Below are positions 1 through 40,826 of a DNA stretch of 40,826 nt, in pieces. This DNA comes from an uncultured Eubacteriales bacterium. Its GTDB lineage: Bacteria > Bacillota > Clostridia > Christensenellales > Christensenellaceae. Both the position numbers and the translations under genes were made by a program. Numbering within the stretch: the stretch's first letter is position 1; each line of letters starts with the position of its first letter. The notes beneath the pieces are model-generated. The model was given only the letters and a program-made list of their open reading frames with translations. It had not been told where the DNA came from and did no database searches. Location of the stretch: NCBI GenBank assembly GCA_900545085.1, contig UQXU01000008.1, positions 1 to 40,826 of the forward strand. Reading direction: 5' to 3'.

Positions 1-2
1 CG

Positions 3-60
3 GATTGCACCGCCGCTGAAGACTTAGATGGAACCCGCCGCCTATAGAGGCGGGGACATC
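3..60 (+). other. Leading edge: short open frame tail and GC-rich hairpin
   Basis: An open frame runs from base 3 to a TAG at 45-47 and could be the last 14 codons of an upstream gene, but it is too short to assign. It overlaps a perfect hairpin, CCGCCT at 38-43 and AGGCGG at 48-53 with an ATAG loop. No T-run follows, so it is a poor intrinsic terminator. A compact GC-rich hairpin just after an open frame would fit the right end of an IS200/IS605 (tnpB) element; this is only a guess. No convincing promoter for the downstream NRPS gene is visible in bases 48-96, so transcription may start outside the window. Confidence 0.3.
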
Positions 61-102
61 TGTTCACGGTTATAACAGCTATACACTAAGGAGAAAGTGC
101 TT

Positions 103-2883
103 TTGAAAGAACTATCGCAAAATCGCATTTTAGCGAACAAGACAGAAAAGCCTCAGCCAAAGAGGCAGCTGCACAAATATTTCTTTGAACGCGCTCAGTC
201 CGCCGGAGACAAAATCGCGCTCTATTCCGTCCGCAGCGGAAAAACAAGCAGCATGACATACGCTGCTCTGGCAGAGCTCGCGCTGAAATATGCCTCAGCA
301 TTGCGGAATAAAGGCGCTCGATGCGGCGGCCGCATAGCCGTGATGCTTCCGCGGTCATTCGAACAAATAGCGGCGGTCATAGGCGTGCTCGCGGCCGGAT
401 GCACATACGTTCCCATAAACGTATCCGCGCCCCGGCAGCGTTTCGACAGCATATGTCAGGATGCAGAAATAGAGTTCGCAATCACAGAAAAGGAAAGCGG
501 CCTGCACAGCAGCTCGGCTGCATTCGTGCATCCGCAGGACGCTCACGCAGCCCAGCCGGCAAATCTTATACTCGCCGACGAAACAACGCCGGCATATATT
601 ATTTTCACATCCGGCTCCTCCGGCGCTCCCAAGGGAGTCGTCATATCGCACGACGCCGCATGCAACACAATAGACGACGTAAACGAGAGATTCTCCGTGA
701 CGGATGCAGACGTCGCCATAGGAATATCTTCTTTAGAATTCGACCTGTCTGTTTATGACATATTCGGTCTTTTAAGCGTCGGCGGCAGCCTCGCCGTTTT
801 AGACGAAGCTCAAATCAAAGAGCCTTCCGCATGGTTGGATATACTCAGCAGCCTGAGAGTCACCGTCTGGAACAGCGTGCCCGCGCTTTTCTCCATGATG
901 CTCACGGCAAACGGACTCTCGCCCCTGCCTCTGAAAAAAGTAATGCTCTCCGGCGATTGGATAGACACCGACATCCCGGAGAGAACAAAAGCGGTCGCGA
1001 ACGGCGCGCATATAATCGCAATGGGCGGCGCAACCGAAGCTTCCATTTGGTCTAATTACTTTATTGCAGACGACGCTCTCCCTTCATGGCAGTCCATACC
1101 CTATGGCAAGCCCCTCGCCAATCAAATGTTTCGCGTCGTGGACGAGAACGGAGACGACTGCGACGACGAGGTTGAAGGCGAGCTTCTCATCGGCGGCAGA
1201 GGCGTAGCCATGGGGTACACTAATCCCGAGCTTACGCGAAAAAGCTTTTTTGAAAAAGACGGCGTTAGATGGTATCGCACCGGAGACGCCGGAAAATACC
1301 GCCAAGACGGCAATATAATCTTCTGCGGCAGAATAGACTCGCAGATGAAAATCAACGGATACCGCATAGAAGCGGGCGAAATCGAATCTGTCGCCGAACA
1401 GATGGACGGAGTGGAGAAGGCTCTCGCTTTGTCAGTGCAGTCCGGCACAGGTAAGCAGCTAAAATTAGGTATCAAAACAAAGCCCTGCGCAGCCGTTCCG
1501 AAATTGCAGCCCGCGCTCGAACCTGACGCGGAGACAGTCTGCTTCCGCAACAGAGAGCGCGAGCGCCAGGCCGTTATCGCAGAGCGATTCCTTGCTGATT
1601 TGATTATATCTAAACCCGTAATCTGCAAAGATATGGAGCTGCTCTTTCAAAGATGGGCGGAATGGCTGGAGCAGCGCAATGTAATCGAAATAGACGAAAA
1701 TGGTATTAAGCCGGGCGGGCGCATGAGTGAAGTGAAGAGCACGACGCCGCCCGGGGAAGACATCTTCGCGCAGGCGCTTTATCGCAGCATGGACTTGTTC
1801 CGCGGGATATTGTACGGAGAAAGGCAGCCCATTGAGCTTTTGAACGAGAAAACGCTCTCGCCTGAGGTTCTAACTGCGTCCGCCCCTGAAGCAAAGCATG
1901 TTATTGATTATATAAACACTATTTTGACAGCTTCAAACGCAAAAAACGCAGCCATTATCGACGCGCGTACCGGCGAGATGCTCTCCGCCCTGGCGAAAGA
2001 TTCACAGCTCCGCTTTACGGCTTTTGAACCGTCGTTGACCATGCAAGGCGCGTTGAGAGAAAAGTGCGGAGATTTATCCGTAAGCACAGCTCCGAATACC
2101 GCCGCCGTAAACACTATTCAAAAGGATTATTATCAGCAATTCGACGCTGTTATTATGCTGTACAGCCTGCATCGTTATAAACAGCCGGCGCGGGAAATAT
2201 CCTGGCTCTGCAATTTGCTCAGGCAGGGCGGAGTTTTTATCGTCGCGGAGCTGCCCGAGCTTCAGCCCTTCGCTCTTGTAACGTCAATGGTTTTGGAATA
2301 TGGTTTTCCCGATCTTCCCGACGGCCGAATTACGCCAATGCGCTCGGCTTTGGAATGGGCGGATATAATGCAGCAAGGCGGATGCTCCGACATACAAACA
2401 AAGCTGATTGACCGAGCTTACTCCTTCGTGCTACACGGCAAAAAATCAGCTTTCTCGCCTTCGTTTTCTGATATAGAAGCACATCTGAGCGCCAAGCTGG
2501 CGCAGCACATGATACCTTCCGAAATTTCAGCAATAAGAGAAATCCCCCTGACGAGCAACGGCAAAGTAGACAGAAAAACCGCCGCCGTATGGTTTGAAAG
2601 CTCCTCCGCAGCGATAAAAGGCAGCGCCCCCGAGAGCCTCGAGGAAAAAGAGCTTGCGGCAATCTGGGCTTCTTTCTTTAATACAGAACAAATCGGAACA
2701 GAAAACAGCTTCTTTGAGATGGGAGCGGACAGTCTCGCAGCGACTCGTCTCCTCGTAACTCTGCGCGAAAAATACGGAGTCGAGGTATCTATGCGCGAGC
2801 TGTTTGATAATGCGGAGCTCGGCCGTATGGCCGCTCTGATTCACGAGAAAAACAGCGTTGAAATGGAAGAAGGCGAGCTTTAA
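103..2883 (+). CDS. NRPS protein A-(MT-like/E)-PCP, cysteine-activating, lacking its own Cy domain
   Basis: Cytosolic NRPS protein of about 926 residues. The adenylation domain starts almost at the N-terminus (about 25-430) with FTSGSSGAPKG near 170 and FDLSVYDIFG near 215. By eye the pocket reads D-L-Y-N-M-S-M-I-W, a cysteine code. After the A8 motif (GYRIEAGE, near 410) a block of about 390 residues is inserted before A10 (NGKVDRK, near 820). This is the position and size of the methyltransferase-like epimerase domain of PchE and HMWP2. Its SAM-binding glycine motif is degraded (IIDARTG), which favours epimerase over methyltransferase. A carrier domain follows, with MGADSL near 878. There is no Cy domain; the unpaired Cy at the end of the 9090 protein probably supplies it. 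The start is uncertain: AAGGAG at 88-93 is well spaced for TTG at 103 but only 3 nt from GTG at 97. Confidence 0.9.
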   Translation: MKELSQNRILANKTEKPQPKRQLHKYFFERAQSAGDKIALYSVRSGKTSSMTYAALAELALKYASALRNKGARCGGRIAVMLPRSFEQIAAVIGVLAAGCTYVPINVSAPRQRFDSICQDAEIEFAITEKESGLHSSSAAFVHPQDAHAAQPANLILADETTPAYIIFTSGSSGAPKGVVISHDAACNTIDDVNERFSVTDADVAIGISSLEFDLSVYDIFGLLSVGGSLAVLDEAQIKEPSAWLDILSSLRVTVWNSVPALFSMMLTANGLSPLPLKKVMLSGDWIDTDIPERTKAVANGAHIIAMGGATEASIWSNYFIADDALPSWQSIPYGKPLANQMFRVVDENGDDCDDEVEGELLIGGRGVAMGYTNPELTRKSFFEKDGVRWYRTGDAGKYRQDGNIIFCGRIDSQMKINGYRIEAGEIESVAEQMDGVEKALALSVQSGTGKQLKLGIKTKPCAAVPKLQPALEPDAETVCFRNRERERQAVIAERFLADLIISKPVICKDMELLFQRWAEWLEQRNVIEIDENGIKPGGRMSEVKSTTPPGEDIFAQALYRSMDLFRGILYGERQPIELLNEKTLSPEVLTASAPEAKHVIDYINTILTASNAKNAAIIDARTGEMLSALAKDSQLRFTAFEPSLTMQGALREKCGDLSVSTAPNTAAVNTIQKDYYQQFDAVIMLYSLHRYKQPAREISWLCNLLRQGGVFIVAELPELQPFALVTSMVLEYGFPDLPDGRITPMRSALEWADIMQQGGCSDIQTKLIDRAYSFVLHGKKSAFSPSFSDIEAHLSAKLAQHMIPSEISAIREIPLTSNGKVDRKTAAVWFESSSAAIKGSAPESLEEKELAAIWASFFNTEQIGTENSFFEMGADSLAATRLLVTLREKYGVEVSMRELFDNAELGRMAALIHEKNSVEMEEGEL

Positions 2884-2910
2884 CCGACTTGTCGGTTAGT
2901 TTATTCTAAC
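2881..2910 (+). other. Intercistronic palindrome with an alternative hairpin
   Basis: TAACCGAC at 2881-2888 and GTCGGTTA at 2891-2898 form a perfect palindrome that includes the stop codon of the NRPS gene. The right arm overlaps a second possible hairpin, GTTAG 2895-2899 with CTAAC 2906-2910, that ends just before the GGAGG of the next gene. There is no T-run. It may affect mRNA stability or translation of the reductase gene. Confidence 0.35.
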
Positions 2911-2920
2911 GGAGGTATCT

Positions 2921-4012
2921 ATGATAGGAATATTAGGCGGATACGGCTCCATAGGCACACACTGCACTCGAGCCTCCGTCACTCTCTTTGACGACAAAAT
3001 CAGAATAGGCGGCAGAAATGCAAGCGCCGCCGATAAACTAATTGAGCTGTATCCCGGAAGGATAGAGTACGCTTATGCAGATATAAACGACCCTGCGAGC
3101 TTACGCGAATTCATGCACGGCACTCGGCTCATTATAAACTGCACCGCTCCCAGCTACTATACTTCGCGTAAAGTCGCAGAGCAGGCGGGGCGCAGTCACG
3201 CGCCGTACATAGACGCCGGCCTGCCGGAGAATTTTTTTGAATGGCAGTCAAGTTTCTCCCCCATGTCCGCGATGATATTCGGCGCGGGAAGCACCCCCGG
3301 CGTATCCGGTCTGTTTCTCCGGCACATTCTCAGCCTCAACCCCTGCTCGAACAGGCTGGATTACTATTACACCGCCTTCGGACGCCTGTCGTACGCCGCG
3401 GCCTACGACTATCTCTACGGCGTTTGCAATCGTAAGCAGGACGAACCGTTCTCGTGGAAAAACGGCGAACCGTGTTTTGACGTAATATCGCAAAAATCAG
3501 ATTTACGACTCCCGTTCATAGACGACAAACTAATCGCCCAGCCATTCTTTGATTCAGAAACAGCATACTGTGCCAAAATCGGCAGCCTGAAAGACGGTAA
3601 TTTCTATTGCGCCGCGGCAGAAAACAGAAATCTTAACAAAATGCGTCCTGTCTTTTCTCTCTTTCGGGAGAATCCTGAGATTGCGGCAAAACAGCTCTCG
3701 GAAATGACGGAGGACCTAACCGACCTTAGCTGTATACGGTACTACTGCGAGCTGGAGAACGCGGAAGGCAGAAAAAAAGTATACAGTCTGTATCATCCCG
3801 ATTCCGAAGAGCTGACAGGCACGACGGCGGCCGTCTGCGCAAAATATCTGAGCGCACAGATAGACGAACCGCCAAGAGCCATGCTCCCCGTTCAGCTTAA
3901 ACATCCTGATAAGATACTCTCTATCATGAATGAATTCTTCGGCGTAGGTTACCCGGACGAATTTGACGGCACTTTAGACTCTATGACAAATGAAGAATAC
4001 GGAGAACTATGA
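2921..4012 (+). CDS. Saccharopine-dehydrogenase-like NAD(P)-dependent reductase
   Basis: Predicted soluble oxidoreductase of 363 residues. The N-terminus is a Rossmann fold with the dinucleotide-binding glycines GILGGYGSIG at residues 3-12. YIDAGLPENFF and FGAGSTPGVSGL (about 96-130) match the saccharopine dehydrogenase NADP-binding family. ATG follows GGAGG with good spacing. The stop overlaps the next start (ATGA), so it is translationally coupled to the thiazolinyl imide reductase. Lying between NRPS genes, it probably modifies the carrier-bound chain, most simply by reducing a thiazoline or its hydrolysed imine. From memory, the enantio-pyochelin pathway uses a reductase unrelated to PchG (PchK) that may belong to this group; I could not check this. 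The family is fairly secure; the exact reaction is not. Confidence 0.8.
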   Translation: MIGILGGYGSIGTHCTRASVTLFDDKIRIGGRNASAADKLIELYPGRIEYAYADINDPASLREFMHGTRLIINCTAPSYYTSRKVAEQAGRSHAPYIDAGLPENFFEWQSSFSPMSAMIFGAGSTPGVSGLFLRHILSLNPCSNRLDYYYTAFGRLSYAAAYDYLYGVCNRKQDEPFSWKNGEPCFDVISQKSDLRLPFIDDKLIAQPFFDSETAYCAKIGSLKDGNFYCAAAENRNLNKMRPVFSLFRENPEIAAKQLSEMTEDLTDLSCIRYYCELENAEGRKKVYSLYHPDSEELTGTTAAVCAKYLSAQIDEPPRAMLPVQLKHPDKILSIMNEFFGVGYPDEFDGTLDSMTNEEYGEL

Positions 4013-5097
4013 CACAGAATAAAAAACTAAAGGTGATAGTCTGCGGCACGACCTTCGGGCAGTTTTACATGGAGGTTTTGCACAGGCACAGCGACGAATT
4101 TGAATTTATGGGCATAGTCGCAGGAGGAAGCGAACGCTCCCGAGTTTGTTCTAAAACTTACGGCGTGCCGCTCTACCGCTCCATAGACGAGCTGCCCGAA
4201 AAGCCCGACATAGCCTGCGTCATCATCCGCTCAGGCGCTCTGGGCGGCCGAGGCACGGATATAGCCGAAAGCCTGATGAACATGGGCGTACACATTATTC
4301 AAGAACAGCCGATACACAAAACGGATATGAAAAGCTGCATTCAGAGCGCTTTGAAAAACAAAGTAAACTTTATGACAGGAGACCTGTACGTACATCTTCC
4401 CGAGGTGAAAAAGCTTATAAGCGGTGTAAAAACAGCTATGCAGCTTCAAAAGCCGGCGTATATTCACATAACTACCTGCCCTCAGGTCTCGTATCCCATG
4501 GTAGATATAATGGACAAAATGTTCTCTCCCCTGCCGAAGTGGAGCTTCGATACTATATCTGAAGCCAACGGTCCTTTTCAAATCGCGTCCGGCAGGCTCG
4601 GCGACGTCCCGCTTTACGTAACATACAACAACCAGATAGATCCCGCAGATCCTGACAACTATATGCACATGCTTCATCGCTTTACTATAGGCTTTGAAGG
4701 CGGCAGATTTGAGCTGCCGGATACGCACGGTCCTCTCATGTGGATGCCTCGTCTTCATATTCCAACACAAGGCTACAACGCAGGTATATACAACGCAGTT
4801 TTTCCCGAACACATGAAAGAATATACTTCAAATGTCGTCGGAGCTTACAATCGCATAACATACAGCGATATGGTTCTGAAAACATGGGTCGACGCCGTGT
4901 ACGGCGACTTGTCCGAAATGAAGGATATGATACTCGGCCGCAAAAACGGACGCGCCAGAGCGCAGCGCGAAATACTCTGCACTCAAAGATGGCACGAATT
5001 CACACAGACTTTCGGCTTTGCTTCACTGAAAAAAGGCTGCTCGCATCAACCGCTCGACGCCAACATTGTCCTTGGCGCTGTAGATACGGAGGAATAA
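4009..5097 (+). CDS. Thiazolinyl imide reductase (PchG/Irp3/YbtU type)
   Basis: Soluble NADPH-dependent reductase of 362 residues in the Gfo/Idh/MocA superfamily. The family reduces a carrier-bound thiazoline C=N to a thiazolidine during pyochelin and yersiniabactin assembly. Visible hallmarks are the N-terminal VIVCGTTFGQFY nucleotide-binding segment (about 9-20), the VHIIQEQPIH segment near 95-104 in place of the usual Gfo/Idh EKP, and DLYVHLPEV near 125. The ATG overlaps the preceding stop and is preceded by GGAG. The next NRPS gene begins 6 nt after its stop, so it sits inside a tight operon. The presence of this enzyme is the best single indication that at least one ring in the product is a thiazolidine. 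Confidence in the family is high; which ring is reduced is unknown. Confidence 0.9.
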   Translation: MTQNKKLKVIVCGTTFGQFYMEVLHRHSDEFEFMGIVAGGSERSRVCSKTYGVPLYRSIDELPEKPDIACVIIRSGALGGRGTDIAESLMNMGVHIIQEQPIHKTDMKSCIQSALKNKVNFMTGDLYVHLPEVKKLISGVKTAMQLQKPAYIHITTCPQVSYPMVDIMDKMFSPLPKWSFDTISEANGPFQIASGRLGDVPLYVTYNNQIDPADPDNYMHMLHRFTIGFEGGRFELPDTHGPLMWMPRLHIPTQGYNAGIYNAVFPEHMKEYTSNVVGAYNRITYSDMVLKTWVDAVYGDLSEMKDMILGRKNGRARAQREILCTQRWHEFTQTFGFASLKKGCSHQPLDANIVLGAVDTEE

Positions 5098-5103
5098 CTA
5101 CAA

Positions 5104-8100
5104 ATGAATCACAACGAAATAACCGGTATGCTCGATAAATTGGAAATAAACGGAATAAGACTTTGGCAGGAGGACGGAAAGCTGAAATATTCCGCTCCGC
5201 AGGGGGCGCTGACATCAGAAATACGCTCTGTTCTGAAACAGCAAAAAGCCGACATAATAGACTTTTTAAAAAAAGACGCAGAAGAGGTCGCGGTTGTTCA
5301 CGACGAGGACAACAGATATCAGCCATTCCCCCTGACCGACATACAGTCCGCCTATCTCATCGGCAGAAACGAAGCGTTCGCTCTGAGCGGAGTCGCCTGC
5401 CATATTTATATGGAATTTCATTACGAAAATCTCGAGCCGCAAAGGGCTGAAGACATATGGAATCTGATGATACAGCGTCACGATTCTCTCCGGACCTGCT
5501 TCCGCGCCGACGGAACTCAGGTCGTGCTTCCAAGCGTCCAACGTCTGCACATTGATTATGCGGACGTATCCGAAAAAGGCGAAAACGCTAAATCGGAGCG
5601 CATAGATACTGTTCGCGCAGAGCTGGGTCACTGCATACACGACGCAAACAATCCGCCGCTTATGGCCTTGGCTATAACCAAAACAGATTGCGACGCCGTC
5701 CTTCATCTCTCGATGGATTTTATAATGGCGGACTGGACGAGCATCCGTCTGCTGCTGGCGGAATTTGAAGGCATGTACTTCTACGGGGACGGCGTTCTTC
5801 CCGAATTTGAAGTCAGCTTTAGAGATTATCTCACAGCGGAAGCGCTCCTAAAAGAAAAATCAGGCTTTTACAAGGACAAAAAATATTGGCTGGACAAAAT
5901 AGACGCTGTGCCCGCCGCGCCCGATATAGCTGTCAAGCGCTCGTCCGCCGCCGATTCCAAGCTTTTCAAGCGGCTTTATCTGAATCTGGAGCCTGAACGC
6001 TGGGACAAGCTGAAGAGCTTCGCCGCCAAGTTCGGTCTCACTCCATCGTCCGCCGTCCTCGCTTCATATGCGCAGGTTCTGCATTGGTGGAGCAGCACAG
6101 ATAAATTTTCACTCAATCTGACAGTGCTCAACCGCTTCCCGCTCCATGAGCAAGTTAACAGCTTGATAGGGGACTTCACCTCGGTCAGCCTTCTGGAATG
6201 CGACTTCACCGATTCCGCATCGTTCGCCCAGAGCGCCAGAAAGCTGAACGCCCGCCTGTTTGACGATTTAGATCATAGGCTTTATTCCGGCGTTATGGTC
6301 ATGCGCGAAATAGCAAGACGCAAGGGACGCGAAGCCGCTCTCATGCCGTTCGTCTACACCAGCTCAATCGGCGTAATACAAGAAGACCCTTCCCGCCCCA
6401 TGGTAGGACGTTTCGACGGAGAAGGCATAAGCCAAACTCCTCAGGTCTATCTCGATTGTCAGGCTATGGACGGCAGCTTCGGTCTGCAAGTCAACTGGGA
6501 CTACCGCGACGGCATATTCCACGAGAACGTAATAGAAGACATGTTCGCCGCTTTTAAAACGCTGCTGGAGATGCTCTCCGACAGCGCAGAAATATGGTCT
6601 TCGGATATACCGCCTATTCTCCCAAAATATCAAGCGGAAATGATAGCGCAGAGCAACAGCACCAATACGCAGCTTCCCGGAGGACTTCTCCACAGCAGGC
6701 TGCTGGACAGCATTCGGCGCACTCCCGACAAGCTCGCCGCCGCTGACGAAAGCAAATCTTTCACCTACGGCGAATTAGGACTCTTAGCCTCCGCCGTAAA
6801 GCTGCAGCTGATAAACACGGGCTGCTCCAAGGGCGATACTGTCGGAATAGTAATGCCCAAGAGCGTGTACCAAATATCGAGCGCAGTGGGTATTCTGGAT
6901 GCGCAGTGCGTTTACGTACCCATAGACGTACATCAGGCGCCTTTGAGGCGCGAAAAAATTCTCACCCGGTGCGGAATATCTGTAATAATCACACTCCGTG
7001 CATATGAGGATATGTTTAACAGCGACGCATATAAACTTATATTCGCAGATGAGCTGACTCCCTCTCCCTCTCTGTCTCTTACAGGAGAGGGAGACGAAAG
7101 CGCTCTCGCATATATAATTTATACCTCCGGCTCCACAGGAACGCCTAAAGGCGTAGCCATAAGACACAGCGCAGCAGTAAACACCATCGAGGATATAAAC
7201 TCTCGTTTTGACGTCACGGCAGACGACGTCGTCCTCGGTCTATCGCAGCTGAATTTCGATCTCTCCGTATACGATATATTCGGCGTTCTCGGCGTCGGCG
7301 GCAGCGTCATATATCCCTCCGCAGCAAAATACGCCGACCCTTCTCACTGGATGGAACTTGTAAAAAAATATAAAATCACGCTTTGGAACAGCGTTCCCGC
7401 TTTCATGCAGATGTTCACAGACTACATAGAAAGCAGCAGCGAAAAAGTTCTTCCGCATATGCGTCTTGTAATGATGTCCGGCGACTGGATACCCGTCACT
7501 CTGCCCGAAAGAATATGGGCGCTCAACCCCGACGTTCTCACCGTCAGCCTCGGCGGCGCCACGGAGGCCTCCATATGGTCTATATACCACATATGCCGCG
7601 AGATTAAGCGCGAATGGAACAGCATCCCCTACGGCAAGCCGCTTTCAAACCAGGGCTACCATGTTTTGGACGGCAAGCTCCGCGAACGTCCCTTCTGGGT
7701 TCAGGGAGATCTGTACATCACGGGCGTCGGTCTGGCAGATTGCTACTATAAACAGGATGAATTGACCTCCGACGCATTCATAACCGTGAACGGAACAAGA
7801 ATGTACAAGACAGGCGATACAGGCCGATGGATGTCTGACGGCGAAATTGAATTCATGGGCCGAAATGACGGTCAATTGAAAATCCACGGTCACAGAATCG
7901 AGCTGGGCGAGATAGACAACTGCATAATACAGACCGGAGCTGTTCAATGCTGCACTCTCGCGATAGGAACTCCGACAGGAGAAAAAACTCTCGTCAGCTT
8001 TTACTGTGCAGAATCAGAATCGGACGCATCCGCAATAAAGGAAAAGCTGAAGGACAGCCTGCCCGTTTATATGATACCGTCCATAATCAAATACAAAGAA

Positions 8101-9075
8101 TCTCTGCCTCTGACCGCCAACGGCAAAGTGGATAGGAAGAAGCTCTCTGCCGAAGCTGAAACTCTTCTCAAAGATAAGCTATCCGAGCATGTAGAGGACG
8201 AAACTCTTACGCCATCAGAGCAGCAGGTGTTCGACATTTGTTCCGAGCTGCTCCGCATTAACTCTATAGGCAAAAACGACGATCTCTATTCCAAAGGCGC
8301 AGACTCTCTGATGATAGGCAAGGCAGCCGGAATTATCAGAGAGAAGCTCCTCCCGTCAGTCTCCTTCGACAGCATACTCGCGCAGCTTCTCCGCGGTCCC
8401 TCTATCCGAGAAATAGCCGAGTTCATAGACAGTCAGAATTCCGGAACCGAAACCTCGGCAGACAGCGAGGAAGCTCCGCAATCCGAAAGCTTTGCCGTTT
8501 TAAAAGCTTCGCCCGCCGCCTCAGACAAAATTGCCGTCCTGCTCTGGGATGAAAACGGCGCTGATACCCTAATGCAGCCCCTGGCGGATAAGCTCTCGGG
8601 CAGTTTTGGCATAGCCCAGCTCCTGCCCTGCAATTTAGAGAATCTCAAAGAGAAAAGCGCAGAGGACGCGCTTCAGGTTGTCACAGACTCCTGCGTCGAT
8701 GTGATTAAGAATTATTCCGACAAAGATATAACCATATTTGCGCACGGCTCTTCCTCCTGGTTCGGCATCGAGCTGGCCGGCAGACTAACCGCCGCAGAAT
8801 ATCCTCTCGACAAGCTCGTGCTAATCGACGCATTGCCCTCTGATGAATCAGACGAAGCATCAGATGAATACAAGCGGCTTGCAGCCACTGTCTCAGCCGC
8901 CGAACCCGGTCTCTACATGGGCGATATGCTTCTGCTGTATACCGATGGAGCAGAAAGCGCCGAAGCGTATTGGAGCAGCGCCTGCCTCGGAAGCTTCGAT
9001 TCAAAACGCATCTCCGGAGCTCACACCTCCTGCCTTAGCGAACAGGCAGACGCAATAATCTCCGCAGCCAACTGA
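5104..9075 (+). CDS. NRPS protein TubC docking-Cy-A(Cys)-PCP-degenerate TE
   Basis: A 1323-residue NRPS protein, probably the last elongation module. Residues 1-58 resemble the TubC-type N-terminal docking domain (IRLWQEDGKLKYSAP then an Ala/Leu-rich helix). The Cy domain (about 73-500) has FPLTDIQSAYLIGR, the DxxxxDxxS signature as DFIMADWTS near 208-216, GDFTS, and the conserved Thr and Asp in FVYTSS and QVYLDCQ. The adenylation domain (about 530-1020) has YTSGSTGTPKG near 671 and NFDLSVYDIFG near 716; its pocket reads D-L-Y-N-M-S-L-I-W, a cysteine code. The carrier motif is KGADSL near 1067. The last 180 residues align without gaps to NRPS thioesterases, but the nucleophile position is Gly1215 (FAHGSSSWFG where FGHSxGG is expected), so this TE should not release product by the usual mechanism. 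Confidence 0.93.
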   Translation: MNHNEITGMLDKLEINGIRLWQEDGKLKYSAPQGALTSEIRSVLKQQKADIIDFLKKDAEEVAVVHDEDNRYQPFPLTDIQSAYLIGRNEAFALSGVACHIYMEFHYENLEPQRAEDIWNLMIQRHDSLRTCFRADGTQVVLPSVQRLHIDYADVSEKGENAKSERIDTVRAELGHCIHDANNPPLMALAITKTDCDAVLHLSMDFIMADWTSIRLLLAEFEGMYFYGDGVLPEFEVSFRDYLTAEALLKEKSGFYKDKKYWLDKIDAVPAAPDIAVKRSSAADSKLFKRLYLNLEPERWDKLKSFAAKFGLTPSSAVLASYAQVLHWWSSTDKFSLNLTVLNRFPLHEQVNSLIGDFTSVSLLECDFTDSASFAQSARKLNARLFDDLDHRLYSGVMVMREIARRKGREAALMPFVYTSSIGVIQEDPSRPMVGRFDGEGISQTPQVYLDCQAMDGSFGLQVNWDYRDGIFHENVIEDMFAAFKTLLEMLSDSAEIWSSDIPPILPKYQAEMIAQSNSTNTQLPGGLLHSRLLDSIRRTPDKLAAADESKSFTYGELGLLASAVKLQLINTGCSKGDTVGIVMPKSVYQISSAVGILDAQCVYVPIDVHQAPLRREKILTRCGISVIITLRAYEDMFNSDAYKLIFADELTPSPSLSLTGEGDESALAYIIYTSGSTGTPKGVAIRHSAAVNTIEDINSRFDVTADDVVLGLSQLNFDLSVYDIFGVLGVGGSVIYPSAAKYADPSHWMELVKKYKITLWNSVPAFMQMFTDYIESSSEKVLPHMRLVMMSGDWIPVTLPERIWALNPDVLTVSLGGATEASIWSIYHICREIKREWNSIPYGKPLSNQGYHVLDGKLRERPFWVQGDLYITGVGLADCYYKQDELTSDAFITVNGTRMYKTGDTGRWMSDGEIEFMGRNDGQLKIHGHRIELGEIDNCIIQTGAVQCCTLAIGTPTGEKTLVSFYCAESESDASAIKEKLKDSLPVYMIPSIIKYKESLPLTANGKVDRKKLSAEAETLLKDKLSEHVEDETLTPSEQQVFDICSELLRINSIGKNDDLYSKGADSLMIGKAAGIIREKLLPSVSFDSILAQLLRGPSIREIAEFIDSQNSGTETSADSEEAPQSESFAVLKASPAASDKIAVLLWDENGADTLMQPLADKLSGSFGIAQLLPCNLENLKEKSAEDALQVVTDSCVDVIKNYSDKDITIFAHGSSSWFGIELAGRLTAAEYPLDKLVLIDALPSDESDEASDEYKRLAATVSAAEPGLYMGDMLLLYTDGAESAEAYWSSACLGSFDSKRISGAHTSCLSEQADAIISAAN

Positions 9076-9089
9076 CGAAAGGGGTACAG

Positions 9090-12000
9090 ATGAAAAACGA
9101 CGAAAATAATCTTTCCACTCTTATAGACTACCTTCAGTATTATGCCGATAAATTCGGCGACAAGCCCTTCATATCCTCCTGCGCACTTGACCTCACGCTC
9201 AAAACCCGTTCCTTTTCCGAGGTCTTTGATACAGTCACCGCATTCTCGCGGTGGCTGCTGCACAGCGGACATGAGACAGGCGAAAAAGCGCTGCTGATAT
9301 TTGCAGATCCGGCTGACAGCTTGTATGCATCGCTGGCGTGCATGGACGCCGGCATAACTATAATACCTGTCGCCCCGCCCGTCTCAGGCTCCGCCTCCGA
9401 GCTGCAAAAGCTGGAAGCGGTAATCTCTGACTCAGGCGCAAATTTTATATTGACATCTCAGTCCATAAAGCCCATGGTTCAAGCTTTTATCTCTGCATCA
9501 GCCACAGCCGCTTCTCTTCCTGTTATATGCGAGGCCGAAAGAGCCGGCTTCCCCTCGAGCGGGAAAATTGCGCGCAGCACAGATATAATGCTCCTTCAAT
9601 ATACCTCCGGCTCTACGGGCAAACCCAAGGGCATCGCAATCACTATGGACGCTATGGTTCTTCATCTGAGCCTGCTCAAAGATATGGTTCTCGCAAACAG
9701 CGAAAGCGTATTCCTTAGCTGGCTTCCGTATTATCACGACATGGGCATGATCGCCATGATGTTCCTGCCCGTATTTTGCGGCTGCCGCTGCATACTCATC
9801 CCGCCGCAGCTGTTCATGGCGGATCCGTCCGTTTGGCTCAGAGCTATATCAGCTTTCAAAGCCGATATCACCGGCGCGCCCAATTTCGCATATGACCTCT
9901 CTCTGAAAAGCCTGCACAGCATGAGCGGCGAAGAGCTGAGCAGACTGGATTTTTCATCGCTGAGAAGACTTTTCTCCGGCGCAGAGGCGATAAATCTCAC
10001 CACTCTGGTGCAGTTCTGCGATGAGGCTAAAAAATACGGTCTCAATCGCAGCTCTCTGCTTTTTGCTTATGGTCAGGCAGAAGCAACTCTCGTAGTATCA
10101 GGCTATCATGCAAATCAGCCTATCAGCTGGATAAAGCTGGATAGAGAAGCTCTAAAGCACCAGCGCGTAAAAGTAATAGAAGAAGGTCTGTTTAACGATC
10201 TCACAACAGAACATCTGGCAGACAGCGACGTATATACATATATGCCGGGGAACGGCCCTGCTTACGGCGCAGGCCACGAACTCCTCATCCTCAAGCCCGG
10301 CGACGCAGAATCTCTTCGCGCATATGAGGTCGGCGAAATATGCCTTATCGGACCCTGCGTCGCGGAAGGCTACTATAAAAACCCCGCAGAAACCGCCAAG
10401 CATTTCAGCAAGACTGACGACGGACGCCGGCTGCTGCGCACGGGAGATCTCGGATTCTTAAATTCCAACGGCGAGCTGTTCATAACGGGCAGAATAAAAG
10501 ACATAATCATCATCAACGGTGAAAACTTCTATCCCGAAGATCTGGAGCAGACGGCATATAACAGCGATGAGCGCGCTATTCCTCTTCGCACGGCGGCCTT
10601 CGCAGAAACTCTGGGAGCCACGGAACGGCCTGTGATAGTACAGGAAATATCCGACGATGCTTTTCCGCACGCTCAGGAAATAGCAGACGCCATAAGCCGC
10701 AGCCTGCTTAATATACACGGAATCGGCAATATAAAAGTGGTTCTTACCGCGGAGAACACACTTCCCAAAACTGACAGCGGCAAAATACAGCGTTCAAAAG
10801 CCAAGCAGCTCTCCGAACAGGGACACTACGAAAATGTATTCGACTATGCAAAGCATGAAGAAGTCTCTGCATCTGTCAACAGCGCCGCAGAGCTGACAGA
10901 CGTGATTCTCACTCTGACCGCCGCTTCCGCAGGCGTTCCCACAGACGGCATGGACGCCGACCGCACTTTCCTACAATACGGCATAAGCTCGATTATGCTG
11001 GTTCGTCTCTCTGAAAAAATATCCAACGCGCTCTCTCTGGCTGTCCCGCCCAAAACGCTTATGAAGCACGACTCGCCCCGCGCGCTCGGAGAATATCTCT
11101 TCACCGTTAAAGATACTGCAGCAGGCCGGACGGAGTATACGCGCATGCGCGTAATTTCTGAAGCCGAAAGATTTGAGCCTTTTGAACTCAGCCCTGTACA
11201 GCAGGCGTACCTCGACGGGCGCAATCCCGAGCTTCCTCTCGGCGGCGTAAGCTGCTACTACTTCATGGAGGCTGACATTCCCGCTCTCTCGAAAGAAAGA
11301 TTCTCGCAGGCTCTTCAAGAAATGATGACCCGTCACGACAATCTGCACGCCGTGCTCACGCCCGAAGGAAAACTTCTCGTCCTGCGCGAATGGGAAAATC
11401 CCCTGATAATATACCCTCTGTCCTCTCAGGGCGATGCTGAAGCTCATCTGCAAAGCATAAGGGAAGAGATGCGAGAGCAGGTGTTCGGCACGGGCAGATT
11501 TTTATTCGACGTGCGTTTGTCCGAGCTAACCGCAGGCGGCTATAGAGTCCACTTCGGAATTGATATGATGATAGCCGATTCATACGGCATTCTCCTGCTC
11601 CAGGATGAAATGCGCAAGCTTTATAAAGGCGAGACTCTCCCCTTAATCAAAAATATACTTAAACCCGCGAAGGCGCGTCCTTCCGACGCAGACGAAGCCT
11701 ATTGGTCAGAGCGTGCAGAGTCCTTCCCCAAAGCTCCCGCTCTGCCTCTGGACATAAAATTTTTCGGAAATTCCTCCGGAAGAATAAACAGACGCGCTTT
11801 CTCGATAAATCAGGATATTTGGAAAAACTGCAAGGCGTTCCTGAAAAGAATCGGCTGCTCGCCATCCAGCGTTTTGTTCGCGCTTTATTCGGAGGTTCTC
11901 TCAGCTTGGGGAGGAGACGATAAATTCGCAGTAATGACCACAGTAGTAGACAGAGACGACGACGCCATGTGTACCGTAGACGATTTCACTCAGCTCTCAC

Positions 12001-15000
12001 TGACCGAAATAAACATGAGCGGCGGCAGCATAGCGGACAGCGCAGCGGCAATACAGCGCAGGCTTCTCTCCGACCTGACGCACAGCAGCGTGGACGCCTT
12101 GAGCTTCCTGCGTCAGCTCGCCCGCGTAAAAGGCGAGCAGCAACGCTACCCTTACGTATTTACCTGCGCCCTCGACACCCGCAAATACACAGGAGAGCTG
12201 AACATAGCATACACATGCGCTCAGACGCCTCAGGTTCTCATAGACTGCCAGGTTATAGAATACGATGACGTTCTTCATGTCTCATGGGACACTGTCGACG
12301 AAGCTTTTCTTCCCGGGATTATAGACGACATGTTCGACGCTATGCGCCGCCTTGTAGTCTCTCTCGCCGATTCTCCCGATTTCGTGAACAATGTTGTCTT
12401 CGACCTGCGCCCGCAGTCTCAGCGCAAAACATTTGAATCGGCAAACGACACGGCGAAGGAGCTTCCCGCTATGCTTCTCACGCAGAATCTGCAAAATATA
12501 GCGCGCAGCGCGCCGGACTCTCCCGCAGTAATCGCCTGCGACAAAACGCTCACTTACTCTCAGCTTTGGAACCGCGCTATGCAATTCGCCGGGCTTTGCA
12601 TTCAATCAGGCGCTGAGCCTGACGACAAAATTATAATCGCACTTGACCGTACATCCGACATGATTGCCGCCGTGGCAGGCGTGCTGCTTTCGGGCGCAGT
12701 ATACGTGCCCGTTTCCAAGCATCAGCCTGCGTCCAGAATAGCGCAAATCAGGGATTCTGCAAATGCAAAGTTCATGATAACAGACAGCGAGCCGATTATA
12801 TCGGATATAACCGTCCTGCAGGCAAACAACGCGGACAAAATAAATCCGAGTTTGATTTCTCTGCCCGCTGTCAGACCGGACGCATTGGCGTATATTATCT
12901 TCACATCCGGCTCGACAGGCATACCGAAAGGCGTAGCAATAACACATGAAAGCGCAATGAATACCATCGCGGATGTATCCGCCCGTCTGGGCATAGACAG
13001 CTCGGACAGAGCGATATGCGTATCTGAGCTGAACTTTGATCTTTCCGTCTACGACATTTTTGGAATGATGAACGCAGGCGGCTGCATCATACTTGCTAAT
13101 GAGGCTCAGCGCATAGACATGAGATGCATATACGAGCTTTGCTCAGAGCACGGCGCAACCTTCTGGAACTCCGTCCCGGCTATATTCGACATGTTTCTGG
13201 AGAAAGCGCAGAACAGCTCAGGCAAACTTAAATTGCGCAGCGTGATACTTTCCGGCGACTGGATTCCTCTCACTATTCCCGCCAGAATGAAGCGCGCCAT
13301 TCCCGGAGCGTCGCTCACCTCTATGGGCGGCGCAACCGAAGCCTCAATTTGGTCGAATTATTATCACGTATCAGACGTGAAGCCCGATTGGAATTCCATC
13401 CCTTACGGCTTCCCTCTGTCCAATCAGCAATTTTACATTCTCAACGCCCTCGGCAGGCCCTGCCCCGCTCTCGTCCCGGGCAGGCTTCACATCGCAGGCA
13501 AGGGTCTCGCTCAGGAATACATCGGCAGCAAGGAGCAGACTGACAAAGCCTTTTACGTCCACCCCGATCTCGGCGTCAGACTCTACGACACAGGTGATTA
13601 CGGCAAATATTTCCGAGACGGCTGCATAGAGTTCCTTGGCAGGAAGGACAATCAGGTTAAAATCAACGGCTTTAGAATAGAAACAGGCGAGATACAGAGC
13701 GCGCTTTCAGCTATAGGCTTTAGCGAGTCCGTCGTCGCAGTAGACGGCAATCGCACAGAAATGAAAAAGCTGATTGCGTTCGTCAAAACAGATTCTAATT
13801 CCGGCGAGCTGGACGAATATAAAAAGAAATTAAGCGATTACATCCCCGCTTACATGATCCCCGACGTAATTTTCGGCGTAGAAGAATTCCCCGTAACAGC
13901 GAACGGCAAGCGCGATGTAAAAGCGCTCATGGAGCTTTACTCCAAATTCTCACGCCCCGCCTCCGAAACTATGCCTGCAGACTCAGACAACCCAATAATC
14001 AAAATAATCAGTGAAATTATAGGCACCGTTCCGCAGAGCGGCATGAGCTTTTATGAGCTGGGTATGGCGTCTGTCGATCTTATAAAACTGGGAAATAGGC
14101 TGGAGCTTGTTTACGGCACTCGCCCGTCCATAAGCGAAATAATGTCTTACGGCTCTGTTCAGGAGCTTTTGGATTATTACGCTGACATAAGCGCCGAAAG
14201 CGCCGCCTCTGCTCATGCAGATTTGAAGACTTTCTCCTTCGAGGTTGAAAAGCTGTATCAAACCTGCCGTATGAGAGGCATTAATCTCAAGCGCACCGAT
14301 TCCTCGCTTAAATTCACCGCACCTGCCGGCGCAATGACGGACGAATTGAAAGCACAGCTCAAGCGCCGCAAAGCCGAGCTTATGGATTATCTCAGCGAAA
14401 TTGAAGCTCATCCCGAGGGCAACGGCAGGTACATGCCGTTCATGCTTACGCCAATTCAACAGTCATACGTAACAGGCCGATCTAACGATTTTGAACTCGG
14501 CGGTTTCGGGACGCACTATTTTATAGAAATAAGCTGCGCAGAGCTGGACGTAAAGAAATTCGAAGAGGCGCTAAACTATACAATACAATGCCATGACGTG
14601 CTGAGAACTGTGGTCTTTGACGATGGTACGCAGATGGTTCTGACAGATGTTCCGCGCTATTCCGTCGCTGTAAAAGACATAAGCCTTGAGGAAGCCGCCG
14701 AGCTGAAGGAACAGTGGAAGTATCGCAAATACAATCTCAACACATATCCTATGTTCGACGCGGAAGTTATAAATACTCCGGACGGTAAAACGCGGATATT
14801 CTTTAGCTTTGACTGCCTGATACTCGACGGCGCCAGCTCGCACCAGATGCTTGAAGATCTTTTCGCCGCTTATTCCGGCAGGCCCAAGGCTGCGCCAAAC
14901 TACTCATTCTGCCAATATATCGCAGACAGTTCAAAAACAGAACGAAAGCAGTATGCAAAGGATAAGGCCTTCTGGGAAAAACGCGCAGCTCATCTCCCGC

Positions 15001-15677
15001 CCGCCCCTGCGTTCAGATACAAACAGCCGCTGAGCGAAATAAAAGAGCCTCATTTTAAGCGCATGGCACACTCTTTCGACGAGGCGCAGTCGGATGCATT
15101 TTCCAAAGCAGTCGCCAAAACAGGCTGCACCGCATCGGCATTCGCCGCAGCCGCATATATGAAAGTGCTCTCTGAATGGAGCGGCAGCAGCGATATAACC
15201 GTAAATATGACTATGTTTAACCGAATGCCCGTTCACGATTCTGTAATGGATATTCTCGGAGATTTCACCGGAACTACATTCATATCCTACAGCAGTGCAT
15301 CTGAAAATTTAGAATATGCCGTGTCGGACGTTCAGTCACAGATATGGAACGCGATAGACCATCGCTCGTTCAGCGGAGTCGAAATACTCAAGCTGCTGAC
15401 GAACGAGAGCAGCCGTTGGAGCGCGATAATGCCCGTTGTGTTTACCAGTATGTTTTACGACAGCGGCGCAAATCTATTCATGCTTCCGCCCGGCTTTGAA
15501 ATTTCAGACGCGCTCAGCGCGACTCCGCAGGTCGTTTTAGATCATCAGATTTATAATCGCGGCGGAAATTTAACCATCGTCTGGGATTTCGTACAGGAGG
15601 CATTCGACGAAAACGAAGTTCGCACGCACTTCGATAAGTACCTCGGCATTCTCCAAAATATAATAAACGCAAACTAA
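9090..15677 (+). CDS. Loading NRPS protein FAAL-ACP-Cy-A(Cys)-PCP-[TubC-like]-Cy
   Basis: A 2195-residue protein that should start the pathway. Residues 1-580 are a fatty-acyl-AMP ligase: QYTSGSTGKPKG near 172, SWLPYYHDMGM, GAPNFAYDL, YGQAEATLVVSG and GRIKDIIIINGENFYP. FAALs adenylate a fatty acid and pass it to a carrier, here the ACP with YGISSIM near 633. Cy1 (690-1120) is divergent: DMMIADSYG ends the signature with Gly instead of Ser, and DDFTQ replaces GDFTS. The adenylation domain (1130-1620) has FTSGSTGIPKG near 1270 and a pocket read as D-L-Y-N-I-S-M-I-W, so cysteine. The carrier motif is LGMASVDL near 1657. A TubC-like docking segment (1710-1760) and a complete second Cy (1775-2195, signature DCLILDGAS) follow, with no A or PCP after it. 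A GGGG ribosome site precedes the ATG by 6 nt. Confidence 0.93.
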   Translation: MKNDENNLSTLIDYLQYYADKFGDKPFISSCALDLTLKTRSFSEVFDTVTAFSRWLLHSGHETGEKALLIFADPADSLYASLACMDAGITIIPVAPPVSGSASELQKLEAVISDSGANFILTSQSIKPMVQAFISASATAASLPVICEAERAGFPSSGKIARSTDIMLLQYTSGSTGKPKGIAITMDAMVLHLSLLKDMVLANSESVFLSWLPYYHDMGMIAMMFLPVFCGCRCILIPPQLFMADPSVWLRAISAFKADITGAPNFAYDLSLKSLHSMSGEELSRLDFSSLRRLFSGAEAINLTTLVQFCDEAKKYGLNRSSLLFAYGQAEATLVVSGYHANQPISWIKLDREALKHQRVKVIEEGLFNDLTTEHLADSDVYTYMPGNGPAYGAGHELLILKPGDAESLRAYEVGEICLIGPCVAEGYYKNPAETAKHFSKTDDGRRLLRTGDLGFLNSNGELFITGRIKDIIIINGENFYPEDLEQTAYNSDERAIPLRTAAFAETLGATERPVIVQEISDDAFPHAQEIADAISRSLLNIHGIGNIKVVLTAENTLPKTDSGKIQRSKAKQLSEQGHYENVFDYAKHEEVSASVNSAAELTDVILTLTAASAGVPTDGMDADRTFLQYGISSIMLVRLSEKISNALSLAVPPKTLMKHDSPRALGEYLFTVKDTAAGRTEYTRMRVISEAERFEPFELSPVQQAYLDGRNPELPLGGVSCYYFMEADIPALSKERFSQALQEMMTRHDNLHAVLTPEGKLLVLREWENPLIIYPLSSQGDAEAHLQSIREEMREQVFGTGRFLFDVRLSELTAGGYRVHFGIDMMIADSYGILLLQDEMRKLYKGETLPLIKNILKPAKARPSDADEAYWSERAESFPKAPALPLDIKFFGNSSGRINRRAFSINQDIWKNCKAFLKRIGCSPSSVLFALYSEVLSAWGGDDKFAVMTTVVDRDDDAMCTVDDFTQLSLTEINMSGGSIADSAAAIQRRLLSDLTHSSVDALSFLRQLARVKGEQQRYPYVFTCALDTRKYTGELNIAYTCAQTPQVLIDCQVIEYDDVLHVSWDTVDEAFLPGIIDDMFDAMRRLVVSLADSPDFVNNVVFDLRPQSQRKTFESANDTAKELPAMLLTQNLQNIARSAPDSPAVIACDKTLTYSQLWNRAMQFAGLCIQSGAEPDDKIIIALDRTSDMIAAVAGVLLSGAVYVPVSKHQPASRIAQIRDSANAKFMITDSEPIISDITVLQANNADKINPSLISLPAVRPDALAYIIFTSGSTGIPKGVAITHESAMNTIADVSARLGIDSSDRAICVSELNFDLSVYDIFGMMNAGGCIILANEAQRIDMRCIYELCSEHGATFWNSVPAIFDMFLEKAQNSSGKLKLRSVILSGDWIPLTIPARMKRAIPGASLTSMGGATEASIWSNYYHVSDVKPDWNSIPYGFPLSNQQFYILNALGRPCPALVPGRLHIAGKGLAQEYIGSKEQTDKAFYVHPDLGVRLYDTGDYGKYFRDGCIEFLGRKDNQVKINGFRIETGEIQSALSAIGFSESVVAVDGNRTEMKKLIAFVKTDSNSGELDEYKKKLSDYIPAYMIPDVIFGVEEFPVTANGKRDVKALMELYSKFSRPASETMPADSDNPIIKIISEIIGTVPQSGMSFYELGMASVDLIKLGNRLELVYGTRPSISEIMSYGSVQELLDYYADISAESAASAHADLKTFSFEVEKLYQTCRMRGINLKRTDSSLKFTAPAGAMTDELKAQLKRRKAELMDYLSEIEAHPEGNGRYMPFMLTPIQQSYVTGRSNDFELGGFGTHYFIEISCAELDVKKFEEALNYTIQCHDVLRTVVFDDGTQMVLTDVPRYSVAVKDISLEEAAELKEQWKYRKYNLNTYPMFDAEVINTPDGKTRIFFSFDCLILDGASSHQMLEDLFAAYSGRPKAAPNYSFCQYIADSSKTERKQYAKDKAFWEKRAAHLPPAPAFRYKQPLSEIKEPHFKRMAHSFDEAQSDAFSKAVAKTGCTASAFAAAAYMKVLSEWSGSSDITVNMTMFNRMPVHDSVMDILGDFTGTTFISYSSASENLEYAVSDVQSQIWNAIDHRSFSGVEILKLLTNESSRWSAIMPVVFTSMFYDSGANLFMLPPGFEISDALSATPQVVLDHQIYNRGGNLTIVWDFVQEAFDENEVRTHFDKYLGILQNIINAN

Positions 15678-15693
15678 TCTTTGAGGTGAAAAA

Positions 15694-16431
15694 ATGACAG
15701 TAAAAAGCAGATACTTTCCGTTCGGTCTCAACTCTGAGAAGTTCCACGTGTTTTGCTTTCATCACGCGGGCGGGTCTGCACTCACTTACAGAGCCTGGGC
15801 TGTCAGAGACTTTGACAATGTCGAATTTGTCCCGGTGGAAACGCCGGGCTTCGGCACGCTGTCAGACATAAACATCCCGGGCAGTGTAGACGAAGCTGCG
15901 CAGTCCATTGCGGCAGAGATAATCAGAATAACCCCAAATGAAAATTTCGCACTTTACGGGCATAGCCTCGGCGCAGCAATGGCTTTTAAAACAGCATATA
16001 TACTGGAACATAATTACGGCTCAAAGCCCAAATTGCTCATAGTGGCCGGCAGGCACGCTCCGCATATCGAAATACAGGAAGGCTACAATTCCTCCATGGA
16101 CGACAGCAAGCTTAAAGAAGAGCTCGTGCGCATGAGCGGAACGCCGAAGGAAATACTTGAAGACAATGAATTTCTTCAATACATACTCCCTAAAATCAAG
16201 GCTTCATATAAACTGGCTGAATCCTTTACGTATAGCGGCGAAAAGCTGAGCGTTCCCATAGTCGCGCATTGCGGTACAGATGACTACGGCGCAGATTTCG
16301 ATAAAATGCTGGAGTGGTGCAAGGTGACTGAAGCCGACGGATTCTTACTCAAAGAATATCGAGGCGGTCATTTCTTTATGCACAGCATAGAGGATAAGTA
16401 TCCTGCAGATCTGGCCAATATCGTAATATGA
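15694..16431 (+). CDS. Type II thioesterase (editing), Ser nucleophile
   Basis: Stand-alone alpha/beta-hydrolase of 245 residues, the usual size for type II thioesterases such as GrsT and PchC. These remove stalled or wrong acyl groups from carrier domains. The N-terminus has the family block FCFHHAGGSALTY (about 20-32). The nucleophile elbow is YGHSLGAAMAF near 89-99, with a possible catalytic Asp in CGTDDYG and the His in RGGHFFM near the C-terminus, so the triad looks complete. GAGGTG lies 5 nt before the ATG, and the gene starts 16 nt after the loading NRPS. It is probably the housekeeping editing enzyme of this assembly line, in contrast to the Cys-type paralogue at 18208. Confidence 0.9.
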   Translation: MTVKSRYFPFGLNSEKFHVFCFHHAGGSALTYRAWAVRDFDNVEFVPVETPGFGTLSDINIPGSVDEAAQSIAAEIIRITPNENFALYGHSLGAAMAFKTAYILEHNYGSKPKLLIVAGRHAPHIEIQEGYNSSMDDSKLKEELVRMSGTPKEILEDNEFLQYILPKIKASYKLAESFTYSGEKLSVPIVAHCGTDDYGADFDKMLEWCKVTEADGFLLKEYRGGHFFMHSIEDKYPADLANIVI

Positions 16432-16588
16432 CCGCGATGTGCTCCCTGCGCTTCTCAAAACGGCAGGCTGCAAGTCTTTTGCGCTGCGCGTCCGCTTTTA
16501 AATCCCCCATGAAAACCCAAGAGGCTTGCGCCCGTTTGCGCCCGTTATTGAATATAAATATCATAAATATTTAAAGAAAGGAATCCAA
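16432..16588 (+). other. 157-nt intercistronic gap
   Basis: No gene is seen here. It holds an exact tandem 10-bp repeat (annotated separately) and an AT-rich stretch just before the ribosome site of the PCP-R gene. I found no convincing -35/-10 pair or intrinsic terminator, so the PCP-R gene may be read through from upstream. Confidence 0.4.
16526..16545 (+). repeat. Tandem 10-bp direct repeat
   Basis: TTGCGCCCGT occurs twice in exact tandem at 16526-16535 and 16536-16545, about 45 nt upstream of the PCP-R start. The function is unknown; it could be a replication slip or a factor-binding site. Confidence 0.6.
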
Positions 16589-18070
16589 ATGCAGGAAACA
16601 AAAAATTATCAGCCCTCCAACGCTAAAGAAAAAGAGCTTCTGCGAATATGGAAGGACGTCCTCGGCAGAGACGACATTGCCATTAACGACGACTTCTTTA
16701 AAATCGGCGGAAACTCGCTCTATGCTATCAAAATATTCGGCAGACTCTCCTCTGTATTCGACATATCCATGAACGACCTGTTTGCCAGCACTACCATAGA
16801 AAAACTCGCTCAGCATATCTCCTTCCGCAAAGGCGGGCGTACAGAAGAGCTGAACGCGCTCAAATCAGCGGCAAAAATGATGGACAGCTTCAAAATGCCG
16901 GAGCGCGACCAAAAGCTTCTCGACGCATACGCCGCTCGAAGCTCATCCCCTGCGCTGAAAAAGCAGCCCGAGCCTAAGTGTGTATTCATTACAGGAGCGT
17001 GCGGATATTTCGGCGCTAATTATCTCGGAAACATGCTGCTGGAGAGCGGCTCTGATGCAGTTTGCGTAATTCGCAGCGCAGATGACAGCGCAGCTTTTGA
17101 CAGACTCAAAAATGTGCTGGAGCACTACTTCCCCGGCGAAAATCTCCTTGAGCGATTCAACGGCAGAGTCACCGTCTATTCCGGAGATCTGTCGAAGGAA
17201 CACCTCGATCTTTCAGACGAGAAATATCTCTATCTCACCGAGAACACCGACTGCATCCTTCACTGCGCAGGTTTGGTGAAGCACTTCGGCGCATGGAGCG
17301 AATTTGAAAAAGCAAACGTAACCGTAACGGAGAAGATTATCTCTCTGGCTAAACAAGGCCGAGAGAAGCGCCTGCTTTTCATATCTACAATGGGCACGGC
17401 ATACACCTCGGACAGATTCGAGAGCAAGCTCCCTTTCACCGAATACGATCTTCCCTCAGGCGAGATCGACGACAACTTCTACCTTCGTTCCAAGACAATG
17501 GCCGAACAGTTGGTGAATGCAGCAGCAAAAGACGGACTCGACGCAAAGATATTCCGTCTGGGATATTTGACTCAATCTGAGAAAACGGGCATATTCCAAA
17601 TCAACGCTAAAGAAAACACCTTCTTCCGATTGCTCGGCGCAATTGAAAAAATCGGCGTTATAGCCGATTCTAAAGCTGAAATATTTGACTTCACTTTTAT
17701 CGACAGCGCGACGAGAGCCGTCCGGCTCCTGGGCGATACGACAGACGACTGGAACGTATATCATATTTTCAACCCAAATCAGCTTTCCGTCCTGCGCATA
17801 GCTCAGCTAATGAACGCCTGCGGAGAAAATATAAAGATAACCACAGCGGACGACTTCACAGAATACATGAACGAAAACGCAGATAAATATCCCGAAGAGC
17901 TGACCGACATTTTGCTCGCGACATACGTACTCGAACCCGAGATAGATCAGACTCTTGTCCTAAAGGTCAGATGCACGCGCACAACTTCCGCCCTCGCTCA
18001 GCTCGGCTTCAAATGGACGCCCGTGAACGAAAAGCACATGTCCGATGTGCTCAAAATACTTAAAAGCTGA
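16589..18070 (+). CDS. Free-standing PCP-thioester reductase (R) protein
   Basis: A 493-residue, two-domain protein. Residues 1-85 are a peptidyl carrier with the phosphopantetheine site FKIGGNSLYAI near 45-55. From about 130 to the end it is an NRPS-type thioester reductase of the extended SDR family: NADPH motif FITGACGYFGANYL near 132-145 and a catalytic YxxxK as YLRSK near 298-302. Such domains release the chain as an aldehyde or alcohol by NADPH reduction. No condensation domain is present, so how the chain reaches this carrier is unclear; the R domain may instead act in trans on the carrier of the 5104 protein. I place the start at 16589, where AAAGGA precedes ATG by 6 nt, rather than the in-frame ATG at 16526, which has no ribosome site and would add 21 unrelated residues. 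Confidence 0.88.
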   Translation: MQETKNYQPSNAKEKELLRIWKDVLGRDDIAINDDFFKIGGNSLYAIKIFGRLSSVFDISMNDLFASTTIEKLAQHISFRKGGRTEELNALKSAAKMMDSFKMPERDQKLLDAYAARSSSPALKKQPEPKCVFITGACGYFGANYLGNMLLESGSDAVCVIRSADDSAAFDRLKNVLEHYFPGENLLERFNGRVTVYSGDLSKEHLDLSDEKYLYLTENTDCILHCAGLVKHFGAWSEFEKANVTVTEKIISLAKQGREKRLLFISTMGTAYTSDRFESKLPFTEYDLPSGEIDDNFYLRSKTMAEQLVNAAAKDGLDAKIFRLGYLTQSEKTGIFQINAKENTFFRLLGAIEKIGVIADSKAEIFDFTFIDSATRAVRLLGDTTDDWNVYHIFNPNQLSVLRIAQLMNACGENIKITTADDFTEYMNENADKYPEELTDILLATYVLEPEIDQTLVLKVRCTRTTSALAQLGFKWTPVNEKHMSDVLKILKS

Positions 18071-18093
18071 CGCCTTTTTATCTTTCGCCTAAA

Positions 18094-18172
18094 GCAGCTC
18101 CGATGCGTACTGTTTTTCTCAGCTTTTAACCCTGCGATTAATTTATTTCACCTAGTCTCATCGGAGATCTGC
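18094..18172 (+). other. Long-range RNA stem between PCP-R and thioesterase genes
   Basis: GCAG-CTCCGATG at 18094-18105 can pair with CATCGGAG at 18159-18166 and CTGC at 18169-18172, giving a 12-bp stem with a 2-nt bulge and a 53-nt loop. No T-run follows, so it is not a simple terminator. It sits in the 137-nt gap before the Cys-type thioesterase gene, whose AGGAG begins about 20 nt downstream. Confidence 0.4.
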
Positions 18173-18207
18173 TCCCAAATCTAATTTTAAAATCACAGGA
18201 GATTCTT

Positions 18208-18930
18208 ATGTCAATATGGATAAATCACGAAACTATACGCGATAATGCAGAAACCAATTTGCTCTGCTTCCCACATGCCGGCGGCAGCAGCACGTTTTTC
18301 GCGCAATGGTTTCAGTTCTTCCCCGATACCGTGAGCGTATACCCCGTACAATATCCCGCCCGCGACAACCGCATGAGCGAGCCTATGCCCCCTACTATAC
18401 TCGAGCTTGCCGAACAGATAGCCGACGGATGCGCCGAGCTGTTCGACCGCCCTTTTGCATTTCTCGGACATTGCTTCGGCAATGTGATTGCATACGAGAC
18501 CGCTCTCGCCGTAAAGCGTAAATTCGGAAAAGAACCCGCCCTGCTCGCGGTTTCAGGCTCTGTCTCCCCCGGCGATTTCAAATTGCGAGCCACCAAAAAC
18601 CTAACAGACAAACAATTTATGAAGTTTTACAACTTCCCGATGGAACAGATTATGATTTACAAAGAGCTGAGCGGTATACTTATGCCTATGATACGAGGAG
18701 ATTACGTATTGTGTGAAAAATACAGATTCAAACCCTCCGACATTCAGCTGACCTGCCCCATTGTTGCAATGTACGGCAAGGAAGACCACAATCTCCCCAC
18801 GGACGGCGTTAAAAACTGGGCTGATTACACCTCTCCGGCTAATTTCGAGCTGATAGCGTTTGACGGGGATCATTTCTATTTTGAACAGAACAAAGAGGCT
18901 ATCTCTCAGCTCATAAGCGACAGGTTGTAA
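18208..18930 (+). CDS. Type II thioesterase family protein with Cys nucleophile
   Basis: An alpha/beta-hydrolase of 240 residues in the type II thioesterase family. It has FPHAGGSSTFFAQW (about 17-30) and the family block YPVQYPARDNRM. The nucleophile elbow reads FLGHCFGNVIAYE: residue 89 is Cys (TGC at 18472-18474) where Ser is usual. The acid residue is likely in YGKEDHN and the base in FDGDHFYF, so the rest of the triad is kept. Ser-to-Cys exchange is known in some NRPS thioesterases that make strained or lactam products, and it usually favours acyl transfer over hydrolysis. This protein could therefore move the chain, for instance to the PCP-R carrier, instead of editing. That role is inference. 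AGGAG precedes the ATG; the Sfp-type gene follows 1 nt after its stop. Confidence 0.88.
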   Translation: MSIWINHETIRDNAETNLLCFPHAGGSSTFFAQWFQFFPDTVSVYPVQYPARDNRMSEPMPPTILELAEQIADGCAELFDRPFAFLGHCFGNVIAYETALAVKRKFGKEPALLAVSGSVSPGDFKLRATKNLTDKQFMKFYNFPMEQIMIYKELSGILMPMIRGDYVLCEKYRFKPSDIQLTCPIVAMYGKEDHNLPTDGVKNWADYTSPANFELIAFDGDHFYFEQNKEAISQLISDRL

Positions 18931-18931
18931 A

Positions 18932-19606
18932 ATGAACGGAGCGACTGTAATGCTTCTGGAGGACGCCGAACAAATATCCGACGGCTGCCTTAGCTATATA
19001 ATCTCCTCTCTCCCTCCGCGGCGCAGAGAAAAAGCAGAAAACTACTTCTTTCGACGAGACAGAGCCAACTGCGCCGCCGCATATGCTCTTATGCGGTATA
19101 TGTTTATGCGTTTTCTCGGACTAAATATTAACACCGATTGGCAAATAGGAAGAAACGGAAAACCGCAGCTCTCCCCTTCTTACCCCCATCTTCATTTCAA
19201 CATATCTCATTGCAGCAGAGCCGTCGCCTGCGCGCTGCACAGCTCTGAAATAGGCGTTGACGTTCAGGATTGCATTTCGGATATCTCCGGCATTTCCTCA
19301 CTCGTGCTCTGCGAAAGAGAGCTGAAGCTGTTGAGCGCCTGCGGCGTACCCGAAGACATTTTTTCTCGACTTTGGAGCATAAAAGAAAGCTGCGTAAAAT
19401 GCCTCGGAGACGGAATTTCCGACAACCTAAGAAAATTGGATTTTTCCGACTTGCCTTCCCGCGGCGAAAAATACAACCTGCAATTTTATACTCAGCGTCT
19501 CAGCGGGATATATCTCTCGGTCTGCTCCCCGCTCCTTCCCCGAATCAATCTAATCAGATTATCGCCGCCGAGCTTTCTCAAGCTTATAAACGTCGGAAAA
19601 CAATAA
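18932..19606 (+). CDS. 4'-phosphopantetheinyl transferase (Sfp type)
   Basis: Cytosolic enzyme of up to 224 residues that moves phosphopantetheine from CoA to the carrier serines. The cluster contains at least five carriers: one ACP, three PCPs and the PCP of the reductase protein. The Sfp-family signatures are all present: FNISHCSRAVACAL near 88-101, IGVDVQD near 106-112 with the Mg-binding acid, and LWSIKESCVKCLGDG near 147-161 (W-x2-KE-x3-K). It is the last gene of the cluster and starts 1 nt after the thioesterase stop. ATG 18950 is an alternative start, with GGAG 8 nt upstream, and gives an N-terminus closer to the usual length. A dedicated transferase supports the cluster being self-contained. 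Confidence 0.9.
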   Translation: MNGATVMLLEDAEQISDGCLSYIISSLPPRRREKAENYFFRRDRANCAAAYALMRYMFMRFLGLNINTDWQIGRNGKPQLSPSYPHLHFNISHCSRAVACALHSSEIGVDVQDCISDISGISSLVLCERELKLLSACGVPEDIFSRLWSIKESCVKCLGDGISDNLRKLDFSDLPSRGEKYNLQFYTQRLSGIYLSVCSPLLPRINLIRLSPPSFLKLINVGKQ

Positions 19607-19610
19607 ACTA

Positions 19611-19645
19611 AAGCTCCCATTCATTGCGAACGGGAGCTTCTTACA
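19611..19645. terminator. Bidirectional terminator between convergent transcription units
   Basis: AAGCTCCC at 19611-19618 pairs with GGGAGCTT at 19632-19639, with three further pairs inside. It lies just after the Sfp-type gene and before the end of the - strand lipoprotein gene. The T-rich tract is better on the - strand than on the + strand. Confidence 0.75.
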
Positions 19646-19683
19646 CTTCAGTATAAAATTATTTTATCATGCGAACTTCAATA

Positions 19684-20724
19684 TTACGCCGCCTGAGAGG
19701 CGCTCGCCTCTGCGCTTGCAGATGCATCAGCCGATACTGACGCTTCCGCACTTTCTGTTACATCAGCCGTTGCCGCCGCGCTCTCAGAAGAAACTGCGCT
19801 CTCTGTCGCAGCCGCGCTCTCAGAAGAAACTGCGCTCTCTGTCGCAGCCGCGCTCTCAGATGGAGCTGTTGTAGCTTCGGCATCATCATTTGCTACAATT
19901 TCTGCAGATGCTGCTTCTTCGGGCAGTTGGAAATCCTCTACGTTGTTGAAGCCCGTGTATGTCATAGTCATAGCGCATTCATCAACGCTCATGTCCAAAG
20001 ACGACGTATCCTCGCCCAGGCTGCTTAGCTGAGACGTAATTGCGCTCTGGAGCACGTCCTTCATCTGTATTTCAATTTTAACGGGAGTGCAGTCAGATTT
20101 ATTGACCCAGAGCTTAACCGGGATATCTCCCATGCCGGCAAACATTCCCGTGAGAGAATCTGCCTCGTCTCCCAGAGAAGACGACATGGCTTTTGAAAGA
20201 GCGTCCGCAGTTATATTCATGCTGAGTACGTAGCACTTTGTTCCGTCTAGCTCCTCATCGTCCAGTTTAGTCAGATTCGAGCCTTCGCTCAGCGTATCAA
20301 GCATAGCTGTGTTGGACGCAGCCTCCTGTATCGCTTTGAATTCTTCCTCAGAAGCCACTTCCGACCCAACCCATTCGTCGCCGGACTTCATATACATCAG
20401 GTATTTCCCGTCCTGCTGCATCAGATAAGTCTCCATAGATTCAGACTGACCCAGATAGTTCACTTCCATAGTCATTTTTGCTTTTGCTTCGGGAGTAACA
20501 ATCACTGCGCCATTGATTTTCATGCCCATATCCATAGTTTGACCGGATATAGACATTTTCATAGTAAAATCTCCCTCAAAAGATGCGCTTTGCATATTTT
20601 GAGAATTTTCTTCCATTTTAGTGAGCACTTCCTCTGCCGAAAGATTTTCGCCTCCGGAGCATGCGCATAGCGCAAATGCCATCAGCGCCGCGAGAAGAAA
20701 CGCCGCAATTCTTTTTGACTTCAT
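19684..20724 (-). CDS. Lipoprotein, DUF6612/LppX-like, with repetitive C-terminal tail
   Basis: Predicted surface lipoprotein of 346 residues. The N-terminus has a signal peptide with lipobox ALCAC (Cys about residue 22) followed by SGG. Residues 30-275 resemble DUF6612-type lipoproteins, with many Met-rich beta-strand segments such as FTMKMSISGQTMDMGMK. The ligand is unknown. The last 70 residues are Ala/Ser/Glu/Thr-rich low complexity and include a 12-residue unit (ATESAVSSESAA) encoded by an exact 36-bp DNA repeat. A good promoter (20763-20791) separates it from the GldG-like gene upstream on the same strand. The tail probably acts as a cell-wall spacer. Confidence 0.75.
   Translation of the reverse strand: MKSKRIAAFLLAALMAFALCACSGGENLSAEEVLTKMEENSQNMQSASFEGDFTMKMSISGQTMDMGMKINGAVIVTPEAKAKMTMEVNYLGQSESMETYLMQQDGKYLMYMKSGDEWVGSEVASEEEFKAIQEAASNTAMLDTLSEGSNLTKLDDEELDGTKCYVLSMNITADALSKAMSSSLGDEADSLTGMFAGMGDIPVKLWVNKSDCTPVKIEIQMKDVLQSAITSQLSSLGEDTSSLDMSVDECAMTMTYTGFNNVEDFQLPEEAASAEIVANDDAEATTAPSESAAATESAVSSESAAATESAVSSESAAATADVTESAEASVSADASASAEASASQAA
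19775..19860. repeat. 36-bp tandem repeat inside the lipoprotein gene
   Basis: Two exact 36-bp copies (19775-19810 and 19811-19846) are followed by the first 14 bases of a third. Because 36 is a multiple of 3, copy-number change keeps the frame and lengthens or shortens the tail by 12 residues. Confidence 0.85.
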
Positions 20725-20762
20725 TTTTTGTTTCCTTTCATGTATCTCTTTATGATATCTGA

Positions 20763-20791
20763 ATTATATCATAGCGTATCTTTAAAAGCAA
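20763..20791 (-). promoter_or_regulatory. Promoter of the lipoprotein gene
   Basis: On the - strand, -35 TTGCTT (20786-20791), 17-nt spacer and -10 TATAAT (20763-20768). It lies between the GldG-like stop and the lipoprotein start. Confidence 0.7.
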
Positions 20792-20801
20792 GAATGCGAA
20801 A

Positions 20802-22238
20802 TTATATTCTTGGGAAACTGCTCCTGTTTTTTGCTATCCTTTGGACAAGCCATACTACCGTTATTATTATAGGGCATATCAATATAGCCGCCATCGCCGT
20901 GAGCGTCCTCAGCATATCCGATTCTATCGTCAGCTGCGCCCCCGCCATATCCTTGTTATCTATTGTTATAGCCTCGTTTCCCGTGCTGAAATATTTGACG
21001 GCAGACAGCAGAAAGTTCTTATTCCCTCCCGCCGCTATCTCCTGATCCTTAACCAAAGACGACGAGCTTATCAGGACAAGCTTGCCCTTTCCCTTAGAGC
21101 CTACGGCGGCCGTTATACGGCTTTCGAGCTCGTCTCCGTCGCGCTGCTCCAGAGTTTTATCCTCCGCCGTTCTCAAGTAGCAGCTTTGAGGCGACATAAT
21201 TATAGCGGCGGATTTCGCCTCTGTGTTATTCAGCGTAATGCTGCTCGATTCGCTGAAAACTATCGGTTCGCTGTCGGCATACCCTTCTATCTGCGTTCCT
21301 TCCGCGAGGCTCATTTGCGCCGTCGTCGGACGCATACTCACCCGCGCCTCGTCCGTACAGACTATCAAATCCTGCCCCAGCTCCATTCCAAATTGCAGAA
21401 ACAGCCTGTCAAACACTTCTAAATTCTTTTCTCTGAAGCTATATGTCCCCGTGTCGGAAATGTACTCTGCATACTGCATCATGCAAATTACATTGCCTCC
21501 CTTGTCTATGAAGGACAGTATTTGAACGTATTCCGCCTCGGAAAGATCGTTCTTCGGCGCGACTATAAAGAGAATATCAGATTTTGAATCCAACTGAGCT
21601 ATGGACTTTGAATCCGCAGCCGAGACTTCATAATTCAATCCGTCAAGCAGCTGCGAAAGACCTCCGAGTTGAGATACGTCTATTTCGCTGTGCCCCGTCA
21701 GGAAGCACGCCCTCGGCGCGACGCCCGTGTTTATATAATTTATCGCCGCCGTTATTTTCGATTCCGCTTTGAATACAGTCGCGTCCCCGTATGTATTCTC
21801 ATCATAAAAGTCCGATTTGCCCAATATTTTATATCTTGACCTATCCGTACCCGTGATTATTACCTTGCCTTCTCCATTCGAGCTGACGGACGCATCGTAC
21901 TGCGTGATGAAATTCGGATTCTCACTGGGGACGACGTTCGTGACCGTCACGTACTCCGACTGCGCTGCGTATTTCTGCAGCAGCGTCGTTATCCTCGCGT
22001 CCTCACCTCCAAGCTCGTTTAAAGTATAGATTACTATGTCGTTATTCAGTTTTCCCAAAATGCTGAGAGAATCCTCCGACAAAGTATACAAACCTTCCGA
22101 CGTCGAATCCGTAGTCAGCCCCGCGGACCTCTCCAGATTAACCGCCACATAGCACCCTATCGCCATAAATATTGTAACTATTATCATCGGCATTATGGAA
22201 AAGCTGCTGTATGTCACTCTGGCGGACTTCTTTTTCAT
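20802..22238 (-). CDS. GldG-family ABC-associated membrane protein
   Basis: A 478-residue protein of the GldG (Gld-type ABC transporter auxiliary) family. It has one N-terminal transmembrane segment (about 14-34, MPMIIVTIFMAIGCYVAVNL) and one near the C-terminus (about 448-468), with a large extracytoplasmic part between them. The start of that part, LYTLSEDSLSIL, and CFLTGHSEIDV near residue 180 match the DUF4350/GldG layout. It lies 36 nt downstream of the permease and has a strong GGAGGAAGG ribosome site, so ATPase, permease and GldG form one operon. The transported substrate is unknown; Gld names come from gliding motility, but Bacillota homologues are not known to glide. Confidence 0.8.
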   Translation of the reverse strand: MKKKSARVTYSSFSIMPMIIVTIFMAIGCYVAVNLERSAGLTTDSTSEGLYTLSEDSLSILGKLNNDIVIYTLNELGGEDARITTLLQKYAAQSEYVTVTNVVPSENPNFITQYDASVSSNGEGKVIITGTDRSRYKILGKSDFYDENTYGDATVFKAESKITAAINYINTGVAPRACFLTGHSEIDVSQLGGLSQLLDGLNYEVSAADSKSIAQLDSKSDILFIVAPKNDLSEAEYVQILSFIDKGGNVICMMQYAEYISDTGTYSFREKNLEVFDRLFLQFGMELGQDLIVCTDEARVSMRPTTAQMSLAEGTQIEGYADSEPIVFSESSSITLNNTEAKSAAIIMSPQSCYLRTAEDKTLEQRDGDELESRITAAVGSKGKGKLVLISSSSLVKDQEIAAGGNKNFLLSAVKYFSTGNEAITIDNKDMAGAQLTIESDMLRTLTAMAAILICPIIITVVWLVQRIAKNRSSFPRI

Positions 22239-22274
22239 GCCTTCCTCCGATATGTGTAGTTTATGCGCATAGAC

Positions 22275-22979
22275 CTACCTCCTTCTGCGCCTCTCGATAG
22301 ATCTCCCCGCGAACCTGAGCGCGATAAAGCTGAGACACAGATAATACAATATGCTGGCAAAGCTGAGTATGCCCGCTTCGTAATACTCCATAAACGAATA
22401 CGGAGACAATATAAACAATACTGATTCGCTCAGCCCTACGGGTATGCTCTTTGTCACCATTGAAATAATCAGTAAAAAAGACATGACTACAAATATGACA
22501 ACTCCGGCTGTTTTTTCCTCGGACATCATAGAGCTTATCAAAATTCCTACAGACACCATCGCCGAGCCCAGCATCATAAATCCGAGAAAAGACACCATCG
22601 CCTCTCCAAACGCCAGCTTCCCGCAGACCGCCGTAATCGCCATGAATATCGCGCTGCATGCGATACATATGAATAATATCGTCATACACGCCAGATATTT
22701 CGACAACACTATTCTGAAAATGCTGACAGGACTCGTGAGCAGCATTCTGTCCGTGCCGTTTTTTCTCTCAAAGGCTACTGCGTTTTTTGTTATCAAGGGC
22801 ACGAGTAGTATCATGAATTTTGCCAATGTATCAAAAAGCGGCTTTAAATCTGAACTTTCATGTAATATATTCTGCGACACGAACACAATCCCTGCCGCAG
22901 CGTAAAACGACATCGTAATCACATAGCCGTATATCGAGCTGAAATAAGCCCGTATGTCTTTTTTGTATATTGCGAGCAA
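22275..22979 (-). CDS. ABC-2 type permease (GldF-like)
   Basis: Membrane permease of 234 residues with about six hydrophobic segments, for example YGYVITMSFYAAAGIVFV near the N-terminus and AMVSVGILISSMMSEEK, typical of ABC-2 permeases. I place the start at TTG 22979, which follows AAGGAGGA at good distance and lies 13 nt after the ATPase stop. The longer reading from 23087 would add 36 residues overlapping the ATPase gene and without hydrophobic logic. It should pair with the ATPase at 22993 and the GldG-like protein. Confidence 0.82.
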   Translation of the reverse strand: MLAIYKKDIRAYFSSIYGYVITMSFYAAAGIVFVSQNILHESSDLKPLFDTLAKFMILLVPLITKNAVAFERKNGTDRMLLTSPVSIFRIVLSKYLACMTILFICIACSAIFMAITAVCGKLAFGEAMVSFLGFMMLGSAMVSVGILISSMMSEEKTAGVVIFVVMSFLLIISMVTKSIPVGLSESVLFILSPYSFMEYYEAGILSFASILYYLCLSFIALRFAGRSIERRRRR

Positions 22980-22992
22980 CTCCGCTCCTCCT

Positions 22993-23925
22993 TCAAGAGC
23001 CGCTTGCGATCTGCAAATATAGATCGTCAAGCGATATTGCATATCTGCGCATTTCCAACACGGGAAGCTGCATCTCATTGGACACACGCCATATTTCGTC
23101 GCGCAGATCCACTCCCTTTTCCGATTCCAGCACGATATCTATAGCTCCGCTCTCCGCCCGAGGCTGCATATCAGCGTCTACAACGCCTTCCAGATTGTCG
23201 CAGAACTTACGTCCATTCTGGTAGCTGCATCTCAGTCTGACTTTTATGCGGGCGCGTTCTCCAAGCTGAGCTTTAAGTTTTGCTATAGAACCCTGCTCGA
23301 CTGCGCGCCCCTCTTTGAGAATCAATATGTCGTCGCAAAGCTCTGTGACTACATTCAGCTCTCTGGAAGCTATTATCAGACATCGGCCAAACGCGACTCT
23401 GGCTATAATCTCCATCATCTGCTGCGCACGCGCGCTGTCCAAACCGCGCGTAGGACCGTCCAGCAGCAGCACGTCGCTTCGGCCTGCCAAAGCCGCAGCC
23501 AGCGAGACTCTCTTCCGCACCCACTTCGGCAAGCGGGTCATCTCTACGTTTTGCTGCTCTGTCAGCTCTGTAGTCTCTAATATCTCACCTAAATAGTATT
23601 TGTGTTTCCTGTTCCCATTTTTAAGCTGACAGGCAAACAAAAGAAACTCTTTGACCGTCATTTTCAAATACAGCGGCGTATCCTCAGGCATATACCCTAC
23701 AAACTGCTTAGCCGCATGCGGCTGCTTAAAAACGTCGTATCCTTTTACGGAAACACTCCCGGAAGACGGCTGTACAAATCCTGACAACATATCCATAAGC
23801 ATTGTCTTGCCCGAGCCGGGCGCGCCGAGCACGCCTAATCTTCCGCCCTCTTTCAGCGTAAAGCTTATGTTGTCTATCAATTGTCCCGTGCCGTCCGTTT
23901 TTACCAGATTGTTTACTTCTACCAT
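22993..23925 (-). CDS. ABC transporter ATPase (GldA-like) with degenerate catalytic motifs
   Basis: A 310-residue ABC ATPase that begins the Gld-type operon. Walker A is intact (GAPGSGKT, about 33-40) and the Q-loop position reads YMPED. Three motifs are unusual. The signature is LPKWVRKRV in place of LSGGQ or LSKGxRQRV. The Walker B glutamate is replaced by Gly157 (VLLLDGPTRGLD; codon 23455-23457). The H-loop His is replaced by Arg188 (IIASRELN). A domain of about 90 residues follows the core. I start it at ATG 23925, preceded by AAGGGAG; the longer ORF from 23949 lacks a ribosome site. It may bind but not efficiently hydrolyse ATP, so the transporter could be regulatory or decaying. Confidence 0.8.
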   Translation of the reverse strand: MVEVNNLVKTDGTGQLIDNISFTLKEGGRLGVLGAPGSGKTMLMDMLSGFVQPSSGSVSVKGYDVFKQPHAAKQFVGYMPEDTPLYLKMTVKEFLLFACQLKNGNRKHKYYLGEILETTELTEQQNVEMTRLPKWVRKRVSLAAALAGRSDVLLLDGPTRGLDSARAQQMMEIIARVAFGRCLIIASRELNVVTELCDDILILKEGRAVEQGSIAKLKAQLGERARIKVRLRCSYQNGRKFCDNLEGVVDADMQPRAESGAIDIVLESEKGVDLRDEIWRVSNEMQLPVLEMRRYAISLDDLYLQIASGS

Positions 23926-23947
23926 ATAGCGTCTCCCTTTCGCTGAC

Positions 23948-23972
23948 AATCCATTATTTATTATACCAAAGA
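23948..23972 (-). promoter_or_regulatory. Extended -10 promoter of the Gld-type operon
   Basis: On the - strand, TGG directly precedes TATAAT just upstream of the ATPase gene, giving an extended -10 element. No good -35 box is seen at 16-18 nt. Confidence 0.5.
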
Positions 23973-24058
23973 AAACAGCTTTAGGATGTAAAATTTTATA
24001 TATTTAGTTATGAACTTTTTCAAATATCTGCATTCCAAAAAAGCAATCTGCGCCGGAC

Positions 24059-24087
24059 TTGCATTTTCATCTGATTGCTGATAGAAT
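24059..24087 (+). promoter_or_regulatory. Promoter of the GNAT gene
   Basis: -35 TTGCAT (24059-24064), 17-nt spacer and -10 TAGAAT (24082-24087). It is followed by AAGGAGG and the ATG at 24114. Confidence 0.65.
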
Positions 24088-24113
24088 TGAGAGAGTTATA
24101 AGGAGGGTATTTC

Positions 24114-24575
24114 ATGGCAATTGAATATTTCCACATTCACGAAAGCGACCAGGATATGCTCGAACAGATCGTCGCTCTCGAACAGGAGGTCCACCGCACT
24201 CGCAGCAACGGTCTTAACGCATTTGAAGTCTTCTCTCTGATACGTTACCAGAGGGTTTACGCCGCTGTGGAGTACGACGAAGTCCTCGGATGCGTCTGCT
24301 TTATGAGGGATTTTTCCAATGATGCACGCGCCTTTCTCTACAGTATCATCGTAAATCCGAGCGAAGCCGGTACGAAGCTCAGCGAGTCCCTGCTGCTCAC
24401 AGCTTTTGCAGACCTGAAACAATCCGGCCTGCGCATGGTTGAAGTTGCCGTCGCGTCCGGCAATCATAAGGCTCTGAAGCTTTATCGAGACGAGCTGGAT
24501 TTCCACGTTATTAACGTCTCTGAAGATGAATCGGAAGAGGATGAAGAATTTTTAATACTTCGCAAGACGCTCTAA
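24114..24575 (+). CDS. GNAT-family N-acetyltransferase
   Basis: Small cytosolic protein of 153 residues with the GNAT fold layout. A central strand, FLYSIIVNPSEAG (about 74-86), precedes a helix where acetyl-CoA would bind. VEVAVASGNHKALKLYRDELDF (about 111-132) matches the conserved motif B segment with Asn, Ala and Tyr. The acceptor cannot be told from sequence. It is a single gene with its own promoter; the mntP riboswitch begins 70 nt after its stop with a separate promoter, so the two are not an operon. The C-terminus has an acidic run (EDESEEDEE). Confidence 0.8.
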   Translation: MAIEYFHIHESDQDMLEQIVALEQEVHRTRSNGLNAFEVFSLIRYQRVYAAVEYDEVLGCVCFMRDFSNDARAFLYSIIVNPSEAGTKLSESLLLTAFADLKQSGLRMVEVAVASGNHKALKLYRDELDFHVINVSEDESEEDEEFLILRKTL

Positions 24576-24606
24576 ATTAAATATATATCTTTTACTGAAA
24601 AACTAT

Positions 24607-24635
24607 TTGCATTTTTAATTTCTATAGTGTATAAT
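24607..24635 (+). promoter_or_regulatory. Promoter of the mntP riboswitch transcript
   Basis: -35 TTGCAT (24607-24612), 17-nt spacer and a consensus -10 TATAAT (24630-24635). Transcription should begin near 24642, a few bases before the riboswitch P1 stem. Confidence 0.8.
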
Positions 24636-24647
24636 ACCATTACTGCC

Positions 24648-24749
24648 GATGAGGGAGTAGTCAGCGCATCTGAATTTGTTTTCATTGCGCAGTAAAAATC
24701 GACATACTGACGGAAACGTCCGGTTTTGCTTTAAATGACGAGACTTATC
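24648..24749 (+). ncRNA. yybP-ykoY manganese riboswitch
   Basis: A manganese-sensing leader aptamer. P1 pairs GATGAG (24648-24653) with CTTATC (24744-24749). The conserved GGGAGTAG loop strand follows the 5' arm (24653-24660), and the second conserved block, GACGGAAACGTCCGGTTTTGC, ending near 24729, matches the Lactococcus aptamer pattern in which a short GGAAAC-capped hairpin is followed by CGG. It is placed directly upstream of mntP, the classic target. The 3' P1 strand lies against the 5' arm of a strong terminator, so manganese binding should favour read-through (an ON switch). Confidence 0.85.
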
Positions 24750-24788
24750 TGCGAGCTTTTTTAGCTTGCGGTTTGTCTCGTCTTTTTT
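24737..24788 (+). terminator. Riboswitch-controlled terminator of mntP
   Basis: GACGAGAC (24737-24744) pairs with GTCTCGTC (24775-24782), with an inner GCGAGCT/AGCTTGC stem and TTTTTT at 24783-24788. Its 5' arm shares base 24744 with, and its stem encloses, the 3' P1 strand of the aptamer, so the two folds compete. Confidence 0.85.
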
Positions 24789-24873
24789 ATTAATCGGCAC
24801 TAAAATCGCAGGGTATACTTATACATAACCTTGCAGTCTCATAAAATTTAATACACATATTTTAGGAGGAACT

Positions 24874-25434
24874 ATGCAATTTGTAATGATAATGGGCCTG
24901 GCGGTCGGGCTGTCTATGGACGCTTTCGCCGTTTCCATCTGCAAAGGTCTGGCAATGAAAAAGCCGCATATAAAGCACTGCATTATCGTCGGGCTTTGGT
25001 TTGGTGTTTTTCAGATGGCCATGCCTCTTATAGGCTACCTGTTGGGCGAGCTGCTGAACGACAGCATAACCCGATGGGGTAAGCTTATATCATGTATACT
25101 GCTCGTGCTGATCGGCGTAAATATGCTGAGGGAATCCGGCGAAGATGACAGCGAAGATACCGACGACTCCGTCGCCGCGAAAAAGATGTTCCCCCTCGCC
25201 ATCGCCACGAGCATAGACGCACTGGCCGCCGGCTTTACCATAGCAATGATGGGCATGAATGTAATACTAAGCACGGCTATAATCGGCGCGACCACCTTCA
25301 TACTTTCTTCCATAGGCGTAAAAGCGGGGTCTTTTCTCGGTTCAAAGTGGCAGCACGGCGCGGAAAAACTAGGCGGCGTCGTTCTGATACTGCTGGGCAT
25401 AAAAATACTGCTGGAATTTCTCGGCGTATTATAA
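24874..25434 (+). CDS. mntP: Manganese efflux pump MntP
   Basis: Integral membrane exporter of 186 residues, the normal length for MntP, that removes excess Mn(II) from the cytoplasm. It has about six transmembrane segments in two halves, each with the family's acidic motif: GLSMDAFAVSICKGL (about 11-25) and IATSIDALAAGF (about 108-119). An acidic loop (GEDDSEDTDD, about 89-98) joins the halves. AGGAGG precedes the ATG. The riboswitch upstream couples expression to manganese, which supports the assignment independently of the protein sequence. Confidence 0.95.
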   Translation: MQFVMIMGLAVGLSMDAFAVSICKGLAMKKPHIKHCIIVGLWFGVFQMAMPLIGYLLGELLNDSITRWGKLISCILLVLIGVNMLRESGEDDSEDTDDSVAAKKMFPLAIATSIDALAAGFTIAMMGMNVILSTAIIGATTFILSSIGVKAGSFLGSKWQHGAEKLGGVVLILLGIKILLEFLGVL

Positions 25435-25455
25435 ATTAATACCTCATCAAAAAAA

Positions 25456-25479
25456 CAGCCCTCTCGGGCTGCTTTTTTT
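25456..25479. terminator. Intrinsic terminator between mntP and the Na/Pi transporter gene
   Basis: CAGCCC (25456-25461) and GGGCTG (25466-25471) with a TCTC loop, then seven Ts. A-runs on the other side let it serve the convergent - strand gene too. Confidence 0.85.
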
Positions 25480-25483
25480 AATC

Positions 25484-27238
25484 TTATTTAGCTAGAGAAT
25501 ATTTTTCGCTGTATTCCGTAAAGTATTTTGTAAATATCTCGTTTCCCGGGCCTTTTACTGTGTTGAGGTACACATGACGCTCCAATCCTCCGAAATGCAT
25601 CTCAAAAACAGCAGTAGCTATATTCGAGCAGTGGTCGGAGATTCTCTCCATATCCGTCAGCAAATCCGAGAGAATAAAACCGGCTTCTATCGTGCAGCGT
25701 CCCTCTTTCAGCCTGTTTACGTGCGCATTTCTTATTGCGAACACCAAATCGTCTATTACCTCTTCCAGAGGCTCTATTCTGGATGCCAGCATGACGCTGT
25801 CCGCCACTATAGCCTGAACCGCCATGTCCACAATCTCAAACAGCGCATTGGACAGAACCACAAGATCCTTCGTTCCGTCCTTCGTGAAATGCAGATCTTT
25901 CTCGAATTTTTCCTGAGCCACTCCCTGTATGTTCCGAGCATGATCGCCTATTCTTTCAAGATCGCCTATTACATACAGCATCATAGACAGCTTTGCACTG
26001 TCCTTCTCAGAGAGATCTTTAGTTGATACCTGCGTCAGGAAATTACCCAGCTTGTCTTCATAGTGATCGAGTGCATTTTCGTCGTCAATAACCTGCTGAG
26101 CTGCCTCGGGAGTATATTCAGAAAACAGATTCATCGCTGTTTTTATAGCCTTCTGCGCCTTATTAGCCATTCTGCAAAGACGCTCAAAGCTTTCACTTAC
26201 CGCTACAGACGGAGTCCCCAGCAATCTCTCGTCGATAAAAGTGAACTTTTCCTGTTCTTCCGGTGTGCTCTTTATCAGCTTCTCTGCCAGAGCTACTATC
26301 TTCTTGCTGAACGGGAATAATATCGCCGTCGTAAATATATTAAAAATACTGTGGCACGCCGCTATCCCCACGGGACTTATAGGAGAGTCCAGCACGGCAA
26401 GGTCGAGAGCGCTCCGCGCTATCATGAACAGTATCAAACATACAATTGTACCTATAAGGTTAAACAGGATATGTACTATGGCTACTCTTCGAGCATTTCT
26501 GTTTACGCCTATGCTGGATATCAGCGCCGTAACACACGTACCTATATTCTGTCCCATTATTATAGGGATAGCCATTCCAAAGCTGACTCCGCCCGTCAGA
26601 GAAAGAGCCTGGAGCATACCTACGGACGCCGCCGAGCTCTGTATTATTCCCGTAATTACTGTACCCACAAGCACGCCAAGCAGCGGATTGTTAAACGCCG
26701 TCAGCCAGCTCGCCAAATTGGGATCTTCTGCCAGCGGGTCCATGGCGTCTCCCATCATGGTCATGCCGAACATCAATATAGAGAAGCCTATCAGAATATG
26801 ACCTATATCTTTCTTCCGCTGTCTGTTAGCCGTCATCATGAGAATAACGCCTATAAGAGCTATTATCGGAGCAAAATTCTCCGGTTTCAGCAGGTTTATC
26901 ACTACGTTTCCGCTGTCTATTCCGGATACTGACAATATCCACGCCGTCAGCGTCGTTCCTATATTGGAGCCCATTATGACGCCTACCGTTTGCCCCAGCT
27001 GCATTATACCCGAGTTTACCAACCCTACCAACATAACCGTAACCGCGGACGAGGACTGTATCGCAACTGTTATTCCCGCGCCCAGTATCAGTCCTTTTAT
27101 AGGACTTGAAGTCATGGTTTTGAGAGTTGTCTCCAATTTGCCTCCGGCGAGTTTCTCTAAGCCGGACGACATAAGTGTCATACCGTACAGAAACATGGCC
27201 AGACCGCCCAGCAAAGATATTATACAAAAAATATCCAT
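25484..27238 (-). CDS. Na/Pi cotransporter family protein with PhoU-like C-terminal domain
   Basis: Membrane transporter of 584 residues. The N-terminal part (about 1-310) holds two inverted repeats of the NptA/SLC34 type, each with the QSSSA or QSSAA motif (AIQSSSAVTVML near 60 and GIIQSSAASVGM near 200), which line the phosphate path. Residues 340-560 form a helical PhoU-like domain (IGDLERIGDHARNI and LTDMERISDHCSNIA). It is a candidate sodium-driven phosphate transporter; whether it imports or balances phosphate is not shown. I start at ATG 27238, where AGGAG lies 6 nt upstream, not at the upstream in-frame TTG. It has its own promoter and stands alone. Confidence 0.88.
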   Translation of the reverse strand: MDIFCIISLLGGLAMFLYGMTLMSSGLEKLAGGKLETTLKTMTSSPIKGLILGAGITVAIQSSSAVTVMLVGLVNSGIMQLGQTVGVIMGSNIGTTLTAWILSVSGIDSGNVVINLLKPENFAPIIALIGVILMMTANRQRKKDIGHILIGFSILMFGMTMMGDAMDPLAEDPNLASWLTAFNNPLLGVLVGTVITGIIQSSAASVGMLQALSLTGGVSFGMAIPIIMGQNIGTCVTALISSIGVNRNARRVAIVHILFNLIGTIVCLILFMIARSALDLAVLDSPISPVGIAACHSIFNIFTTAILFPFSKKIVALAEKLIKSTPEEQEKFTFIDERLLGTPSVAVSESFERLCRMANKAQKAIKTAMNLFSEYTPEAAQQVIDDENALDHYEDKLGNFLTQVSTKDLSEKDSAKLSMMLYVIGDLERIGDHARNIQGVAQEKFEKDLHFTKDGTKDLVVLSNALFEIVDMAVQAIVADSVMLASRIEPLEEVIDDLVFAIRNAHVNRLKEGRCTIEAGFILSDLLTDMERISDHCSNIATAVFEMHFGGLERHVYLNTVKGPGNEIFTKYFTEYSEKYSLAK

Positions 27239-27311
27239 TTGTCTCTCCTGCAAAACATTAATATAGATTTTACATAGCTATAACTTGTTGTTAACTATAC
27301 AAATCTACTAT

Positions 27312-27340
27312 ATTGTACCTTCTTTTGATTTGAAATGCAA
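27312..27340 (-). promoter_or_regulatory. Promoter of the Na/Pi transporter gene
   Basis: On the - strand, -35 TTGCAT (27335-27340), 17-nt spacer and -10 TACAAT (27312-27317). Confidence 0.7.
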
Positions 27341-27390
27341 TAAGAGAAAAATTTATATATTTACTTCTTTGAGTATAAAAAGCATTTGAA

Positions 27391-27416
27391 AAGTCCGGCT
27401 GCAACCGGCCGGACTT
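27391..27416 (-). terminator. Terminator after the M20 peptidase gene
   Basis: AAGTCCGGCTG (27391-27401) pairs with CGGCCGGACTT (27406-27416) over 11 bp including a wobble, with a 4-nt loop. On the - strand it follows the peptidase stop and is followed by TTTT. Confidence 0.8.
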
Positions 27417-27419
27417 TTT

Positions 27420-28520
27420 TTATTTGTGTATTTTTATCAATCGCTCTGCAATCTCACAGGCAATTTCCATATCCTCTTTCTTCAAATACTCTCCTACGGT
27501 GTGTACATCACTCATTCCCGTTCCCAAATTGAGCGCCGGGATGCCCGCCGCAGTGATAGAGCTGGCGTCGCTGCCGCCATATGTCCTTTCCGCCGAGGCG
27601 TGTATACCCAGTTTCTCATATCCTTCCAGCACCGTTTTGAGTATTTCACTATCCTCCGGCACGTAAAGCACGCCGGAATGTGTCTCTATTTCTGTCTTGT
27701 ACGCCGCTCCGTATCTCTCAGCCGCGGCCTCAATCGCATTTTCCGTTTCTTCTATTCGCTTTTTCAATCCCTGCTCGTCGAAGCACCTTATCTCCACTTC
27801 AAAGCTCGCCTTGTCGCAGACTATATTAGATTTTCCCGGAGCTAAAAAGTTCGCAACATTCATAACTGTAATGTCGTCCACGTTTCCGCAGGGTATCTTG
27901 CTCACGGCGTCTGCGGCAGCCTTCAGCGCGTGTATTCCCTCCTCGGGGGCTATCCCCGCGTGAGCCGCTTTGCCTGTGATTTCAACTTTCATCACGATAT
28001 GCGCAGGCGCGCGGTTAATCACGCTCTCATGCTCTCCGCTGTCAAAGACCGCCGCTGTCTTCGCAGTAAATTTAGAGTAATCTGCGTTGCGCGAGCCGTA
28101 AAGCCCCGTTTCCTCACTTATGCTGAACAAAACCTCCGTCGTCCTATGCGCAGCTCCGCTCTCTTTCACGCTCTCTATCGCTTCCATTATCGCCGCTACG
28201 CCGGATTTATCGTCTCCTCCGAGTACCGTATCTCCGGAAGATCGAATAATACCGTCTTTTACCACAGGCTTCACGCCTTTTCCGGGAGTCACTGTATCCA
28301 GATGCGCGCTGAGAAGAACCGCCTCGCCTTCCCCCGGCATTCGTGCGCATACGTTGAAACCGTCCGAGCCGAACCGCCCGCCTATTTCGTTGCGCCAAAC
28401 CTCCAATCCCATAGACTTCAGCTCGCTTTCTATCAGCTCACACATCTGCCTTTCAGCGCCTGATTCGCTGTCCGTCTGCACATATCTCAAAAATCTCTCC
28501 AGCAATCTGTCTTTATTCAC
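27420..28520 (-). CDS. M20 family metallopeptidase (PepT-like)
   Basis: Cytosolic zinc peptidase of 366 residues, likely a tripeptidase or dipeptidase that recycles short peptides. Two-metal motifs are in the expected places: SAHLDTV near 70 (His and Asp), GGDDKSG near 100 (bridging Asp), the general base pair in SEETGLYGS near 134-142, and MSDVHTVGEY near 338 (C-terminal His). A dimerisation lid domain (about 170-285, starting MKVEITGKAAHAG) interrupts the catalytic core as usual for M20. The start is GTG 28520, with AGGAGGGG about 9 nt upstream. It is separated from the polymerase operon by about 77 nt and probably has its own promoter. Confidence 0.88.
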   Translation of the reverse strand: MNKDRLLERFLRYVQTDSESGAERQMCELIESELKSMGLEVWRNEIGGRFGSDGFNVCARMPGEGEAVLLSAHLDTVTPGKGVKPVVKDGIIRSSGDTVLGGDDKSGVAAIMEAIESVKESGAAHRTTEVLFSISEETGLYGSRNADYSKFTAKTAAVFDSGEHESVINRAPAHIVMKVEITGKAAHAGIAPEEGIHALKAAADAVSKIPCGNVDDITVMNVANFLAPGKSNIVCDKASFEVEIRCFDEQGLKKRIEETENAIEAAAERYGAAYKTEIETHSGVLYVPEDSEILKTVLEGYEKLGIHASAERTYGGSDASSITAAGIPALNLGTGMSDVHTVGEYLKKEDMEIACEIAERLIKIHK

Positions 28521-28563
28521 GTTTCAGCCCCTCCTGCTCGTTATTATTTAAACATACAAACTT

Positions 28564-28591
28564 ATTATAGCTCAATTGCCGCAAAAGTCCA
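28564..28591 (-). promoter_or_regulatory. Possible promoter of the M20 peptidase gene
   Basis: On the - strand, a consensus -10 TATAAT (28564-28569) with a weak -35 TGGACT (28586-28591) at a 16-nt spacing. Confidence 0.45.
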
Positions 28592-28597
28592 CTTATT

Positions 28598-28828
28598 TTA
28601 CGTCGCTACAAACCATCTCCTGCCGTCCTCGAGATACAAATCCCGCTCCTGTCCGCATATTCTGCACTTGTATCTCACTCCGCAGCCTCCCGACTTCATA
28701 CTCGCAAGCGGGCGCACATCCAGCACCTTATCTATCTCGAACCTTCTCCCGTCCTTCCAGCGCAGCTCGATCGGCATTATTCCGCCCGATTCGTCAAATT
28801 GCGCCGTCACGTCTATATACACCTTCAT
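28598..28828 (-). CDS. Small conserved cysteine-bearing protein downstream of the DinB-type gene
   Basis: A 76-residue protein of unknown function. Three cysteines are spaced C-x5-C-x2-C (GGCGVRYKCRICGQ, about 48-61), suggesting a metal knuckle, and the chain ends with RDLYLEDGRRWFV. An earlier segment, LRWKDGRRFEIDKVLDVRP, looks like a beta-rich core. From memory, proteins of this kind often follow Y-family polymerase genes in Clostridia, which fits this position 36 nt after the polymerase stop. GGAGGTGAT lies before the ATG, which supports real translation. It may assist the polymerase or its regulation; that is inference. Confidence 0.75.
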   Translation of the reverse strand: MKVYIDVTAQFDESGGIMPIELRWKDGRRFEIDKVLDVRPLASMKSGGCGVRYKCRICGQERDLYLEDGRRWFVAT

Positions 28829-28864
28829 GCCGCTATCACCTCCTGCGCATTTTCACGCCCGGCT

Positions 28865-30085
28865 TTAATAAAACGAGCCGGGCACACCCACATGATCATC
28901 CTTAGGCGAAATATACCTCAGACTCTCGTCGCACATGACGGAGCATCTTCCTATAGCGTCGTGCCCGAACCTCCTGCGCACATCGAACATCGCCGTCTCC
29001 AGCCTTTTCGCTCTCTCCCTCTCGCGCATATTAAACAAAGTAGGCTGCTCCGCTCCGCCCCAATCGAGCGACGACACCGCCACGCCCAGGCTTCTCACCG
29101 GACGCGGAAAATCGTAGCTCTCGCAGAAAAGCTCCTCCGCCGTTCGTTCTATTTCACATGCCAAATCTGTCAGCGGCACCGCCCTCTGCCTCGAAAAATG
29201 ATTTAATCTGCAATCTCGGACATAAAGCTTCACAACTCCGCCGCGTACGTTTTTATCCTTCATTCTCGCCGCCACGCTCTCCGCCAATATGTACAGCACT
29301 ATCCGCACATCCCGCATATTTTCCAAATCGCGCGGGCTTGTCATGCTGTTTCCTATCGACTTTACTCTTTCGCGCTGAGAGGCCGGTCTCACGGCGGAGC
29401 ATTCTTCTCCTCTCGCGAACGTACTCAGCGTCAGCCCCGCCTTCCCAAGATATGACTGAAGCAGCTCAGGCTTAGTCTGTGCTATATCGCCTATGGTGAA
29501 TATGCCTCGTTTCCCCAGCTTCGCTTTCGCCGCACGTCCCACGAACAGCAAAGCTCCCGCCGGCAAAGGCCATGCCTTCTGTTTGTAATTCTGCTCAGAA
29601 ATCACCGTCGTAGCGTCGGGCTTTTTATAATCGCTGCCCAGCTTAGCAAACACTTTATTAAAACTCACTCCTACAGACGCGGTTATCCCCAGCTCAGTCT
29701 TTATGGTTTCGCGTATCTCATCGGCAGTCGCTTTTGCATCTTCCAGATGCGATATATCCAGCCAGCATTCGTCCAGACCGAAAGGCTCAACTCTGTCCGT
29801 ATATCTTTCGTATATGTCTCTCGCCATACGCGAAAATTTAACGTAATGATCGAAGCATGCGGGGACGCATATCAGCTCCGGACATTTCGCCTTCGCCTTC
29901 CATATAACTTCTCCTGTTTTTATATTATATCTCTTGGCTTCCTCGTTTTTCGCGAGTATTATGCCGTGTCTGCTGTTCGGATCTCCGCATACCGCTACGG
30001 GATTCCCGCGCAGCTCCGGATTGAGAAAACATTCCACCGACGCATAAAAGCCGTTCATATCCACATGCAGTATCTTCCTTGCCAT
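28865..30085 (-). CDS. Y-family DNA polymerase (DinB/UmuC type)
   Basis: Translesion DNA polymerase of 406 residues. The palm has HVDMNGFYASVE near residues 7-18 (first metal Asp) and FGLDECWLDIS near 101-111, with the Asp-Glu pair where many family members have SIDEAYLD. GITASVGVSFNKVFAKLGSDYKKPDA (about 132-157, not one block of identity) marks the conserved fingers/palm. A helix-hairpin-helix thumb follows (KRGIFTIGDIA) and then the little-finger domain. It starts 10 nt after the S24 repressor stop, so the two are co-transcribed and probably induced together on DNA damage. Confidence 0.92.
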   Translation of the reverse strand: MARKILHVDMNGFYASVECFLNPELRGNPVAVCGDPNSRHGIILAKNEEAKRYNIKTGEVIWKAKAKCPELICVPACFDHYVKFSRMARDIYERYTDRVEPFGLDECWLDISHLEDAKATADEIRETIKTELGITASVGVSFNKVFAKLGSDYKKPDATTVISEQNYKQKAWPLPAGALLFVGRAAKAKLGKRGIFTIGDIAQTKPELLQSYLGKAGLTLSTFARGEECSAVRPASQRERVKSIGNSMTSPRDLENMRDVRIVLYILAESVAARMKDKNVRGGVVKLYVRDCRLNHFSRQRAVPLTDLACEIERTAEELFCESYDFPRPVRSLGVAVSSLDWGGAEQPTLFNMRERERAKRLETAMFDVRRRFGHDAIGRCSVMCDESLRYISPKDDHVGVPGSFY

Positions 30086-30095
30086 GAGTTTTCCC

Positions 30096-30698
30096 TCAAT
30101 CTATGTCTATTATCGCCTTTACAACTCGCCCGAGTATGCGCACGTCTCTATCCTGCGAATATACCTGCGGTTTATGTATGCTGTTCGTACTGCGCGGCAG
30201 AAGCGTCATTCTCTCTCCGTCGCTGTATATCTGCTTCACAGTCGCCGCGCCCTCCACCATCACCGCCGCTATGCTGCCGTCCGGGACGACGCTCTCTCTG
30301 CGGATTATTACTATTCCTCCATCTTTTATACCTATCGCGTCCATAGAATCGCCGCTGACGCGCAGCGCCATATAATCCTCCGCCCGACCCGGCATATCTA
30401 ATTTTACATATCCTTCGATATATTCCTCCGCTTCTATAGGGCTTCCGGCAGCTATCGCTCCGTATATCGGTATTCCCTCAGGCGCCGATATGTAATCCGC
30501 CGCGAGCATCAGCTGTTCATAGCTCGAGCACGGCGACGCATCCGCTATTCTGCGCAGTATATCCGGACTGGGTATCCGTTCCCCGCGTATGACTCTGGAA
30601 AGATAGCCTTTATCTACTCCCGTATCCCGCGCGAACGCACTGAGGCTTCTCTCGCCCTTTGCCGTTTTTATCAATTCACTCACTTTTGCTGCAGTCAT
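30096..30698 (-). CDS. XRE-family repressor with LexA-like S24 peptidase domain
   Basis: A 200-residue self-cleaving repressor. The N-terminus (about 1-65) is a helix-turn-helix of the XRE type (LSAFARDTGVDKGYLSRVIRG). The C-terminus is a LexA/CI-type S24 peptidase: cleavage region IYGAIAAGSP near 78-87 with the Ala-Gly bond, catalytic Ser in VSGDSMDAIG near 112-121, and catalytic Lys in GAATVKQIY near 149-157. It is the first gene of the operon with the Y-family polymerase, and a perfect inverted repeat covers its own -35 box, so it probably represses itself and the polymerase until RecA-stimulated cleavage. It is distinct from LexA in having an XRE-type DNA-binding domain. Confidence 0.9.
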   Translation of the reverse strand: MTAAKVSELIKTAKGERSLSAFARDTGVDKGYLSRVIRGERIPSPDILRRIADASPCSSYEQLMLAADYISAPEGIPIYGAIAAGSPIEAEEYIEGYVKLDMPGRAEDYMALRVSGDSMDAIGIKDGGIVIIRRESVVPDGSIAAVMVEGAATVKQIYSDGERMTLLPRSTNSIHKPQVYSQDRDVRILGRVVKAIIDID

Positions 30699-30731
30699 AT
30701 TTTATCTCCGTTTGTTGTCTTTCGTGTTTAT

Positions 30732-30760
30732 ATTATACCGCTATTGTTGTTTTTTAACAA
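30732..30760 (-). promoter_or_regulatory. Promoter of the S24 repressor-polymerase operon
   Basis: On the - strand, -35 TTGTTA (30755-30760), 17-nt spacer and a consensus -10 TATAAT (30732-30737). Confidence 0.75.
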
Positions 30761-30763
30761 CAA
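30744..30763. promoter_or_regulatory. Candidate operator of the S24 repressor
   Basis: Perfect inverted repeat TTGTTGTT (30744-30751), 4-nt spacer, AACAACAA (30756-30763). It overlaps the -35 box of the repressor promoter, the expected position for autorepression. Confidence 0.65.
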
Positions 30764-30803
30764 GCAAATTGTGGAAATAAATACAGCTACGTAAAAAATA
30801 AAA

Positions 30804-30840
30804 AAGCGTCTCTCCGGCAAAATTCATCGGAAAGACGCTT
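30804..30840 (-). terminator. Terminator of the BMP-type ABC operon
   Basis: AAGCGTCT (30804-30811) pairs with AGACGCTT (30833-30840), with an inner CCGG-type stem. On the - strand it follows the second permease gene and is followed by a long T-rich run. Confidence 0.8.
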
Positions 30841-30863
30841 TTATGTCTATTTATACCTCGCGA

Positions 30864-31847
30864 CTATCGCTCCTCTCGGAAATACGACAGACCGAGGCTC
30901 GCGGGCGCGCCGCCCTTTCTCTTCTGTCTCAGGCTCAGCACCACCAGCACAACTACCGTTGCTATATAAGGCAGTATGTCGTATATAGCCGCGGGAATCG
31001 CATTTATCGGGTAGTAATAACGCATTATCGAGAGCGCGCCGAATATAAGAGAGCAGAACATGGCTCTCCACGGGCTCCATGTCGCGAATATTACCAATGC
31101 CACTGCCAGCCAGCCGTAGCCGGATATGCATCCGTGAACCCACACGCCGCCGCAGCCGTTCGCCGAGTTCATTACTATATACAATCCGCCCAGGCCTGAT
31201 ATGCCGCCGCCGAGCACAGTCGCCAGATACTTATATTTCGTGACGTTTATTCCCGCCGCATCCGCCGTGGCCGGGCTCTCGCCCACCGCGCGCAGATTTA
31301 GCCCTGTCCGCGAGCGGAATATCAGCACTGCGAGGAATATCGCCAAAGCGACAGAAAGATACGTCATAAAGTTATACGAAAAGAGCAGCTTTCCTACAAC
31401 GGGAATATCCTGAAGCACGGGAATGCCGGAGTTGAAGGCTGTTTTTGCCGCATCGCCCACGGCGACGTATCCTCCCGCCATATTCCCCATAAATTCTCCA
31501 AAGAAGTTGCCAAACCCCGTTCCGAATATAGTCAGCGCCAGACCTGTTACATTCTGGTTCGCGCGGAACGTGACGGTTATCACGCTGTACAGCAGCGCTC
31601 CGAACGCAGCGCACGCGAACGCGCATATAATAGCTATCAGCGCCGCGATAAAACCGCTCGGGTTTGCGGCGGCCTGCTCGTAATAGTACGCTCCTGCGAG
31701 ACCGGCTACGCCGCCCATGAACATCATTCCCTCTACGCCCAGATTCAAGTTGCCGGATTTCTCCGCGAGTATCTCGCCCAGAGTCCCCAGCAGAAGCGGC
31801 GTCGCCGCGAGTATAGACGCCACCAAAAAATTCAGAAAGTTATTCAT
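30864..31847 (-). CDS. ABC transporter permease, BMP/nucleoside type (second permease)
   Basis: Integral membrane permease of 327 residues with about eight to nine hydrophobic segments. It belongs to the BPD_transp_2 family that serves BMP-type (nucleoside) importers such as YufQ/NupQ. GTLGEILAEKSGNLNLGVEGMMFMGG (residues about 21-46, read in pieces) is the family's conserved start, and TGLNLRAVGESPATADAAGI (about 185-204) is the cytoplasmic coupling loop. It overlaps the upstream permease gene by 8 nt and ends just before a terminator, so it is the last gene of the three-gene operon. The C-terminus is short and basic. Confidence 0.88.
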   Translation of the reverse strand: MNNFLNFLVASILAATPLLLGTLGEILAEKSGNLNLGVEGMMFMGGVAGLAGAYYYEQAAANPSGFIAALIAIICAFACAAFGALLYSVITVTFRANQNVTGLALTIFGTGFGNFFGEFMGNMAGGYVAVGDAAKTAFNSGIPVLQDIPVVGKLLFSYNFMTYLSVALAIFLAVLIFRSRTGLNLRAVGESPATADAAGINVTKYKYLATVLGGGISGLGGLYIVMNSANGCGGVWVHGCISGYGWLAVALVIFATWSPWRAMFCSLIFGALSIMRYYYPINAIPAAIYDILPYIATVVVLVVLSLRQKRKGGAPASLGLSYFREER

Positions 31848-32967
31848 GCTCCGCCTCCTTTAACGCCGCGCCGGATTCGCTGTGATGCTTCTTCCTGAAC
31901 ACCAGCTTGTAGCTGATGAAGAACTCACATGCCAGCAGGAAGAACAGTATGAGTCCCGTCAATACCTCAGAGGCAGAGGCGGGAATTTTAAAGTTGGTCT
32001 GTATCGTGTTCGCACCCTTTGTCAGCACCGCAAGGAATATTGATATTACAACCATAGCGAACGGATTCAGCGCGGCGAGCCACGCCACCGTAATAGCCGT
32101 AAATCCGTATCCGCTCGTGGTGTTTTCCGACAGCGTAAAAGTGTTTCCGGACACTATTATAACGCCGACTACGCCTGCTATCGCTCCGGATATAAACATC
32201 GTGCGCATTATAATCTTAGATACGCTCATTCCGGCATAAGCCGCCGTGCGTTCACTTTCGCCCACGACGGATATTTCGTATCCCTGTTTCGTGTATTTCA
32301 TGTAAATATACATGCCTATCGTGAGCAGCACAACCAGCACCCAGCCTGCGTTGACTCCCAAAAAGGACGGCAGGCGCGCCGCGTCGTCAAACATTGCAAT
32401 CTTAGGATATGTGTTGCTGGGATCTTTCCACGGTCCTGTTCGCAGGTAGTTCACTATTCCCAGCGCAATGTAGTTCAGCATAAGCGTGAACAACGTCTCG
32501 TTAGTGTTCCAGCGCGCTTTGAACACCGCGGGGATAAGACCCCAGATGCCGCCGCCGACAGCTCCCGCTATAAACATTACGAATATCAGCAGCCCGGACG
32601 GCATACTGTCCGCGCAAAACAGCGCAAAGTACGACGCGAATATCGCACCCATAAGGATCTGCCCTTCAGCGCCTATATTCCAAAACCGCATTTTAAATGC
32701 AGGAGCGAGCGCGAGCGCCGTGCCGAGGAGCGGTATCGCTATCTTCAGCATTCCAATCCTCGCCGTCCCCGTCGCCAGAGATCCCTTCGCCATGTCTGCG
32801 TATACCGTAAAAGGATTGTGTCCCAGCGCGAGTATGAGCAGACCGCCCGTTATCAGCGCGAGCAATACGGACGAAAGGCGTATAATCCACGCCTTCCCGC
32901 GGGCTATATCGCCTCGCTTGACAATGCGGATCAGAGCTTCTTTCTTATCGTGTTTTTCCCGTGCCAT
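31840..32967 (-). CDS. ABC transporter permease, BMP/nucleoside type (first permease)
   Basis: Membrane permease of 375 residues, YufP/NupP-like. The N-terminal 30 residues are hydrophilic and Lys-rich. Hydrophobic segments begin near 28, and PAFKMRFWNIGAEGQILMG (about 89-107) is the family's conserved block. YEISVVGESERTAAYAGM (about 230-247) is the coupling loop that contacts the ATPase. Its ATG overlaps the ATPase stop by one base (TAATG), and its 3' end overlaps the next permease. The two permeases should form a heterodimeric channel. Confidence 0.88.
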   Translation of the reverse strand: MAREKHDKKEALIRIVKRGDIARGKAWIIRLSSVLLALITGGLLILALGHNPFTVYADMAKGSLATGTARIGMLKIAIPLLGTALALAPAFKMRFWNIGAEGQILMGAIFASYFALFCADSMPSGLLIFVMFIAGAVGGGIWGLIPAVFKARWNTNETLFTLMLNYIALGIVNYLRTGPWKDPSNTYPKIAMFDDAARLPSFLGVNAGWVLVVLLTIGMYIYMKYTKQGYEISVVGESERTAAYAGMSVSKIIMRTMFISGAIAGVVGVIIVSGNTFTLSENTTSGYGFTAITVAWLAALNPFAMVVISIFLAVLTKGANTIQTNFKIPASASEVLTGLILFFLLACEFFISYKLVFRKKHHSESGAALKEAEHE

Positions 32968-34508
32968 TATGCCGTCTCCTCTTCTTCGGAATGCTGAGTC
33001 ATGAGCAGTCCGATTTCTTCTTTAGAGGTTGTCCTCGCGTCCACTATGCCGCTGACTCGTCCGGCACAAAGCACCACTATCCTGTCGCATAGTTCAATGA
33101 GAACGTCCAGATCTTCACCGACGTACACTACCGCTACTCCCTTTTTCTTCTGCTCTCCCATCAGCCGATATATCGTGTAACTGGTGTTTATGTCAAGACC
33201 GCGGACCGCATACGCGCTCATCAGCACGGTCGGATTTGAATCTATCTCTCTGCCTACCAGTATCTTTTGTACATTTCCGCCCGACATTCTGCGCACGGGC
33301 GCCTTCTCTCCCGGAGTGACCACCTCCAGCTCTTCTATTATTCTGTCCGCCGCTTTTTTAGGCGTTATTCTGTCCGTAAAAGGCGTTTTCCCTCGTTTAT
33401 ACGTCTTGAGCATTATATTATCGCGTATGCACATCCCGCCGACAAGCCCCATGCCCAATCTGTCCTCGGGGACAAAAGCGAGCTTGACCCCGAGAGCTCG
33501 TATCTTCGCCGGAGTTTGACGCAGCAGCTCTTTTTTCTCCCCGCTCTTTGGGTCGATGTACATTATGCTGCTGCCCTCCTCAGCGGGGAAAAGCCCCGCG
33601 ATACATTCCAGCAGCTCTTTCTGACCGCTGCCGGAGATTCCCGCGATGCCGAGTATCTCTCCGCCGTAAGCCGTAAAGCTTACATTGGAAAGGACGCTCA
33701 AGCCATCCTCACTCTTGCAGTTCAAGTTGCTGATAAGCAGTCTCTCTTTTATATCGACAGGCTCGTCTCGCTCTATATTCAAAGCGGTCGCTCTGCCTAC
33801 CATCATGTCCGTCAGCGCCTTGGGCGACGTCTCGCTCGTGTTTACCGTACCTATGTATTTACCCTTTCGCAGTACGGATACCCTGTCCGACAGCTCCATT
33901 ACCTCGTTCAGCTTGTGCGTGATTATTACTATCGCCTTGCCGTCGTCCCGCATATTCCGCAGTACGGAGAAAAGCCTCTTGGTCTCCTGCGGAGTCAGAA
34001 CCGCCGTAGGCTCGTCGAGTATCAGTATATTCGCGCCGCGGTAAAGCACTTTCACTATCTCTACCGTCTGCTTCTGAGATACGGTCAGCTCGTATATATG
34101 CTTGGTCGGATCGACGTCAAAGCCATACTTGCTGCATATATCTCTTATCTTTTCCTCGCACGCTTTCGTGTTCAATCTGCCTTGTTCCTTCAGGCCGAGC
34201 AGCGTATTTTCCGCGACCGTCAGCACATCTATGAGCTTGAAATGCTGATGTATCATTCCTATCCCTAAATCAAACGAATCCTTAGGCGAGCGGATCGTAA
34301 CGGGGCTGCCGTCCACGTAGATCTGCCCTTCGTCCGGAAAATATATGCCGGACAGCATGTTCATCAGCGTCGTTTTTCCGCTGCCGTTCTCTCCGAGCAG
34401 CGACAGTATCTCCCCGCCGCGTATCTCGAGGTTTATTCCGTCATTGGCGATTACATCTCCGAATCTCTTGCCTATATTTTCCAGTAGCACGGTGTGTTTA
34501 TTCGCCAT
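32967..34508 (-). CDS. ABC transporter ATPase, duplicated, BMP/nucleoside type
   Basis: A 513-residue ATPase with two nucleotide-binding domains in one chain, like YufO/NupO. Domain 1 has Walker A GENGSGKTT near 38, a signature read as LTVSQKQTVEI and Walker B ILILDEPTAVL near 160. Domain 2 has the weaker Walker A GISGSGQKEL near 288, signature MSGGNVQKI near 410 and VLMSAYAVRGLD in place of a full Walker B; this asymmetric pattern is normal for BMP-type and sugar ATPases. It energises import through the two permeases downstream. The substrate-binding proteins lie divergently at 34897 and 36485. A GGAGGTGG ribosome site precedes the ATG. Confidence 0.92.
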   Translation of the reverse strand: MANKHTVLLENIGKRFGDVIANDGINLEIRGGEILSLLGENGSGKTTLMNMLSGIYFPDEGQIYVDGSPVTIRSPKDSFDLGIGMIHQHFKLIDVLTVAENTLLGLKEQGRLNTKACEEKIRDICSKYGFDVDPTKHIYELTVSQKQTVEIVKVLYRGANILILDEPTAVLTPQETKRLFSVLRNMRDDGKAIVIITHKLNEVMELSDRVSVLRKGKYIGTVNTSETSPKALTDMMVGRATALNIERDEPVDIKERLLISNLNCKSEDGLSVLSNVSFTAYGGEILGIAGISGSGQKELLECIAGLFPAEEGSSIMYIDPKSGEKKELLRQTPAKIRALGVKLAFVPEDRLGMGLVGGMCIRDNIMLKTYKRGKTPFTDRITPKKAADRIIEELEVVTPGEKAPVRRMSGGNVQKILVGREIDSNPTVLMSAYAVRGLDINTSYTIYRLMGEQKKKGVAVVYVGEDLDVLIELCDRIVVLCAGRVSGIVDARTTSKEEIGLLMTQHSEEEETA

Positions 34509-34559
34509 TTCTCCACCTCCTTTATGGGTGTCCGTAGTTTCACAATAATTTCATCTAAG

Positions 34560-34589
34560 ATGATAGCACAACTGTAGGTGCAAATGCAA
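34560..34589 (-). promoter_or_regulatory. Promoter of the ABC operon
   Basis: On the - strand, -35 TTGCAT (34584-34589), 18-nt spacer and -10 TATCAT (34560-34565). Confidence 0.6.
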
Positions 34590-34662
34590 TAAAAAACGCT
34601 GTCGCGAATAATTTTTATGCCCTCGGCCGCAGCTCGAATTTTGTCCATAATATGAAAAAGTG

Positions 34663-34691
34663 TTGCAAAAGAAATGACGATGCTGTAAAAT
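34663..34691 (+). promoter_or_regulatory. Promoter of the first BMP lipoprotein gene
   Basis: -35 TTGCAA (34663-34668), 17-nt spacer and -10 TAAAAT (34686-34691). The hexamers and the GCTG before the -10 are repeated upstream of the paralogous gene. Confidence 0.7.
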
Positions 34692-34780
34692 AGCTATGTA
34701 AAGCAATGAAGCTATTTCCGGATTCAACAAGGGGCTCCGCCCCGTCATTATAATCGCATCTTTTCACATATCTGCTGGAA

Positions 34781-34800
34781 TATATAATATTTATTATATA
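34781..34800. promoter_or_regulatory. AT-rich inverted repeat in the leader
   Basis: TATATAATA (34781-34789), TT, TATTATATA (34792-34800): a perfect 9-bp inverted repeat about 90 nt downstream of the likely transcription start. It may be a repressor site; no matching copy is seen upstream of the second paralogue. Confidence 0.4.
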
Positions 34801-34896
34801 ACATATAATAATGTAAGTTATAGCATCCACGCATATTATTTCGTCTCTTTCGTGCAAATTACGCGCGATACATATCTACAGGAGGAAAGCAAAACA

Positions 34897-36147
34897 ATGA
34901 AACTCAAAAGAATCATGGCTGCCGCTCTGGCCGGCGTTATGTGTCTCGCACTCGCTGCCTGCTCCGGCGGGTCAGACAGCTCTGCCGCAGCGTCAGAATC
35001 CGCTTCATCCGAGGCGTCCGAAGCCGTTTCCGAAGCTCCCGCTTCTGCCGAGGCTGAAGCAAGCGAAGCCGCTTCTGTCACACCCGTAGCTAAGGAAGAC
35101 CTCAAGATTGGCTTTGTACACATCTCCGATCCGTCCGATATGGGTTATACCTACAACCACGACCTCGGCACTCAGGAAATGATCAAGGCTCTCGGTCTGA
35201 GCGAAGATCAGGTAATCAACAAGTACAACGTATCTGAAGACGACTCTTGCGCAACCGCTCTCCAGGAGCTGGTAGATCAGGGCTGCCAAATCATATTCGC
35301 TACTAGCTTCGGCTTCGAGAATTACGTAGTAGAAATGGCTAAAGAACATCCCGAAATTCAGTTCTGCCACGCTACAGGCGTAAAAGCCTCCACAGAAGGT
35401 CTCTCCAACTACCACAACTATTTCACATCCATTTATGAAGCCCGCTACCTCGGCGGTATCGCAGCCGGCATGAAACTCAAGGAGCTGGGCGAGACAAAGC
35501 TCGGCTATGTCGCCGCGTTCCCCTTTGCAGAGGTTATCTCCGGTTACACAGCTTTTTATCTCGGCGCTAAATCCGTCTGCCCCGAGGCTACTATGGATGT
35601 AATTTACACTCAGAGCTGGAACGACCCGACGACGGAAGCTCAGGTCGCTAAGACTCTGATCGACAGCGGCTGCAAGGTAATCAGCCAGCATTCCGACTCC
35701 ACCGCTCCTGCTACCACAGCAGAGAAGAACGGCGCTTTCCAGGTTGGTTACAACTCTGACATGATCGACGCCGCACCCAACGCATCTCTCATCTCTGCTC
35801 GCTCTGACTGGGGCATCTACCTCGAGTACGCAGTTCAGTGCATGATCGACGGCAAGGCTATCGACACAGACTGGTGCCAGGGTCTGGCCGAGGGTGCGGT
35901 CTATGTCTCTCCGCTCAACACAGACATCGCTGCCGAAGGCACACAGGAAGCTATCGACGAAGCTACAGAGAAGATCAAGTCCGGCGAGCTGCACGTATTC
36001 GCAGGCCCGCTCACAGGTAAGGCCGTAGACGGCGGCGAAGATCTCAACCTCGCTGAGGGCGAATACTTCCACGAGTCTGAAGAGAGATCCGCTCCGTCCT
36101 TTGCTTACATCGTTGACGGTATAACAGAGGTCTCCGGTTCTAACTAA
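34897..36147 (+). CDS. BMP-family substrate-binding lipoprotein 1
   Basis: Surface lipoprotein of 416 residues that captures substrate for the divergent ABC importer. The signal peptide ends in lipobox ALAAC (Cys about 22), followed by a Ser/Ala/Glu-rich spacer to about 62. The BMP (PnrA-like) fold begins with DLKIGFVHISDPSDMGYTY. Other family landmarks are DQGCQIIFATSFGF, GGIAAGMKL and GYVAAFPFAEVISGYTAF. PnrA-type members bind purine nucleosides; the ligand here is not proven. I start at ATG 34897 behind AGGAGGAAAG; the ORF could extend 15 codons upstream but these have no ribosome site and would spoil the signal peptide. It is closely similar to the tandem gene at 36485. Confidence 0.92.
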   Translation: MKLKRIMAAALAGVMCLALAACSGGSDSSAAASESASSEASEAVSEAPASAEAEASEAASVTPVAKEDLKIGFVHISDPSDMGYTYNHDLGTQEMIKALGLSEDQVINKYNVSEDDSCATALQELVDQGCQIIFATSFGFENYVVEMAKEHPEIQFCHATGVKASTEGLSNYHNYFTSIYEARYLGGIAAGMKLKELGETKLGYVAAFPFAEVISGYTAFYLGAKSVCPEATMDVIYTQSWNDPTTEAQVAKTLIDSGCKVISQHSDSTAPATTAEKNGAFQVGYNSDMIDAAPNASLISARSDWGIYLEYAVQCMIDGKAIDTDWCQGLAEGAVYVSPLNTDIAAEGTQEAIDEATEKIKSGELHVFAGPLTGKAVDGGEDLNLAEGEYFHESEERSAPSFAYIVDGITEVSGSN

Positions 36148-36170
36148 TCTTTAAGCAAATTAACGAACTG

Positions 36171-36198
36171 AAAGCGGTCTTAAGGCCGCTTTCTTTTT
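36171..36198 (+). terminator. Terminator of BMP lipoprotein gene 1
   Basis: AAAGCGG (36171-36177) pairs with CCGCTTT (36186-36192), followed by CTTTTT. Confidence 0.85.
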
Positions 36199-36337
36199 GA
36201 TTTGATGTATTTTTTCCTAAAAAGCATAAATTCTGCACATTCGCAGATTATACCACTATAGATATCCTCGCCTCTAAAAGCGGAGGCCTTAGTCTCAGTT
36301 TTTCGCCCTGCGAGGCTGCGTCCGGTATTTATTATTG

Positions 36338-36351
36338 ACGTAATATTACGT
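36338..36351. promoter_or_regulatory. Perfect palindrome upstream of the second BMP promoter
   Basis: ACGTAATATTACGT is a 14-bp perfect palindrome ending 22 nt before the -35 box. Its place suits an activator site. Confidence 0.45.
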
Positions 36352-36373
36352 ATTACATTAAAATTAAATTCTC

Positions 36374-36402
36374 TTGCAATCTATATGAAAACGCTGTAAA
36401 AT
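36374..36402 (+). promoter_or_regulatory. Promoter of the second BMP lipoprotein gene
   Basis: -35 TTGCAA (36374-36379), 17-nt spacer and -10 TAAAAT (36397-36402); same hexamers and spacing as the paralogue's promoter. Confidence 0.7.
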
Positions 36403-36484
36403 AGTGTCGCAAGCTTTTTTATTTTTAAACAGCCTTTCTGGCGCTATGCGCAAATATATATTCCATTAGGAGGAAAGAACACCA

Positions 36485-37723
36485 ATGAAACTAAAGAAAA
36501 TTCTGGCCGCAGGTATGGCCGCCGTCATGTGTTTAGGCATGGCCGCATGCTCCGGCGGTTCAGAGAGCTCCGCTCCGGCGTCCGAAGCGCCTGCTTCCGC
36601 GGCAGATACAGCAGCTGCTTCTTCCGAAGCGAGCAGCGAGTCTTCCGCTCTGACGCCCGTCGCTAAAGAAGACCTCAAAATCGGCTTTGTACACATTTCC
36701 GATCCGTCCGACAAGGGCTATACTTACAACCACGATTTAGGCACTCAGAAGATGGTAAAGGACCTCGGTCTCAATGAGGATCAAATTATCAATAAATACT
36801 ACACGGCGGAAGGCGACGCTACTACAACCGCTCTTCAGGAGCTGGTAGATCAGGGCTGCCAAATCATATTCGCTACGAGCTTCGGATTCGAACCTTACGT
36901 AGTAGAAATGGCTAAAGCACATCCCGAAATCCAGTTCTGCCACGCTACCGGCGAACAGGCCGCTGAAGTAAATCTGCCCAACTATCACAACTACTTCACA
37001 GGCATCCACGAGGTCCGCTACCTCACAGGAATCGCCGCAGGCATGAAGCTGAACGAGCTGGGCGAGACAAAGCTCGGCTATGTCGCCGCATTCCCCTACG
37101 CCGAGTGCATATCCGCTTACTCCGCATTCTATCTAGGAGCCAAGTCCGTCTGCCCGGAGGCTACTATGGACGTGATTTACACTCAGCAGTGGAACGACCC
37201 GACGACAGAAGCTCAGGTCGCTCAGAAGCTCATCGACAGCGGCTGCGTAGTTCTCGGTCAGGACGCAGACTCCACGGCTACCGCTACTACTGCTGAGAAC
37301 AACGGCGTCTTCCAGGTCGGCTACAATTCCGATATGATTGAGGCCGCTCCCAAGGCGTCTCTCATCTCCGCTCGTTCCGACTGGAGCATCTATCTCGATT
37401 ACGCAGTTCAGTGCGTAATAGACGGCAAGGCAATCGACACAGACTGGTGCCAAGGTCTGGCCGACGGCGCTGTTTACCTCTCTCCGCTCAACACGGACAT
37501 CGCTGCCGAAGGCACACAGGAAGCTCTCGACGAAGCTACGGAGAAGATCAAGTCCGGCGAGCTGGAGGTTTTCGCAGGTCCTCTCAAGGGTACTAACACC
37601 GTCGAAGGCGGCGAAGATCTCGACATAGCCGAAGGCGAAGCTTTCCACGAGTCCGTAGATCGTTCCGCACCTTACTTCACATACATTCTCGAAGGCGTGA
37701 ACGTAATTTCCGGCGAAAGCTGA
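36485..37723 (+). CDS. BMP-family substrate-binding lipoprotein 2 (tandem paralogue)
   Basis: A 412-residue lipoprotein, a tandem duplicate of the gene at 34897. The signal peptide ends in lipobox GMAAC (Cys about 22), followed by a Ser/Ala/Pro-rich spacer. The BMP fold starts with DLKIGFVHISDPSDKGYTY and matches the paralogue along its full length, with differences concentrated in the spacer and in patches such as YYTAEGDATTT versus YNVSEDDSCAT. A stretch of about 40 bp around 36840-36880 appears identical to its paralogue at DNA level. AGGAGGAAAG precedes the ATG. It has its own promoter and terminator, so the cell can express the two receptors independently, perhaps for different nucleosides. 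Confidence 0.92.
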   Translation: MKLKKILAAGMAAVMCLGMAACSGGSESSAPASEAPASAADTAAASSEASSESSALTPVAKEDLKIGFVHISDPSDKGYTYNHDLGTQKMVKDLGLNEDQIINKYYTAEGDATTTALQELVDQGCQIIFATSFGFEPYVVEMAKAHPEIQFCHATGEQAAEVNLPNYHNYFTGIHEVRYLTGIAAGMKLNELGETKLGYVAAFPYAECISAYSAFYLGAKSVCPEATMDVIYTQQWNDPTTEAQVAQKLIDSGCVVLGQDADSTATATTAENNGVFQVGYNSDMIEAAPKASLISARSDWSIYLDYAVQCVIDGKAIDTDWCQGLADGAVYLSPLNTDIAAEGTQEALDEATEKIKSGELEVFAGPLKGTNTVEGGEDLDIAEGEAFHESVDRSAPYFTYILEGVNVISGES

Positions 37724-37743
37724 TTAATCATTTTGACACATCT

Positions 37744-37770
37744 GACGGCTGCAAAGCCGTCTTTTTTATT
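37744..37770 (+). terminator. Terminator of BMP lipoprotein gene 2
   Basis: GACGGCT (37744-37750) pairs with AGCCGTC (37755-37761) around a GCAA tetraloop, followed by TTTTTTATTTT. Confidence 0.9.
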
Positions 37771-37779
37771 TTATTTAAA

Positions 37780-37855
37780 AAGAGCCTCCTTTTTACTGAT
37801 ATACACCCCAAAAAGTCAGACACTTTTTTAGTGTATATCACATCCGGAAGCTCTT
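37780..37855 (-). terminator. Nested inverted repeat, probable terminator of the M29 gene with an inserted hairpin
   Basis: Three nested stems share one axis. The outer arms AAGAGCCTCC (37780-37789) and GGAAGCTCTT (37846-37855) pair with one mismatch. The middle arms TGATATACAC (37797-37806) and GTGTATATCA (37831-37840) pair perfectly. The inner arms are AAAAAGT (37810-37816) and ACTTTTT (37822-37828). On the - strand it follows the aminopeptidase stop and ends in GGCTCTTTTT, so the outer stem behaves as a terminator, while the inner 44 bp look like an added palindromic element. Confidence 0.6.
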
Positions 37856-37878
37856 GGTTTAAATTTTATTTAATTGTT

Positions 37879-39117
37879 TTAATCCTGCTCAGCCCAGTTT
37901 CCGTTCTTGAATATCTGAACGCGCTCTCCGTTTTTTGTTACGCCTACTATTTCCAGGTCCTCCGTGCCTATCATAAAGTCTACGTGAACCGCCGAGTCGT
38001 TCACGCCTTTTTCTTTAAGCTGCTCGTCGCTCATCGCCTCGTACCCTTTTACCGTATTCGTAAAACCGCGTCCCAGAGCCAGATGGCACGCTGCATTCTC
38101 GTCGAAAAGCGTGTTGTAAAACAGCAGTCCGGAATTGGATATGGGCGAATCATACGGCACGAGAGCGCATTCTCCCAGATACGCCGCTCCGTCGTCCATT
38201 GCTATCAGCTCGCGCAGCAGGCTCTCCCCCTTTTCGGCTTTCACCTCCACAGCCTTGCCCCCGCGGAATTTCACCGAGAAATTCTCTATCAGCTCGCCCT
38301 GGTAGGACAGCGGCTTGCTCGCGACTACAATTCCTTCAGCCTCTCCGCGCATAGGCGACGTGTACGCCTCCTCGCTGGGTATATTCGCGTTGAACGGCAC
38401 TCCGGATATGGTATCCTCCTCTCCGGCGAGGAACATTCCGCCGTCTATCAGTCCGACGGTAAAATCAGTGCCGCTGCCGGACTTGTACTCCAGCTTCTCC
38501 AATCCCAGAGAGTTGAGCCACGCGCACTTTTCGGACAGATTTTCGTTGTGCTTTGTCCACGCGGCTATGGGATCATCCGTGACTCTGGACGTATCCAGTA
38601 TTGCCTCCCACAGCTTTTCAACCGCCTCCTCGTCTTTCAGCTCCGGAAAGAGCTTTTTCGCCCACGCTTTCCCCGGAGCGGCGGCTATGCACCACTGGTA
38701 CCTGTTTTCCATTCTATCGCGCAGCGGCTTCAAAACCTTCATTTTCGCCTGTATTGCCTTGGCGTACTTCGCTTGATCTATTCCCGCCAATCCATCGGGG
38801 TCGTCGCTGAGTATGTATATTCTCGCGGGCAGCTTGAGACTCATGCTTTCCATTTTTGCATACTCCCATGCTTCAACTTCGCCCAAAACAAGCCCGTCCG
38901 CATTCTCAACCGCCATTTTCTCCAACGGCTGATGAGTCCAATCTACACGAACCTTTCTCGCTCCGGCTTCGTAGCACTCTTTGGCTATGCACTCTATAAA
39001 CTCAGGCTGATCCAGCTCTGCCGAAATAACTACCTCCTGCCCCTGCTGTACGTTAACGCCCTTCTTGACTATGAGTTTTGCGAAATTTTCTATTCTCTTT
39101 TTCAATATTTCCTGCAT
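37879..39117 (-). CDS. M29 family aminopeptidase (AmpS/PepS type)
   Basis: Cytosolic metallo-aminopeptidase of 412 residues, the family's normal length, which trims N-terminal residues from peptides. The N-terminal domain starts with a helix and GVNVQQGQEVVISAEL. The C-terminal half carries the metal ligands of M29 enzymes: IPSEEAYTSP near 250 (Glu), CALVPYDSP near 316, HLALGRGF near 346 (His) and HVDFMIGT near 379 (His and Asp). ATG 39117 has AAGGAGAAGG just upstream. It is transcribed alone, divergent from the DUF1576 gene. Confidence 0.9.
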   Translation of the reverse strand: MQEILKKRIENFAKLIVKKGVNVQQGQEVVISAELDQPEFIECIAKECYEAGARKVRVDWTHQPLEKMAVENADGLVLGEVEAWEYAKMESMSLKLPARIYILSDDPDGLAGIDQAKYAKAIQAKMKVLKPLRDRMENRYQWCIAAAPGKAWAKKLFPELKDEEAVEKLWEAILDTSRVTDDPIAAWTKHNENLSEKCAWLNSLGLEKLEYKSGSGTDFTVGLIDGGMFLAGEEDTISGVPFNANIPSEEAYTSPMRGEAEGIVVASKPLSYQGELIENFSVKFRGGKAVEVKAEKGESLLRELIAMDDGAAYLGECALVPYDSPISNSGLLFYNTLFDENAACHLALGRGFTNTVKGYEAMSDEQLKEKGVNDSAVHVDFMIGTEDLEIVGVTKNGERVQIFKNGNWAEQD

Positions 39118-39159
39118 ACACCTTCTCCTTAATCGTAAAAAATTACTCCTCTAATTTAT

Positions 39160-39188
39160 ATTATATACCCCAAAAAGCTCCGTTTCAA
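39160..39188 (-). promoter_or_regulatory. Promoter of the M29 aminopeptidase gene
   Basis: On the - strand, -35 TTGAAA (39183-39188), 17-nt spacer and -10 TATAAT (39160-39165). Confidence 0.75.
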
Positions 39189-39277
39189 CGCAGCTCTGCG
39201 CTATTAGTTTACTCTAATGTTATATATTTATTCATATAACGTATTGAATAAATCGAATAATTGAATTTAACGCTGAG

Positions 39278-39286
39278 TGGTATAAT
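39278..39286 (+). promoter_or_regulatory. Extended -10 promoter of the DUF1576 gene
   Basis: TGG (39278-39280) directly before TATAAT (39281-39286). No standard -35 is present. GAAT-containing half-sites repeat about every 9-10 bp just upstream (about 39244-39267) and might bind a regulator. Confidence 0.55.
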
Positions 39287-39328
39287 TTAAGTGTTAATAA
39301 AATGCAAATCCACTTTCGGAGTTAAATA

Positions 39329-40759
39329 ATGCAACAAAAAATCTCTTTGCACGGGCACGAGCCTACGCCTTCCTTGCTCAAGCTCTTCATTTATTTTTCA
39401 GTCCTCAGTCTGATATTCGCCTTTATACGAAGCGACGGCAGTCTGCTCGGAGGTCTGCATTCTATAGTTTTTTCTCCCGCCCAAAGCGCTTTGGACTATT
39501 TCAGCGTCGGCGGCGTCGGTTCCACCTTTCTGAACGTCAGCCTTGTAGGGTTCGGCTGCTGCCTCGTGCTGGGGCTGTCCCGCGCAGACCTGAACGCCGG
39601 CTCCGTCGTGGCGTTCTTCCTCACTGTCGGGTTCTCTTTTATGGGTATAAATATACTCAATATGTGGCCGTGCATACTGGGTACTATGCTTTTCTCTCTC
39701 GTGCGCAGAGAACATTTTTCCCAGCACGCCAACACCGCTCTGTTCTCCACGGCTATGGCGCCTTTTGTCAGCGAGGCTCTGCTCAGATATCCCGGTACAG
39801 AAGTTAGAAGCGAATTAGAGCTGGTTTATATACTTCTCGCGCTAGGCGTGGGGCTGTTCTCCGGCTTTCTCATGCCTGCTCTTTGTGAACATGCTCCCAA
39901 CGTCCACATGGGCAGCAGCCTGTATAACGCAGGCGTCGGAGCAGGTCTGATAGGTTTTCTGTTATACACCCTCGGCTATAAAACTCTCGGCATCGAAGCG
40001 CCGACGACTTCTATCCTCGGAGACGGAGAGCCTTTTGTCGTGCCTATATTTTCTTGTATATTTTTCATATCCTGCATTGCCGTCGGTTTTGTATTGAACG
40101 GATGCAGCTTCCGTGGTTTTATTTCAGTAATGCGCTGTACGGGATATCACGCAAATCTCCCCAAAGACTATGGTATGCCTCTCACTATAATGTCAACCGG
40201 AGTGTACGGCCTGTTCATATTGCTGTACTATATAGTAATCGGCGCCAGCTTCACAGCGCCCACTCTGGGAGCGGTATTCTGCATGCTGGCTCCTGTCGCT
40301 CTGGGCTCAAATCCGCTCAACGTACTGCCCATTATGATAGGCTATCTGCTTGCGAGCTTATTCGGCTTCTGGGAGCTGGATACTCAGTCCATTATAATCG
40401 GACTTTGCTTCGCAAACGGCCTCTCTCCAATCTCGGGCAGATATGGTTTTCTCTGCGGAGTACTCGCAGGCATGTTTCATTCCTTCGTCGTCGTTTCTGT
40501 TCCTCTGCTGCACGGCGGGCTGTGTCTCTACAACGGCGGCTTCGCCTGCGCCATCGTCGCGATGCTTCTCACTCCGATATTCGAGACCTTCTTCCGCACC
40601 TCCGGCGTTATACGAATCCCGGGGATACTCCCCATTCCGAAGCGAAAAGACGATAACTCCGATGTAATAATACTGCCGAGGAATCATCGCCGCAGGCACA
40701 TCCAGCCGGTGACAAAAATTGAAGACGCAGACATTCCGGATGAATTAGATATGGATTGA
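39329..40759 (+). CDS. DUF1576 multi-pass membrane protein
   Basis: Integral membrane protein of 476 residues with about ten to twelve hydrophobic segments from residue 18 to about 425, then a hydrophilic, basic and acidic cytoplasmic tail. It matches the DUF1576 family of uncharacterised membrane proteins in Firmicutes. Conserved-looking blocks are HMGSSLYNAGVGAGLIGF near 191-208, GYHANLPKDYGMPLT near 272-286 and FANGLSPISGRYGFLCG near 365-381. Polar GNG- and NGG-type loops suggest a transporter-like core, but no substrate can be named. GGAG lies 8 nt before the ATG. It is followed by two strong hairpins at the window edge. Confidence 0.85.
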   Translation: MQQKISLHGHEPTPSLLKLFIYFSVLSLIFAFIRSDGSLLGGLHSIVFSPAQSALDYFSVGGVGSTFLNVSLVGFGCCLVLGLSRADLNAGSVVAFFLTVGFSFMGINILNMWPCILGTMLFSLVRREHFSQHANTALFSTAMAPFVSEALLRYPGTEVRSELELVYILLALGVGLFSGFLMPALCEHAPNVHMGSSLYNAGVGAGLIGFLLYTLGYKTLGIEAPTTSILGDGEPFVVPIFSCIFFISCIAVGFVLNGCSFRGFISVMRCTGYHANLPKDYGMPLTIMSTGVYGLFILLYYIVIGASFTAPTLGAVFCMLAPVALGSNPLNVLPIMIGYLLASLFGFWELDTQSIIIGLCFANGLSPISGRYGFLCGVLAGMFHSFVVVSVPLLHGGLCLYNGGFACAIVAMLLTPIFETFFRTSGVIRIPGILPIPKRKDDNSDVIILPRNHRRRHIQPVTKIEDADIPDELDMD

Positions 40760-40777
40760 ATATCGTGTCGCAAATCA

Positions 40778-40822
40778 AAACCACCGGTTGAACCGGTGGT
40801 TTGAACAGGCCCTATAAGGGCC
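40778..40822 (+). mobile_element. Paired hairpins at the window edge: possible IS200/IS605 end or repeat
   Basis: Hairpin 1 pairs AAACCACCGG (40778-40787) with CCGGTGGTTT (40793-40802) around TTGAA. Hairpin 2 pairs GGCCCT (40808-40813) with AGGGCC (40817-40822). The lack of a T-run after either argues against a plain terminator for the DUF1576 gene. Adjacent compact hairpins are typical of the subterminal ends recognised by IS200/IS605 TnpA; no transposase lies inside the window, so this is unproven. Confidence 0.35.
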
Positions 40823-40826
40823 CCAC

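Follow-up and report, generated by a model that had tools for sequence, protein, structure and literature searches.

A FAAL-primed, three-cysteine NRPS cluster in an uncultured Christensenellaceae bacterium as a candidate source of a lipophilic metallophore

Introduction

Chemists and genome-mining rules alike usually identify thiazoline siderophores by a phenol or catechol cap. Pyochelin (PchEFG) and yersiniabactin (HMWP1/2-Irp3) provide the reference domain content, the PKS of the micacocidin and massiliachelin lines makes an alkyl-salicyl cap, and ulbactins have an aryl cap. A sequence-only reading of the locus described here took thiazoline siderophores to start from salicylate, which applies to pyochelin and yersiniabactin but not to all of them: the micacocidin and massiliachelin lines have FAAL plus PKS (PMC6604713, PMC10291242), and cyanochelin B carries an acyl-thiazoline (PMC12628792). 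Among Firmicutes, thiazoline siderophore systems include equibactin and clusters of C. kluyveri and C. difficile RT023 (PMC6814731), and ulbactins F/G of Brevibacillus correspond to MIBiG BGC0002472 (PMC11316579). The reductase SrbE of the sorangibactin system has been described as indispensable (PMC10127202).

Results

Cluster layout

The window, the whole analysed stretch of 40,826 nucleotides, contains nine co-directional genes (o1 to o9) forming one NRPS cluster (Table 1). The TTG start of o1 at 103, with AAGGAG upstream, fitted better than GTG at 97; the o7 frame opens with TTG at 16526, and ATG at 16589 is the likelier start. A T-box or riboswitch 5' of o1, suggested by a hairpin at 25-62 and TGGAACC, was rejected: Rfam (positions 1-400, E 5) returned nothing relevant, and folding of the region was unremarkable (z -1.69). 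A near-identical Irp3 (P0001, 100%, 55 member sequences) and a near-identical FAAL protein (P0088, 98%, 92 members) occur in other data, which argues against an assembly artefact. The domain order of o5 recurred in P0088, P0089, P0103-P0106, P0108, P0109 and others.

Membership of the flanking genes in the cluster is doubtful. Their ABC genes may or may not encode an exporter of the product; they lie on the strand opposite to the cluster, and none of the fused ABC proteins seen in relatives matched them. The TubC docking domains, second reductase, dead TE, PCP-Red and two stand-alone TEs were absent from the sequence-only reading.

Table 1. Coordinates of the cluster genes, their domains and the flanking genes in the window.
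Feature	Position	Strand	Basis
o1: A(Cys)-E-PCP	103..2883	+	Pfam/NCBIfam
o1 A core	about 181-1425	+	Pfam/NCBIfam
o1 PchE-like MT-fold epimerase insert	about 1774-2466	+	PchE PDB match
o1 PCP	2650-2841	+	Pfam/NCBIfam
o2: saccharopine-dehydrogenase-type reductase	2921..4012	+	PF03435
o3: Irp3/PchG-type thiazolinyl imine reductase	4009..5097	+	TIGR01761, PDB Irp3
o4: TubC_N-Cy-A(Cys)-PCP-dead TE (predicted)	5104..9075	+	Pfam
o4 TubC_N	5119-5271	+	Pfam
o4 Cy	5329-6585	+	Pfam
o4 A(Cys)	6709-8157	+	Pfam
o4 PCP	about 8191-8433	+	by eye; without Pfam match
o4 dead TE (predicted)	about 8518-9072	+	without Pfam match; alignment to relatives
o5: FAAL-ACP-Cy1-A(Cys)-PCP-TubC_N-Cy2	9090..15677	+	Pfam/NCBIfam, PDB, homologues
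o5 FAAL	9111-10829	+	
o5 ACP	10902-11099	+	
o5 Cy1	11160-12434	+	
o5 A(Cys)	12495-13910	+	
o5 PCP	about 13977-14189	+	
o5 TubC_N	14244-14399	+	
o5 Cy2	14415-15668	+	
o6: type II thioesterase, GHSLG	15694..16431	+	PF00975
o7: stand-alone PCP-Red (thioester reductase)	16589..18070	+	PF00550, PF07993
o8: second thioesterase, Cys nucleophile (GHCFG)	18208..18930	+	PF00975
o9: 4'-phosphopantetheinyl transferase; cluster end	18932..19606	+	PF01648, PF22624
Flank: DUF6612 lipoprotein, ABC_transp_aux (Gld-type), ABC-2 permease, ABC ATPase	19684..23949	-	Pfam

Cysteine modules and reductases

All components named by the sequence-only reading were recovered. Pfam and NCBIfam identified three condensation/Cy domains and, separate from the FAAL, three amino-acid A domains. 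The Cy cores were DFIMADWTS, DMMIADSYG and DCLILDGAS, and that of Cy1 in the FAAL protein terminates in G where S is usual; only the window's own motifs were used, 45 of 188 places being unread in relatives. Code residues were DLY/N/MS/MIW (o1), DLY/N/MS/LIW (o4) and DLY/N/IS/MIW (o5), all of the cysteine type.

The PchE-like insertion was located in o1, with PchE as the sole PDB match spanning the protein in one stretch (best 60 of 231). The H1204 column of PchE was conserved in the insert, and the E1234 column held L with Glu adjacent (residue roles from PMC8807600). An active methyltransferase was not favoured, the SAM-motif region being degenerate as in PchE. The PchG/Irp3-type reductase corresponds to o3, which scored 248.8 bits with TIGR01761 (cut-off 188.8), matched Irp3/YbtU in PDB, and, with its own sequence counted, had 87 homologues at E<=0.001. 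A PDB sequence search with o2 gave no match; its model (pLDDT 85.7) came closest to carboxyspermidine dehydrogenase, lysine dehydrogenase and saccharopine reductase, and the predicted fold is of the C=N reductase type. A saccharopine-type reductase adjoined Irp3 in 61 of 70 loci.

Starter unit

The analysis supported fatty-acyl priming through FAAL-ACP, heterocyclisation by three cysteine modules and kinship to thiazoline siderophores. The top PDB matches of the FAAL were 7r7e-g (labelled polyketide synthase) and 3kxw, followed by FadD23, 3pbk, FadD32 and FadD28 type FAALs. In NCBIfam, FAAL and long-chain fatty-acid ligase models ranked highest for the window, each below its own cut-off. These models, or the FAAL-bearing PRK05691, led in the window and six relatives, for which TIGR02275 was not among the best 25 families (full lists for L023 and L043). 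By comparison, TIGR02275 (DHB/salicylate-type AMP ligase) ranked first (370-560 bits) in 4/4 sister clusters sharing the A-MT/E, SDH, Irp3 and Cy-A block with the window.

The FAALs of L001, L023 and L043 had just 23-28% identity to that of the window, and their assignment as aryl ligases on that ground was rejected in favour of FAAL by family scores. The window's Irp3 grouped with L001, L023 and Fibrobacter, yet also with the aryl-ligase-bearing L009. Because of this grouping and the low FAAL identity, FAAL use may, judging from sequence, have arisen more than once.

No domain intervenes between FAAL-ACP and Cy1 of o5. Pfam detected no KS, AT or KR in o5, a KS-AT query had no match in the window, and PKS or chorismate-using genes numbered 0 among the 30 window ORFs by Pfam, on a contig with only about 100 bases upstream of the cluster. 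A FAAL-ACP feeding a Cy domain with neither PKS nor aryl cap is the unusual feature of the cluster.

A chorismate-using enzyme occurred in or beside the cluster (within 20 kb) in 0/12 FAAL-type genomes, of which L049 and L070 have contigs ending close to the cluster, vs 6/8 comparators. Six comparators carry a DHB-type ligase (L009, L012, L020, L033, L046 and L048; L033 and L046 by similarity only), and two have none in the fetched stretch (L013, L056). Those without a nearby chorismate enzyme were L046 and L048, and that of L020 was counted from the adjoining stretch L054. The complete genome of Clostridiaceae M8S5 had no chorismate-binding enzyme. The L003 genome does have a chorismate enzyme some 31 kb away from the type II thioesterase of its cluster, both being on one contig.

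Chain release

The nucleophile of the o4 terminal TE was Gly in the window and Ser or Cys in 58/58 relatives (30 Ser, 28 Cys). In the full alignment, which comprised 22 of the 58, the window had AHG vs G[YH][SC] in 22/22, and its lid columns were absent. All 58 were compared pairwise, including L031, L032, L036, L043 and L051, which the motif search of C-termini skipped; the window's Gly rests on the alignment, its pairwise local match being too short to reach the nucleophile column. With a pLDDT of 66.7 the PCP-TE model was of low confidence, and its Foldseek assignment to the thioesterase fold is supporting only. By these alignments the o4 terminal TE is dead, a peculiarity of the window itself.

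The o7 protein had the motifs TGACGYFG and YLRSK and scored 179.5 bits with TIGR01746, under the cut-off of 213.35; its Red part was unique among the searched loci except for two matches at 26-27%. The nucleophile of o8 was Cys, with Ser at 12 other places of the same thioesterase type. The o6-type thioesterase was found at 28 places including the window, some counted twice in overlapping stretches. The dead TE has a PCP-Red and a thioesterase with a Cys nucleophile nearby, so that the chain is probably released by another route, perhaps as an aldehyde. The dead TE and the PCP-Red, absent from the sequence-only reading, alter the product end to be predicted.

Relatives and transporters

By sequence comparison, the cluster is part of a wider FAAL-primed branch comprising Clostridia, Negativicutes, Bacilli, Fibrobacter and Bacteroidota, with relatives in at least three phyla. 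The A-MT/E, SDH, Irp3 and Cy-A block was complete in 52/70 loci and present with FAAL in the window; it is common to the FAAL-primed branch and aryl-primed siderophore-like clusters. A FAAL directly before a Cy-led protein, without KS-AT match, was found in three further loci, as a fusion in L095 and as separate genes in L097 and L099. Each of these has two fused permease-ATPase ABC proteins, and two have a double-ATPase protein.

Fused permease-ATPase ABC proteins were near the FAAL cluster in 11/15 stretches, paired in 9. Sequence comparison found none in the window (21 kb downstream, about 100 bases upstream), which also yielded no chelator gene, no AraC regulator and no transporter of siderophore-like type. 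For two ABC proteins compared with PDB, the best single-half matches were chains of the YbtPQ (yersiniabactin transporter) entry. Their lead over the next half-transporter was narrow, at 25 and 3 bits, and eukaryotic P-glycoproteins, matching at full length over two stretches, outscored them. In NCBIfam, general exporters (MsbA, HepA, CydD) were best, each below cut-off.

Among 394 genomes of the order of Ruminococcus flavefaciens, taken from a larger group, 26 matched (E<=0.001). Only the centre genome matched strongly (3.4e-33), and there the match was split in two frames. Among 120 listed M29 homologues (61-99% identity), 13 carried an organism name, which was Clostridia bacterium for 12 and Ruminococcaceae/Oscillospiraceae for 1; a Clostridia host is thus probable.

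Discussion

We read the cluster, with a probability of about 0.6, as an NRPS line that makes a tris-thiazoline/thiazolidine with an acyl cap, the most likely role of which is that of a lipophilic metallophore. In the pathway we infer, from acyl substrate, chain length and protein order to the rings reduced, the release route and metal binding, the FAAL would adenylate a fatty acid and load it on the o5 ACP. Cy1 would couple the acyl group to Cys1 and cyclise it, leaving a 2-alkyl-thiazoline on PCP1, and Cy2, at the C-terminus of o5, would hand the chain to o1, where A2 would provide Cys2 and the PchE-like domain would epimerise the newly made ring. The acidic C-terminus of o1 would dock to TubC_N of o4, whose Cy3-A3-PCP3 would add ring three, and o3 with o2 would turn one or two thiazolines into thiazolidines. 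As the terminal TE appears dead, the chain would exit via o7, as aldehyde or alcohol, or via the Cys-thioesterase o8; o6 would serve in editing and o9 in activation of carrier domains. No route for the chain onto a stand-alone PCP-Red is evident.

Metallophore function is likely for the FAAL-primed branch. For the window's product it is a candidate function, read from relatives, and it is the most likely one because of descent from clusters with siderophore-like transporters. The window's lack of siderophore-like transporter, regulator and chelator gene, and an acyl group without phenolate oxygen, speak against it. A plain acyl or C-terminal aldehyde does not supply the phenolate and carboxylate donors of yersiniabactin.

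The acyl cap without phenolate, the 21 kb downstream without siderophore-like transporter, and the combination of dead cis-TE and PCP-Red, seen only in the window among searched loci, would also fit a siderophore line repurposed, its hydrolytic end replaced by PCP-Red, to make a lipo-thiazoline aldehyde acting as signal, enzyme inhibitor or antibacterial. This is judged unlikely: core block and branch are siderophore-like, the KS-less FAAL relatives have fused ABC pairs, and the missing transporter concerns the downstream side of a contig with about 100 bases upstream. The dead TE and the altered Cy1 core could instead signify a decaying, non-functional cluster, which is very unlikely given nine intact open frames, mostly tightly spaced and with RBS-like sites, 76-84% identity per domain between o5 and P0089 (68% in the first carrier domain), and intact motifs elsewhere among those read.

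Two explanations concern the cap. An aryl acid as substrate of the FAAL-like ligase, giving a salicylate- or phenol-capped siderophore, draws on the core block shared with aryl-primed clusters, and is scarcely credible with fatty-acid ligase/FAAL models leading here, the DHB/salicylate model leading for true aryl ligases, and no chorismate-using enzyme within 20 kb in any of the 12 FAAL-type clusters. In a version of the main reading, the FAAL would load a 3-hydroxy- or 3-oxo-acyl group whose oxygen, next to the nitrogen of the first thiazoline, takes the place of the phenolate in an aliphatic N,O-donor metallophore. Many relatives have KS-AT between FAAL and Cy1, KR was absent in both Pfam-scanned KS-AT relatives, so that a beta-keto group would remain, and the hydroxyl beside the acyl-thiazoline of cyanochelin B has been proposed as an iron ligand (PMC12628792). 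The window has no KS and the FAAL substrate is not readable from sequence here; this version is possible but rather doubtful.

Beyond the main reading, we tentatively propose, at less than even odds, a widespread, anaerobe-rich branch of phenol-free thiazoline metallophores in which the aryl starter was swapped for a fatty-acyl one. Beta-keto-acyl (FAAL + KS-AT, no KR) or plain acyl caps (FAAL alone) would replace the phenolate, and the window's lineage would have lost its TE and added PCP-Red to give a three-ring aldehyde with a lipid tail, which may serve a metal softer than ferric iron (Cu, Zn, Ni). If metallophores are indeed the products of these clusters, gut, rumen and soil bacteria possess a lipid-anchored route to metals, and phenolate replacement is testable in Clostridium beijerinckii HUN142, Pelosinus fermentans JBW45 and Butyrivibrio hungatei XBD2006. 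The branch may escape detection because an eLife 2026 survey relies on special C domains or on genes of chelator synthesis to find NRP metallophores (PMC12971057). For the saccharopine-type reductase, whose role was left open for sorangibactin (PMC10127202), the block provides a test case. A FAAL-direct-to-Cy tris-thiazoline was not found in print in searches of the open-access PMC literature; the cluster itself is no one-off, given its relatives in other phyla.

Comparison with known systems

The window shares with pyochelin and yersiniabactin the Cys-Cy-A modules, the MT-like epimerase insert in an A domain (PchE: PMC8807600) and a trans thiazolinyl imine reductase. Those systems start from salicylate via an aryl ligase and end in an active TE, in contrast to the FAAL and predicted dead TE of the window, which differs further by three A domains, a saccharopine-type second reductase and PCP-Red.

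Equibactin is likewise a Firmicute line with a saccharopine-type reductase (EqbM) and an Irp3 homologue (EqbF), and its TE has Ser mutated to Ala where the window has Gly. Its fused permease-ATPase proteins EqbK/L resemble those of the window's FAAL relatives and are without counterpart in the window; it requires salicylate and has a single A domain and an intact type II TE, and the passages cited make no mention of PCP-Red (PMC3672683).

Sorangibactin, coelibactin and mupirochelin also combine an Irp3 homologue with a saccharopine-type reductase (SrbE/MchE), and their products carry thiazolidines, as predicted for the window; unlike the window, they have an aryl-oxazole/oxazoline cap, methyltransferases and P450 (PMC10127202, PMC10080011). 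The cis TE of sorangibactin is active, with a Cys nucleophile, whereas that of the window appears dead (PMC10127202). Six Brevibacillus stretches (L011, L013, L015, L016, L018 and L021), candidate ulbactin loci, have the SDH-Irp3-Cy-A order of the window and no visible starter ligase.

Micacocidin and massiliachelin have the FAAL-ACP start, MT-like epimerase and thiazolinyl imide reductase in common with the window, and KS-AT-KR after FAAL-ACP, where the window has no PKS and no aryl ring (PMC6604713, PMC10291242). Cyanochelin B, with one thiazoline, PKS modules, beta-hydroxyaspartate chelators and a cyanobacterial origin, differs from the window in these respects and shares with it FAAL priming, an acylated thiazoline and a thioester reductase (TD) in the line (PMC12628792).

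Domain organization of the cluster

Reading-frame analysis with Pfam and NCBIfam scans bore out the NRPS region proposed by the sequence-only reading, as nine genes (o1 to o9), and its TTG start for o1 was the best reading. Spacing from o1 to o6 ranged from -4 to 37 bases; gaps of 94 bases (157 if the start is ATG 16589) and 137 bases preceded o7 and o8, respectively. Neither a tRNA (ARAGORN) nor an Rfam match above threshold was found in the window, the hairpin upstream of o1 included.

Genes and other features of the window and of related loci
Feature	Position	Strand	Description	Basis
Cluster o1-o9	103-19606	+	Nine NRPS-region genes	ORFs, Pfam/NCBIfam
o1	from 103	+	A-insert-PCP	Pfam/NCBIfam
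o2		+	Saccharopine-dehydrogenase-type (SDH) reductase	Pfam/NCBIfam
o3		+	Irp3 type (thiazolinyl imine reductase)	TIGR01761, 248.8 bits (cut-off 188.8)
o4		+	TubC_N-Cy-A-PCP-TE	PCP and TE from sequence reading/alignment, not Pfam
o5		+	FAAL-ACP-Cy-A-PCP-TubC_N-Cy	Pfam/NCBIfam
o6, o8		+	Thioesterases	Pfam/NCBIfam
o7		+	PCP-Red (thioester reductase)	Pfam/NCBIfam
o9		+	PPTase	Pfam/NCBIfam
Hairpin	25-62		Stable, T-box-like TGGAACC stretch, directly upstream of o1; leader cut by window edge	
Gld-type ABC system	19684-23949	-	With DUF6612 lipoprotein; convergent to cluster	
MntP-type pump	24874-25434		Manganese efflux; <6 kb from cluster	
Y-family polymerase	28865-30698	-	Beside HTH-S24 (LexA/UmuD-like) protein; SOS-mutagenesis type pair	
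BMP/PnrA-type ABC cassette	30864-37723		ATPase, two permeases, two substrate-binding proteins	
Ruminococcus flavefaciens FD-1 (L067)	3263-4032		Irp3 homologue broken across two frames	
Chryseobacterium vrystaatense (L081)	11056-14946		FAAL fused to acyl-CoA dehydrogenase and ACP	
Sporomusa KB1 (L012)	18954-20414		Irp3 cassette, aryl ligase	
Pelosinus (L002)	16751-18472		Irp3 cassette, FAAL+KS	
Ruminiclostridium sufflavum (L100)	1654-19901		Another FAAL+KS cluster, with SDH	
O-acetylhomoserine/cysteine synthase genes	L077 13692-15011; L075 3192-4496; L078 1778-3091		Adjoining rumen FAAL+KS clusters	

Every domain and gene named beforehand was found in o1-o9, which confirmed the observation as a whole, and the cluster is most probably an acyl-Cys3 heterocycle line (probability about 0.85). 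The three expected heterocyclisation (Cy) domains, one in o4 and two in o5, had the cores DFIMADWTS, DMMIADSYG and DCLILDGAS. The A-domain codes of o1 (DLY-N-MS-MIW), o4 (DLY-N-MS-LIW) and o5 (DLY-N-IS-MIW) agreed with the claim of three cysteine-type domains. The PchG/Irp3-type reductase was recovered as o3, which passed the TIGR01761 cut-off.

On its own, the claimed PchE-like insertion in the o1 A domain gave 29.5 bits against the PchE epimerase; it also aligned within a single stretch spanning the whole protein. The PchE His1204 column was conserved, Glu was at a position neighbouring the Glu1234 column and not at it, and the SAM region was degenerate in both proteins. The roles of PchE H1204 and E1234 are treated in PMC8807600, and a D-thiazoline is predicted from an MT-like domain of this kind in PMC6604713.

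For the starter ligase domain (FAAL) of o5, the top PDB relatives were 7r7e-g (labelled polyketide synthase) and 3kxw, followed by named FAALs; FAAL and long-chain fatty-acid ligase models ranked highest in NCBIfam, each below its own cut-off. As a control, four aryl-type ligases gave 370-560 bits with TIGR02275.

The nearest folds to the structure model of o2 (pLDDT 85.7) were carboxyspermidine dehydrogenases, lysine dehydrogenase and saccharopine reductases. Because these are enzymes of C=N chemistry, reduction of a second ring by o2 would be a natural guess.

Relatives and starter units

An Irp3 alignment of 14 rows (13 of 87 homologues plus a copy identical to that of the window) led to 70 loci in public genomes, a set restricted to loci holding one of two peptide patterns. 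The core block, with an A domain bearing the PchE-like epimerase insert (A-MT/E) upstream, SDH adjoining Irp3 and Cy-A downstream, was whole in 52 of the 70. SDH adjoined Irp3 in 61 loci (with room for it in 66), A-MT lay upstream in 60 and Cy downstream in 62. In a quick Irp3 tree of 85 rows, some long-branched in the group of the window, the window paired first with the homologues P0002 and P0003, and then with a starred 23-row group with members from Clostridiaceae M8S5, a Peptostreptococcaceae MAG, Halothermothrix, Fibrobacter, a Lachnospiraceae MAG and Ruminiclostridium (L009). FAAL+KS groups fell outside it. Because L009 carries an aryl ligase, the Irp3 group of the window has mixed starters.

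A starter ligase was visible in 20 of the 70 stretches (12 FAAL-like, 8 DHB/salicylate-like) and in none of the other 50. Fibrobacter accounted for 6 of the 12 FAAL-like starters, 5 of them short pieces, and one of the 8 (L054) was the tail of the ligase of L020. Extended stretches added FAAL clusters in the genomes of L055, L058, L049, L070, L068, L067, L024 and L009 (Ruminococcus, a Bacillota MAG, Butyrivibrio, Pseudobutyrivibrio, Chryseobacterium and Ruminiclostridium). A FAAL-like domain, by the cut-off adopted here, was present in 35 of the 120 o5 homologues listed from 4389 found; 11 of these had FAAL at ≥35% identity in the domain order of the window.

Two main FAAL arrangements were found. 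FAAL was followed by KS-AT and then Cy in Pelosinus, Paenibacillus arenosi, Cohnella, C. beijerinckii, Ruminiclostridium and rumen Firmicutes, KS-AT being called by Pfam on L071 and L077 (KS-AT, no KR) and by KS-AT similarity in other clusters. The second arrangement, in which Cy comes straight after FAAL and KS-AT gave no match, was that of the window. Gene order indicated it also for Clostridiaceae M8S5, where the two are fused, and for Peptostreptococcaceae and Fibrobacter L043, where they are separate genes. Chryseobacterium had FAAL-acyl-CoA-dehydrogenase-ACP, then KS-DH-KR-ACP, plus another KS protein, in which Pfam found no AT (L081). The Irp3 cassettes of Sporomusa KB1 and Pelosinus were closely related, and this pair is a starter swap between near relatives. 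No Irp3 match was found in the fetched 20 kb of the R. sufflavum locus. The synthase genes beside the rumen clusters possibly provide a dedicated cysteine supply.

As a sign of salicylate supply, the chorismate-binding family PF00425 was searched in 20 genomes (12 FAAL-type, 8 comparators), with the contigs checked by length. It was absent within 20 kb of the cluster in all 12 FAAL-type genomes, and from the complete Clostridiaceae M8S5 genome. In 6 of the 8 comparators a member was present inside the fetched stretch or at most about 5.3 kb away from it, that of L020 being in the neighbouring stretch L054; L046 and L048 were the exceptions.

Product release

The nucleophile site at the o4 C-terminus read AHG, and G[YH][SC] in 22 of 22 aligned relatives. 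The lid was present in all 22, and most of its columns were missing from the o4 thioesterase (TE); the alignment-invariant His column was retained. In pairwise comparison of all 58 relatives with C-termini cut out, the nucleophile was Ser in 30 relatives and Cys in the other 28. The o4 TE region matched a thioesterase fold, on a weak structure model.

Near this TE lie o7, in which the nucleotide-binding and YxxxK motifs are both intact, and o8, whose nucleophile is Cys, versus Ser in 12 of 12 other o8-type places. No Red comparable to that of o7 was found in the other searched loci (two matches of 26-27%). Because the o4 nucleophile and lid are lost, and o7 and the Cys-thioesterase o8 are nearby and both unusual among the searched loci, release was probably reassigned away from the o4 TE, with o7 or o8 as candidate releasing proteins. 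For a C16 acyl chain carrying three thiazolines and released as the acid, the calculated formula would be C25H41N3O2S3 (M 511.2361), with 2.0157 added for every reduced ring and 15.9949 subtracted if the product is the aldehyde.

Transport and flanking genes

Transporters were examined around 15 FAAL clusters (L071-L081, L095, L097, L099, L100). Fused permease-ATPase ABC proteins like the Pelosinus pair were present in 11 of these surroundings. Nine of the 11 had two of them together (L071, L073-L076, L079, L095, L097, L099), the second sometimes truncated where the stretch ends. L078 had a single one, at a contig edge, and L080 had one together with a short reading frame; L072, L077 (contig edge), L081 and L100 showed none. 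EqbK/L and YbtP/Q are described in PMC3672683 as pairs of this kind. The best NCBIfam matches were general exporters, below cut-off. Among single-half PDB matches, the first Pelosinus protein scored highest against a chain of 6p6i, the YbtPQ entry (287.7 bits; next 262.7), and the second M8S5 protein against YbtQ (275.5; next MsbA, 272.2); for both proteins, full-length P-glycoproteins outscored YbtPQ chains over two stretches. AraC-like regulators, MATE exporters or a double-ATPase protein occurred in some FAAL stretches.

Except for a weak ATPase match in the BMP cassette, no transporter or regulator genes of these kinds were found in the 21 kb downstream in the window, where about 100 bases are present upstream. 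The Gld-type system is possibly an exporter, or unrelated.

Comparison with known systems

The window cluster belongs to the FAAL-primed branch, the wider set of FAAL-started relatives sharing the core block with aryl-primed siderophore-like clusters; no product of this branch was found in print in searches of an open-access library. The sequence-only reading had proposed a candidate lipid-tailed pyochelin/yersiniabactin-like metallophore, an interpretation that was supported in part. Its likeness in working to thiazoline siderophore lines stood, but the window has neither their aryl starter nor an active terminal TE, and because these two tested features fail it was not filed as such a line. 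The balance leans towards a metallophore product; an aldehyde was rated less likely. According to PMC10127202, sorangibactin has tandem thiazolidines, its line includes both the SDH-type SrbE and a homologue of Irp3, and deletion of SrbE/F/G abolished sorangibactin A, SrbE itself being given no assigned role there. That line and the window are alike in combining an Irp3 homologue with an SDH-type second reductase.
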